Shown: piece after piece, positions 1 through 37,944 of the stretch | Position numbering within the stretch: position 1 is the stretch's first letter | Layout: every line of letters begins with the position of its first letter | Source: a virus | IMG/VR virus record: IMGVR_UViG_3300044823_000014 | Coordinates: 1-37,944 of that record | DNA: 37,944 bases | Reading direction: 5' to 3' (one strand) | Position numbers and translations under genes: made by a program | The notes under the pieces: generated by a model | What the model saw: only the letters and a program-made list of their open reading frames with translations | What the model was told of the DNA's origin: nothing | Database searches by the model: none

Positions 1-188
1 GCCATCGTCGCCGTCATGCTCTCCTTGAACGGGCATCTTGAAGTTTCCGTACGGCGCTGTAGCGATTGTCCAGACGCTGCGCTTGTTGCGCCCGGCGGGG
101 TTTGGCAGGGCGTGGGCTAGTCCGCCGTGCGGGTTTGTCTCGCGCCCCAAAACGCGGCCGGCCATGACGCCGGTATTGATCCGGTTGG
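1..188. repeat. Terminal redundancy, left copy
   Basis: This 188-bp segment is repeated at the right end (37757-37944). There is a single difference, A at 61 versus G at 37817, which is synonymous (Ala) in the methyltransferase frame. Together with reading frames that continue exactly across the join, this shows the contig closes to a circle of about 37,756 bp. It may be an assembly overlap of a circular or circularly permuted genome rather than a biological terminal repeat. Confidence 0.95.
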
Positions 189-1341
189 CGGGTCCGATGT
201 TGGTTTCGTCCCACTCGCGAGCGACCGGCTCCTTGATCGCGTCCGCGTCGTAGAAGTACCGCGCCGACTTCGTGAGCAGGTACACCATCTCGTGCGCCGG
301 AGTCGTGCGATCCGTGACGCTGGACGGCATCGGGTTCGGCTTGTGCCACACCACCTCATCCCGCCAGAACCACCCATCGGCGCGGAGCGCCGTCACGACG
401 GCTTGCGGAACCCCCATCCGGTCTTTCGGTTTCAGCCCGACTTGCCGGAAGTACCGTCTTAGCCCACCAGGAACGGCAGCCTCGTCGCACTCGTATGTGG
501 ACAGTAGCCCCAGCAGCCGATTGCGCAGTTGCAGTTGAAGCAGAGGACCCTGAACCGGTCCCTCGGATAGCCGAGCCGCCTGATCTCCCGGTATATCTGG
601 ATCGAACTGGACCGACTGCTCCCCGTCAGTGCCTTCCGATGCTCCGCTCCGTCCCCGTTGACATGGTCCACCGTCAGGAACTCCCGCATCGTCTCCCCGC
701 AGCAGGCACACTTCCCGCCCAGGTTGTCGATCACGTCCCTCTTGGTCCGCCTGCTCCGGTTGAGACTGCGCTCCAGAAAGGCGGCTCGGTTGCGTCGATA
801 GTTGGCCCTCGACTCCTTGGCTCGCCACTCCGGGTCTATCGCATACTGGCGAACCTTCCACGCCTCCAGGTAGCAGCGACGGCAGAGGCCCTTCGCCCGC
901 TTCGTCGGGTTGGTCGAGCCGCAAGCCGAACATGTCCAGGACGATGCGTCGGAGCGTTGTGAGGTCAACATCTTCCCGTATTCTAACACGGTGCGCGGAC
1001 ACGGTAGCGTAAGAGTCGCCCAGGTTTAGGAACAGGCAGCCGTCGGGCCGGAGAATGCGCCGGACGCCTCGGAAGACCTCGACCATGTGCGCGACGTAAA
1101 GCTCGACCGTGGGCTCCAGACCCAGGACGCCCGTCCAGTCGCCCCATACGCTCGGCTCGATGCCGTAGTCCCGGAGTCCGAGGTACGGCGGGCTCGTTAC
1201 GACGCACTGGACGGACTCGGGCTCCATCTCGGCCATGACTGCCCGGCAGTCGCCAGCCAGGATCGTTAGCCAGTCGTCGGCGTAGTAAGGCGGGACATGT
1301 CCCGGGACAACCACCGGGACACGCGGATTTGTCCCGGTCAT
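1..1341 (-). CDS. DNA methyltransferase (beta-class), N-terminal 447 residues; continues across the window end
   Basis: SAM-dependent DNA amino-methyltransferase. The ATG at 1341 overlaps the helicase stop (ATGA). I checked this frame triplet by triplet and it has no stop from 1341 to 1. It resumes in phase at 37756 and ends at 37058, giving 679 aa. Visible motifs are TSPPY (residues 49-53, motif IV), the LFLNLGDSYA stretch (around 105-115), GLKPKD (302-307), and WHKPNPMPSSVTDR with YFYDADAIKEP further on. Motif I is in the other part. Residues about 118-295 coincide with an HNH gene in the +1 frame and read as low-complexity Gly/Pro/Gln/Arg sequence. Removing the two nested-gene segments leaves about 331 aa, the usual size for this family. 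TSPPY does not settle m4C versus m6A. An intron or intein was considered, but no intein motifs are seen. Confidence 0.88.
   Translation of the reverse strand, partial: MTGTNPRVPVVVPGHVPPYYADDWLTILAGDCRAVMAEMEPESVQCVVTSPPYLGLRDYGIEPSVWGDWTGVLGLEPTVELYVAHMVEVFRGVRRILRPDGCLFLNLGDSYATVSAHRVRIREDVDLTTLRRIVLDMFGLRLDQPDEAGEGPLPSLLPGGVEGSPVCDRPGVASQGVEGQLSTQPSRLSGAQSQPEQADQEGRDRQPGREVCLLRGDDAGVPDGGPCQRGRSGASEGTDGEQSVQFDPDIPGDQAARLSEGPVQGPLLQLQLRNRLLGLLSTYECDEAAVPGGLRRYFRQVGLKPKDRMGVPQAVVTALRADGWFWRDEVVWHKPNPMPSSVTDRTTPAHEMVYLLTKSARYFYDADAIKEPVAREWDETNIGPANRINTGVMAGRVLGRETNPHGGLAHALPNPAGRNKRSVWTIATAPYGNFKMPVQGEHDGDDG
459..971 (-). CDS. HNH homing-type endonuclease nested in the methyltransferase gene (sense, +1 frame)
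   Basis: About 170 aa. The N-terminal part has a zinc-finger-like CSACGSTNP ... LCRRC motif. A basic linker follows (RANYRRNRAAFLERSLNRS), then an HNH fold: a CACC knuckle, LTVDHVNGDG and VLCFNCNCAIGCWGYCPH. This is the typical free-standing phage HNH architecture. The gene lies wholly inside the methyltransferase ORF on the same strand, shifted one base. It stops (TAA at 461-459) just before methyltransferase sequence becomes recognisable again. I chose ATG at 971 because an extended -10 (TGTTAGAAT, 988-980) would start transcription almost at that ATG; GTG at 989 is the alternative. Expected role: cleaving methyltransferase alleles that lack the insert. Confidence 0.85.
   Translation of the reverse strand: MLTSQRSDASSWTCSACGSTNPTKRAKGLCRRCYLEAWKVRQYAIDPEWRAKESRANYRRNRAAFLERSLNRSRRTKRDVIDNLGGKCACCGETMREFLTVDHVNGDGAEHRKALTGSSRSSSIQIYREIRRLGYPRDRFRVLCFNCNCAIGCWGYCPHTSATRLPFLVG
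980..988 (-). promoter_or_regulatory. Extended -10 promoter candidate for nested HNH gene (leaderless)
   Basis: TGTTAGAAT on the minus strand matches an extended -10 (TGN plus five of six of TATAAT). Eight bases separate it from ATG 971, so transcription would begin at or next to the start codon. No good -35 is seen. The plus-strand HNH gene has the same geometry. Confidence 0.35.
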
Positions 1342-1342
1342 G
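1291..1342. repeat. GGGACA/TGTCCC cluster, copy at methyltransferase start
   Basis: Five hexamers at 1292, 1298, 1304, 1316 and 1330 include the perfect 14-bp palindrome CGGGACATGTCCCG. The offsets (0, 6, 12, 24, 38) are identical to those in the hub copy at 12881-12932, and both end with GTCCCGGTCATG. This copy also encodes the methyltransferase N-terminus and covers its start codon, so a bound protein could affect its transcription. Confidence 0.75.
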
Positions 1343-3122
1343 CTTGGCTCGTCGCGTTCATCGGCATCGGGGCGTTGTCTACCAGCATCCAATCGTTGCC
1401 CATTCGGACCAACCTCTTGTCTCGGTTGAGGGATCGCCGGACGGTATCGACTGCGGCGCCGAGTGCCATCGCGATTGCGGAGGTGGACTGCCGGCCGTTG
1501 CCGATGAACTCGACCGCTCTGTCCGCTACCGAACCTGATCCAGTACCAGGCTGAGCGATGTAGTCGGCCATCTCGAAGGTCGCGGTTTCGGGGGTGACTC
1601 CATCGGGGGACCAGACGAGGCGGTAGGAGATCGGGCGGTACATCTTGGAGTCGTTGACCTTGGTATGACGGAGGGCGCAAGTCACGTCGTCTTCGCCCCT
1701 GGCGATCTCTCCGAGGCTCCAGACGCTCCGAGCGGCGTTGACCTTGTAGACGGACCCGTAGGGGTTCTGGTTGGGCTGCTGGCCCTTCCTGATCGGTCCT
1801 GGCTTGGCTACGTGGTCGATCACGATGACGGTCAGATCAGACCCTAGAACCCGGATGGCTTCGAAGAACTTGAGGGCTCCTTCATTCGCGTCTCCGTACT
1901 CTCCCTGAGAACCGATGGCGGCGCCGGCCGAGTCGATCACGACTAGGACTATCCCGCGTTTGGCGATCTCGGTTGAGAGCTGCTCGGCGTCGTCTGCGAG
2001 AGGTGCGAGGCAGCGACGGTAGGCGATGCGTGGAGGATCGAACCCCATCCCACCCGCGATCTTGCGGATCCGGGTCTTGACGGTCTTGGCGTTGGTCTCC
2101 CAATCGAGGTAGAGGACGGGCCCGGTGATCGCCGGGGGTATGCCGGGGATGATCTCAATGCCCAACTGGACAGAGAGCGCGAGAGCGAGGGCGGCGTAAC
2201 TCTTGCCGCTCCCTCCCGGAGCGAACAGGACGGTTGTTTCGCCGCGGGGTGCTACCGGGTCCAGAGCGTAGGATCGGAACTCGGGCGGCTCATCGAACCC
2301 GTCGATATCCACGATGGGCTCGCCCTTGGACTCCGCGACCAGCACGGCCACGAAGGCCTGCTCGATCACGTCCTGCCAGTCGATCCGCTCGTCCTTCACC
2401 CGGGCCTGGAGGCTCTTGGCGAAGTCCATCCGGCCTTTCGGTGCGGAGAGGTTCTGCCGCCCCATCGAGACGTGTCCGTCCCGGAGATTGATCCCGGGGA
2501 GGTGGCAGACGATCAGGACGTCGGCGGTCGTGTCTGAGGATCGGTGCTTGAGCTTGGTGAAGGTGATCTCGATTTGTTGCGCCGGCCAGGTGAGGAAGTA
2601 ACCGAGGCCGCGTTTCTCCAGCTTGAAGTCGCGGGAGATTGTCCGGCCGGTAGCCTGGAGGTGTAGAAGTTCGGCGGTTGCGCGCTGGACGGCTTCCTCG
2701 GGGTTGCCTCCGTCCTCGTAACCGATCGCGGCGATGCGCCCGGCCGCTCCGATCAGGCGGCGCATAACCGCCTTTCGGGCCACCACCTTGGCGTACTGCA
2801 CGGCATGAACCGAGGTAGGGGTGTCGTTCCCGAGAGCGGAGAGGTAGCTAGCGCCGCCTACGGCTTGGAGCTCACCCGCCCGGTCCAACTCTTCCGCGAG
2901 GAGCACGACGTCCGCCGGCTGCCCCTTTTCATAAAGCCGGAGGGCTGCCGAGTAGATGATGCCGTGGCTCTGACGGTAGAAGTCCGAGGGCTGGAGAACG
3001 TCCATCACGTCCGCGATGACCGCCTGATCTATCAGCAGACTACCTAGGCAGGCGCGCTCGGCCTCGTCATCTCGCGGGGGCGTACCTGCCTCGTCACGCT
3101 TGGCCCGAATGGCTGTCGTCAT
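1338..3122 (-). CDS. Replicative helicase: DnaB N-terminal domain plus RepA-like RecA-fold ATPase
   Basis: 594 aa. Residues about 20-150 match the DnaB N-terminal domain (ERACLGSLLIDQ, then SDFYRQSHGIIYSAALRLYEKG). Residues about 165-265 are a separate module seen in actinobacterial mobile-element ATPases. From about 285 comes a RepA/KaiC-type RecA ATPase with Walker A GGSGKS (303-308), Walker B VVIDSAG (394-400) and VIVIDHVAKPG. A short winged-helix-like tail (TSAIAMALGAAVDTVRRSL) follows. It is probably the phage replicative helicase, or a helicase/loader hybrid. The start overlaps the upstream gene (ATGA), and its own stop overlaps the methyltransferase ATG. I see no primase motif. Confidence 0.85.
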   Translation of the reverse strand: MTTAIRAKRDEAGTPPRDDEAERACLGSLLIDQAVIADVMDVLQPSDFYRQSHGIIYSAALRLYEKGQPADVVLLAEELDRAGELQAVGGASYLSALGNDTPTSVHAVQYAKVVARKAVMRRLIGAAGRIAAIGYEDGGNPEEAVQRATAELLHLQATGRTISRDFKLEKRGLGYFLTWPAQQIEITFTKLKHRSSDTTADVLIVCHLPGINLRDGHVSMGRQNLSAPKGRMDFAKSLQARVKDERIDWQDVIEQAFVAVLVAESKGEPIVDIDGFDEPPEFRSYALDPVAPRGETTVLFAPGGSGKSYAALALALSVQLGIEIIPGIPPAITGPVLYLDWETNAKTVKTRIRKIAGGMGFDPPRIAYRRCLAPLADDAEQLSTEIAKRGIVLVVIDSAGAAIGSQGEYGDANEGALKFFEAIRVLGSDLTVIVIDHVAKPGPIRKGQQPNQNPYGSVYKVNAARSVWSLGEIARGEDDVTCALRHTKVNDSKMYRPISYRLVWSPDGVTPETATFEMADYIAQPGTGSGSVADRAVEFIGNGRQSTSAIAMALGAAVDTVRRSLNRDKRLVRMGNDWMLVDNAPMPMNATSQA

Positions 3123-3385
3123 CGCAACGACTCGTTCAGGTTGGCAAGAGCGGCACTGAGGGCGTCGAATTCCTGCCGGGCGATCCCGACTACTCCCGTC
3201 CCGTCGCCCATCTTGTGTTCGGTCAGGACGAATGCGGTTGAGTCGATTGCCTCTGCCGCGCGGGCTAGGTCTTTCAGTGCCGGCCAGAGGATCGGGGAGA
3301 AGGCAACACGCTTGTACCCTTCCCTCTTCTCGGACCAGATCGCCATGTCGATCTTGAGGGCTTCGAGCCTGTCCGCAGCGGTCAT
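3119..3385 (-). CDS. Hypothetical protein, 88 aa
   Basis: Starts at ATG 3385 within the upstream stop (ATGA) and ends in the helicase start (ATGA). It begins MTAADRLEALK and contains FSPILWPALKDLARAAEAIDS followed by an amphipathic C-terminal helix. Its N-terminus resembles the next gene upstream (MSAADRLAEL), so the two may be diverged duplicates. No function recognised. Confidence 0.7.
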   Translation of the reverse strand: MTAADRLEALKIDMAIWSEKREGYKRVAFSPILWPALKDLARAAEAIDSTAFVLTEHKMGDGTGVVGIARQEFDALSAALANLNESLR

Positions 3386-3666
3386 CCCAGCACCTTTTCC
3401 AGGGCTTCCAGAGCCAACTCCATCCCGTAGGTGTTGCGAGCCGCTTCGGGGATATCGACGTACTGATCCACCGCTCGCACCAGATCCACCAGCGCCGGGA
3501 GGGCGTCCAGGAAGATCACGGCATCGGCGATGTCGAATGCCAGGGTGTCGTCCCGTTGGTTGGCGAGCCACAGAGTCGGCGCGTTCCGGCGCTCCGAGCG
3601 GTGCTTGTCTCCCGGCTCAATCGCCCACTGATCCACAAGCTCGGCGAGCCTGTCGGCGGCGCTCAT
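3382..3666 (-). CDS. Hypothetical protein, 94 aa
   Basis: Acidic helical protein beginning MSAADRLAELVDQW. The C-terminal half, FLDALPALVDLVRAVDQYV, matches the general pattern of small phage proteins that track with early genes. It is coupled by ATGA overlaps on both sides. No domain recognised. Confidence 0.7.
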   Translation of the reverse strand: MSAADRLAELVDQWAIEPGDKHRSERRNAPTLWLANQRDDTLAFDIADAVIFLDALPALVDLVRAVDQYVDIPEAARNTYGMELALEALEKVLG

Positions 3667-3848
3667 CGTCCGAGTACGAAGCGTGCGCGGATCATCCGAA
3701 CCTCTCGCGCCATGTCGGAACGGCCGGCCATCTCCAAACGCTCTTCTGCCTGATGCAAGGCGCGGTAGGCCCTATCACGCTCCCATCCGGTCTGTCGTGC
3801 GTCTGCGTTGTCCGTAGGGTCTTGTGGGGCATCCTGCGCGGCGGTCAT
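3663..3848 (-). CDS. Hypothetical protein, 61 aa
   Basis: I set the start at ATG 3848 because it overlaps the stop of the 48-aa zinc-ribbon gene (ATGA). A longer ORF to 3869 would ignore that coupling. The sequence is charged and helical (RDRAYRALHQAEERLEMAG). Function unknown. Confidence 0.6.
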   Translation of the reverse strand: MTAAQDAPQDPTDNADARQTGWERDRAYRALHQAEERLEMAGRSDMAREVRMIRARFVLGR

Positions 3849-3991
3849 CGGGCGCAACGATGGAGCCAACCATCCGCGTCACGCCACGCGGCGTCACATG
3901 CCTGGGAACAGTGGCGGCTCGCCCACCAAACGGTGGCGCCGCAACCTTGACAGCGGCAGGGGCCGAGGATCGTTCGCATTGCTCGTGCCAT
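3845..3991 (-). CDS. Small cysteine-rich (zinc-ribbon-like) protein, 48 aa
   Basis: Starts at ATG 3991 after the leader AGACGAAAGGACG (4009-3997), the same 13-mer found before three other early genes. It contains C-R-C-x2-C and a later HCSQAC, which together could bind zinc. The stop overlaps the next start (ATGA). The shared leader and coupling support a real gene. Role unknown, possibly DNA or RNA binding. Confidence 0.55.
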   Translation of the reverse strand: MARAMRTILGPCRCQGCGATVWWASRHCSQACDAAWRDADGWLHRCAR

Positions 3992-4024
3992 TGGTTCGTC
4001 CTTTCGTCTGGGTGAGGCGGGAGT

Positions 4025-4348
4025 TTATACCCGGGGCTCGTGCTTGGCTAGGTACTCTCGGATCAGCGGGCGGTACTTCGAGGTTTCGACGGTGAAAGCG
4101 TTTCCGGAGAGGCAGGCCAGGACGGCATGATAGCGGTCTGAGGGAGCGCGCTTGCCCATCCGGGCGGAGTCCTTGACGTGTTCGAGGGTAAGGCGTCCGG
4201 CGCAGACGTGTTCGGGGACCAGTTGGGCCAGGACGCATATCCCGCGGTCACGTTCCCAGATCCGCGCCACGTCCGCATCGGTGAACCTTGACGCGGGGCC
4301 GGGGGTCTTGACTCTGTTCGTGCCGGCCATCGCGAGGCGCTCAGCCAC
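4025..4348 (-). CDS. HNH-like endonuclease domain protein
   Basis: 107 aa from GTG 4348; ATG 4330 would give 101 aa. Neither start has a clear ribosome site. The core DADVARIWERDRGICVLAQL ... CAGRLTLEHVKD ... AVLACLSGNAFTVET resembles a compact HNH nuclease: the LEHVKD histidine pair and the late asparagine fit, while the zinc knuckles are reduced. It lies in the early block and might be a free-standing endonuclease or DNA-processing factor. A TATAAA stretch at 4029-4024 overlaps its stop and could serve the next gene. Confidence 0.6.
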   Translation of the reverse strand: MAERLAMAGTNRVKTPGPASRFTDADVARIWERDRGICVLAQLVPEHVCAGRLTLEHVKDSARMGKRAPSDRYHAVLACLSGNAFTVETSKYRPLIREYLAKHEPRV

Positions 4349-4377
4349 GTGAGGGGGTCTTTGGTGTCATGGCTTGG

Positions 4378-4824
4378 TTACTCCCCAACCGAAAGGGCGG
4401 TTTGTCCGGGCGCCTCGATGCGCTCGCGGTAATGCGCCTGCTCCGGTCCGCAATGTTGTTGCAGGCAGTCCCACGCCCCACTGCCGTGGCGGAAGACGTG
4501 TCCGAGGATCAGGGTCCGCCCCTGCGAGTCGTGGGGATACCAGGTCTGCTCGCCTTCCTCGCCCGGCTCATCCGAGGCGTAGAAGTGCCAGCAGTCCAGC
4601 TTGCGGAAGACGCACGGCGCTCCCGTTCCGCTGTCTGGACAATGGCGGCGCGGCCGGACGGTCCAGCATTCGCACTCGCGCATCTCCGCCTTCTCGCGCT
4701 CCTGAAACGTGACCACAAGCCACCGTTCATCGGCGTACTCCTGCGCGGCAGCGGGCATGTCGGGATATTCCGAGACGGGCATCCAAACGTCGCCGTCCTC
4801 GTTTTCGTAGGCGTGAACGCTCAC
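4378..4824 (-). CDS. Hypothetical cysteine-containing protein, 148 aa
   Basis: GTG start at 4824 overlaps the upstream stop (GTGA). The protein is acidic and aromatic with several cysteines (ECECWTVRP, HCPDSGTGAPC, KLDCWHFY). It has no membrane segment or recognisable catalytic motif. Its place in a coupled early operon suggests a host-takeover or accessory role; that is inference. Confidence 0.6.
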   Translation of the reverse strand: MSVHAYENEDGDVWMPVSEYPDMPAAAQEYADERWLVVTFQEREKAEMRECECWTVRPRRHCPDSGTGAPCVFRKLDCWHFYASDEPGEEGEQTWYPHDSQGRTLILGHVFRHGSGAWDCLQQHCGPEQAHYRERIEAPGQTALSVGE

Positions 4825-5075
4825 TTCTTGGTTACTCCCTTTGGGGCTGACAACTTCTCTTTGAGGGCGAGATAGGCGAGAGTCGGGGTCTCCTCGCGTG
4901 ACTCATAGCGCGGCACCATGCTGTCCCATGCTGTTGCCCATGCCTCTCCGAAGTCGATGAGAGTCACTACGACGGTCAGACCCATTGAGCGGGCGCATTC
5001 GGTGCAAGCCTCGCGTGCGGCTCGCTCGCGGGCGTACTCTCTCAGTTCGTCCAGTTGTTCCAGCGACAGGCTCAT
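4821..5075 (-). CDS. Hypothetical protein, 84 aa
   Basis: ATG at 5075 overlaps the upstream stop (ATGA). The N-terminal helix (LEQLDELREYARERAAREACTEC) carries a CTEC pair, and the C-terminus ends in KGVTKK. No family recognised. Confidence 0.6.
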   Translation of the reverse strand: MSLSLEQLDELREYARERAAREACTECARSMGLTVVVTLIDFGEAWATAWDSMVPRYESREETPTLAYLALKEKLSAPKGVTKK

Positions 5076-5206
5076 AGTTCGGGGTTCTCCTTCTGAGGGA
5101 CTGACAGTTCTGGCTCCATGAACCGACCAACGTACCGAGTCTGCTTTCCCTTCTTGCCGATGGCGACCAGCAGGAAGATGTCGTCAGGCCCGAGCGTGAG
5201 GTTCAT
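5072..5206 (-). CDS. Small hypothetical protein, 44 aa
   Basis: I placed the start at ATG 5206 because it overlaps the stop of the membrane gene (ATGA). The ORF extends upstream to 5446, but that part is a shadow. The sequence MNLTLGPDDIFLLVAIG then KKGKQTRYVGRFMEPEL looks like a small beta-rich domain. Function unknown. Confidence 0.55.
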   Translation of the reverse strand: MNLTLGPDDIFLLVAIGKKGKQTRYVGRFMEPELSVPQKENPEL

Positions 5207-5394
5207 CGGAAGAACCGCGCGAGGAACACGAACGCCACGACCCAGCCGATGCCCAGGAACGGGATCGGGTACAGATGCGCGATCGGTCCTGATAGCACAG
5301 CCAGTGGCCATGCCACAGGCATAATCAACGCGGTGTTGCGCACCGCACGAACAGTCGTTTTGCCAACTTGCGTGAGATGTCGATCTGTAGTCAT
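5203..5394 (-). CDS. Small membrane protein, 63 aa
   Basis: First gene after the operator-bearing promoter at 5436-5464. Its leader contains AGACGAAAGGACG (5415-5403) as ribosome site. After a basic N-terminus come hydrophobic stretches TALIMPVAWPLAVLSGP and PFLGIGWVVAFVFLARFF, that is, two membrane segments. Early small membrane proteins in phages often act in host interference or superinfection exclusion; nothing in the sequence decides it. Confidence 0.65.
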   Translation of the reverse strand: MTTDRHLTQVGKTTVRAVRNTALIMPVAWPLAVLSGPIAHLYPIPFLGIGWVVAFVFLARFFR

Positions 5395-5435
5395 GCTTCA
5401 CTCGTCCTTTCGTCTCGGTTCTGACCCTTTGCGTC

Positions 5436-5464
5436 AGGGTAACCATTGTCGGGTTACTTGTCTA
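5436..5464 (-). promoter_or_regulatory. Early promoter with 19-bp palindromic operator (site a)
   Basis: Minus strand: TAGACA (-35, 5464-5459), 17-base spacer, TACCCT (-10, 5441-5436). The palindrome GTAACC-N7-GGTTAC occupies 5439-5457, filling the spacer and overlapping -10. The upstream exonuclease gene ends on it: its last codons and stop are read from GTAGACAAGTAA. Confidence 0.75.
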
Positions 5465-6173
5465 CCCTTGGCAGCACCGGCCAGTCTCGGGCAATGCTCT
5501 GGTGGGGTTGACGTTCCTCTTCGGGCAGGGCGTCGTTCTTGCGCTTGAGATACGCCTCGAACGATGCGGACTGCTGGAACTTCCAACCCTTCTGAACCTC
5601 GTGGAGCTGGGCCAGGTTCATCATCGCGATCTCCGGGAGCCGGCCGAGACGGATAGCGAGACGTGCGGCCATGAGGGCGTCGGCGGTGGCGCCGTGGGCT
5701 GTGCCTTCCTGGGGGACGTGGTAGAGCGCGGCAACGTCCACGAGCTTGCGGGAGCCCTTGCGGTACGGGTCAACGGCCTTATCGATCACGAGAGGGTCCA
5801 CCACGAGCAACCCGGAGAGGTCGCAGTCTATCCCGTAGCGGTAGCACTCGCGGGAGACGACGGTGAGGTCGTAGGGGGCGTTGTAGATTACGACCGGAAC
5901 CCCGAGCCGGACGGAGCCGTGAAGCTGCGAGACGATCTCGGGCAATGCGTCGGCGGGGTCCATCCCGGTGGCGGCGACTTCATTGGTGATGCCGTGAATG
6001 TCGATGGCTTCCTGCGGGATCTCGACTCCCGGATCGACGAGCCAGGAGCGGTCCTCAGGGGCACTCAGGGCGTTGCGCCAGAGGCAGGCGGCGGAGACTA
6101 TCCGCGCTGTCTCGGGGTCGGTGCCGGTGGTCTCTGTGTCGAAGGAGAGGATGAGGCCGTCGGACCAGCTCAT
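5454..6173 (-). CDS. DnaQ-like 3'-5' exonuclease (DEDDh)
   Basis: 239 aa. Exo I motif SFDTETTGTD gives D12 and E14. Then IHGIT, exo II YNAPYDLTVVSRE, and exo III HGATADALMAARLA with the DEDDh histidine and aspartate. This is the epsilon-subunit fold, and the protein is a stand-alone nuclease without a polymerase. It probably acts in phage DNA replication or recombination. ATGA overlap with the upstream gene; its C-terminus ...VDK-stop is formed by the -35 region of promoter a. Confidence 0.9.
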   Translation of the reverse strand: MSWSDGLILSFDTETTGTDPETARIVSAACLWRNALSAPEDRSWLVDPGVEIPQEAIDIHGITNEVAATGMDPADALPEIVSQLHGSVRLGVPVVIYNAPYDLTVVSRECYRYGIDCDLSGLLVVDPLVIDKAVDPYRKGSRKLVDVAALYHVPQEGTAHGATADALMAARLAIRLGRLPEIAMMNLAQLHEVQKGWKFQQSASFEAYLKRKNDALPEEERQPHQSIARDWPVLPRVDK

Positions 6174-6727
6174 TGGGTTTCTCGGTAGGCCTGAACGTCA
6201 ACGAAGTCCGCTTCGCTGCCGCCGTGGTCGGGGTGGTGCGCCATGAGCGCCTCACGGATGCCGCCGGCCTGCTCAACGAGGGCCTTGCCGCGGACCGGAT
6301 CGGGACCGCCGGCGGCCAGCGCGAGGAACCCCGCGTACTGCTCGCCGCGGTGGGTGATGCCGTAGCGGTCCACGGCCCGGAGCGCCTCAAGGCCGAGCGC
6401 GATCGAGCGGACGTTGTGCTGCCACCGCTGGCAGATGTCCGTGGAGTAGGTCAGGCGGCCGCGGGCCGAGTCGAAGCTGATCTCGATGCCGGGATGCATC
6501 GGCTCGCGAGCATTGGCCCTCGGCATGCCATCCTGGCGCACGTCACCCTCGCGGAACCCAGCGCCGATGATGACGTCGCGTCCCGAGATCCATTCGATCT
6601 CGTGGGCCAGCAGAGCCAGTGTGTCGCGCCAATCGGCCTTGAATGTCCACCAAGAGCGGCGGTTAGAGTCGGGCGTGGCGGGGTACGGCCAGACCGGGAG
6701 CGGCCGGAAGGTGTAGTTCACCGTCAC
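6170..6727 (-). CDS. J-domain-like conserved phage protein, 185 aa
   Basis: Begins YTFRPLPVWPYPATPD, contains GRDVIIGAGFREGDVR and HNVRSIALGLEALRAVDRYG, and ends with GGIREALMAHHPDHGG. The HPD tripeptide and the surrounding helix resemble a DnaJ J-domain fragment. Similar proteins are common in actinophage replication modules and are usually unannotated. Role not established; it could recruit host DnaK or simply be structural. ATGA coupling with both neighbours. Confidence 0.7.
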   Translation of the reverse strand: MTVNYTFRPLPVWPYPATPDSNRRSWWTFKADWRDTLALLAHEIEWISGRDVIIGAGFREGDVRQDGMPRANAREPMHPGIEISFDSARGRLTYSTDICQRWQHNVRSIALGLEALRAVDRYGITHRGEQYAGFLALAAGGPDPVRGKALVEQAGGIREALMAHHPDHGGSEADFVDVQAYRETQ

Positions 6728-7695
6728 ACCCCTAACAATCGCTGCGCCAACTCCAACCGCTCCTGCGGGCTGACGTTCGGCAGGGTTCGGCCGGTCGGTT
6801 CCAAGAGCTTCGCCTGAGCGTTGAGCATGGATACCGAGACGTTCTGCTCTTTGGCGATGGACTGGATCTCTTCGAGGGTCATGCCGGTCGCGAGCGCATA
6901 GGTAACCGGCTCGGCCTCTTCAGAGATACCTTCGAGGGCGTCGTCGTAGGCGTCTCGGACCAGCCGGTCGCCACGTGGGAGACTCGGCACGCCAGATGGC
7001 AGAGCTCGGTACTCCGCCTCTACCGGCCCGGCGCCGAGTAGTTGCTGAGGGGTGAGCCCAACGATCTCCGGGACAGGGACGATGTAGTCGTGTCGGGGTT
7101 GGCCGGCCTGCTGACTTGACCGCTCTTCGATGCGGAGACGGATCGGGGTTCGGAAACCGCCCATCTCCGCGGCGGCCATCAGGTCAGCGAAGGCGGCCAG
7201 CTCGCGCGCAGCGTTCTCGCCGTGACTCTCAAGCCGGAACGAACCGACTACCGGGACCAACGGGAGGAAGCCACTCAGACGAGAGGTCGGCTTGGCTCCT
7301 TCGTGTTCGGCGGGGTTGCAGGCGCGGCCGGTCGCGTCGTCGATCACGCCGTCGCAGCGATGGACGCAGCCTCCGGCGGTCCACTTCTCAAAGGCCGAGC
7401 TGAACCCGTCCGGGATGATGAGGAAGTCCAGGAAGGGGGACTCGACCACGACCTGCCACTGCCGGCCTGTTCCGGCGGGAGCGGTGTCCCAGAGCGTCAC
7501 CTGGCCGCCGTAGACGGCCGCTACGGCTTGCACTGTCGCTTCGCTGGTGGAAGTGACGCGGAACGTCTTGAGCTTCTCGGCGCGGTACTTCTTCACGCCG
7601 TCTTTCTGGTACTCCTGTTGGAAGCCCATGCGGATGCGCCCAACTTCTCTGTGGCGTGCCTGGATGATGGCGGGGCTAATTCGAGCGGGGGTCAC
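6724..7695 (-). CDS. Gp3-like / recombination-directionality-factor-like protein
   Basis: 323 aa. The N-terminal part (HREVGRIRMG, KLKTFRVTS, YGGQVTLW), the zinc-like CVHRCDG ... GRACNP segment, and GSFRLESHGENAARELAAFADL match the family that includes the phiC31/phiBT1 gp3 recombination directionality factors. In those phages gp3 switches a serine integrase to excision. No integrase is visible here, so in this genome the protein may serve another DNA-related function, as in many lytic actinophages that carry it. Confidence 0.65.
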   Translation of the reverse strand: MTPARISPAIIQARHREVGRIRMGFQQEYQKDGVKKYRAEKLKTFRVTSTSEATVQAVAAVYGGQVTLWDTAPAGTGRQWQVVVESPFLDFLIIPDGFSSAFEKWTAGGCVHRCDGVIDDATGRACNPAEHEGAKPTSRLSGFLPLVPVVGSFRLESHGENAARELAAFADLMAAAEMGGFRTPIRLRIEERSSQQAGQPRHDYIVPVPEIVGLTPQQLLGAGPVEAEYRALPSGVPSLPRGDRLVRDAYDDALEGISEEAEPVTYALATGMTLEEIQSIAKEQNVSVSMLNAQAKLLEPTGRTLPNVSPQERLELAQRLLGV

Positions 7696-8048
7696 TCCGA
7701 GTCTCCTTTCAGTACAGCCAAGAGGGCGCGAGCGTAGGGGATGTGCGCGCCGGCCGAGTGGCAGATCACAGCGTCAACCCCGTCGCCTGCCCAATGCGTC
7801 GGGACGGAGAGCCGGTGCAACGCCTCCGCAATCCGATCTACGCTGAGTGCCGCCTCGGCCTTGCGGAGTCGTTCGATTAGGTCGGCGTGATCTCCGCGGT
7901 GGGACTCTCGATAAACACGCTTCTTGGCGCGTATCTCTTCGCTGTGAGCGGCATCGTAGGCGGCTTGGCGAGCGCGTCTTTGTTCTCGGTGAGCGGCATA
8001 CCAGGCGGCATTCCAGGCTCGCCGAGCAGCCGGATCCTTCAGTGGCAT
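7692..8048 (-). CDS. Hypothetical protein with HNH-type basic N-terminal repeats
   Basis: 118 aa. Residues 1-50 show WNAAWYAAHREQRRARQ ... HSEEIRAKKRVYRESH, the repeated basic aromatic helix seen before HNH domains in phage endonucleases. No HNH core follows. The C-terminal half (DLIERLRKAEAALS ... HIPYARALLAVL) resembles a different small phage family. It looks like a chimera of a DNA-binding arm and another domain. It abuts the nuclease stop and overlaps the downstream gene (ATGA). Confidence 0.6.
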   Translation of the reverse strand: MPLKDPAARRAWNAAWYAAHREQRRARQAAYDAAHSEEIRAKKRVYRESHRGDHADLIERLRKAEAALSVDRIAEALHRLSVPTHWAGDGVDAVICHSAGAHIPYARALLAVLKGDSE

Positions 8049-9032
8049 CTAGGCCGCCTCCTCAATCGGGAGAATGTCGGCACCGATCCAAGTCGATGCC
8101 ATGCTGGGCTGTCCGGCGGTTGTGAGTCGTGACTTTGCCGTGACGCTGACGGCCAGGAAGATCTCGAATACCGGATCGGTCACGTCGACCAACCGGAAGT
8201 GATAGCCGGATGGGGTCAGGTGTAGCACTGCGGCGAACTCGCACTTGGGGAGCGGAACGCTCGTGCCGTCCGGGAGTCCGATGAAGTCGCCTCGGAAGTA
8301 GGCGGACTCCTGTAGCGCCACCTCGTCCCAGATGCTCTTACCTGACTTGTAATCGACTAGGACCGTCACCCACCGTGGCACCAATTCGCCGGGCGGGACC
8401 ATGAAGACCTCGACGATCGCATCGCCTGTGCCGGCGTATACGTGCCGGAGATTGAACACCGAGAACTCGGTCGCGAGGAAGCGCGGGCGGAAGTCGTTCA
8501 CCCACTGAACGTAGCCCTTCATCCGAGAGGCGATCTCGGGGGCGTACTCGGGGATTACGGTGGAGGGGAGATAGAGACGGTCATCCTCGATCACGCCGTC
8601 CGCGATCAGCTTGCCAATCGAGACGAGGATCAGGTCTTCGGCCTCGGCGTGGATGTCGGAGCCTTCGTCGCGCTTCTGGTCACGGTGACGTGGGGCCGCG
8701 CCCTTGAGCCACCGCTGCGCGAGTGCGAGGTCGGTCAAGTCTGAGGGCTTGAGGGTGAGGAGCCGGCCTTCGGCTTGCGCCTCGTCAACGAGGATCCGTC
8801 CGAGCCGTGCCCATTCTCGGATCATGGTGCGAGCCTGACGTCGGCCGTGGGTCTCAAGGTCGGTGGTTGCGAGGTCGGCCGTCATCTTGGCGTAGTGCTG
8901 GTGCAGCCACTTAGGCCACCCTTCGCCGATCAGGGTTGTCACGCTTGGATAGCGTTCGCCATCCCAGGTGTACCAGCGGTCGCCGTCCTCGTTGGTCTTG
9001 GCGAGGGCGGGGCCGGATATGCGGCGGGTCAT
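8049..9032 (-). CDS. RecB/Cas4-like PD-(D/E)XK exonuclease
   Basis: 327 aa. Key residues are H128 in GSDIHAEAEDL, D204 in GTGDAIVEVF, D227 and K229 in VLVDYKSGK, and Q241 in the following LQESAYF. That order (H, D, D-x-K, Q) is the RecB-family nuclease signature. No iron-sulfur cysteine cluster is seen. It is likely the phage recombination or DNA-processing exonuclease, with the coiled-coil protein upstream as possible partner (ATGA overlap). Confidence 0.85.
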   Translation of the reverse strand: MTRRISGPALAKTNEDGDRWYTWDGERYPSVTTLIGEGWPKWLHQHYAKMTADLATTDLETHGRRQARTMIREWARLGRILVDEAQAEGRLLTLKPSDLTDLALAQRWLKGAAPRHRDQKRDEGSDIHAEAEDLILVSIGKLIADGVIEDDRLYLPSTVIPEYAPEIASRMKGYVQWVNDFRPRFLATEFSVFNLRHVYAGTGDAIVEVFMVPPGELVPRWVTVLVDYKSGKSIWDEVALQESAYFRGDFIGLPDGTSVPLPKCEFAAVLHLTPSGYHFRLVDVTDPVFEIFLAVSVTAKSRLTTAGQPSMASTWIGADILPIEEAA

Positions 9033-9658
9033 CGGACCACCGGCTCCTCAGTCTCCCAGATGTGCACGCCGGGAATGGCCGAGACGCCACCCCGAACGGC
9101 TGCGCCGATGGCAACCTCGTTGACGGTCAGGTACTCCGCCGGGACGGCGCCGCGCTCGATGACTTCGAAGTGGCGGACCGTTCTGAACCCGACGTTGCCC
9201 TGAGTGCGCGGCGTCATCGGAACGCTCGGGAGAAACGGAGGCGGGGCCGGGGGCTCGATGCCCTTCTCGATGGCGCGCTCGACTGCGCGTTCCTGCCGCG
9301 CCTCGGCCAATTTCCGCAGACGCTCCTCCTCGGCTCGAGCGGCGGCGGTGACGTCGGCGCGGTACTTCGCTGTCTTCCGGGCCAGGATCGCGTCGGCCTC
9401 GGCGGCGGGTCCGGCCATCTCCTTGAAGTGGGCGTTGATGACCTTGACCTGATCGTTGAGCGGGCCGACGAACCGGACCCGCAGAGCCTCGACTTGCTTG
9501 ACCGCCTTACGTGCTCGGCTGAGCAACTCCAGCGCCGCGCCGTTCGTGGGCTCGTCCGTGATCTCCAGATCCCTCGCAGCGTCAGCGATCGTGCGGGCAG
9601 CGCTGTCGGCCGCCTTGACTTCGGCGTCTTCCGCGTAGGGTGCAATTGCGTTTGTCAT
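9029..9658 (-). CDS. Coiled-coil recombination-associated protein, 209 aa
   Basis: First gene after promoter b, with AGACGAAAGGACG (9676-9664) in its leader. Residues about 20-130 are strongly helical and coiled (VKVINAHFKEMAGPAAEADA, then ARAEEERLRKLAEARQERA). The C-terminus (VPAEYLTVNEVAIGAAVRGG, then IPGVHIWE) is a conserved phage motif in proteins paired with RecB-like nucleases. It may be a single-strand annealing helper or nuclease partner; no defining catalytic motif is visible. Confidence 0.7.
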   Translation of the reverse strand: MTNAIAPYAEDAEVKAADSAARTIADAARDLEITDEPTNGAALELLSRARKAVKQVEALRVRFVGPLNDQVKVINAHFKEMAGPAAEADAILARKTAKYRADVTAAARAEEERLRKLAEARQERAVERAIEKGIEPPAPPPFLPSVPMTPRTQGNVGFRTVRHFEVIERGAVPAEYLTVNEVAIGAAVRGGVSAIPGVHIWETEEPVVR

Positions 9659-9695
9659 CGTTTCGTCCTTTCGTCTTGCCAGGTTGGCTAGGTTG

Positions 9696-9724
9696 AGGGT
9701 AACCGGGTGGGGGTTACTTGTCTA
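9696..9724 (-). promoter_or_regulatory. Early promoter with 19-bp palindromic operator (site b)
   Basis: Minus strand: TAGACA (9724-9719), 17-base spacer, TACCCT (9701-9696), with GTAACC-N7-GGTTAC at 9699-9717. The layout is the same as site a, down to the upstream gene ending on it (...VDK-stop). Confidence 0.75.
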
Positions 9725-9848
9725 CAGGCTTTCGCCGGGTCGTGAGTCCGGCGATCACGAGGGCCTCCAGGATCGCTATTCCGATCCCGAGGAGGATCAG
9801 GGAGAGCATGCCCCAGAATGCCCACTGAACCATGAGGATGGGGGTCAT
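9714..9848 (-). CDS. Small membrane protein, 44 aa
   Basis: ATG 9848 overlaps the upstream stop (TGATG). One long hydrophobic segment, WAFWGMLSLILLGIGIAILE, continues into ALVIAGL and a basic tail TTRRKPVDK. The single-span topology probably leaves the C-terminus in the cytoplasm. The stop codon sits inside promoter b. Function unknown. Confidence 0.6.
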   Translation of the reverse strand: MTPILMVQWAFWGMLSLILLGIGIAILEALVIAGLTTRRKPVDK

Positions 9849-10129
9849 CAGTTCGTTCCTTTCGCGAACCATGCGCGAACCTGAGCGAGCAGATCCGCCG
9901 ACCCGGCCGGGGACGGATTGTAGGTTCGTTCCGTTCCCCAGAGGCTCAGGGCGGCTTCTAGCTCGATGTAGGTTGCGTAAGTCTCCTCGTCCCATTCGCC
10001 GGACCAGCAGGAGCAGTCATCCGCCGTTGCCAGCACGAACGTGCCGTCTGGCAGCAACCTAACCTCGGCCATGTCCACTTCGTACGAGGGCGACTCGTCA
10101 ACTTCGGCGATGACCGTGTAATCGCTCAT
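9848..10129 (-). CDS. Hypothetical acidic protein, 93 aa
   Basis: Overlaps the XRE gene stop by ATGA. Strongly acidic: VDESPSYEVDMAEVRLLPDG, then DDCSCWSGEWDEETYATYIE. Ends with a helical ADLLAQVRAWFAKG. It could be a DNA-mimic-like inhibitor or a regulator partner, but this is speculation from charge alone. Confidence 0.6.
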   Translation of the reverse strand: MSDYTVIAEVDESPSYEVDMAEVRLLPDGTFVLATADDCSCWSGEWDEETYATYIELEAALSLWGTERTYNPSPAGSADLLAQVRAWFAKGTN

Positions 10130-10425
10130 TTCGTCCCTTTCAGCGCCGCGCGATAGCGGGTCTTCGTCTCGGCGGTCGGGTGATCCTGCCGCTCGATCTT
10201 CCAGATGGCTTGCTTGCCGACTCCCATTCGTCGGCCGACTTCGGGTTGAGAGAGGCCGGCGGCTTCGCGTTCTGCCGCGAGATCTGCGCCGGTACTGAAG
10301 TCTGAGGCGTCCCGGAGCTCACGGATGGCGGTGTCCAGGTCGCGGGGGATGCCCGGGCCTATCCAACGTGAGCGCGCTTCTAGGACGTGGTGTACGGCGG
10401 TGGAGAGGGCGTCGACGGGGCTCAT
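10126..10425 (-). CDS. XRE-family helix-turn-helix regulator
   Basis: 99 aa. The C-terminal half, LAAEREAAGLSQPEVGRRMG then VGKQAIWKIERQ, is a clear Cro/C1-type HTH: residues EAAGLSQPEVGRRMG form helices 1-2 and GKQAIWKIE is the recognition helix. The N-terminal half is helical and may dimerise. It lies in the operon driven by promoter c, so it is the best candidate for the protein that binds the 19-bp palindromes. That link is inference. Coupled to both neighbours by ATGA. Confidence 0.8.
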   Translation of the reverse strand: MSPVDALSTAVHHVLEARSRWIGPGIPRDLDTAIRELRDASDFSTGADLAAEREAAGLSQPEVGRRMGVGKQAIWKIERQDHPTAETKTRYRAALKGTK

Positions 10426-10724
10426 GCGAGCTTGCCTCGGCTAAGCCGAACCATCCACCGAGGGTAGGGGCTGGACTGTCGCGTGATCGTGACCGGGCTA
10501 CTCACCTGGAGTTGCATGTTGAGGTGGAGCAGGTCTTGGCTCAGGACTGAGGAGATTTCGTCCTGCTCTGGCACGGTACCCTTCGGGACGTTTTCGAGGA
10601 TGGCATCGAACTCGTAGGCCACGATGCTCGGCTGGGGGAGCCGCCGGATGCGGCGCCAAGTCGATGTCCAGATGGCCTCGCGCTTAGGCAGTTCAATTCG
10701 GAAGTGGCGCGGCTCTACTCTCAC
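10422..10724 (-). CDS. Hypothetical protein, 100 aa
   Basis: GTG start at 10724 overlaps the upstream stop (GTGA), and the stop overlaps the XRE gene. Beta-rich with basic ends (EPRHFRIELPKREAIWTSTW, then VRLSRGKLA). No family recognised. Confidence 0.6.
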   Translation of the reverse strand: MRVEPRHFRIELPKREAIWTSTWRRIRRLPQPSIVAYEFDAILENVPKGTVPEQDEISSVLSQDLLHLNMQLQVSSPVTITRQSSPYPRWMVRLSRGKLA

Positions 10725-11023
10725 GCGAACCTCCCGCGTATCACGATCTCGTCTCGTTCCCGGCGAAGGATGAGCGCGTCGATCGTCTCGCCCTTCATCT
10801 TGATCCGGACGGAGCGACCGGGGAGGTATTCGGGGGGCCAGGTTTCCTGCGCCACGAACTTGATCTCGTGGTCGACGTCGTGGCTGAGTCCGAAGATGTG
10901 ACCGGGGATCGGGATCTCGAACTTGAGAGGGAGCCGGGTGCTGGCCGGCCGTTCGTCGGTCAGGTCCGCCTTGGCTATCTCAAAGTGCGTTACGACGGGC
11001 GGGTGGGTAGATTTACTGCTCAC
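10721..11023 (-). CDS. Hypothetical protein, 100 aa
   Basis: GTG 11023 chosen: it follows AGACGAAAGGA with good spacing, a near copy of the early leader 13-mer, while the longer ORF to 11320 overlaps other genes. The sequence is beta-rich (FEIPIPGHIFGLSHDVDHEI, then GRSVRIKMKGETIDALILRR) and may be a small SH3- or OB-like fold. Function unknown. Confidence 0.6.
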   Translation of the reverse strand: MSSKSTHPPVVTHFEIAKADLTDERPASTRLPLKFEIPIPGHIFGLSHDVDHEIKFVAQETWPPEYLPGRSVRIKMKGETIDALILRRERDEIVIRGRFA

Positions 11024-11049
11024 GGCGTTTCCTTTCGTCTCAGTGGTCC

Positions 11050-11244
11050 CTAGGGCCTTGTGGTGGGTTCTAGCGGGCCTTGCTCGGCTGCATATGCGCG
11101 GCGCAAGACTCGGATAGCAGATTGGTGGGCGTGAGTGGTCCCGGTCGGCTCGATCTTGAGGTCGAGCGCGAGGCGGTGATAGCCGATCTGCGACCGCATC
11201 CGCTCGAGAGCTTCGATGCGGGCCTGTTCGTCGGGGGTCCTCAT
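11050..11244 (-). CDS. Small helical protein, 64 aa
   Basis: ATG 11244 overlaps the upstream stop (ATGA). Helical and charged (EQARIEALERMRSQIGYHRL), ending in RVLRRAYAAEQGPLEPTTRP. The longer ORF upstream to 11544 is a shadow. Function unknown. Confidence 0.55.
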   Translation of the reverse strand: MRTPDEQARIEALERMRSQIGYHRLALDLKIEPTGTTHAHQSAIRVLRRAYAAEQGPLEPTTRP

Positions 11245-11411
11245 CCGAGAGCTCGCAGTGCTTTCCAGACGCGGCGTAGGGCGGCAAGGCGGTACCCCGT
11301 GGCGAGGTGCCAATCGACAAGGTTCATGCGGCGGTATTCGTTCCGTGCCTTCCACGCCGCCAGCATCTCCACCACAATCACGGAGCGGCCGGGGTATATC
11401 TCGGGAGTCAT
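11241..11411 (-). CDS. Small basic protein, 56 aa
   Basis: ATG 11411 overlaps the upstream stop (ATGA). Basic helical protein with VVEMLAAWKARNEYRRMNLV and RLAALRRVWKALRALG; net positive charge could suit nucleic acid binding. No family recognised. Confidence 0.55.
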   Translation of the reverse strand: MTPEIYPGRSVIVVEMLAAWKARNEYRRMNLVDWHLATGYRLAALRRVWKALRALG

Positions 11412-11779
11412 GCCGGAACGCCCTCCGTTGCCCACTCAAGGAAGTCGATCTCAGCCGAGCGGTCCCACCATCGGTAACGCCAGCCCTGAAAGCCTCGGAT
11501 GGGTTCGGCGATCGTGACCGCCACCGCGCCGCCCTTGCGGACAAGCGAACGCTCGTAGCGGTCTACTCGGACGAGCGGCGCATAACCTCGGAGCCTGCCG
11601 TGGGCCACGATGTAGACACGCTCGCCGGGTTCTATCTGCGGCAGCGGACCGCCAAGGTAGAAGTCATACCACCCGCTGTATTCGGCGTCGCCTGTCCCCC
11701 ACGCCTGACCGGGCAGGTCGCCCTCGTCAATCCAGTCCGCCCAACGATCCTTCGGGACCGTGACTACCACGTCAGCCAC
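11408..11779 (-). CDS. Conserved phage protein, ASCH/EVE-like beta fold suspected
   Basis: 123 aa. Begins MADVVVTVPKDRWADWIDEG and contains FYLGGPLPQIEPGERVYIVA, GRLRGYAPLVRVDR and FLEWATEGVPA. The central GERVYIVAHGRLRGYAPL stretch resembles the nucleic-acid-binding core of ASCH-like proteins common in actinophage genomes. The assignment is by pattern only. Confidence 0.6.
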   Translation of the reverse strand: MADVVVTVPKDRWADWIDEGDLPGQAWGTGDAEYSGWYDFYLGGPLPQIEPGERVYIVAHGRLRGYAPLVRVDRYERSLVRKGGAVAVTIAEPIRGFQGWRYRWWDRSAEIDFLEWATEGVPA

Positions 11780-12095
11780 GAATCAGGCTCCCTCGTCCCG
11801 CGTCCAACATCGCGGCGCGGTAGTGCGGCGTGGCCTCCGTCCGATCGAAGGCGCGCGGCTCCGGGCGTGTCTCGGAACGGATGCGTTCGATCATCTCGTC
11901 AGCCTCCACTTGTGCCAGTACGTCGCCGAGGTGTCCGGCGAGAGAGCAGGCGTGGTAGTCGTGGCCCGAGACGGTGGAGATTGTTTTGATACCTACGGAC
12001 TGACGGCAGCGGCGGCCTTCGATGGTGCGCGGCCAGCCGTCCACGTTGACGATGTTCGGGCGGGCGTTGAGTGGGAGACGTGCAGAGCACTTCAC
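11772..12095 (-). CDS. Hypothetical protein, 107 aa
   Basis: GTG 12095 overlaps the upstream stop (GTGA). The middle has a cysteine/histidine patch (GHDYHACSLAGHLGD), followed by an acidic helix (AQVEADEMIERIRSE). No domain recognised; overlaps the next gene by 8 bases. Confidence 0.5.
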   Translation of the reverse strand: MKCSARLPLNARPNIVNVDGWPRTIEGRRCRQSVGIKTISTVSGHDYHACSLAGHLGDVLAQVEADEMIERIRSETRPEPRAFDRTEATPHYRAAMLDAGRGSLIRG

Positions 12096-12232
12096 GACTG
12101 GCCTCCAACTATCAGGCAGAAGAACAGCACCTCGACGATCAGCGCGACGAACAGGAGTCCAGCCGCGATGGTTTCGAGGGCGCTGTGGAGCCGGGACGGC
12201 GGGGCGGGACGATGGGCTTGTGAGCGGTTCAC
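12092..12232 (-). CDS. Small membrane protein, 46 aa
   Basis: GTG 12232 is preceded by GGAGGG five bases away and overlaps the upstream stop (GTGA). A basic N-terminus is followed by one membrane span, ETIAAGLLFVALIVEVLFF and CLIVGG. Function unknown; one of several tiny membrane proteins in the early block. Confidence 0.6.
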   Translation of the reverse strand: MNRSQAHRPAPPSRLHSALETIAAGLLFVALIVEVLFFCLIVGGQS

Positions 12233-12300
12233 TTGCGCCCTCCGAATAGCGCCCAATCCGTCGCCGCGAGCAGTAGCAGGAAGCAGAGGGCGGCGATCAT
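12229..12300 (-). CDS. Membrane micropeptide, 23 aa
   Basis: ATG 12300 overlaps the upstream stop (ATGA). Codes for MIAALCFLLLLAATDWALFG plus GRK: a single hydrophobic helix with a basic end. Its stop overlaps the next start (GTGA) and its end supplies that gene's ribosome site. It may be functional or merely a coupling leader. Confidence 0.4.
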   Translation of the reverse strand: MIAALCFLLLLAATDWALFGGRK

Positions 12301-12578
12301 GCTTCCTCGCCTGCCTTGTCATCTTCGAGGCCCATCGGCTCCGGGGCTAGGACAAAGATCGCGTTGACGACCACCTGCTTGCCCCGAGCAAAGTTGAGAA
12401 TGCCGAGAAGGAGCCACGAGCGCTTGCTGCGGCCTTCCTGAGCGATGTTGCTCGACTGGAGGATGTATCCCTTCTTGGCCATCTTCTCGATCTCGCGAGC
12501 GAGGAGCTTGTTGGCGTTCTTGGCTGAGCACTTCTTGCTAGTCCACGCCACGACCTTCTTCTTGCCAAAGAGACCCAT
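12297..12578 (-). CDS. First early-operon protein, 93 aa, basic with hydrophobic segment
   Basis: Start at ATG 12578 after AGACGAAAGGACG (12598-12586); the ORF upstream to 12632 would read into the promoter. MGLFGKKKVVAWTSKKCSAK is basic, then a helix, a hydrophobic stretch SWLLLGILNFARG and VVVNAIFVLAPEP, and an acidic tail. As the first gene of the early transcript it is probably made first after infection. Function unknown. Confidence 0.65.
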   Translation of the reverse strand: MGLFGKKKVVAWTSKKCSAKNANKLLAREIEKMAKKGYILQSSNIAQEGRSKRSWLLLGILNFARGKQVVVNAIFVLAPEPMGLEDDKAGEEA

Positions 12579-12600
12579 TTCGTTCCGTCCTTTCGTCTGT

Positions 12601-12614
12601 CCGGGATGTCCCGG
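12601..12614. promoter_or_regulatory. Near-palindromic operator-like site in early leader
   Basis: CCGGGATGTCCCGG lies between the early promoter c and the first ribosome site. It is a variant of the CGGGACATGTCCCG palindrome in the hub and at the methyltransferase start. A protein bound here would block early transcription. Confidence 0.45.
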
Positions 12615-12621
12615 TACAGGG

Positions 12622-12650
12622 ATAGTAACCACCCGTAGGCTACTTGTCTA
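12622..12650 (-). promoter_or_regulatory. Main early promoter with palindromic operator (site c)
   Basis: Minus strand: TAGACA (12650-12645), 17 bases, TACTAT (12627-12622), the best -10 of the set. The operator at 12625-12643 is GTAACC-N7-GGCTAC, one mismatch in one arm. It is the first promoter after the late terminator and drives the block from 12578 downward. Confidence 0.75.
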
Positions 12651-12684
12651 GTGTCCGGCGTTAGTTACTCTTCGTTCTCGGGGT

Positions 12685-12705
12685 GAAGGGGCGGACAGCC
12701 CCTTC
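12685..12705. other. Hairpin, 8-bp stem, 5-base loop
   Basis: GAAGGGGC-ggaca-GCCCCTTC. No clean T-run on either side, so it is not a clear terminator. It could insulate the early promoter or be part of an origin. Confidence 0.4.
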
Positions 12706-12794
12706 GTATCTTCCTTGGAAGGTAATAACTCATAGAGAGGCCGGGGCGTCGGCCCGGCTCTGAGGGGGGTTGAATGGATTTCTTGGGGGGTACC

Positions 12795-12925
12795 GGGACA
12801 CGTAGTGTTTACCTATGGTGTCCCGCCCTCGTGGTGTCCCGCCCTTGTCCCGCCCTGTGTCCCGGTCAAAAGAGCCCAATCGGGACATGTCCCGGGACAG
12901 GCAGCGGGACAACCCGGCGTGTCCC
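12795..12925. repeat. Array of ten TGTCCC/GGGACA hexamers in both orientations
   Basis: Hexamers start at 12795, 12819, 12835, 12846, 12858, 12882, 12888, 12894, 12906 and 12920. Positions 12882-12893 form the palindrome GGGACATGTCCC. The last five repeat the exact spacing of the cluster at 1291-1342. Density is far above the genome background; it could be operators, iterons or a partition site. Confidence 0.75.
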
Positions 12926-12936
12926 GGTCATGGAAA

Positions 12937-12969
12937 AGCCCGGCGGAAGGGGTAAGTCTCCGCCGGGCT
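12937..12969 (-). terminator. Intrinsic terminator ending the late operon
   Basis: Perfect 11-bp stem AGCCCGGCGGA / TCCGCCGGGCT with an 11-base loop, followed on the minus strand by TTTT. It lies 26 bases after the last holin-like gene stop. Confidence 0.8.
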
Positions 12970-12994
12970 GCTGAGGGGAATTCGTGGTTACTTT

Positions 12995-13129
12995 CTAGGC
13001 GAGGAACGACCCCGCTAAGAAGGCCAGACCGATGGCTACGAGGTTGAAGTCCGCCCGGACACCGAGGGCTGCGATCACGAAACAGATCACAGCCACGATG
13101 AGCAGGACGGCGCGGGCGTTGAGGGTCAC
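12995..13129 (-). CDS. Holin-like small membrane protein, 44 aa
   Basis: GTG 13129 overlaps the upstream stop (GTGA). Two hydrophobic stretches, VLLIVAVICFVIAALG and LVAIGLAFLAGSFL, are separated by a short charged turn (VRADFN). This pattern is widespread in actinophage lysis regions, beside lysins. It is the last gene of the late operon before the terminator. Holin function is inferred from size, topology and place. Confidence 0.6.
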   Translation of the reverse strand: MTLNARAVLLIVAVICFVIAALGVRADFNLVAIGLAFLAGSFLA

Positions 13130-13323
13130 GACTTGCGACCGATCGCCGATGCCGGGTTGCCCTGGTTGGCAATGAGCGCGATCAGGGCGGAGGCAACGGC
13201 CACGTCGGCCGTGACCATTTCGAGACTGACCGCGATGCCGGCGGCCTGAGCCGTGGCGACTGCGGCGGCGGCGATAGCGACCACGAGGCCGTTCCAGAAC
13301 TGAACGGGGCGTCCGAGGATCAT
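13126..13323 (-). CDS. Holin-like membrane protein, 65 aa
   Basis: Starts 5 bases after the lysin candidate's stop. Begins MILGRPVQFWNGLVVAIAAA and has two hydrophobic segments (GLVVAIAAAAVATAQAAGIA; VAVASALIALIAN), ending with a basic GRKS. The N-terminal FW motif and position match small membrane proteins next to lysins in actinophages. Probably holin or antiholin. Confidence 0.6.
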   Translation of the reverse strand: MILGRPVQFWNGLVVAIAAAAVATAQAAGIAVSLEMVTADVAVASALIALIANQGNPASAIGRKS

Positions 13324-13327
13324 GGGG

Positions 13328-13774
13328 TTACTCCTTGTCGGTGATGGAGCCGTCCGGCTGGACGGTCCCTGCGATGTTGAGGACGTTGGTGACAGCGGGG
13401 ATAGACGCGACGTTCAGGAATGCTCCTGTCACGTCCACGATGAAGTGGGTGGCCGCGCCTGAGACGGCCGCGATGAAGGTCACCGCGAGAGTCTGGTTGG
13501 GTCCGAGGATGCTGATGAAGCCATTGGCCCGGTTGTCTCCCACCGGGAAGTTCAGCGTCGACACGCTCGGCTGAGCCACCGGATCCGGACCGATCGCGAG
13601 GTAGCCCGCGTGATCCTGAAGGGCGACCGTCAGGTTGCCCGAGACGGCAACCGCGGCCGGGTCGATCAGTCCCGCGAGAGAGATGACCATCGGCACGCCC
13701 GTGCGGAGCGGCGTGGCCTTCTTGCGGGAGTCGTAGGCTCGGAATGGAGTAACGGCGTTGTAAGTGTTCGCCAT
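13328..13774 (-). CDS. Possible internal product: C-terminal binding module alone
   Basis: ATG 13774 (residue 254 of the lysin candidate) is preceded by GAGG six bases away and falls exactly at the domain border. It would give a 148-aa binding-only protein. Several phage lysins make such a second product to form hetero-oligomers; here it is inferred only from start site and domain edge. Confidence 0.35.
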   Translation of the reverse strand: MANTYNAVTPFRAYDSRKKATPLRTGVPMVISLAGLIDPAAVAVSGNLTVALQDHAGYLAIGPDPVAQPSVSTLNFPVGDNRANGFISILGPNQTLAVTFIAAVSGAATHFIVDVTGAFLNVASIPAVTNVLNIAGTVQPDGSITDKE

Positions 13775-14533
13775 GATCGACCTCGTTGGAGTTGGCGGGA
13801 TGGCGGCAGGGCCGGTCCACGGCTTGCCGGTGGCGAATTGGTAGCTGGCGATGCAGGCGAGTTGACGTTCGTAGGTCAGGGCGTTCCACTGGAAGTCCCA
13901 GACGCAAACCACCAGCTCGTCGATCGTGTTGAAGCCGGCCGAGTTGATCTCGACCATGTAGCCCCAGGTCTTGATGAAGTTGTAGAGCGCGTAGGAGCCT
14001 CCGGCGATGCCGTGGCCGCCGACGTTAGCGCCGCGGGGATTGTTGTACCAGACCTTATTCGGGTACTCCATCGACTGATAGACCACTACGCCGACGCAGA
14101 CCGACGAAAACTCGGCGACAGCCTGTTTCATGGACTCGTCATTGATCGGCACATCGCCATAGAACAAGAGCTTGGAACCGCCCATCCTTTCGGGGTGGTT
14201 CTGTGCCCACTTCAGAGCGTCCAGGATGTTGGAGCCCGGACCCGGCGCAGTGTGAACGCCAGTGAAGTCGCAATAGTTGGCGATGACTTGGGCCGGGGTG
14301 AGTTTGGTGATCTTGACGCCGAGCGACTCCGCGCTGATAACGCGGTCCTTCTCGATCATTACCCAGACGCAATCGCCCCATACGTCATTGCCGTAGAGGT
14401 TCGTGTCGGCGGCGTCGAGTTCGATGTTGTGGACTTCGGCTGGACGTGTGGGCGCGGCGCCCGCTGAAGGGACGACGGCGACGGCGGACTTACCCTCTTC
14501 GCGAGGTAGTCGCCCGAATAGGCCCTTAGTCAT
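13328..14533 (-). CDS. Candidate lysin: cysteine-peptidase-like domain plus C-terminal binding module
   Basis: 401 aa. N-terminal domain (about 35-230) has GNDVWGDCVW with candidate nucleophile C55 and GGHGIAGGSY with H174, the arrangement of a papain-like fold. After a Pro/Thr linker (about 240-252), residues about 254-375 form a beta module (FRAYDSR, then VSGNLTVALQDHAGYL, ANGFISILGPNQT, HFIVDVTGAF) typical of secreted actinobacterial proteins. It sits directly before two holin-like genes, so endolysin is likely; a virion-associated hydrolase is the alternative. It overlaps the upstream gene by 8 bases. An internal start exists at 13774. Confidence 0.6.
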   Translation of the reverse strand: MTKGLFGRLPREEGKSAVAVVPSAGAAPTRPAEVHNIELDAADTNLYGNDVWGDCVWVMIEKDRVISAESLGVKITKLTPAQVIANYCDFTGVHTAPGPGSNILDALKWAQNHPERMGGSKLLFYGDVPINDESMKQAVAEFSSVCVGVVVYQSMEYPNKVWYNNPRGANVGGHGIAGGSYALYNFIKTWGYMVEINSAGFNTIDELVVCVWDFQWNALTYERQLACIASYQFATGKPWTGPAAIPPTPTRSIMANTYNAVTPFRAYDSRKKATPLRTGVPMVISLAGLIDPAAVAVSGNLTVALQDHAGYLAIGPDPVAQPSVSTLNFPVGDNRANGFISILGPNQTLAVTFIAAVSGAATHFIVDVTGAFLNVASIPAVTNVLNIAGTVQPDGSITDKE

Positions 14534-14798
14534 TCTGTCTCCGTTCCACTTCGTCTAGGTCTTGCTCGGTGAGGTAGTACATATCGGTGGCTTGGTATTT
14601 CCCTGCCCGACCGCCGGCCGTCCTGGCGGGATCGATAGCGCGATTGTATGCCTCATCCATTTCGCGGATGTGCTTCGCGCGGGCGATGTTGCGGGCGGCG
14701 TAGTTGTGGGCGTTGCGGTTGTCGCGTGCGTCGAGCCATTCGCAGACGGCGAATACGGCAATGGTGACTACGGCCAGGATGATGACGATAGGGACCAT
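14526..14798 (-). CDS. Membrane-anchored small protein, 90 aa
   Basis: ATG 14798 overlaps the upstream small gene's stop (TGATG); a GTG one codon earlier is possible. N-terminal membrane span VPIVIILAVVTIAVFAVCEW, then a charged helical soluble part (DARDNRNAHNYAARNIARAK, DEVERRQND). The topology resembles an i-spanin or minor lysis accessory, and its place before the lysin candidate agrees, but there is no specific motif. Confidence 0.55.
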   Translation of the reverse strand: MVPIVIILAVVTIAVFAVCEWLDARDNRNAHNYAARNIARAKHIREMDEAYNRAIDPARTAGGRAGKYQATDMYYLTEQDLDEVERRQND

Positions 14799-14896
14799 CA
14801 CGCCACTCCCTCGTGCTTGTCTCGGGCGATCTCACGCGCCTCTGCGCGGTCGGCTCGTTCGTGCTGTCGGGCATCTGTGGCATCATCGCGTGGCAT
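14798..14896 (-). CDS. Small charged protein, 32 aa
   Basis: ATG 14896 has AGGAG five bases upstream. Codes for a highly charged helix (DARQHERADRAEAREIARDK). The stop overlaps the next start (TGATG). Likely a real small ORF given the coupling; function unknown. Confidence 0.4.
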   Translation of the reverse strand: MPRDDATDARQHERADRAEAREIARDKHEGVA

Positions 14897-14904
14897 ATCG
14901 GCTC

Positions 14905-15078
14905 CTATGTGGCGATGACGTGGGCCCAGTAGCCCACGATCTTTGCACTTTCGAAGCAAGTTCCTGAAACGAGCTGCGACCAGATGTGCAGTTCTCGGTT
15001 GTTGGTTCCGCCCGTGACCACATCCCCGCCGTTCCGGGCGCGGGCGGCCGCCAGAACGGCGTCGGATGCAGTGCTCAT
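14905..15078 (-). CDS. Small protein downstream of tail hub, 57 aa
   Basis: ATG 15078 overlaps the hub stop (ATGA). Begins MSTASDAVLAAARARNGGDV and contains NNRELHIWSQLVSGTCFESA. Possibly a tail-tip accessory. The longer ORF upstream is a shadow of the hub gene. Confidence 0.5.
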   Translation of the reverse strand: MSTASDAVLAAARARNGGDVVTGGTNNRELHIWSQLVSGTCFESAKIVGYWAHVIAT

Positions 15079-16811
15079 GGGGCGATCCTGCGGTAAGTCA
15101 CATCCGCCGACCACCGGAGTGAGCCGGGTGATAGGGTCTTGTCGAGATCGATGGCAAACTCCGTAGCCGCGGCGACGGCGACGTTGAGCGCCACGTCCAC
15201 CGCGGTTCGGAGGTTGCCGCCGGAGCCAGTGCCCGACCCGGAGATGTAGCTTCGGACGTTCGCGGAGTAGGAGACTAGCGTGAATGCCCAGTAGTTCGTG
15301 CCGTTGTCGGTGCCCGACACCAGGTAGGTGACGCGCATCGTTTCGAGGTAGACACTCGCGCAGTCGGCCGGGTAGGGCATCGGACATTGCTCGGCTACAG
15401 TGGCGGCGATCCCGCTGCCGCCTGCGAAGAGCAAGTGGCGACGGTTCGTACTCAGCCAACGCGTCCCGTCGTAGTAGTACCACTCGCCAAGGTCGGTACG
15501 GAACCACTTGAAACCCGTTCCGGGATTGAGCGGGAACGCCGGGCCTGAGTCGCCCTTGGGGTTCGTCAGCGTTAGGTCCCCTGCGATGGTGCCCGATGCG
15601 ATGGTAGAGGTCGAGCCGCCAGCCTGAGCGATCTGCCGCGCAACGCGGAGCCCGATCGGCAATGCAAGCGAGCCGAGGTTGGCCTGCCAGGTGTAATTCG
15701 CGCCGTCTATCTGCGTGATGGTGAACGCCACGATCTGCGCGGGGGTCTTGTTGTACTGGCCCGGAACGTTGAGCGCGATGGTGTCGCCGGGCCGACAGGA
15801 GACGTAGGGCTCATAGCCGCCGGGGAGCGTGTCGTGGATCAGATTGACGGTGATGGCCGAGCTTGCCGTTTCGGTGAGGGCGATCTGCTGTTTGGCGGCG
15901 TTGGTGAGTAGCGTCGTATCGCCGGTCACCGAGGTGAGATCCACAGCGGACTCCCAACGCCCGATGTAGGGATTGGAGACGGTCGCGTCGGTGGCCTCTT
16001 CGTAGACGTTCCCTGCCCCGATCGCCAGGACGGCATTGGAGAAGCCGGAGCCTATCGAGGTGAGCTTCTTGCCGCCTCGCAGGAATTGGCCCGCGCGGTC
16101 TACCGGAGCGGTGAAGTGGCGCCCCTCTTGGAAGATGACCGTCGAGTGAAGGTCCGCCCCATAGGCTCCCGCGATGTAGGCGTACAGGTTGAGCTGCGGG
16201 TCCATGTAGACGCCCATGCCCAACGCCACGAGCTTCAGGATCACGTCGATGATGTGAATGCTGCCGTCGCCGCTGAACGTCAGCGCCGAGCAGTTGACGG
16301 CCCACGAGTTGCCCGCCGAGTCCTTCGTCGCGGTGAACTGCGGAGTCAGGCTCGGGATCGTGCCGCGCGCCTTCGCTTCCGTGATGAGTTGCAGCAGGAT
16401 GCCGCCGAAAGTCCCGGCCATCGCAGCCTCGCCGCCACTCCTGACGGAGGACGTAGGCGCTGCCCAGCCGCCGACCGGATCAACGCGAGCGCGGGCGGTG
16501 TAGCCAAGTGCCGACGTTCCCGCGAGCGTGATAACCGAGTCCGCCGCCTCACCGATCTCTAGAACCGGGCTCGTGTTGAAGAACGCGAAGACCGGCACGC
16601 CACCAAGGCAGAACTTGATGAGGCTGCCCTGCTGGACCGCTGCGGCCTTCGCATCGAACGCGGAGCACTTGACCGAGCCCGAGCCCACAGCGCCGAGCGT
16701 GTCCGTCCACGAGGCTCCTGAGGCGCCCTGGAGGATCGACTGCATCCCCGATGGCGCGATAGGGTTGGAGGGATCCCAGACCTGGACTTCGATGGCGTCG
16801 GGGGCGCTCAT
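15075..16811 (-). CDS. Tail hub / baseplate protein with C-terminal receptor-binding region
   Basis: 578 aa. Its place directly after the distal tail gene and its N-terminal beta-rich half (EVQVWDPSNPIAPSGMQSIL, then LIKFCLGGVPVFAFF, SVITLAGTSALGYTARARVD) fit the Gp37-like tail-hub family of actino-siphoviruses. A short GDSGPAFPLNPGTGF / WYYYDGTRWLSTNR segment (about 415-455) looks like a fibre linker. The last 120 residues look like a jelly-roll domain that could bind the host. The start at 16811 has only a weak ribosome site. Confidence 0.65.
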   Translation of the reverse strand: MSAPDAIEVQVWDPSNPIAPSGMQSILQGASGASWTDTLGAVGSGSVKCSAFDAKAAAVQQGSLIKFCLGGVPVFAFFNTSPVLEIGEAADSVITLAGTSALGYTARARVDPVGGWAAPTSSVRSGGEAAMAGTFGGILLQLITEAKARGTIPSLTPQFTATKDSAGNSWAVNCSALTFSGDGSIHIIDVILKLVALGMGVYMDPQLNLYAYIAGAYGADLHSTVIFQEGRHFTAPVDRAGQFLRGGKKLTSIGSGFSNAVLAIGAGNVYEEATDATVSNPYIGRWESAVDLTSVTGDTTLLTNAAKQQIALTETASSAITVNLIHDTLPGGYEPYVSCRPGDTIALNVPGQYNKTPAQIVAFTITQIDGANYTWQANLGSLALPIGLRVARQIAQAGGSTSTIASGTIAGDLTLTNPKGDSGPAFPLNPGTGFKWFRTDLGEWYYYDGTRWLSTNRRHLLFAGGSGIAATVAEQCPMPYPADCASVYLETMRVTYLVSGTDNGTNYWAFTLVSYSANVRSYISGSGTGSGGNLRTAVDVALNVAVAAATEFAIDLDKTLSPGSLRWSADVTYRRIAP

Positions 16812-16825
16812 GCCGATGGTACCGC

Positions 16826-16854
16826 TTTACATGTAACCTGCCGGGGGTTACGGT
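16826..16854 (+). promoter_or_regulatory. Plus-strand promoter with 19-bp palindromic operator (site d)
   Basis: Plus strand: TTTACA (16826-16831), 17 bases, TACGGT (16849-16854), with GTAACC-N7-GGTTAC at 16833-16851. The operator sits at exactly the same place relative to -35 and -10 as in sites a-c, but the promoter points to the plus strand and gene 16881-17117. Confidence 0.65.
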
Positions 16855-16880
16855 TGCCCACCACCAGTAGGAGAGCCAGC

Positions 16881-17117
16881 ATGGAAGCCGAGTGCCTCGC
16901 ACTAATCCTTGGGCCGGACGGCAGCATCACCCCGGCGTGCCCGGGAGCGTCAGCCACGCCAACCCCCACGCCGACACCTGTTCCGACTGTAGCGCCGACC
17001 CCACCACCGACGAGCACTTCGGGGCACGCTGCGGTCGCCGGCTGCGACTTGACGGTTGCGGTTGCCTTGGGAGTGGCCACGGCGGCGATCCTCATTCGTA
17101 GGGCGCTGCGAAGCTGA
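16881..17117 (+). CDS. Plus-strand small membrane protein with Pro/Thr-rich stalk, 78 aa
   Basis: ATG 16881 follows AGGAG with eight bases spacing. A short N-terminal head with two cysteines (MEAECLALILGPDGSITPAC) is followed by a Pro/Thr repeat stalk (about residues 25-50), one C-terminal membrane span (TVAVALGVATAAILI) and a basic RRALRS end. The positive-inside rule puts the stalk outside the cell. It is the only non-endonuclease gene on this strand, has its own operator-bearing promoter, and overlaps the distal tail gene 3' end by 26 bases, convergently. It could be a surface or superinfection-exclusion protein, or a lysis factor; undecided. Confidence 0.65.
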   Translation: MEAECLALILGPDGSITPACPGASATPTPTPTPVPTVAPTPPPTSTSGHAAVAGCDLTVAVALGVATAAILIRRALRS

Positions 17118-18507
17118 CGGTAAGCAGGGTCGAGCCCGTACAGCCGGCTCCACTGATCTGCAGCACGTTGACACCCGGGGCCAGTGTGAGGAACGGCGTG
17201 GCGCCTGAGTGAGACAGCGAGCCGATGACGTTGGCCCCGTCGTTCAGCGCGGTGAAGGCTCCCGTATCCACGATCAGATGTTTCGTCCCGGCGACGGTCG
17301 TGCTGATCGTAACTGAGGTGCCTGTAGTCGTGTTCGTGATCGTCGGGTTGGTGATGGGGCCGAGGAAGTCGAGCGTGAGCTTCTCGGCGAGTACCGAGCC
17401 GGGGTTGGTCACGCTGAGCGTGACGGCTGCGCCGGAGCCCTTGATGATCGCCACCGCGCCGTCCCAGGCAGTAGCCCCATTGATCTGTGTTGATGTGATT
17501 GGCAGGCCGCTGGGCGGGTATAGGTTGTACTGGGAATTGCTGACTACCGAGCCCGAATAGGCGACTTGAACTAACCCCCCGGTCTGGCCGGGCCACGGCA
17601 TTAGGAACATCAGACTTGCCGCAGGGTAGGCTCCTACTGATGCCCATATACCGCCTTCAAAAGGTGCTGTGGGCGTAACGGTTGGTCCGGCGCCAAACGA
17701 CGGACCGGAGCCATTGACGTGTGCATCTATTGCCCCCAGCCCTGCCGCTGTCGATGCGCCCAACAATGGCTGGGCGAAGCCGCCGATTAGCCCGCTGGCC
17801 GCTGTCACGGTAACGGTGCCCGATGTCCCCGTTCCGCCGGTCCCAATATAGATCTCGCAGTCTCGGTAGGTGTTAGCCCCATCCACCCGCGTCCAGGTGT
17901 AGTGCCCACCGAATGTATCGGCGATCGAAGAGAGGGCCGTCGTGTAGCCCTGCGTCGCATGAACGACGATGATGGGCTGGCCTGAGGTCACACCCGTCAG
18001 CGCCGCAGTCCACGTTGTGCGCGGGCCGGAGATGTTTGAGACGACCGCTGTTCCGAAGGCGAGCCCGGCATTCGGCACGACGCTCCCGGTGACCGTAGGC
18101 CCGTAGAACCACGGATCCGGGAGCGAGAAGTCGACGACTCCCTGAAACACAGACCCGGACTCGTCCTCGTCGTTGAAGTCCCAGCCGATGCACTCGGCCA
18201 TCGCCGTTCGGATCGAGCCGTCGTCAAGGGTGTTGACGAGAGGCTGCAAGCCGGTCCGAGACGCGAAGAGGCGGGCCAGGATGTCGAAGTACATCCGGGC
18301 GTTGGCCTGGTTGTCGATGATGGTGATGAGGAAGTGGACGACCCGGCCGCCGTGGAGCTTCGGGACGAACTGCTCGCCGGTCGCGTTCTGAGCGATCCAG
18401 TTGGCGCCGCGGAGTGGAGGCTGCCCGAAGCCGCGCATCTGCGTGATCTTCATGTTGGGCTGGTTCAGGGGGAAGCCACCGAAGCTGAACCGATTGAGAG
18501 CGGCCAT
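17092..18507 (-). CDS. Distal tail protein (Dit-like) with inserted domain
   Basis: 471 aa, ATG 18507 overlapping the tape measure stop (TGATG). The N-terminal part (RFSFGGFPLNQPN, then HFLITIIDNQANARMYFDIL) and SLPDPWFYGPTVTGSVV are typical of siphovirus distal tail proteins. A large Gly/Thr-rich insert lies at about 175-330 and a galectin-like beta region at the C-terminus (ISGAGCTGSTLLTVSF). Probable role: adaptor between tail tube and tip. Confidence 0.7.
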   Translation of the reverse strand: MAALNRFSFGGFPLNQPNMKITQMRGFGQPPLRGANWIAQNATGEQFVPKLHGGRVVHFLITIIDNQANARMYFDILARLFASRTGLQPLVNTLDDGSIRTAMAECIGWDFNDEDESGSVFQGVVDFSLPDPWFYGPTVTGSVVPNAGLAFGTAVVSNISGPRTTWTAALTGVTSGQPIIVVHATQGYTTALSSIADTFGGHYTWTRVDGANTYRDCEIYIGTGGTGTSGTVTVTAASGLIGGFAQPLLGASTAAGLGAIDAHVNGSGPSFGAGPTVTPTAPFEGGIWASVGAYPAASLMFLMPWPGQTGGLVQVAYSGSVVSNSQYNLYPPSGLPITSTQINGATAWDGAVAIIKGSGAAVTLSVTNPGSVLAEKLTLDFLGPITNPTITNTTTGTSVTISTTVAGTKHLIVDTGAFTALNDGANVIGSLSHSGATPFLTLAPGVNVLQISGAGCTGSTLLTVSFAAPYE

Positions 18508-20654
18508 CAGTTACCGGACCTCCCCGAGTACGCGAGCATGAGGTTAGCGTGCGCCACCGAAACCGAGGCCGGCTCGGGGACCGGGTTGTAGATGTTGACC
18601 TCTACCGGCTTGCCTCCGCCGGAGAGCATCGCGGCGGTCTGGTCGTGGGGGATGACGCTCGAGCCCGTCGGGAGGTTGACCAATTCAGGCCCCTTCTCTC
18701 CCACGATGGCAGGGCCACCAGGCCAGTTCGGAGTGCCGGCGGCCAGCGTCGGGATCTTCGGGACCTTCATATCGAAACTCGCGACCTTGCCAAGTGGCCC
18801 GAGGTCGAAGCCGCCGAACTTGAACTCCAGGCTATTCCAGCCCTTGATGATCATGTTGATTGCGCCCTTGAAGGCGTTCCAGATGCCGTCGAACATCCCG
18901 GCAGCGGCCTTGCCAATCGCACCCGGCAACCCCGTGACGAACCCGACCAACCCGGACAATGCGCCCTTGACCGGTAGGACGAGGTAGGAGTTGATGCCGC
19001 CTGTAATCCCGCTCCAGATGCCCTGCGCGGCCGTCTCCAAGCCGTGCCAGATGTTGCCCCAGATGCCACCGATGACCTTCCCGGCGGCGTCGAGCATGAT
19101 CGGGATCAGGTCAAGCGCGGCCTTGAGCATCGAGCCGATCTGGTTCCAGATGCCGCCGAAGACTTCCTGCACGCCTTTCCACACCTTGCTCCAGTCGCCG
19201 CTGAACAGCCCGGCGAAGATGTCGAAGACGCCCTGGATAATGTCGAGCACGTTGTTGATCGTGTCCTGGATGTACTGCATGTACACCTTGATGGCGCCCA
19301 TGATGTCGCCGCCGAACGTCTTCCAGAAGTTCTCGATCATCCCGAGCGCGATCTTGACGATTACCTGGATGTCGGCGAAGGCCGTGCTGAACATCGTTCG
19401 GAGGTGGTCGATATCCTTCCCCAGCCCGGTGGCGGCTCCGCCTGCACCGCCGGATCCAAAGTGCGGAATGAGCCCCGAGATGAACCCCTCGACAGCCGTA
19501 ATCTCATCTGAGACGGCCTTGAACGCACCCGGCAGGTCTTTCCCGATCGCCTTGATAATCGGACCCAGGAAACCTGACAGACCATCGAACACCGTTTCGA
19601 GGATAGAGATCGCACCCGGCAACGCGTCCTTTATATCTCCGATGAGCGGTCCGAAGGTATCCGCCAGATCCTTGATTGCCCCCTTTACGGTGGCGATGAT
19701 GCCCGGCATGTCCTGCCCGAGTTGCTGAAGCACCGGCCCCACGGCGTCCATGATGTTCTCGAACGCGTCGGCAAGACCCGGTAGAACGGCCTGGACAATC
19801 TGATCCGTGATCGATCCGAGCTTCACCATCGCCTCGGTGACTTTCGCGTGCGCGGCTGCGAGCTTGCCGGCGGAGGTGTTGGCGTAAGCCTCAGCCTGGC
19901 CGCCAGCAAGCTTCGTGATGTCTGTCAGCGCAGCGGTCTCGGTGGCCTGGAGGTCCGCCGCTTTGGCCGCGGCGATCTGGGCAGCCGTCGCGTTCTTGTG
20001 GGATGCCGTGAGCTTGTCCATCGCGGTCGTGACGGGAGCCACCACGATGCCGAGCTTCTTGAGTGCTCCGGTGTTGCCCTCTTGGGCCTTGATGACGATG
20101 TTCGTCGCAGAGGCGAGGTCGATGCCCCTGAGGCGGGCGAGGTCCATCGCCTTCGACATGTCGTCTTGCGCCTGGCCGGTGGACTTCGTGACGCCGACGA
20201 GCAACGCCATCGAGTTGCGCTGATCGTCCATCGAGAAGCCGAGGTTGAGGTTGGACTCCATTGCCTTGTCGGCCGCGGACGCGACCCCTGCCAGCTTCGC
20301 AGCGTTGTTACTCAGGCCCGGGACGTTGTTCTTCATTGCGGTATCGAGCTTGGCTGTCGAAACGGCGGCGTCCTGGTATGCCTTCTCCGCGTCCTTCAGG
20401 ACGTCGACGACCTTAGCTGGCCCCTCCATCGCGAAGTTCGTGACGGCCATCCCCATGCCCATGAAGATCCCGGACGTCAGGCTCCCCAGCTTCGATACGT
20501 GGTTCCCGGCCTCGTCATAGCTCTTGCCCATCGTGGAGCCGGTCGACTTGGACTGATCCTCCACGGACTTCTGAGCGTTGTTGACCTCGGTGGCGCCCGA
20601 GCGCGCGCCACCGGAGTCGATCCCGAACATGATCATGAGCTCGGTGATTGTCAT
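18507..20654 (-). CDS. Tail tape measure protein
   Basis: 715 aa from ATG 20654, which overlaps the chaperone GT stop (ATGA); an upstream ATG at 20678 is less likely. Long helical N-terminal half with a Lys/Ala-rich coiled region, several hydrophobic helical segments (SGIFMGMGMAVTNFAMEG; GPIIKAIGK; VKIALGMIENFW), Trp-rich repeats (GGIWNQIG, GGIWGNIWHG, QGIWSGITGG) and GEKGPELVNLPTGSSVIP near the end, a standard tape measure signature. At 1.5 angstrom per residue the tail would be about 107 nm. Confidence 0.9.
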   Translation of the reverse strand: MTITELMIMFGIDSGGARSGATEVNNAQKSVEDQSKSTGSTMGKSYDEAGNHVSKLGSLTSGIFMGMGMAVTNFAMEGPAKVVDVLKDAEKAYQDAAVSTAKLDTAMKNNVPGLSNNAAKLAGVASAADKAMESNLNLGFSMDDQRNSMALLVGVTKSTGQAQDDMSKAMDLARLRGIDLASATNIVIKAQEGNTGALKKLGIVVAPVTTAMDKLTASHKNATAAQIAAAKAADLQATETAALTDITKLAGGQAEAYANTSAGKLAAAHAKVTEAMVKLGSITDQIVQAVLPGLADAFENIMDAVGPVLQQLGQDMPGIIATVKGAIKDLADTFGPLIGDIKDALPGAISILETVFDGLSGFLGPIIKAIGKDLPGAFKAVSDEITAVEGFISGLIPHFGSGGAGGAATGLGKDIDHLRTMFSTAFADIQVIVKIALGMIENFWKTFGGDIMGAIKVYMQYIQDTINNVLDIIQGVFDIFAGLFSGDWSKVWKGVQEVFGGIWNQIGSMLKAALDLIPIMLDAAGKVIGGIWGNIWHGLETAAQGIWSGITGGINSYLVLPVKGALSGLVGFVTGLPGAIGKAAAGMFDGIWNAFKGAINMIIKGWNSLEFKFGGFDLGPLGKVASFDMKVPKIPTLAAGTPNWPGGPAIVGEKGPELVNLPTGSSVIPHDQTAAMLSGGGKPVEVNIYNPVPEPASVSVAHANLMLAYSGRSGN

Positions 20655-21366
20655 CGCTCGGCTGGTCCTATCGCCCACGAGGGAGTTTCAACCCCGACGG
20701 CGCCGGGGAGGCTGGCTATCTGTTCCGCGAGAGTGAGGGTGCTGCGCTTTCGCAGCCAGTACGGCACGAAGTCCTCCGGCCGGCCGGCTTTGTCGCCGAG
20801 CCAGAGTCGAGCGTTCGCCCAGATCTCATAGGCCACGAGGTAATCCTCTCGGCCCCAGACCGGACCGTAGACTCGTTCGTGAGCGATCCATTCGGCGAAC
20901 TCCGCTGAGTCGATGGCTCGCTGGCAGGCTGCGATTGAGCGGTGTCCGAGTGCGAGGGTCAGGCGGCGCCAGAGTCCTCGCTCGCTGCGTTTGGGAGGCC
21001 ACCCACGAGCTCGTCGACGTCCTCCGGCTTGAGCTTCGAGAGATCGCTGCAAGCCTCGGACAGTTCCGCCAGGGCGGCATCGTTCTTCTCGGTGAGGCGG
21101 TCTACCTCGCGGGAGGTGTAGAGCGGGATGCCGTGGCTGTTGACCAGCGAGAGGGAGACCAGCCGGGCCCGGAAGTTCCGAACGCGGGCGTTCCCCCCGA
21201 CGTCCTTCACGCCCTGGATCTCGAGCAGGTCCTCGCGGTCCTTGCCCGAGATGGGCAGCAGGTGGACCCAGCGGTCCCAGGTCTTGACGTAGAACTCCAC
21301 GATCTTGCGGTCGTCGAGTGCGGCGATCTCGTCTGCCGTTTCGAGGAAGATGTGCGGCGTGTCCAT
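20651..21366 (-). CDS. Tail assembly chaperone GT fusion by -1 frameshift, 238 aa
   Basis: Joins the G ORF (21366 down) to the -1 frame at the slippery site 20995-20989. The extension continues RSERGLWRRLTLALGHRSIA, then DSAEFAEWIAHERV and AIGPAER and ends at 20651, overlapping the tape measure start. Short G and longer GT products are typical of siphovirus tail assembly, where they hold the tape measure while the tube polymerises. The T part has no start codon of its own at the right place. Confidence 0.8.
20959..21366 (-). CDS. Tail assembly chaperone G
   Basis: 135 aa; ATG 21366 after AGGAGCGAA. Contains FYVKTWDRWVHLLPISGKDR and a helical C-terminal half with EDVDELVGGLPN, then stops at 20959. 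It is placed between tail tube and tape measure, as expected, and its 3' end carries the frameshift signal. Confidence 0.8.
   Translation of the reverse strand: MDTPHIFLETADEIAALDDRKIVEFYVKTWDRWVHLLPISGKDREDLLEIQGVKDVGGNARVRNFRARLVSLSLVNSHGIPLYTSREVDRLTEKNDAALAELSEACSDLSKLKPEDVDELVGGLPNAASEDSGAA
20989..20995 (-). promoter_or_regulatory. Programmed -1 frameshift slippery heptamer
   Basis: Minus-strand CCCAAAC, read C CCA AAC in the G frame, is a canonical X XXY YYZ heptamer: after slipping, codons are CCC AAA. It lies ten codons before the G stop, in the usual position for G/GT. Confidence 0.8.
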
Positions 21367-21375
21367 TTCGCTCCT

Positions 21376-21801
21376 TTACGCGACGGTGACGGGGCCGTCC
21401 ATCGACAGGCTGATCGTGGCCTTCTGGCGGTCGTCTTCCGGGAATTCGGGCTTGAACCCGGAGACGTAGCAGCGCCCCGACCACACGACGGCGCTGTTGG
21501 GATCGGTGATCTTCCAGTACCGCATGTACCCGTTCGCCAGCAGGGTCAGGAGACCCGCGTGGGTGGGGTCGCCGCGGACGTAGCTGATCTCGGCGGTGAT
21601 GTCGCCCCAGGTGATCTTGCTCGGGCGCAGCTCATCCGCCTTGCCCGGAGAGAGCTGATTGAAGACGGAGACCATATTCACCTTGCCCTCAGGCCCGGTG
21701 ATGGCGTGGACCTCCGCGATGGAGGTGAAGTTCGTCAGCCCTGAGTCGCTCACCTGGAGAGCGAAACCCGGCCCGACGGACGCATTGGAGGCGCCGGCCA
21801 T
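21376..21801 (-). CDS. Major tail tube protein
   Basis: 141 aa; start preceded by GGAG. Beta-rich, with VSVFNQLSPGKADELRPSKI, GDITAEISYVRGD, YMRYWKITDP and the late KATISLSMDGPVTVA, the usual shape of a siphovirus tube subunit. The position, one gene upstream of the G/GT chaperone, supports it. Confidence 0.75.
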   Translation of the reverse strand: MAGASNASVGPGFALQVSDSGLTNFTSIAEVHAITGPEGKVNMVSVFNQLSPGKADELRPSKITWGDITAEISYVRGDPTHAGLLTLLANGYMRYWKITDPNSAVVWSGRCYVSGFKPEFPEDDRQKATISLSMDGPVTVA

Positions 21802-21828
21802 GTGCGTGCTCCTTTCTGGCTTTCGGGC

Positions 21829-22212
21829 CTAGCTGAATGCGGCGATGACGAGGGCGGCGTTGGAGCAGGTGATCCAGACGTTGCCGTCCGTTTCCTGCCA
21901 GCCGGGAATGTCCACCTTGAAGATCGCGGTCGCGTTCGCCGTGGTGGCCGCTGCCTGAGCCGCGACGGAGTAGCTGGTGATGTCGCCGGTCCGGTAGTCG
22001 GGGAAGTTCGCCACGCTCGTCACCGTGAAGGTGTACGCAGTCGTGGTGGAGCTGTTGCGGACGTGGATGTACGTGGGGCCGGTGATCGCCACGGTGTCGT
22101 ATGCCGCGGCCTGCGAGGCGGTCTCGGTCAGTGCCAGCGAGCCGGCAACCGGCTGAACCGGGTTGAACCAGGGGCCCTTGACGATGGTCTTGGTGATCGG
22201 ATTGTTCGCCAT
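21829..22212 (-). CDS. Virion protein of unknown role, 127 aa
   Basis: Strong ribosome site (AAGGAGAACCG). Thr/Ala-rich beta protein (VAITGPTYIHVRNSSTTTAY, TFTVTSVANFPDYRTGD) with no charged core. It lies between tail terminator and tail tube. It could be a tail or head decoration protein, or a second tube-like subunit. Confidence 0.55.
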   Translation of the reverse strand: MANNPITKTIVKGPWFNPVQPVAGSLALTETASQAAAYDTVAITGPTYIHVRNSSTTTAYTFTVTSVANFPDYRTGDITSYSVAAQAAATTANATAIFKVDIPGWQETDGNVWITCSNAALVIAAFS

Positions 22213-22221
22213 CGGTTCTCC

Positions 22222-22473
22222 TTAGTGGTCTACCGGGGTATTGATGTGGTCCTCCACCGCGCCGCGGTTCAAGCGGGCGTAGCCGCACCGCGAGCAGGTG
22301 AAGTTCGGGTGCCCGTCCCACAGCGTCTCGATGATCTCGCCGCCATGCGTCGGGGATACCGCAGGAGCCACCAGGACGGCCGCTACGGTCGGTTCAGGCT
22401 CGAATGGGACTACGACGCCAGTCTCTTCGAGGATCACGTCCTGGGCGTCCTCATCCTGGGTGCTCTTGGTCAT
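22222..22473 (-). CDS. Small zinc-finger-like protein, 83 aa
   Basis: GGAGGT precedes the start. N-terminal half is acidic and Pro/Val-rich; the C-terminus FTCSRCGYARLNRGAVEDHI ends NTPVDH, a C-x2-C ... H-x6-H pattern that could bind zinc. Similar small proteins occur in actinophage tail modules. Role unknown. Confidence 0.6.
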   Translation of the reverse strand: MTKSTQDEDAQDVILEETGVVVPFEPEPTVAAVLVAPAVSPTHGGEIIETLWDGHPNFTCSRCGYARLNRGAVEDHINTPVDH

Positions 22474-22477
22474 GCGG

Positions 22478-22897
22478 TTACCTCCAGATCACAAGTTCGA
22501 CGCGGCGGGTGTACAGCTCGGTTTCGGCGTCGCGCTCGTCAGGTCCCCCGCCGTCGTGGTGGACTTGCTTGACCGAGCCGAAGTGGTGGTACTCCAGGTC
22601 CGCGATCAGGGCGTCTTCGAGCGCCTGAGCGCCGACGTACGTCTTGTCTCGGCAGTCGAATTGGTAGCGCGGCTTCATCAACTTGGTGCCGTCCTGCGAC
22701 CGAGACGCGACCGCGTTGCTGACGCGGCTGTACGCGATGGCCGGCATTCCCGACTCCTGCGGTACCTGAGAGGCGGGATAGAAACGCACGATGGGGTTGC
22801 CGCTGACCGGATCGGTGACGGTGGGGTCGACGATCAGCGCCGCCGTCTGGCTGGCGGAGTGGGAGAGCGCGGCGAAGAGATCGGACTCGATGCTCAT
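22478..22897 (-). CDS. Tail terminator-like protein
   Basis: 139 aa; ATG overlaps the upstream stop (ATGA). MSIESDLFAALSHSASQTAA, then RFYPASQVPQESGMPAIAYS, RYQFDCRDKTYVGAQALEDA and the C-terminal YTRRVELVIW match DUF3168/tail-terminator proteins, which cap the growing tail tube. Confidence 0.7.
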   Translation of the reverse strand: MSIESDLFAALSHSASQTAALIVDPTVTDPVSGNPIVRFYPASQVPQESGMPAIAYSRVSNAVASRSQDGTKLMKPRYQFDCRDKTYVGAQALEDALIADLEYHHFGSVKQVHHDGGGPDERDAETELYTRRVELVIWR

Positions 22898-23109
22898 GCC
22901 AAGGCCTTCGTTGGAGAGGCAGGCGGATAGTTACCGCCCGTCGAGTAGGTGATGATCTGAGGCTGGTCGTATTCGGGGCAGGCGGCGCCGAGCGGGCAGG
23001 GCTGAGTGGCCTTCGCCGTGGAGTGCTCATCCCAAGGCCGGGCCGGGATTAGATCGAAGAGCGAGTGGGCATACTGCTCGCCGAACGGGCAACGAGTGGC
23101 GGCGCTCAT
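22894..23109 (-). CDS. Small cysteine-containing structural-region protein, 71 aa
   Basis: ATG 23109 overlaps the upstream stop (ATGA), so I use it rather than the longer ORF to 23184. CPFGEQ at the start and CPLGAACPEYDQP later could form a metal or disulfide site. Function unknown. Confidence 0.5.
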   Translation of the reverse strand: MSAATRCPFGEQYAHSLFDLIPARPWDEHSTAKATQPCPLGAACPEYDQPQIITYSTGGNYPPASPTKALA

Positions 23110-23567
23110 GCCAAGGCCTTTCGGACCAGGATGTCCAGCGCCGCGCCGACTTCCGTGATGGCCTCGTCCTTGTGCTCGTCCCATGCGGGACGGAGGTACG
23201 GCTCAGGCGGCTGGGTGTAGTGACGGCCGAGCGAGTCCGTGCCGGTGAAGCCGTACTCGATCCGCGCGGCGTAGCTGAGGTCCGTCCCGATCTTGACCTG
23301 GACATTGAGGCCGGACATCTCGCCCTTGCCGAGGTCCTTCGCGCCTTCCGGTAGACCTCCGGTCAGGTCCGTATGGCCGCCGATGTGGAGGGAACGGCGC
23401 AGTGTGCCGGTGACGACCGGAGCGTTCTTCTTCGCCGGGTTGACGATCTTGAGCGCACCGGAGATCACGGCCGTCTCCAACCGCTCTTGCGTCAACGCAG
23501 CCGCTAGGACCTCGGCGGGATACCGAGTCCCGGACTTGAGCTTGACGGACGCGGTGAAGGTGCTCAT
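23106..23567 (-). CDS. HK97 gp10-like neck / tail-completion protein
   Basis: 153 aa; ATGA overlaps both ends. Contains KNAPVVTGTLRRSLHI, then YAARIEYGFTGTDSLGRHYT and PPEPYLRPAWDEHKDEAITE, the classical HK97 gp10 pattern. It connects head and tail. Confidence 0.8.
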   Translation of the reverse strand: MSTFTASVKLKSGTRYPAEVLAAALTQERLETAVISGALKIVNPAKKNAPVVTGTLRRSLHIGGHTDLTGGLPEGAKDLGKGEMSGLNVQVKIGTDLSYAARIEYGFTGTDSLGRHYTQPPEPYLRPAWDEHKDEAITEVGAALDILVRKALA

Positions 23568-23977
23568 ACGCCCGGATCCGCAATCGGCTGAACCACTCGG
23601 ACCATGAGCCAGGTGAGTTGGCTGGCCGAGTCGTGGTTCGCGATGTTGATGTCGTACCGCGTCGTTCCGTCATCCCAGAGCACGGAGTCCTTTGCGGTGA
23701 TCTGAGGGTAGTAGCCGGCCAGGATGATGATGTAGTCGTTCTGCTCGATCGCCGCGATGGAGGCGGTTCGGACTTCACGCCCGCCCGATCCCAGGGAAGA
23801 GATCGCACGCCGGCAGGAGACGTTCTCGCAGCCTGTCCGAGTCGCCCAGTGCGGCCGGACCGCTCCCGTGGAGTCCTGGGTGTCCTGGCGCTGCTGGACG
23901 GTACAGGTGTGCGGGAACGCTCCGGACCGCTCGAGCCCGGCGACCATGCGGGGATCGATCAAGGCACCTTGCTTCAT
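23564..23977 (-). CDS. Head closure / head-tail joining protein
   Basis: 137 aa; ATGA overlap. TVQQRQDTQDSTGAVRP, IEQNDYIIILAGYYPQITAK and RYDINIANHDSASQLTWLMV fit the small beta-barrel head-closure (gp16-like) family. It probably closes the connector after packaging. Confidence 0.65.
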   Translation of the reverse strand: MKQGALIDPRMVAGLERSGAFPHTCTVQQRQDTQDSTGAVRPHWATRTGCENVSCRRAISSLGSGGREVRTASIAAIEQNDYIIILAGYYPQITAKDSVLWDDGTTRYDINIANHDSASQLTWLMVRVVQPIADPGV

Positions 23978-24369
23978 GTCTGGTCCTGCAACCGCAGGAG
24001 TTGCTTCATGAGGCGTTCGCGTTCGGTGAACTCATCCACCACCTGCTCGGCCCAGTCGAACATGCCGTCCGGCGAGTCGATGCCCGATGCCACGCGGTCG
24101 CGGTAGGACTCCGCGAGAGCGTGAAGCTGCTGGCCTTCCTGCACTCCGTCAGTCGCCAGGTCGAGCAGCTTGATCCGCTTCTGAACGTAGATCTCGTTGG
24201 CCGCGATGATGTCCAGCGCGGAGGCGGCCGCCAGCAGGGCGTTGCTGCCCGAGAGGTTCAGGAGCGCCAGATACTCCTCGTCCTCGAAGATGGCATCGGG
24301 GACGTTCGTGTCCTGGCTGAGCAGGCGCGTGGTCCCGATGAGGGTCGAGGGATCGTAGGTCTGAGTCAT
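23974..24369 (-). CDS. Head-tail connector (gp6/gp15-like adaptor)
   Basis: 131 aa, mostly helical: MTQTYDPSTLIGTTRLLSQD, then FEDEEYLALLNLSG, NALLAAASALDIIAANEIYV and LLDLATDG. Helical adaptors of this size follow the capsid gene in siphoviruses and bind the portal. Confidence 0.7.
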   Translation of the reverse strand: MTQTYDPSTLIGTTRLLSQDTNVPDAIFEDEEYLALLNLSGSNALLAAASALDIIAANEIYVQKRIKLLDLATDGVQEGQQLHALAESYRDRVASGIDSPDGMFDWAEQVVDEFTERERLMKQLLRLQDQT

Positions 24370-24530
24370 CGGGAGACCTCAAGGAGCCGACGGAGTGTCA
24401 GCGACCGGACTGCGGCACGCCGCGACCGAAGCCGCGGTGTCTGGCACTCCGTGAGCGCCTGGAGAAGGGCAGCCCGGGTCGCCCCTCGGAGGAGGGGTCC
24501 GGAGAAGGGGCGGAGCCCGGGCTGGTACAT
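24366..24530 (-). CDS. Small Arg/Leu-rich protein, 54 aa
   Basis: ATG 24530 is five bases after the major capsid stop, and the stop overlaps the connector start (ATGA). Sequence is basic and helical (LLRGATRAALLQALTECQTP, SLTLRRLLEVSR). The ribosome site is weak, so it may be a coupling ORF or a real small protein. Confidence 0.45.
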   Translation of the reverse strand: MYQPGLRPFSGPLLRGATRAALLQALTECQTPRLRSRRAAVRSLTLRRLLEVSR

Positions 24531-24535
24531 CGGGG

Positions 24536-25732
24536 TTACGCGTTGGCGCCGGTAGAGGCGACGGACATGCGGTAGTCCTCGCGCGTCCCGCCGAAGACGT
24601 GGCGCACCTTGTACCGCAGGGAGTCGGTGTCGAAGTCGCCGTCCAGAGGATTGACGACTCCGCCGCCGCCGACACGAACGGCGTTGGGTTCCTTCATGAA
24701 GACTTCCGGCTCGGGATGTCCGCGCAGGAAGCCAACCTCGAAGGCCGGACGCTGCTGGTTGGGATCGGCGACCAGCATCCAGCACGTCTGTCCGACCGTG
24801 CCGGACGTTACGACGAGCGGGATGTAGGAGTCGACCTGGAGCGTGACGCGACCGCGCATCCAGTTGACCGTATGGACGGACTGGTCGAGGGTCGTGTTCG
24901 CCGGGTTCAGCCAGATCTCGGTGGCGTTGAGGATGTTCTCGGCAGTCACCCGGAGAGCGGGCGGCACGACGAGCTGAACGGAGTCAACGGCGATCGGCTC
25001 GCCGTCCACGTCTCGCATGTTGCCCAGGACCGTCATGGCGTTCTGCAGTCCCGCGATCGAGAGGGCAGGGTTGGCGACAGACGAGCCGTTGGCGATGGAG
25101 ATCATGTTCTTGTTGCCGACCGTGAAGAAGGACGCGTTCGGGCCGTTCGCATCGAACGCCAGCTGAGTCGCGAACTTCTCTTCCGAGCGGCGGGCGGCCT
25201 TGCCGAAGCGAGCCGGGATGTCCTTGAGGGCATCCAGGTCGTCGTTGACCATCGCCTCCCACGCGAACGGGATCGAGCGGCCGTACTTCTGGACGGCGTA
25301 GCTGTAGAGCAGATCGGAGACCTTGGACTCCGGGTACTCCTCCTGCTGGCCCACCATGCCGAGGACCGCTTCCGAGCCGTTGATGGCGAACCGCTTGACG
25401 GTGCGGAAGTCCGCAACCTGAGCGATCCGGCACCATGCCCGGTAGGTGGCCGGCGTCTCCGCGTAGTTGGCGAGGAGCTGCCGGTCGATGATGTCGCCGA
25501 AGAGGTATGGGAAGTCCGAGGTGGTCATTGCCTCGCGAAGGAGGTAACGGTCCCGGTTGGTCCCGCGGCTCAGGGCGTTGCCCAGGACAGAGGCGGCTTC
25601 GGCGAGTGCCCGCTTGTACTCGTCGGTGTCCCGACGGATGGAGCGTGCGCTCGTGCCCTCACCCCTGTAGAGGCGATCGGTGGAGGCGTCCTCCGCCCGC
25701 ATCGTCTCGATCAGTTCGAGGAACTCAGGCAT
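24536..25732 (-). CDS. Major capsid protein (HK97-fold, Mu gpT-like group)
   Basis: 398 aa; GGAGA ribosome site. N-terminal helical arm (FLELIETMRAEDASTD), FPYLFGDIIDRQLLANYAET, then a long core with FAWEAMVNDDLDALKDIPAR and the C-terminal DTDSLRYKVRHVFGGTREDY, which is characteristic of Mu-gpT-related capsid proteins. Its place after protease/scaffold and decoration protein agrees. An N-terminal delta domain may not be cleaved; unknown. Confidence 0.85.
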   Translation of the reverse strand: MPEFLELIETMRAEDASTDRLYRGEGTSARSIRRDTDEYKRALAEAASVLGNALSRGTNRDRYLLREAMTTSDFPYLFGDIIDRQLLANYAETPATYRAWCRIAQVADFRTVKRFAINGSEAVLGMVGQQEEYPESKVSDLLYSYAVQKYGRSIPFAWEAMVNDDLDALKDIPARFGKAARRSEEKFATQLAFDANGPNASFFTVGNKNMISIANGSSVANPALSIAGLQNAMTVLGNMRDVDGEPIAVDSVQLVVPPALRVTAENILNATEIWLNPANTTLDQSVHTVNWMRGRVTLQVDSYIPLVVTSGTVGQTCWMLVADPNQQRPAFEVGFLRGHPEPEVFMKEPNAVRVGGGGVVNPLDGDFDTDSLRYKVRHVFGGTREDYRMSVASTGANA

Positions 25733-25747
25733 CGTGATCGTCTCCTC

Positions 25748-26551
25748 TTAGTGGTGGGTCAGCCAGATCGCGAGGATCTGGTTGTTGGTCTCGTTGGTTC
25801 CGGCGGCCTTCGTCAGAACCCCAGCGCCAGCGGCGTACTCGCTGGTCCGGTCGGCGACGGTGGCGATGGAGGCGGCGGTGGTGAAGGACATGACCGACAC
25901 GACCTCATCGGCCGCGGTCATGCCGGTGACTCCGGTGATGTTCGCGCCGCTCGCGGTGCCGGCGTACAGACCGAAGTGGAGGATGCCCGTTCCGAGCTTG
26001 ATGCCCGTAACGGCGGCGGTGCCGATGCCAGCGGCAACGACCGCGCCCGCCTGGATGACGTCGGCCTGAACGGCGTTGGCCGCGAGGTCGGCGTGAGTGA
26101 CGGTTCCGGCTCCGATGACCGTGGTGCCGACGGTGTTGAGACCGCCTACCGCACCCGGCGAGGGACCGATGCGAACGGCGATGGTGGCAGTGGCGCCCGA
26201 CGTGACGAGGTTCGCCAGAGTCGTTCCGTCGTTGGTGCCGGTGGACGGCCCCATCGCGGTGCCGAAGTAGTAGCCCGCGGCTGCCTTCTTGGAGAGCTTC
26301 GGGGTGTCGGCGTCGACGTAGAAGATCGGATCTCCCACGGCGACAGCGACATTGCCGGAGTCGTTGATGCCCGCGACCGAGAGGGCGTAGACGCCCCCGA
26401 AGTCAACGGTCGTGCCCGAGTTGGTGTCCTGATCCACGAGCGCCACGCCCGGGATGTTCCCGACGCGGCAGGGAGCGCCCGAGGTGGCGCCGCCGTTGGT
26501 CGGGAAGGTGTAGAGCTGACGCCCTAGCGCGTTGACCCTGTTGCCGGCCAT
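25748..26551 (-). CDS. Capsid decoration protein (DUF2190-like)
   Basis: 267 aa. N-terminal third, SGAPCRVGNIPGVALVDQDT, then VDFGGVYALSVAG and VGDPIFYVDADTPKLSK, is the DUF2190 cement-protein pattern. The remaining Ala/Gly/Thr-rich beta repeats (AGTVTHADLAANAVQADVIQ) resemble extension domains seen on capsid surface proteins. Adjacent to the capsid gene. Confidence 0.7.
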   Translation of the reverse strand: MAGNRVNALGRQLYTFPTNGGATSGAPCRVGNIPGVALVDQDTNSGTTVDFGGVYALSVAGINDSGNVAVAVGDPIFYVDADTPKLSKKAAAGYYFGTAMGPSTGTNDGTTLANLVTSGATATIAVRIGPSPGAVGGLNTVGTTVIGAGTVTHADLAANAVQADVIQAGAVVAAGIGTAAVTGIKLGTGILHFGLYAGTASGANITGVTGMTAADEVVSVMSFTTAASIATVADRTSEYAAGAGVLTKAAGTNETNNQILAIWLTHH

Positions 26552-26554
26552 CGC

Positions 26555-26980
26555 TTACCGCCTTCCTGCGGCCGCGAGAGCCGCGCCGCTGTCGCTCATG
26601 CCGAGGGCCTTGAAGCTCTCGGTGAGACTCTTCTCCACGTCGATCGGAGCGGCAGTCGAGGTGCCTCCGAGACCGCGCACCTGGCCCGATCCGGTGATCT
26701 TGGCGAGGTAGTCGATCTCGGCCGCGACGGCTTCCTTCACAGACGCCTTGAGAGCATCCGTGTCGAGCTTGCCGTCCTTGACCGGCGGGTTCTTGCCCAG
26801 CGACTCCGAGAGCCGCGTCCGGGTGATGTCGGGGATCTTCGCCGACGCGAGCTCCGTGACCACAACGTCACGAGCCTCGCGAAGGATCAGAGCCTCGGTC
26901 GCCCGAGCGGCTTCAGCGAGCGCGGTATCACGCGCCGTTTCGGCCGCCGCGAGCTTGGTCTGCGTTTCCTGCAGATCCAT
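26555..26980 (-). CDS. Internal-start scaffold protein, 141 aa
   Basis: ATG 26980 (residue 398 of the protease) is preceded by AGGAGGT (26994-26988) seven bases away, a near-perfect ribosome site inside a gene. The product begins MDLQETQTKLAAAETARDTA and is exactly the coiled scaffold domain. The nested protease/scaffold arrangement is known in lambda (C/Nu3). Confidence 0.7.
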   Translation of the reverse strand: MDLQETQTKLAAAETARDTALAEAARATEALILREARDVVVTELASAKIPDITRTRLSESLGKNPPVKDGKLDTDALKASVKEAVAAEIDYLAKITGSGQVRGLGGTSTAAPIDVEKSLTESFKALGMSDSGAALAAAGRR

Positions 26981-28171
26981 GTTCGAGACCTCCTGTGGGG
27001 GGACTGTGCGGCGACCTGCCGCTGGATCGGCGCTTGCATTGGTCTCACGGAGATGGCGCCACGACTCCGCGAGGTTGACGATCTGGCCGCCGGCACCTGC
27101 GACGGTCACGAAGTCGACCGAGCCCAGCGGGTCCGCGATGATCCGCTCGACGATCGGCCCCTTCTTGCCTTCGGCCTCTCCGCTCTTTGCCATGCCCTTC
27201 ATGCGGATCGAGGTTCCGATGTTGGGGGCCAGCTGCTCGAGGAGCGGCGCGAACTCGCGGAGCGGCTTGGCGGGGGCGTACAGCCCCGGACCCGCCAGAC
27301 CGGCGGGGTCCCAGACAGCCGAGGCGGAGAGCACGGCGCCGATGTCCTTGATGGATCGCTCCGGTCGGTCGGCCTCTTCGGCGTAGCCCGGGTGGTCCAC
27401 GAACATCCGGGTGCCGGCGGTGAAGACCACAGGGCCGTCACGCTTGAGGACCTCTTCGGAGTAGTACCCGCTCGAGCCCCATCCCGGCTGGATGAGCTTG
27501 ATGAGCATGGTGCCATCCGGGCGGACCACCGACTCCACCAGCGGGATGATGTCGCCCGTCAGTTCGACCGCGCTCTCTGCGGTGGTCGTGGTGCTGGAGT
27601 AGTACGTGGTCACGTTGGCCGGCGCGTCCACGTCGTCATCGGGTCCGCCGATCTCCCCGATCTCCGCCGTGACCCACGCGAGGACGAGAGGCACGACTGC
27701 CATCAGGCCCTCGTACACCTTCTGCAGCATGGCGACCTGATCCGGTTCGTCCGACTCGTCACTGATGAGGTACAGCGTGGACTGAGCGGCGTACTCGATC
27801 GACGTCACGATCCCGACGCCACGAGCGGCGTCCTGGGCTTCGCCGGAGTAGGCCTCCATCGCTCGCAGCGACTCAGCGGCCGGCTCTTCGCCGTCTCCGA
27901 GCGCCTTGAGAACGGCGTCGATGTTGGCGGCGGCGGCGCGGAGTTGCTTCTCGTTCGCAGCCGAGAGGACGCGCCCGACCTCGCGAAGGGCCAGGTGAGC
28001 ACTGGCGGCCTCGTTCATCATGCCGGCCATCTTGGTCGCAGCCTTCCCGGCGTCTTCCTGGGACATACCGCGCCCGACAGCCTTGTTGGCCATCTTGACC
28101 CATGCGGCCTTTGCCTTGTCGGAGCCCTTCGGGAGGGCCTCTGTTGCATCGTCAGCGGTGAACGCAGCCAT
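26555..28171 (-). CDS. Capsid maturation protease with C-terminal scaffold
   Basis: 538 aa. N-terminal part has SDKAKAAWVKMANKAVGRG, a ChaB-like segment. Protease-like core at about 205-360: IIPLVESVVRPDGTMLIKLI, FVDHPG (H260) and GSVDFVTVAGAGG (S351), fitting a Ser/His prohead protease. Residues 398-538 are coiled, Ala/Glu-rich scaffold. It overlaps the minor head stop by one base (TAATG). The scaffold part also has its own start at 26980. Confidence 0.75.
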   Translation of the reverse strand: MAAFTADDATEALPKGSDKAKAAWVKMANKAVGRGMSQEDAGKAATKMAGMMNEAASAHLALREVGRVLSAANEKQLRAAAANIDAVLKALGDGEEPAAESLRAMEAYSGEAQDAARGVGIVTSIEYAAQSTLYLISDESDEPDQVAMLQKVYEGLMAVVPLVLAWVTAEIGEIGGPDDDVDAPANVTTYYSSTTTTAESAVELTGDIIPLVESVVRPDGTMLIKLIQPGWGSSGYYSEEVLKRDGPVVFTAGTRMFVDHPGYAEEADRPERSIKDIGAVLSASAVWDPAGLAGPGLYAPAKPLREFAPLLEQLAPNIGTSIRMKGMAKSGEAEGKKGPIVERIIADPLGSVDFVTVAGAGGQIVNLAESWRHLRETNASADPAAGRRTVPPQEVSNMDLQETQTKLAAAETARDTALAEAARATEALILREARDVVVTELASAKIPDITRTRLSESLGKNPPVKDGKLDTDALKASVKEAVAAEIDYLAKITGSGQVRGLGGTSTAAPIDVEKSLTESFKALGMSDSGAALAAAGRR

Positions 28172-29874
28172 TAGGCGGCCTCCTCGGCTCTCTGGTACAG
28201 GACGTCGCAGCGGCAGTTGTGTACAATCACCCTATTGGCGGTGTACCAGCCGTCTACGGTTTCGAGGTTGTAGACATGACCAGCAAATGGATACCGGAGG
28301 ACCCGGATGATCTCTGTCGGCGTTACCTGTCCGGCGTATCGGTGAATGCTCTCGCGCAGGAAAGCAGCATCAGCCGTCGCGTCATCGACCGCGTGCTCCA
28401 CGAACGGGGCATTGAGCGCCGGGGCAGCACGGACGCCAACCGGCTCATGGCTGCCGGCCGGACCACCGAGCAGCGGCGCGCCTACGCCGAGGCCGCCCAC
28501 GCTGCGGTCCGCGGCAGCCATCGGAGCATGATCGCCAAGGAACGGCTCGCTCAGACCATCGAGCGCCTCGGCCGAAGCACTCCCGGCGAAACGCTCTTTG
28601 CCCTGTGGCTGCGAGCACGCGGAGTCGAGACGGTTCCCCAACTCGCGATCGGCCCATACAACTGCGATCTTGGAGCCGGACCCGTCGCCGTGGAAATCTT
28701 CGGCGGCAACTGGCACGGCTCGGGGCGTCACGCCGCTCGCTTCGTGGAGCGCACCCGCTACCTGATCGAGCACGGTCTGAATGTCGTCATCGTGTGGAGC
28801 ATCGGACCCTGCCCGCTGAGCGAGAGAGCGGCTGACTACGTGGCCGCCTTCGTGGAGCGATCCAAACGCAACCCATCCTTCCGGGGTGAGTACCGGATGA
28901 TTTGGGGTGGCGGCGAGGAGTGCGCCATCGGCGGTCTCGATCTCGACCATCTCGCCGTCGTACCACCGCATGGTCGCGCCCACCGCCTGCGGCCCTGAAA
29001 CCATCGTCCCGGCGGGGAAGCAACTCGGGTGCGTGGGTGGGGGATCGTTGGGGAAGTCGTCGTTGACGGAGATCCAACCAACGCCCTGGTTGTCCGAGCA
29101 GTCGTCGCAGGCGTCGTCTTCGGCGATGACGCTCTGCTCCATGTCGAGTCCGGCGGCCGAGAGGTCATCCACGACGGATCGCGAGCCGGCCTCGTATGCG
29201 AATGCGGACTCCGTAACGGCGATGACATCGGCGCGGTCGCGGAGGAACGAGGGGATGCCGGGCTGTGCGCTGTTCTCCCATCCGTCGTAGGTCGAGCGGA
29301 TGGAGCTGGCGATCTTGTTGTACGAGTCGCCCTGAGCCAGCCCGTCGGTGATGACCTTCTCGAGCGTCTGGCGGGTGGTCTCGTTGATGCCCACGACCTG
29401 CTCGGCTGCACGTCCGGCGAGCCACGTAACCGCGCGGGGGTTACTGAGGCTGAACGTCTCGTCGATGTCGAGGCTCATGGACTGCCACGTCCCGCCGGCC
29501 TTCATCGCGGCTTCGAGTCCGGCCTGTAGCGGATCGGTGAAGAGCGACAGGGTTGCGGAGGCGGCGTCGTTGAATGGGATGTCCCATCGCGTGACGGCTT
29601 CGCGCAGGCGGCGGTGAACGGTTGGGGCCGCTACTCGCGCCGCCTCATTCGTGGGGAACCCCGCACCCGTCAGGACCATCGCGGAGAGGAACGCCTTGCG
29701 CTGTGCGGTGAAGGCCACGCGGAGCGATCGTGCCAGGTCGCGCTCTACCGGCGTCAGGGCCTTGATCTTGGCGGAGCGGACCGATTGGGCCGTCATGGCC
29801 TCGCGGATCGCCTGGTAGCGTCCTAGCGCGTCTGACGCGGCCTGCAGATGGGCGGAGAAGTAGAGGGCGGTCAT
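28171..29874 (-). CDS. Minor head protein (SPP1 gp7 / Mu gpF-like) interrupted by an intein
   Basis: 567-aa precursor; ATG 29874 overlaps the upstream stop (ATGA), so the longer ORF to 30066 is rejected. Exteins: residues 1-284 (helical, with RADVIAVTESAFAYEAGSRS and DDACDDCSDNQGVGW ... PPTHPS) and 554-567 (CRCDVLYQRAEEAA). Joined they give the family's HPxCRC motif and a usual length of 298 aa. The intein (285-553) must be removed to restore the zinc-like motif. The protein takes part in head assembly beside the portal. Confidence 0.88.
   Translation of the reverse strand: MTALYFSAHLQAASDALGRYQAIREAMTAQSVRSAKIKALTPVERDLARSLRVAFTAQRKAFLSAMVLTGAGFPTNEAARVAAPTVHRRLREAVTRWDIPFNDAASATLSLFTDPLQAGLEAAMKAGGTWQSMSLDIDETFSLSNPRAVTWLAGRAAEQVVGINETTRQTLEKVITDGLAQGDSYNKIASSIRSTYDGWENSAQPGIPSFLRDRADVIAVTESAFAYEAGSRSVVDDLSAAGLDMEQSVIAEDDACDDCSDNQGVGWISVNDDFPNDPPPTHPSCFPAGTMVSGPQAVGATMRWYDGEMVEIETADGALLAATPNHPVLTPEGWVAFGSLHEGGHVVSRSLAQRAGSDAPHDDDIQTVLDQVAGALHEASGVTPRAVPVAAEDFHGDGSGSKIAVVWADRELGNRLDSACSQPQGKERFAGSASAEALDGLSEPFLGDHAPMAAADRSVGGLGVGAPLLGGPAGSHEPVGVRAAPALNAPFVEHAVDDATADAAFLRESIHRYAGQVTPTEIIRVLRYPFAGHVYNLETVDGWYTANRVIVHNCRCDVLYQRAEEAA
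28216..29022 (-). mobile_element. Intein in minor head protein, 269 aa
   Basis: Starts with C285 (CFPAGTMVSG, block A), block B TPNHPVLTPEGWV, and ends with block F VYNLETVDGWYTAN and block G VIVHN before extein C554. All splice residues are present: Cys1, the TPNH histidine, the penultimate His, the last Asn and the +1 Cys. No LAGLIDADG or HNH domain is encoded in this frame; the central 170 residues are low-complexity Ala/Gly/Asp-rich sequence. An endonuclease gene occupies the opposite strand instead. Confidence 0.9.
28276..28998 (+). CDS. Vsr-like (EDxHD-type) homing endonuclease, antisense within the intein
   Basis: 240 aa from ATG 28276 with GAGG eight bases upstream; a GTG at 28219 is an alternative. 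Residues about 8-50 form a resolvase-like HTH (CRRYLSGVSVNALAQESSIS, RRVIDRVLHERG). Residues about 100-185 are a Vsr/PD-(D/E)XK-type nuclease: TPGETLFALWLRARGV (E105), YNCDLG (D131), VAVEIFGGNWH (E140, H147), then RYLIEHGLNVVIVW. This resembles the I-Bth0305I family found with split inteins. The whole gene lies within the intein on the other strand. It probably mobilises the intein DNA. Confidence 0.85.
   Translation: MTSKWIPEDPDDLCRRYLSGVSVNALAQESSISRRVIDRVLHERGIERRGSTDANRLMAAGRTTEQRRAYAEAAHAAVRGSHRSMIAKERLAQTIERLGRSTPGETLFALWLRARGVETVPQLAIGPYNCDLGAGPVAVEIFGGNWHGSGRHAARFVERTRYLIEHGLNVVIVWSIGPCPLSERAADYVAAFVERSKRNPSFRGEYRMIWGGGEECAIGGLDLDHLAVVPPHGRAHRLRP
29426..29444. promoter_or_regulatory. 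Intragenic 19-bp palindrome (site f)
   Basis: Perfect GTAACC-N7-GGTTAC inside the minor head gene. No -35 or -10 is seen beside it on either strand. It could be a stoperator-like roadblock site. Confidence 0.55.
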
Positions 29875-30242
29875 GGGTGCAACCAGGCAGCGAGCGAGTG
29901 AGCGTTGTTCAGGACCAGCAGGACCACGGAGACACTGCCCACGATGGCGAGGGCCCAACGGAAGAACCGGAAGACTCCGCGTACCTCGTCGCGGATCGTG
30001 GTCAGCACCGTGAGGGCCGCGAGGGCTTGGATGCGGGCGGCCTCCGCTGCGACTGCGGCCTCGCACGCCTTCTCCCGGGCGTCATCGGATCGGCGGAGTA
30101 GCTCTCGGCCTGCGGGGGTGTTGTGGGGGGCGTTATTGGCGTCCTCCAACCGCTTGACCGTCTCGGCGATCGAGCCCACCTGTTCACGGATCCACTTCGT
30201 ATCGTTCTCAAGCGCCACGAGTCGCTCCCCTTGCGTTGTCAC
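29871..30242 (-). CDS. Coiled-coil protein with C-terminal membrane anchor, 123 aa
   Basis: N-terminal coiled coil (GERLVALENDTKWIREQVGS, ETVKRLEDAN), Ala/Glu helix, then one C-terminal membrane span (ALAIVGSVSVVLLVLN). It overlaps the portal stop (ATGA or similar) and the minor head start. It looks like a spanin- or holin-like accessory but is in the head module; role unknown. Confidence 0.6.
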   Translation of the reverse strand: MTTQGERLVALENDTKWIREQVGSIAETVKRLEDANNAPHNTPAGRELLRRSDDAREKACEAAVAAEAARIQALAALTVLTTIRDEVRGVFRFFRWALAIVGSVSVVLLVLNNAHSLAAWLHP

Positions 30243-31897
30243 GGGGTGACCGCCTTTGTCATTTCACGGATGGCCTCGCGAAGTTGGCGGGCGGCTTCGG
30301 CCATGTCGGGCGGGACGACAGGCGTGCCGGGCGTGGCGGTCTGCTCCGTCTCGTTGTCGGGGAAGAGCAGGTCGAGTTGTTCGTCGATGTCATCCACCCC
30401 GAGAGCCGAGAGCAATAGGCGGCTGAGCGTCTTGGTGTCCATCGTGCCGGCGGGAGTGCCCATCGAGTTGCCCAGCGTTGCCGCCTCGACGATGGCCTGG
30501 ACTCGCGAGACCGGATCGTGCTCCAGGACTGAGGGGAAGTTGACGTCGATGCCGCGGTCCATCGGTTCGCCCGTTTCGGGATCGCGAGCGAGCACGACCT
30601 TGCGCTCTTCGGTGTACGGATCCACAACCACGAGCCCGCCCTTGAGCGGCCCGTTGACGTGGATAACCGCCTGGTCGATGACGTACTGCAGGAGGTCCAC
30701 CAGCACGTCGGACCAGAGCGTCTGGCGGTTGCGCATCTTCAGCTCGGTGGGGCGGTCGAGCGACTTGGCGGTTGCGAGGTTGCCCGTGCTGACGTCGCCC
30801 GAGAGCATCGTCTCGGGGAGCCCCATGCCGGCGCCGGTCATGAGCCAGAAACGCCGGGCCTCATCCGGGGGAAGGGTCGCGCCGGAAGTCTTGACCGGCT
30901 GCATGTCCCAGCCCTCGGCCCCGACGAAGGTGGAGGCGGTGACGGGCGGTGGGTTGCCCTCCATCCGGGAGCCGTCGGACACCAGAGTGGTGGCGAGCTT
31001 GTTCTTGGCCGATGCCACTCCGGCCTTGCCGCCCTTGGTCGTGAGGGTCCAGGCGAAGCGTGCCAGTGCCCTACGGAGGGAGGCGTAGTCCTCGAGGTCC
31101 TCCTTGACGGCACGCGCCCAGTCGATCGCGCTGTAGATCTCCGGCACGCCGAAGTCCATGTCGCCCAACCCACCCGACTTGAGGTGATAGACCGGGCTGT
31201 CCCAGTTGATCGGCAGGCCACCGAACTTCTCGGGCTTCTGATCCGGGTCGTACTTCCAGTCGGGGTAGTACGCCTGCTGAGTCGTCACCGAGACGGTGCC
31301 CGCGTCGGGGTCGACGCCCTTGGTGGACCAGGACCTCTTGTAGTACCAGGGTTCGGACTTGTTCTCGGGGTTGCGGACGATCTCGATGATCTCGTCCACG
31401 TTGATCGTCCCGACCCGCACGAACCCGGTGGAGGAATTGGTGAAGAGGACGAAGAACAGGTTGCTCTCGACCTGCAGCTGGCGTTCGAGCATCAACCGCG
31501 CGGCGTGGCCGGTGAGCTCCTGAGCGTTGGGCCGGTAGTCGATGAACGCCTGGATCACGTCGTTGACCGGAGCGGACTTGGCCGTGATGGAAACGCCCTG
31601 GCCCCAGACGTAGTGGCTCTGGACCTCGACGCCATTGTGGATCAGGGGGTTCTTCAGGTAGGACAGGCGGGCGATGCGGATGAGCTTCGTCAGCCCGTCG
31701 CGGCTGAACTCCCGCTGACCGGCAAGGGACTGACGCATCCAGCCGGTGTCTTCGAGCGCAAGTTCAAGCTCGGCGAACCGCTCCTGCAGCAACTCGATCG
31801 ACGCATCCGCCTGATCTCGGACACGTTCGACCTCGCGGTGCATCTCCGCGACCGGAACCATCTCCGGGGCTGCCTTGGCGGTTCGCCGAGCGGGCAT
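30239..31897 (-). CDS. Portal protein
   Basis: 552 aa. N-terminal helical arm, then KLIRIARLSYLKNPLIHNGV, YVWGQGVSITAK, FGVPEIYSAIDWARAVKEDL and MTGAGMGLPETMLSGDVSTG, typical of dodecameric portal proteins (stem and clip). The C-terminal region is acidic. It lies after the large terminase and before the minor head gene. Confidence 0.85.
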   Translation of the reverse strand: MPARRTAKAAPEMVPVAEMHREVERVRDQADASIELLQERFAELELALEDTGWMRQSLAGQREFSRDGLTKLIRIARLSYLKNPLIHNGVEVQSHYVWGQGVSITAKSAPVNDVIQAFIDYRPNAQELTGHAARLMLERQLQVESNLFFVLFTNSSTGFVRVGTINVDEIIEIVRNPENKSEPWYYKRSWSTKGVDPDAGTVSVTTQQAYYPDWKYDPDQKPEKFGGLPINWDSPVYHLKSGGLGDMDFGVPEIYSAIDWARAVKEDLEDYASLRRALARFAWTLTTKGGKAGVASAKNKLATTLVSDGSRMEGNPPPVTASTFVGAEGWDMQPVKTSGATLPPDEARRFWLMTGAGMGLPETMLSGDVSTGNLATAKSLDRPTELKMRNRQTLWSDVLVDLLQYVIDQAVIHVNGPLKGGLVVVDPYTEERKVVLARDPETGEPMDRGIDVNFPSVLEHDPVSRVQAIVEAATLGNSMGTPAGTMDTKTLSRLLLSALGVDDIDEQLDLLFPDNETEQTATPGTPVVPPDMAEAARQLREAIREMTKAVTP

Positions 31898-31900
31898 GAG

Positions 31901-32293
31901 CTAGTCGGCCTTCGGTTCGGCGGCGGCCTGGATGCGAGCTACCCGGATCTCCGTGCGGGCGCCGGCCTTGGTCGTGCCAGGCTTGAAAGTGAGACCGAGG
32001 GGCTCGCCGATGGCCTTGAGGGCGGCCATGTTCAGGTCGTCTAGATCGTCGCTGTCGGCTGTCGCGGCAGGATCGAGGATGACCGGCGCCTTGAGCTTCT
32101 CCAACTCGCTCGGCATGGCGCGCTCCGGCACGCACTTCGGGCAGCCGTTGTCCTGCTCGATGGCGTGAAGGGAGCCGGCCTGCGCCTCGGGCGTCTCGAT
32201 GACCTGGCCGCATTCGGTGATGCAGTGACCCTTGAGCGTGACGCTGGCGAGTCGATGCCACCAGTCGGACTTGACGAAGGGTGCGGTATCCAC
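31901..32293 (-). CDS. Hypothetical protein with zinc and HeH/SAP-like motif, 130 aa
   Basis: GTG 32293 chosen: AGGAG lies eight bases upstream, and the 14 extra codons to 32335 have no support. CITECGQVIETPEAQ and CPKCVPE could bind zinc. The C-terminal DDLNMAALKAIGEPLGLTFK looks like a small HeH/SAP DNA-binding helix pair. It is placed between terminase and portal. Confidence 0.6.
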   Translation of the reverse strand: MDTAPFVKSDWWHRLASVTLKGHCITECGQVIETPEAQAGSLHAIEQDNGCPKCVPERAMPSELEKLKAPVILDPAATADSDDLDDLNMAALKAIGEPLGLTFKPGTTKAGARTEIRVARIQAAAEPKAD

Positions 32294-32444
32294 GGCGTTA
32301 CTCCTGAGGGGGAAGGGTCGCCAGGGCTCGCGCATCGGAGGCGCGGCGGGGGTTTGGAACCCGGGTGGCGATCACGGCGCGGAATATACGCGGGTAATTG
32401 GAACCTGTGCAACGTTACCGGGCGAATACTCTCGGGATAATCGG
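32294..32444. promoter_or_regulatory. Gap before portal block, possible weak promoter and degenerate operator
   Basis: 151 non-coding bases. On the minus strand TATATT (32388-32383) is a good -10; a TTGCAC 18 bases upstream is a poor -35. A degenerate palindrome GGAACC-N7-CGTTAC (32400-32418; 10 of 12 arm bases) sits upstream. It may reinforce head-gene transcription. Confidence 0.3.
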
Positions 32445-33953
32445 CTAGTAGGGGCTGATTGCGACTCTTTCTTCGTACACCACGGTCTCGTCCTCGATGA
32501 CCTGGGGGGCCCGATAGAACGCCAGGAGGAGCGCATCGGCGTCGTCAGGGGAGCGTCCCAGCCGCTTCCTGACATCGGACTTCGGCTCGGCGATGATCCG
32601 CCCGGACCGGCGCTCGATGAGGTACTTGGTCGCTACCAGTTGGGCCACGGTGGCGTCGTCCACTTCGGACAGATCCCACTCGTGGTTGGCGGAGAAGTCC
32701 CGCCCGATCGTCCACCAGAGTTCGGCCCGGAGGTTGACGAACCGCTCCGGGTCTTCCGCTCTCTCGGCGACGTTCACACCTACGATCTCGACGGAGAGAC
32801 GAGCCTCCCGGCAGAGATCCCGAAGATGGCCGGCGATCCCATGCCCTACCCCGATCACGTCGATGTTGACGAGGGATGCGCCTGACTCGCGGATGGCGTG
32901 CATTGCCAGCTTGACGAGGTTCTCGGGGTCGCTCGTGTGGTCACTCCACTTTCGGCCGGCCTTCATTCCGACCGCCTCGCGGATCTCGGACGTATCACCG
33001 CCCGCGCCTACGTCGATACCCAGAGAGACGGCGCCGGCAGAGAGATCGTCCTCCAACCGCTGGCAGGCCAGGACGTCGGCGTACCGGACGATTGAGTTGG
33101 TGCTGGTAGTGGGGAATTGCCCGAGAACCTTGGAGACGTACAGCGGGGAGTCTTCGCCCCATTCCTTGCGCCGCTCCTCCACCCACGTCTTGCCCACGAG
33201 ACCGTACTTGATCTCGTCGCTAACCTCTTCCCCGGTGAAGTTCGGCGTGTCAAAGGCGGCGATGCTCAGGACGTTCCAGCCACTCTCCGGCTTGCAGACG
33301 GTAGCGAAGTGCGAAGCTGGGTCGTCCGGGTTGCCAATGGCGAGGATGCGGCAGTCGTCGTTCGTCACCATCGTCATGGCCGCATCGAACAGAGCCTTTT
33401 GGATGCCACCGGCCTCATCGATCACCACGAGTACGTAGCGAGCGTGGATGCCCTGGAAGGCGTCGGTCTGGTAGTCGTTCGGCTTGTATCCGAACCCGAC
33501 TATTTCATCCCCGATCCACCATTCAGTCTGGTTTAGTCGTCCGATAAGGTTCCCTTTGGTGTGCGCTCGGTTGATTTCTCTCCACAAAATGGCTCTAACT
33601 TGTGGATAAGTTGGGGCGGTAGAGATGACGAACGCCGTGCCCGGCTCGTGGGTGTCGAGCCACCAGGACGCAATGCGGGACGCGGTGTAGCTCTTGCCTG
33701 CTCCGTGGCAGGACTGGACGGCCGTAGCGCGGTTCTCTACGACGGAGCGGGCTATCTGCGCTTGCTTGCTCCACAGGTGCTCTCGGAGCCTCTCAGAGAC
33801 CCAGCGGACCGGATCGGTGATCGGGCGGGCCTTCTCCTTCGCCAGCTTGGCGCGTTCGGCCTCTACTCGGGAGAGGATGCGCAAGCGAGCGGTCGCAATG
33901 GCAAGGGCCTGGCGTTGCTGGTCTGGCGTTGCTCTCCCCAGCGCGCTCGGCAT
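32445..33953 (-). CDS. Terminase large subunit
   Basis: 502 aa. ATPase: Walker A HGAGKS (83-88), Walker B VVIDE (176-180) followed by an IGNPDDP coupling motif. RNase H-like nuclease: LGIDVGAGGD (first catalytic Asp 314), VNIDVIGVGHG and SPDDADALLLAFY. It packages DNA into the prohead. ATG directly abuts the small subunit's stop. It contains one perfect TTATCCACA box (33609-33601), probably by chance. Confidence 0.92.
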   Translation of the reverse strand: MPSALGRATPDQQRQALAIATARLRILSRVEAERAKLAKEKARPITDPVRWVSERLREHLWSKQAQIARSVVENRATAVQSCHGAGKSYTASRIASWWLDTHEPGTAFVISTAPTYPQVRAILWREINRAHTKGNLIGRLNQTEWWIGDEIVGFGYKPNDYQTDAFQGIHARYVLVVIDEAGGIQKALFDAAMTMVTNDDCRILAIGNPDDPASHFATVCKPESGWNVLSIAAFDTPNFTGEEVSDEIKYGLVGKTWVEERRKEWGEDSPLYVSKVLGQFPTTSTNSIVRYADVLACQRLEDDLSAGAVSLGIDVGAGGDTSEIREAVGMKAGRKWSDHTSDPENLVKLAMHAIRESGASLVNIDVIGVGHGIAGHLRDLCREARLSVEIVGVNVAERAEDPERFVNLRAELWWTIGRDFSANHEWDLSEVDDATVAQLVATKYLIERRSGRIIAEPKSDVRKRLGRSPDDADALLLAFYRAPQVIEDETVVYEERVAISPY

Positions 33954-34592
33954 CTAGTCGCCGGCCAGGACGCGCTCAACCTCGGCGAGAACAGCATCGA
34001 GCGGCATCCCGGTCTCGTCTGCGATCTTCTGAGCTTCCTTCTTCACGTCCACCGAGACTTCCATTCGGAGATTGTCGCGGTACACGGCCGGCCGACGCGC
34101 CTTGAGCATGAACATCAGGAGCTGGTCGCTGTACTCGCGGATCACGCCAACGAGTTTCCCGCCCTGATAGATCGGCTTCTCCGTGCCATGCGTAGCCCGG
34201 CGCTGCGCCTCTTGCTCCATGAACTGGGTGGACTGCTCGATCGCGGCATCGAAGAGGGCGGCAAAGGCAGGCTCCTTCGTGCGGGCCTCGTAGACCGTTG
34301 CGACACCTACCCCAGCAAGGGCGGCGGCGGTCCGAACGATCCCGGTCTGCGCAAACGCCTCAAGGAAACGGGGCTCCCATACGGCGTGGCGAACCTCGCT
34401 CACCGTGCGTGTGCGCGAAGCGGCCACCTTTTCGGATGGCTGGGGCTCCGGCGCAGAGGGCTTATCGGCCTTCCTAGACGTTCTGGGGGCCTGCGGGCGT
34501 ACCCCGCTCTGGGCTTCTTCCCTCTTCCGGGCGCGGTACTCGGCCTTGCGGAGTCTGTCCCGTTCCGTGTGTGTCCCATCTGTCCCGTTCAT
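33954..34592 (-). CDS. Terminase small subunit
   Basis: 212 aa. N-terminal basic linker, then an HTH-type region (FLEAFAQTGIVRTAAALAGV, GVATVYEARTKEPAFAALFD) and the frequent small-terminase C-terminal pattern GGKLVGVIREYSDQLLMFML, KARRPAVYRDN. It recognises phage DNA for packaging. No ribosome site; the start codon is within a 10-bp inverted repeat (34570-34600). Confidence 0.82.
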   Translation of the reverse strand: MNGTDGTHTERDRLRKAEYRARKREEAQSGVRPQAPRTSRKADKPSAPEPQPSEKVAASRTRTVSEVRHAVWEPRFLEAFAQTGIVRTAAALAGVGVATVYEARTKEPAFAALFDAAIEQSTQFMEQEAQRRATHGTEKPIYQGGKLVGVIREYSDQLLMFMLKARRPAVYRDNLRMEVSVDVKKEAQKIADETGMPLDAVLAEVERVLAGD

Positions 34593-34600
34593 GGGACACA
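34570..34600 (-). promoter_or_regulatory. Inverted repeat over the small terminase start codon
   Basis: TGTGTCCCAT (34570-34579) and ATGGGACACA (34591-34600) form a perfect 10-bp stem with an 11-base loop that contains a further TGTCCC. In RNA the stem would cover the AUG; in DNA it is a cluster of three TGTCCC/GGGACA hexamers like those in the hub. Confidence 0.55.
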
Positions 34601-34674
34601 GGCTACAGCGTCTCTAGGCGCTTACGCAATCGGGCGATGTTCCCTGAGAGGTTCGAGGCAGCGTAGGCGGGGAG

Positions 34675-34731
34675 TTGTCCACATTCGCGCCGGGCAGAGC
34701 GAAACCCCGCTCCTCCGCGCTCTGTGGACAA
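34675..34731 (-). promoter_or_regulatory. TTGTCCACA inverted pair in the late leader
   Basis: TTGTCCACA (34675-34683) and TGTGGACAA (34723-34731) are inverted 9-mers, each the actinobacterial-type DnaA box. Between them lies a second inverted repeat, CAGAGCG (34695-34701) and CGCTCTG (34718-34724). A competing pairing, CCCCGC at 34705-34710 with GCGGGG near 34743, is followed by TTT on the minus strand. It could be a DnaA-binding origin element or an attenuator in the late transcript leader. Confidence 0.45.
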
Positions 34732-34761
34732 AGAGAGGGAAGGCGGGGCTTCAGCAGGGAG

Positions 34762-34791
34762 AGCGTAACGGACTGAGGGTTACCGCGTCAA
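34762..34791 (-). promoter_or_regulatory. Late promoter with palindromic operator (site e)
   Basis: Minus strand: TTGACG (34791-34786), 18 bases, TACGCT (34767-34762). Operator GTAACG-N7-GGTTAC (plus strand, 34765-34783), one arm mismatch. It overlaps the end of the PolX gene and drives the small terminase and all structural genes. Confidence 0.65.
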
Positions 34792-35354
34792 TGGCCTCGG
34801 TTCTCGGGAGCCTCGAAGGTGAGCCCCAGTTGGCGGAAGACATCTTCCTCGGTCGGGGTGGGGATTGCCTGCGCCTGGCACCCGATATCTGCGTGGAGTA
34901 GACCGACCCGGAGGCGGCCGCCGCAGACGTGGAGACCGACTCGGCGGGCGTAGGTTACGAGCCATTGAGACCAATCAGCCGGACCCGTGCGGATCAGGAG
35001 GATCAGGCCCCATTGGTCCGCGGTCGTAACGAATAGATCGACCTGGAGACCCGAGGGAACATGGACGAGCTTGACGTAGCGCGGGCCGCCGGAGACCCGC
35101 CGGAGCCATCCTGACTTCTCGCACTGAGCGAGACGTTCCTCAAGGAGCGACACCTCCAGGACGTCGCCCCAGAGTGATGCCTCCTCGGCCCGTAACTTAG
35201 GGATGGCTACCAGTTCGATGTCGCCGATGTCCTTCTTGCCCCGACGGATCGAACCGGCGACCACGACGCGCTCGCAGAACGGGTAGAACTCGTCCAGGAG
35301 CTGGTCGGCTATCTGTTGGGCCTTCTCAAGCGGGATGCGATCGCCGGCGCTCAT
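34788..35354 (-). CDS. DNA polymerase X-like nucleotidyltransferase, 188 aa
   Basis: ATG 35354 overlaps the RusA stop (ATGA). VVVAGSIRRGKKDIGDIELV is the polymerase beta G-S-x-R-R ... G-D-x-E motif, with the third acid in LQVDLFVT. The thumb-like part carries TGPADWSQWLVTYARRVGLH, then PTEEDVFRQLGLTFEAPENR. It is much shorter than host PolX (no 8-kDa or HhH domain). Probably a phage repair or gap-filling enzyme. Confidence 0.82.
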   Translation of the reverse strand: MSAGDRIPLEKAQQIADQLLDEFYPFCERVVVAGSIRRGKKDIGDIELVAIPKLRAEEASLWGDVLEVSLLEERLAQCEKSGWLRRVSGGPRYVKLVHVPSGLQVDLFVTTADQWGLILLIRTGPADWSQWLVTYARRVGLHVCGGRLRVGLLHADIGCQAQAIPTPTEEDVFRQLGLTFEAPENRGH

Positions 35355-35827
35355 AGCAGCGTGATCGTCACGGCGCACCCGGGCGTCTCGCTGTACATCT
35401 TCTCCATCGTGACTCGGGCCACTCGTGCGTCGTCGCGCCAGACTCCCGCGATGGTGAGGGCGTCCATTACCGCTCGCAGGAGCTTGTCGATGTCCGGCTT
35501 GCTCTGCGAGTAGGTCGGGGCGTTGGGCTTCAGACCCTTGACGTTGTAGTGCGCCTGCAGACGTGGCAACCAGAAGGTCACCAGCAGACTCAGGGGTGCG
35601 TCTAGCGGGGCGGAAGTGCCGCGAGCGTGTTTGGCTGCCTCTATCACGTCCTGACGCCAGGAGCGGAGTGTGGTGGGGTTGTCGTTGACGACAATCGCTC
35701 GATGGGTGCGAGGGTTGACGAACGCCTTCTTGCTGCCCTGCGGGGCGGGGAGTCCTGCCACGCTGAAGTGGAGGATGTAGCCGTCCGTGATTGAGGGGGC
35801 GGGCTCGGGCCAGAGTGGATCGGTCAT
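35351..35827 (-). CDS. RusA-like Holliday junction resolvase
   Basis: 158 aa from ATG 35827, which has GGAGG seven bases upstream and overlaps the stop of the 38-aa gene; ORF extension to 35860 rejected. N-terminal LPAPQGSKKAF, then the catalytic KPDIDKLLRAVMDAL (D112, D114, D122) and GVWRDDARV (D132 region). Resolves branched DNA before packaging. Confidence 0.85.
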   Translation of the reverse strand: MTDPLWPEPAPSITDGYILHFSVAGLPAPQGSKKAFVNPRTHRAIVVNDNPTTLRSWRQDVIEAAKHARGTSAPLDAPLSLLVTFWLPRLQAHYNVKGLKPNAPTYSQSKPDIDKLLRAVMDALTIAGVWRDDARVARVTMEKMYSETPGCAVTITLL

Positions 35828-35940
35828 CGCGGCATCCTCCGATGCTCCGATGCCGGGCACCGCTGGCAGAACCGATATACCTCGTCGTCGCCCTGATCCA
35901 GTATCTCGGGGGCTTTGTTTGATCTGGAGAGTCCGTCCAT
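35824..35940 (-). CDS. Small protein with CxxC pair, 38 aa
   Basis: ATG 35940 with AGGAG five bases upstream. Sequence MDGLSRSNKAPEILDQGDDE, then YRFCQRCPASEHRRMPR. C-x2-C with nearby His could form a small zinc knuckle. The stop overlaps the RusA start (ATGA), which supports it. Confidence 0.5.
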   Translation of the reverse strand: MDGLSRSNKAPEILDQGDDEVYRFCQRCPASEHRRMPR

Positions 35941-35999
35941 TTCGTCTCCTTGGTTGAGGTGCGGCCGGCCAGTGTCCACTCCCAGCCCCGCGGCGTTGG

Positions 36000-36500
36000 C
36001 TAGTTGACTGCGCGAAGGGTCTGAGGCTCGTTCTCTTGGAGCCGATGCTTGCCGGTGTGGAGAGCCGGGAGGATGCAGGTCTCGAACGGACAGGCTCCTT
36101 CCGGTTCGTCGGCCTTGCGGGTGAGTTGGTCGTCGAGAGTCGTCTGCGTTCGCCCGAGTACGAGGTCCGCGTTGGTCCCGATCAGGCTGCGGCTGAAGAG
36201 TAGCCCGAGCACCGGCATGAGCGTCTCGGGAACTAGCAGGACGAAGAACGCCCGGCTGATCCCGTTCTCATCCGGTCTGGATCGGACGGTGGCGAGGCTC
36301 ATGCCTTCCCCGAGATCCGTCTTTCCGAATGTGACTTGGAAGGACTCGGCGCCGACCAGGGGGAAGAGCTGCTCACCTGCGCCCATGTGGCATTCGAAGT
36401 TGAGTTTGCCGGTGGCGCCGGAGGCGGTCGAGCCTTTCGCGGCCGAGACGGATTTGAGTGTGGCCTTGATCTGTATGTCTTCGGGGGTGTTGACTGCCAT
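36000..36500 (-). CDS. Hypothetical beta-rich protein, 166 aa
   Basis: AGGAG ribosome site. Beta-strand-rich N-terminal domain (QIKATLKSVSAAKG, GKLNFECHMGAGEQLFPLVG, FQVTFGKTDLGEGM), then FFVLLVPETLMPVLGLLFSR and a small Cys pair (CPFETCILPALHTG). No family recognised; between the HTH gene and RusA it probably serves DNA metabolism. Confidence 0.6.
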   Translation of the reverse strand: MAVNTPEDIQIKATLKSVSAAKGSTASGATGKLNFECHMGAGEQLFPLVGAESFQVTFGKTDLGEGMSLATVRSRPDENGISRAFFVLLVPETLMPVLGLLFSRSLIGTNADLVLGRTQTTLDDQLTRKADEPEGACPFETCILPALHTGKHRLQENEPQTLRAVN

Positions 36501-36535
36501 TTGGTTCTCCTGTGTGGCGTGGATGAGAGGCGGGG

Positions 36536-37054
36536 CTATTCCATCGGCGCCTCGGCTATCAGCCGGCCGCTCTCGTCTCGCGGTCCGATCCCGCGTACGT
36601 CCGGGCCGTTCTTGTGATGCTCAAACAGGGTGTAGAGCTTGGCGTGCCCACGGTCCCGGTTTGGATCGCAGGTGCGTATCTTGACCCCGCAGGAGCAACG
36701 GAGGGAGGAGAGGACGTGGCCCTGAGTGGAGAAGTGGATCTCCTCCAGGACGTGTTCCCGGGCGTCCCTGGATGCCTGAACCTTCGCCACGATGGGAGAG
36801 ACCAGTCGGCGCTTGTACTCGTCCTTGCCGATCAGACCCTTGACTCGCAGCTCGTGGATGCGGTTGCTGAATACCTTGTCACCGACCCCGAGAGCGCGGG
36901 CGGCGGTGTAGGAGTTGCCGTTGGCCTTCAGGGCGGCCAGGGTCTGCCGCTGGCAGTCGGTTATGGGGTTGGCCGGTCGGCCCGAGACGGGAGAGGACGA
37001 ACTGACCCTTGCAGGCCGACCGGCTGGGGTGATTGTTTCAGGTGTGACTGTCAT
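36536..37054 (-). CDS. DNA-binding protein with HTH and zinc-like C-terminus, 172 aa
   Basis: Starts 3 bases after the methyltransferase stop. A disordered N-terminus is followed by an HTH, CQRQTLAALKANGNSYTAAR, ALGVGDKVFSNRIHELRVKG (about residues 33-72), a linker and a cysteine site (LRCSCGVKIRTCDPN). It may regulate the replication genes or be a replication accessory; a second candidate for operator binding. Confidence 0.65.
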   Translation of the reverse strand: MTVTPETITPAGRPARVSSSSPVSGRPANPITDCQRQTLAALKANGNSYTAARALGVGDKVFSNRIHELRVKGLIGKDEYKRRLVSPIVAKVQASRDAREHVLEEIHFSTQGHVLSSLRCSCGVKIRTCDPNRDRGHAKLYTLFEHHKNGPDVRGIGPRDESGRLIAEAPME

Positions 37055-37057
37055 GGG

Positions 37058-37944
37058 TCAACTCTCCAATCCGAGCGGGCTCTGTGCGTTGCGGGTGAGG
37101 CACTGCGCGAGGTAGTCCGGGTTCAGGTCTATGAGAACGGCTCGGCGGGAGTGCATCTGCGCCACCATGCCGACCGTTCCCGAGCCGCCGAAGGGGTCGA
37201 GGATCACGTCGCCCGGCTTGCTCCCGGCCAGGATCATCGGCTCGATCAGTTTCGGCGGGAACACCGCAAAGTGTGATACACTTACCCACGATGTACACGT
37301 GCAAGCATTGCGGTCGGGAGTTTCAGCCGGTGACGACGGACGCCTATCACCTTCGGCGGAACCCGCCTCAGTTCTGCTCTCGGGACTGTGGTCGCCACTG
37401 GCGTCTGTCTCAGCATCCGGTGACGTGCGCCCAGTGCGGTCGGACGATCCTACGGCGTCTGTCTCACGCGGCGAAGTCTCAGGAGCGAGGTCCGTTCTGT
37501 GGCTTTGCGTGCTATGGGGCGTGGCAGGCGCTCCACACTCGGGGAGAAGCGAACCCAAACTATCGAGCCCGGAGTCCGCGTCGGGGAGCTGCTCAATGGG
37601 AGCGAGCCCGAAAAGCGGCACTTGCTCGTGACGGCGACCGTTGCGTGGAGTGTGGTCAAGACCAGAAGCGCCGGGTTGTCCATCACGTCCAGCCGTGGAG
37701 TCCTGGCGACTCAGATCCCCATGCACTGGACAATCTGGTGACGTTGTGCGACCGCTGCCATCGTCGCCGTCATGCTCTCCTTGAACGGGCATCTTGAAGT
37801 TTCCGTACGGCGCTGTGGCGATTGTCCAGACGCTGCGCTTGTTGCGCCCGGCGGGGTTTGGCAGGGCGTGGGCTAGTCCGCCGTGCGGGTTTGTCTCGCG
37901 CCCCAAAACGCGGCCGGCCATGACGCCGGTATTGATCCGGTTGG
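37058..37944 (-). CDS. DNA methyltransferase, C-terminal part (residues 448-679) with redundant copy
   Basis: Second half of the gene that starts at 1341; bases 37757-37944 duplicate 1-188. After RSVWTIATAPYGNFK comes about 170 residues of polar, low-complexity sequence (about residues 434-603). This is the antisense shadow of an HNH gene. Then HFAVFPPKLIEPMI and VILDPFGGSGT follow (DPFGGSGT at 634-641, SAM-binding motif I), with AVLIDLNPDYL after it. IV-before-I order is the beta-class arrangement. The stop lies 3 bases before the next gene start (37054). Such enzymes in phages usually protect the phage DNA from host restriction; that role is inference. Confidence 0.88.
   Translation of the reverse strand, partial: NRINTGVMAGRVLGRETNPHGGLAHALPNPAGRNKRSVWTIATAPYGNFKMPVQGEHDGDDGSGRTTSPDCPVHGDLSRQDSTAGRDGQPGASGLDHTPRNGRRHEQVPLFGLAPIEQLPDADSGLDSLGSLLPECGAPATPHSTQSHRTDLAPETSPRETDAVGSSDRTGRTSPDAETDASGDHSPESRTEAGSAEGDRRPSSPAETPDRNACTCTSWVSVSHFAVFPPKLIEPMILAGSKPGDVILDPFGGSGTVGMVAQMHSRRAVLIDLNPDYLAQCLTRNAQSPLGLES
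37274..37282 (+). promoter_or_regulatory. Extended -10 promoter candidate for antisense HNH gene (leaderless)
   Basis: TGATACACT on the plus strand (TGN plus four of six of TATAAT) ends eight bases before ATG 37291, exactly the spacing seen for the other nested HNH gene. No good -35. Confidence 0.35.
37291..37797 (+). CDS. HNH homing-type endonuclease nested antisense in the methyltransferase gene
   Basis: 168 aa from ATG 37291; GTG 37273 would add six codons. Two zinc-finger-like modules (CKHCGREF ... FCSRDCGRHW; CAQCGRTI ... FCGFACYGAW), a basic linker and a clear HNH core: CVECGQDQKRRVVHHVQPW, then LDNLVTLCDRCHRRRH. The stop is inside the terminal redundancy (equal to 39-41). The whole gene is antisense to methyltransferase residues about 434-603, directly before FPPKLIEPMI and motif I, and the antisense frame stays open. 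Expected role: homing into intact methyltransferase alleles. Confidence 0.88.
   Translation: MYTCKHCGREFQPVTTDAYHLRRNPPQFCSRDCGRHWRLSQHPVTCAQCGRTILRRLSHAAKSQERGPFCGFACYGAWQALHTRGEANPNYRARSPRRGAAQWERARKAALARDGDRCVECGQDQKRRVVHHVQPWSPGDSDPHALDNLVTLCDRCHRRRHALLERAS
37757..37944. repeat. Terminal redundancy, right copy
   Basis: Copy of bases 1-188 with one substitution at 37817. The HNH gene on the plus strand ends inside this copy (stop at 37795-37797, equal to 39-41), and the methyltransferase frame passes through it on the minus strand. Confidence 0.95.

Follow-up and report, generated by a model that had tools for sequence, protein, structure and literature searches.

What is the function of a palindrome, GTAACC-N7-GGTTAC, that recurs at early and late promoters and at one promoter of the opposite strand in a single phage genome? 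The genome in question is a 37,944-base virus record (hereafter the window, that is, the whole stretch of DNA that was analysed), with a G+C content of 64.6% and two ends that are identical at 187 of 188 bases; nearly all of its genes are located on the minus strand. Genes were recognised for both terminase subunits (small and large), a portal, head proteins, a tape measure protein, and holin-like and peptidase-like proteins, and the early part encodes a DnaB-type helicase, a DNA polymerase exonuclease subunit, a Gp3-like protein and a Cas4-like exonuclease; throughout, genes and promoters are designated early or late by gene content. At the protein level, the named relatives include many phages of Actinomycetota, and the best match of the portal comes from a Methanoculleus virus. 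A DNA comparison of the early region with named phages revealed no close relatives, and Rfam and tRNA searches of the window returned no match.

The five copies of the palindrome described in the first-pass annotation are all located where it placed them (three exact and two with a mismatch in one arm), and we detected a sixth, exact copy, overlooked there, within a head gene (Table 1). In a census of every palindrome with 6-nt arms and spacers of 0 to 20 nt, GTAACC-N7 is the most repeated family of the window, with 4 exact copies; when the window was shuffled 40 times, the most numerous family, whatever its sequence, had one copy in 4 shuffles, two in 33 and three in 3. When one mismatch is allowed, 6 copies are observed versus a mean of 0.017 and a maximum of 1 in 60 shuffles, and relaxing the search to three mismatches leaves a weak excess (14 versus 6.84, sd 2.70). 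This motif was not found in the literature listings on GTAACC/GGTTAC palindromes or on phage operators containing GTAACC.

In five of the six copies, the exception being the one in the head gene, the palindrome occupies the space between the two elements of a sigma-70-like promoter: the -35 element ends 1-2 nt ahead of the left arm and the -10 element (TACnnT) begins within the right arm. By chance, such a register would be encountered at about 1.7% of positions on either strand. These five copies are dyad-symmetric sites overlapping the -35 and -10 elements of phage promoters. The register had been noticed previously for four sites, with 17-nt spacers except in the late promoter (18 nt), and is borne out here, as is the divergent promoter: the site at 16833 works on the plus strand and the other four promoters on the minus strand. 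A consensus promoter scan of the whole window yielded 16 promoter-like sites, the four most palindromic of which are four operator-bearing promoters. The genes behind the 9699 promoter encode a protein of the PHROG 'exonuclease' family (9029-9658) and the Cas4-like exonuclease (8049-9032), and the late promoter lies about 170 nt upstream of the small terminase gene (33954-34592). The minus-strand frame 16808-17647, which overlaps the ORF behind the plus-strand promoter, looks non-coding as judged by eye. Three of the four exact occurrences of a leader element, GACGAAAGGACG, start 42-46 nt after the operator start, so that this leader is common to the promoters at 5439, 9699 and 12625; it is also present at two of the operators of related viruses discussed below (8895 in G015 and 855 in G021), and one exact copy in G002 has no preceding operator.

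Table 1. Operators, promoters and associated features of the window
Feature	Position	Strand	Details
Promoter with exact operator 5439-5457	5436..5464	-	TAGACA-17-TACCCT; upstream of 63-aa ORF 5203-5394
Promoter with exact operator 9699-9717	9696..9724	-	TAGACA-17-TACCCT; upstream of 9029-9658 and 8049-9032
First early promoter with operator 12625-12643 (one arm mismatch)	12622..12650	-	TAGACA-17-TACTAT; upstream of 12297-12578
Plus-strand promoter with exact operator 16833-16851	16826..16854	+	TTTACA-17-TACGGT; upstream of ORF 16881-17117
Late promoter with operator 34765-34783 (one arm mismatch)	34762..34791	-	TTGACG-18-TACGCT
Exact palindrome in head gene	29426..29444	.	Within gene 28171-30066; no promoter register
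Leader element GACGAAAGGACG	5403..5414	-	Exact match
Leader element GACGAAAGGACG	9664..9675	-	Exact match
Leader element GACGAAAGGACG	12586..12597	-	After first early promoter
G+C-rich hairpin, attenuator- or terminator-like	34699..34755	-	Directly after late promoter; z about -2
XRE protein, 99 aa	10126..10425	-	Only HTH_3 match in the window; favoured candidate operator binder
ORF of 78 aa, moron-like	16881..17117	+	Pro/Thr stretch, hydrophobic C-terminus; opposes neighbouring genes

A portal search of viral contigs identified 15 related loci, and these together with one further record were searched for the motif. At up to one mismatch, it is present in two of the 16 records (G002 and G015, both near 38.7 kb); its absence from the other 14 says little because many of them are short fragments. 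A third relative, G021, came from a pattern scan; this 11.9-kb fragment contains two exact copies and has lysin-like, tail and tape measure genes in common with the window. The first early promoter carries the operator in all four records that cover it (12625 in the window, 34345 in G002, 8895 in G015 and 855 in G021), and the genes downstream of it differ among these records. The operator of the exonuclease block is found in three of three records (9699 in the window, 2171 in G002 and 4687 in G015), the exact gene boundary being shifted. The late operator, not found in G002, occurs in two of three records, with one mismatch in the window (34765) and perfect in G015 (34225), where the 18-nt spacer and a similar downstream hairpin (z about -2) also recur. 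The plus-strand operator (16833) has a counterpart in G021 (4817) with a poor -35 element (3/6), and no counterpart of the operator at 5439 was found among the relatives. The arms are conserved across the relatives while the 7-nt spacers mostly drift. Altogether, 11 of the 14 copies in the window, G002, G015 and G021 have the promoter register, a count in which copies at matching places are not independent and which leaves out three one-mismatch copies at Shine-Dalgarno-like places. The latter (2196 and 8837 in G002, 35865 in G015) were rejected as operators given that they lack the promoter register and that a GGTGAC or GGTAAC arm lies at the Shine-Dalgarno place; no such one-mismatch site is found in the window upstream of the orthologous gene (36000-36500). 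The motif is absent from G003, a related 24.9-kb fragment, in which a non-orthologous XRE gene adjoins a promoter with a different palindrome, TTCTACA-GT-TGTGTAGAA (one case only). The first-pass annotation had made its proposal depend on conservation of the motif at orthologous promoters of related phages, and it is there, in three relatives, that the motif is conserved.

The only copy outside a promoter bears on the alternative that the palindrome is a chance or non-regulatory repeat, such as a DNA processing, packaging or modification site. This head-gene copy is kept in G015, as might be the case for such a repeat, but G002 has an altered right arm at this place (L030:17916), so that coding sequence likely accounts for it; it is probably a chance occurrence that stands outside the regulatory set. 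With the counts and the register far above chance, we consider a non-regulatory repeat to be extremely unlikely.

The shared register and its conservation make a regulator common to the early, late and plus-strand promoters well supported. This much of the earlier proposal of a single repressor or activator stands, and of its two options, the position of the palindrome within the promoter favours the repressor. When occupied, a dyad site between the -35 and -10 elements blocks the polymerase, as is established for lambda-type operators, which makes repression the likely role. An activator or dual regulator that would switch transcription from early to late by MerR-like untwisting is compatible with the presence of one motif at early and late promoters and with the late spacer that is one base longer in both the window and G015. 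Nevertheless, we regard it as improbable because the polymerase already works well with spacers of 17-18 nt (those of MerR-type promoters are 19-20 nt long) and because every register-bearing copy of the palindrome overlies the core promoter.

As for the protein that would bind these sites, the XRE protein put forward in the first-pass annotation still appears to be the best candidate. The window, G002 and G015 contain one HTH_3 match each, those in the two near-complete, operator-bearing relatives being orthologues of the XRE protein (69% and 65% identity). The profile scores (33.5 bits for HTH_31 and 24.7 bits for HTH_3) are both above the Pfam cut-offs, the predicted structure adopts an HTH fold with a mean pLDDT of at least 84 per 10-residue block from residue 41 on, and the model matches solved XRE/Cro-type domains with Z of 6.7-8.5, which indicates a common fold and no more; the profiles and the model thus agree on a phage-encoded XRE/Cro-CI HTH protein. 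A search of viral contigs for relatives of this protein returned only the G002 and G015 orthologues, and the G002 protein has no match in named phages. Around the genes of distant plasmid relatives (5 loci of 11 records) no such palindrome was found within 1.5 kb, which speaks against this candidate. The second candidate proposed earlier, the 36536-37054 protein, has lost ground: its HTH-like stretch is absent from the orthologue in operator-bearing G002, which was examined in three forward frames and by tblastn of G002. We consider it fairly probable that a phage-encoded dimeric repressor uses the palindrome as its operator, the XRE (Cro/CI-type HTH) protein being the most likely candidate for this repressor; that this protein binds, that its binding represses, and when it does so is what we infer from the sequence.

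A palindrome that is an operator bound by another phage protein or by a host regulator seems to us somewhat unlikely. Such a binder could be sought among other early proteins that are conserved in all three genomes (e.g., 10721-11032 and 6724-7695), considering that binding of the XRE protein is itself deduced and that G021 contains operators and no XRE match in its 11.9 kb, but the XRE protein is the sole HTH_3 match and the 36536-37054 protein has been weakened as noted above. With respect to the host, the full promoter pattern (TNGACANGTAACCN7GGTTACNNT) was found in only five stretches of the genome contig collection, about the number expected by chance (an estimated 7 or so), so that this layout is unlikely to mark a common host regulon.

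If the XRE protein is the repressor, RNA polymerase with the host main sigma factor would start at the operator-bearing promoters, and expression of the early operon downstream of the 12625 promoter would cause the XRE protein to accumulate. Its dimer would occupy GTAACC-N7-GGTTAC between the -35 and -10 elements and block the polymerase at its own promoter, the two internal early promoters, the plus-strand promoter and the late leader promoter. The XRE gene lies within the minus-strand early operon behind the operator-bearing 12625 promoter and has no divergent unit of its own; accordingly placed, the protein, if it is the binder, would exert feedback on its own operon. Control of the late and plus-strand promoters by a repressor made early would be odd in its timing unless affinity or copy number decides, and the hairpin that follows the late promoter in the window and in G015 would allow a separate antitermination step.

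The same sites could alternatively serve a lysogeny-type immunity repressor that silences all promoters of an extrachromosomal or otherwise maintained prophage. A single repressor, C1, keeps the prophage promoters of phage P1 silent in this manner, and such a role would be in line with the operators at early, late and moron-like promoters, with the Gp3-like recombination directionality protein (6724-7695) and with the ParB-domain protein of G015. However, integrases and resolvases (PF00589, PF00239) had no match in any of four virus records (the window, G002, G015 and the G003 fragment), ParA had none in three of three records and ParB none in two of the three, and the XRE gene is embedded in the early operon. 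We therefore view an immunity repressor as unlikely, and the failure to find an integrase, although a missing match in a virus record falls short of proof, favours a Cro-like feedback role of the XRE protein over that of the immunity repressor of an integrated prophage.

A similar layout was detected in three unrelated virus lineages and in a toxin-antitoxin promoter. G023 (85.8 kb; 56% G+C in the parts read, the phage group of the window having about 65%) contains three exact copies, each with a -35 element starting TTGAC and followed by TACAAT or TACTAT; its HTH_3 match is weak and lies at a distance of 5.7 kb, which speaks against an XRE binder. The layout is also present in G024, and in G018, G019 and G022 an XRE gene (HTH_3 E-values of about 1e-13 to 1e-14) adjoins the palindrome, with a TTGACA -35 element and a less perfect -10 element. 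The 48 window proteins had no match in G023 (36 kb read), G024 or the G018-group loci. In the Desulfobacterales contigs L060 and L064, the operator is followed by a toxin-antitoxin operon with an XRE antitoxin (the YafQ-like toxin is a weak match, tested in L060). The XRE genes beside operators in these other contigs support an XRE binder, although this association is a post hoc observation and no more than suggestive. Among the five genome-contig stretches, two represent one toxin-antitoxin promoter type, one is at a coding end, one lies about 290 bp before a threonyl-tRNA synthetase-like gene (by eye) and one, in Arenicella, precedes a small gene. The idea that the motif is enriched in viral contigs was rejected on counts alone, the 16-base pattern occurring in 11 stretches versus 3 and 10 for two permuted-arm controls, and the stringent 19-base pattern retrieved nothing from the viral contigs. 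It is the full layout that separates the motif from the controls, TNGACA together with the -10 T being present in 6 of 11 stretches versus 1 of 13. It is tentatively conceivable that unrelated viruses employ the layout -35 / 1 nt / GTAACC-N7-GGT[TACnnT] as a portable promoter-operator unit, and that XRE proteins of one recognition type have spread, or have converged on a single operator that also serves as the promoter spacer; if so, phages sharing the operator, including co-infecting ones, could repress one another.

Similar known systems include lambdoid Cro and CI (lambda, 434 and P22), which share with the window a small protein of the XRE fold, its gene in the early operon and a dyad operator overlapping the -35 and -10 elements; the 434 and P22 c2 structures are among the matches to the XRE sequence profile or model. 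The lambdoid switch, however, clusters its operators between divergent repressor and early promoters, whereas those of the window are single and distributed among promoters of the early, late and plus-strand types. Phage P1 likewise has many single operators scattered across its promoters, although its operators are asymmetric and its C1, to our knowledge, is not an XRE protein, unlike the candidate of the window. The stoperators of mycobacteriophage cluster A likewise combine one phage repressor with many dispersed sites but are described as asymmetric sequences at which a monomeric repressor binds and elongation is halted (PMC9283540), in contrast to the symmetric sites within promoter spacers found here. 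The XRE antitoxins (HigA/HipB) and the restriction controller C proteins resemble the candidate in the HTH fold and in autoregulation via promoter sites. The antitoxins adjoin a toxin gene. The neighbours of the phage XRE gene (9848-10129, 10422-10724 and 10721-11032) had no Pfam match at E 0.1 and belong to no recognised toxin family, although one of them may encode a toxin of a new kind. MtHigA3 (6ltz; 38% identity over 53 aligned residues), among the nearest solved relatives of the XRE protein, is reported to bind a different sequence (PMC7340258). It was considered as proof of a shared half-site and ruled out, given that in the gel of that report the palindromic DNA-4 (TATAACC-TAGA-GGTTATA) was not shifted, only DNA-2 being shifted (PMC7340258). 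The type of control is familiar, phage regulons with dispersed operators being already known; what is new is the specific operator, the promoter grammar, the distribution of the sites among early, late and plus-strand promoters, and a hint that unrelated viruses use the same arrangement. Because the arms are conserved while the spacers drift, and because matching operators precede different genes in different relatives, these sites are a clear example of an operator that is maintained through gene exchange. The set as a whole is a compact candidate regulon of an uncultured phage group, whose promoters, operator and likely repressor are all apparent from the sequence.

The window and the related phage G002 share a segment of 493 bases with 99.8% identity (12105-12597 versus L031:15767-16259), the flanks of which are otherwise diverged. 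This match stops at the leader element GACGAAAGGACG, and the alignment looks as if genes had been exchanged at the leader-element boundary.

Another conserved element is a cluster of TGTCCCG/CGGGACA half-sites, present in two copies in the window, downstream of the helicase gene and downstream of the lysis genes, and also in two copies in the related phage G015. RNA folding of both window clusters gave z of about -3; the cluster is possibly the site of a second regulator, an origin or a terminator. In both of these phages, a G+C-rich hairpin begins directly downstream of the late promoter and might serve as an attenuator or an antitermination target. Unlike G015, which encodes a ParB-domain protein, neither the window nor G002 yielded this domain when searched.

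The window portal protein (30239-31897) has Methanoculleus virus Blf4/L4768 as its nearest named virus (41.9%), in contrast to other window genes, which indicate Actinomycetota phages.

Features of the window, related phages and Desulfobacterales contigs
Feature	Location	Strand	E
Half-site cluster, core CGGGACATGTCCCG	window 1291-1342, 12881-12932
Half-site cluster, G015	L032:9113, L033:5108
Hairpin GAAGCCCC...GGGGyTTC	window 34699-34755; G015 L033:14230-14318
ParB-domain protein	G015:C1:33101-33373	+	8e-32
Promoter with palindrome TTCTACA-GT-TGTGTAGAA, divergent from XRE gene	G003 L034:2684-2710
Palindromic promoter TTGACA-AGTACGCGCCAGCGCG-TATACT	G002 L031:16639-16672
Toxin-antitoxin operon (YafQ-like toxin, XRE antitoxin), Desulfobacterales	L060:2990-3664, L064:974-1646

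Other palindromic promoters occur in the relatives. The operator sequence of the one in G002 is unlike GTAACC-N7-GGTTAC; in G003, a related fragment lacking the latter motif, the XRE gene differs from that of the window, and the palindrome of its divergent promoter possibly represents another operator specificity. GTAACC-N7-GGTTAC itself is found in the promoter of a Desulfobacterales toxin-antitoxin operon, in the same register as in the window promoters.

Follow-up and report, generated by a model that had tools for sequence, protein, structure and literature searches.

Within the window (the whole 37,944-nt stretch of viral DNA analysed here), a minor head gene is interrupted by an intein, and the opposite strand of the same DNA carries a nuclease gene. 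The question that this locus raises is whether the nuclease is the homing endonuclease of the very intein in which it is embedded. We consider that it is, and put the probability at about 0.9 that the element is a mobile intein whose homing endonuclease lies antisense to its own splicing domain. The features concerned are collected in Table 1.

Table 1. Features of the intein-containing minor head locus, as positions in the window
Feature	Position	Strand	Remarks
Minor head (Mu F-like) gene carrying the intein	28171..29874	-	Spliced product 298 aa
N-extein, 284 aa, C-terminal end ...DPPPTHPS	29023..29874	-	
Intein, 269 aa, C1 to N269, extein +1 Cys	28216..29022	-	Hint fold predicted
C-extein CRCDVLYQRAEEAA	28174..28215	-	
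Intein block B TPNHP, residues 39-43, antisense to nuclease C-terminal tail	28894..28908	-	
Intein motif EDFHGDG, residues 108-114, antisense to nuclease catalytic strand (residues 136-142)	28681..28701	-	
Intein residues 129-216, predicted disordered, antisense to nuclease N-terminal half	28375..28638	-	
Antisense homing endonuclease gene (predicted), 240 aa, HTH + EDxHD/Vsr-fold nuclease	28276..28998	+	
Helix-turn-helix, nuclease residues 10-43	28303..28404	+	
Putative catalytic stretch Y128 N129 D131 ... E140 I F G G N W H147	28657..28716	+	Y128, N129, D131, E140 and F142-H147 invariant among 46 homologues
Shine-Dalgarno GAGG, 8 nt before nuclease ATG, antisense of block F Asn-Leu codons	28264..28267	+	
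Nuclease start codon ATG, antisense of block F His249 (CAT)	28276..28278	+	

The minus-strand ORF (28171-30066; host protein start ATG at 29874) is open through the entire insert, which extends from C285 (29022) to N553 (28216) and is flanked by HPS and the extein CRC. In Pfam, the host protein matches Phage_Mu_F (E 2e-7) and the insert matches Intein_splicing (E 6e-5), the latter falling under the curated cut-off, which is passed by the relatives L012 and L046; PDB sequence matches of the insert are to the Mtu RecA intein (E 2e-6). The marks of a class 1 intein are present, namely, a nucleophilic residue 1, a block B TxxH, a C-terminal Asn and a +1 Cys: C1, T39, H42 and N269 are invariant in the intein alignments, and the +1 Cys is found in complete inteins. 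The AlphaFold model of the intein has high confidence for residues 1-65 and 223-269, with residues 129-216 disordered; therefore, the Hint domain appears to use the ends of the intein, with the middle serving as filler. In the PDB, this model is matched best by the splicing domains of RecA inteins (Mtu RecA intein, E 3e-4). The insert is in frame and stop-free, and its Hint domain is conserved at the protein level, unlike a ribozyme intron. Moreover, the host gene is unbroken, with a single ORF spanning the intein rather than the two expected of a split intein. The reading of the insert as a contiguous 269-aa intein in the minor head protein, already made in the initial annotation, is borne out by the uninterrupted frame from C285 to N553 and by the Pfam and RecA intein matches, and the intein would be expected to splice autocatalytically. 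It could instead be supposed that the intein no longer splices, that the protein works with the insert in place and that the insert is a tolerated loop in which the nuclease persists as a parasite, an idea put forward for the ShiLan domain (discussed below). The sub-threshold Intein_splicing match in the window would be in keeping with this, but C1, T39 and H42 of block B, the C-terminal Asn and the +1 Cys are all conserved, a Hint fold is predicted, two relatives pass the Pfam cut-off and the ends of the insert evolve synonymously for the intein, such that we regard a non-splicing insert as highly improbable.

Family searches of the window intein found no LAGLIDADG, HNH or other endonuclease family in the intein frame; together with the predicted disorder of residues 129-216, this agrees with the earlier claim that the middle of the intein encodes no in-frame endonuclease. 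The motif EDFHGDG was considered as an in-frame endonuclease motif and rejected: it is kept in a 161-aa mini-intein of the same family (L226, ending near 5998), which has lost the nuclease and retains blocks A, B, F and G, and, therefore, the motif belongs to the intein.

The 240-aa plus-strand ORF starts with ATG, lies wholly within the intein and encodes an N-terminal helix-turn-helix (HTH). The product weakly matches MTES_1575, a Vsr-like nuclease family, in Pfam, and its AlphaFold model has a mean pLDDT of 88, with low confidence for the C-terminal tail antisense to block B. The best interpretable PDB matches of the model in Foldseek are I-Bth0305I (3r3p; probability 1.00, E 0.017) and Vsr (1cw0; probability 1.00, E 0.079); these E-values are modest, and a profile search agrees with them (3hrl, E 2e-4; 3r3p, 0.01; 1cw0, 0.012). 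In an alignment of 46 sequences, Y128, N129, D131, E140, F142, G143, G144, N145, W146, H147 and R159 are invariant, and E105 is kept in 90% or more of the aligned homologues. The fold matches uphold the Vsr-like identity first suggested from the sequence. EDxHD/Vsr-like homing endonuclease genes occur between the halves of split inteins, and the initial annotation had proposed kinship with that arrangement; this holds for the nuclease fold only, and descent from a fractured-gene arrangement is not upheld. Enzymes of this type, such as I-Bth0305I, resemble the present one in their catalytic fold and in belonging to mobile elements of phages, but they are intron-borne or lie between gene fragments, whereas the present nuclease gene lies antisense within an intein of an intact host gene.

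The length of the nuclease ORF was rejected as evidence for a gene. The window is 65% GC and antisense ORFs of 260-640 aa are common (e.g. 642, 461, 446 and 373 aa), so the antisense ORF alone is no more than chance would provide. It might then be a by-product of high GC content and intein codon usage, with only the intein being real, a reading that is helped both by this abundance and by the fact that the in-register antisense frame is the easiest to keep open by synonymous choice. Indeed, the two genes share one codon register, in which an antisense stop arises only from a sense TTA, CTA or TCA; consequently, these three codons alone have to be avoided, and synonymous choice can maintain both frames. 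Against a by-product, the forbidden codons are entirely missing from the nucleases (0 observed versus 245 expected from local codon usage) across loci of 38-71% GC, with the count also zero in genomes of 38-45% GC, although, as the loci are related, the summed probability is not a P value. The same layout is present in loci of 38-43% GC, and the nuclease fold is confidently predicted. It is the 61 homologues in identical arrangement, together with the selection tests described below, that place the nuclease ORF far above chance.

These homologues, with 31-92% identity, were found in a scan of viral contigs, and the nuclease is antisense within an open intein frame in 61/61; adding the window, 62/62 loci have one register, the antisense codons being the exact reverse complements of the nuclease codons. 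Those inteins with ends that can be placed share one site, HPxC^CRC or a close variant, and Mu F-type or related minor capsid domains were recognized as the host by Pfam in eight of ten sampled loci. A search from the intein side found the antisense nuclease in 80/80 of the closest of 324 loci, these 80 being partly the same contigs as the 61. A third search used only the pattern NGIxxHN^CRC, which is the intein end and contains no nuclease information: 97 of 119 stretches among the matches listed have the nuclease, and the remaining 22 comprise fragments at contig edges, C-terminal parts of other inteins, and distinct inteins located here or elsewhere. Among cultured phages, the nuclease was found in 117 records (Salmonella 63, Gordonia 15, Pseudomonas 15, Klebsiella 8, E. 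coli 6 and others). The records inspected annotate the minor head gene, and some of them also the intein, and either omit the antisense gene or list it as 'hypothetical'. A scan of genome_contigs for the nuclease outside inteins gave one locus (L063), again with an antisense intein, and a plasmid scan gave two matches, one of which falls within a gene annotated as 'phage minor head protein'. Conservation of the antisense ORF among related inteins, one of the points on which the initial annotation had staked its proposal, was borne out (61/61, 80/80 and 97/119), and every computational test run came out in favour of an intein endonuclease encoded on the opposite strand.

Several variations on this layout were seen. 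Inteins of ~310-340 aa (L003, L021, L050 and L137) encode a nuclease that is longer by ~50 aa close to the first HTH, which may be duplicated there. The same intein type with an antisense nuclease also occupies another site, located at the first Cys of the MuF domain, in Escherichia phage vB-Eco-KMB36 (L069; junction DSRTST^CRARDG, the match containing a stop) and Mycobacterium phage Sejanus (L067; WV^CTIDG), and L024 seemingly has two inteins in one gene. With regard to annotation, the PHROG profile phrog_15127 ('head protein') takes in the N-terminal half of this intein, and in GenBank records of Jerseyvirus and Kagunavirus, the intein-containing minor head gene is often given as one head protein or ADP-ribosyltransferase.

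Both the intein and the nuclease genes are conserved and under selection. Conservation crosses over along the element, the middle being better kept as nuclease and the ends as intein. Among single-change codons in 25 disjoint pairs, synonymous and non-synonymous changes in the HTH half number 554 and 335 when read as nuclease versus 209 and 680 when read as intein, whereas at the C-terminal end of the intein they number 18 and 182 versus 162 and 38, respectively; sign tests give 1e-7 for both regions, in opposite directions. The nuclease-synonymous substitution in the middle refutes a by-product. The sole close pair that includes the window itself, with L002, has 6 synonymous and 9 non-synonymous changes in the nuclease core, too few to show nuclease selection alone. 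Opposite the nuclease catalytic strand, the codons of the EDFHGDG region are nearly fixed by both proteins. The nuclease was also considered as a pseudogene, and this was rejected: among 107 non-redundant inteins, a stop in the core is seen only in L009 and L043, with other stops falling mostly in the C-terminal tail.

The translation signals of the nuclease are likewise written into the splicing domain, as both its ATG and the neighbouring Shine-Dalgarno sequence are reverse complements of block F codons (GHVYNL). The block F His is encoded by CAT in 56/70 inteins, compared with a local expectation of 40% and with 31% for the block B His, and the block F Leu by CTC or CTT in 62/70, compared with 49% expected; in GYVYNL variants of block F, the ATG lies mostly two codons downstream instead. 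This codon bias at both signals is a further point against an antisense by-product, to which we give next to no credence. No sigma-70 promoter or terminator-like site was found near the nuclease gene, an absence that says little.

If the nuclease is a homing endonuclease, intein-free alleles and traces of transfer would be expected. Two intein-free relatives with empty sites of the window type, L339 (70% identical) and L340 (62%), have HPNCRC and HPGCRC, respectively, where the intein would be inserted, and the 298-aa product of joining the window exteins aligns to both with no gap at the junction. An 816-bp intein is present in Salmonella phages SE1 and PhiSTP2, and exactly absent from VSiA and PhiSTP1 (site HPN^CRS). 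SE1 and PhiSTP2, both with the intein, are 97-100% identical from ~190 nt upstream through the C-extein, compared with 81-88% further upstream, whereas the identity between SE1 and the intein-free VSiA is 96-100% as far as ~180 nt upstream of the site and falls to 78-93% past that point. This pattern is the co-conversion tract expected of homing, seen in Salmonella-phage relatives rather than in the phage of the window, and, with the intein-free alleles, it points to homing. In the Gordonia phage genus Vividuovirus, one site holds three different inteins within N-extein DNA that is 93-98% identical: those of Vivi2/Fosterous (antisense Vsr type), Sedona (divergent antisense Vsr type) and Lennon/Barsten/Nordenberg. 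The nuclease might be real yet have another job, such as the exclusion of co-infecting phages or Vsr-like DNA repair, with intein mobility being incidental; its catalytic fold is, after all, common to the Vsr repair enzyme. However, all the examined homologues sit in inteins of one domain type, the presence and absence of the intein is accompanied by co-conversion, and a single site in the nearly identical Gordonia genes is occupied by three different inteins, all of which make another job unlikely.

For the preferred reading, a mobile intein with an antisense homing endonuclease, we propose the following mechanism. The minus strand would be translated with the minor head protein, and the Hint domain (~1-125 plus 223-269) would excise itself, ligating HPS to CRC. 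A separate homing endonuclease gene, with its own timing and promoter of expression, would be read from the plus strand of this DNA; in its product, the HTH would recognize DNA and the EDxHD/Vsr fold would cut it. The targets would be intein-free minor head alleles, cut at or near HPxC/CRC, and repair by recombination would copy the intein and flanking DNA into the cut allele. Each protein would carry filler opposite the essential part of the other: the intein middle (129-216) antisense to the HTH half, and the nuclease C-terminal tail (from ~206) antisense to block B.

The Lennon-type intein is of a different kind, with an antisense ORF in the same register that contains the LAGLIDADG-like motif VAAFIDGEG. 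Between Lennon and Barsten (codons 40-200), 42 changed codons are synonymous and at most 10 non-synonymous for the nuclease (table summed by hand), whereas for the intein, 5 or 6 are synonymous and >45 non-synonymous. Antisense LAGLIDADG-type loci, with inteins in MuF-like genes, are L332 (Gordonia phage Lennon, match 3001-3525), L333, L334, L294, L269 and L267, the site in Gordonia phages being VIN^CRC. The motif is IAGLFDADG in L269, which has weak LAGLIDADG matches in Pfam (E 0.001, under the cut-off), and IAAFIDGEG in L294, which is matched by free-standing phage homing endonucleases; L267 looks degenerate. Since the antisense nuclease of the Lennon-type inteins is unrelated to the Vsr type, these sequences indicate that antisense intein endonucleases very probably arose at least twice. 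Separately, three loci (L229, with an intein ending near 3017, L233 and L245) have an in-frame Vsr/DUF559-type nuclease at the minor head site (for L229, Pfam DUF559 E 7.5e-14 and a treble-clef-like match), and, therefore, the same enzyme fold is found both in frame and antisense.

The element shares much with inteins that have in-frame endonucleases, whether LAGLIDADG (e.g. PI-MtuI) or HNH: a contiguous Hint domain, a conserved host site, an endonuclease, intein-free alleles and co-conversion. It differs in having its endonuclease as an independent gene on the other strand, which overlaps the splicing domain codon by codon. A survey by Gosselin et al. is said to cover actinobacteriophage inteins with non-canonical architecture, and it may include Gordonia or Mycobacterium cases, overlapping frames or part of the present finding; that possibility aside, we found no antisense intein endonuclease in the literature. 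The available sections of three papers (PMC6776784, PMC8425127 and PMC11162368) mention inteins in these minor head genes and do not describe the antisense gene. The ShiLan domain (PMC11855218) is comparable in that a homing endonuclease is hidden in an alternative (third) frame of a stop-free insertion in a phage gene, but the enzyme is HNH, there is no splicing domain and no antisense strand is mentioned. Antisense homing endonuclease genes are known in group I introns, where the enzyme I-DsqI is active (PMC9548176); these too are antisense to their host element, but that host is a ribozyme intron in rDNA, so there is no double protein coding.

As far as the literature found shows, this is an undescribed way of packaging an intein with its homing endonuclease. 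Antisense, register-aligned endonuclease genes are probably a general and repeatedly evolved intein architecture, so far of the Vsr and LAGLIDADG types, in which both strands are read over almost the whole element, and the start codon and ribosome-binding site lie in block F. It is also a long and well-supported case of double-strand protein coding (~240 codons in >100 non-redundant sequences), providing a large natural data set on dual-strand constraint, including the catalytic strand/EDFHGDG stretch, where both proteins need the same codons. If our reading is correct, expression of the nuclease would be freed from the late capsid operon, and existing in-frame surveys would be blind to antisense endonucleases; an antisense nuclease may be concealed in inteins that are currently listed as lacking an endonuclease or as having unknown content. 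Cultured phages of Gordonia, Mycobacterium and E. coli would allow questions about homing to be addressed, namely, how a nuclease comes to be expressed independently of a late structural gene and whether the overlap slows its decay.
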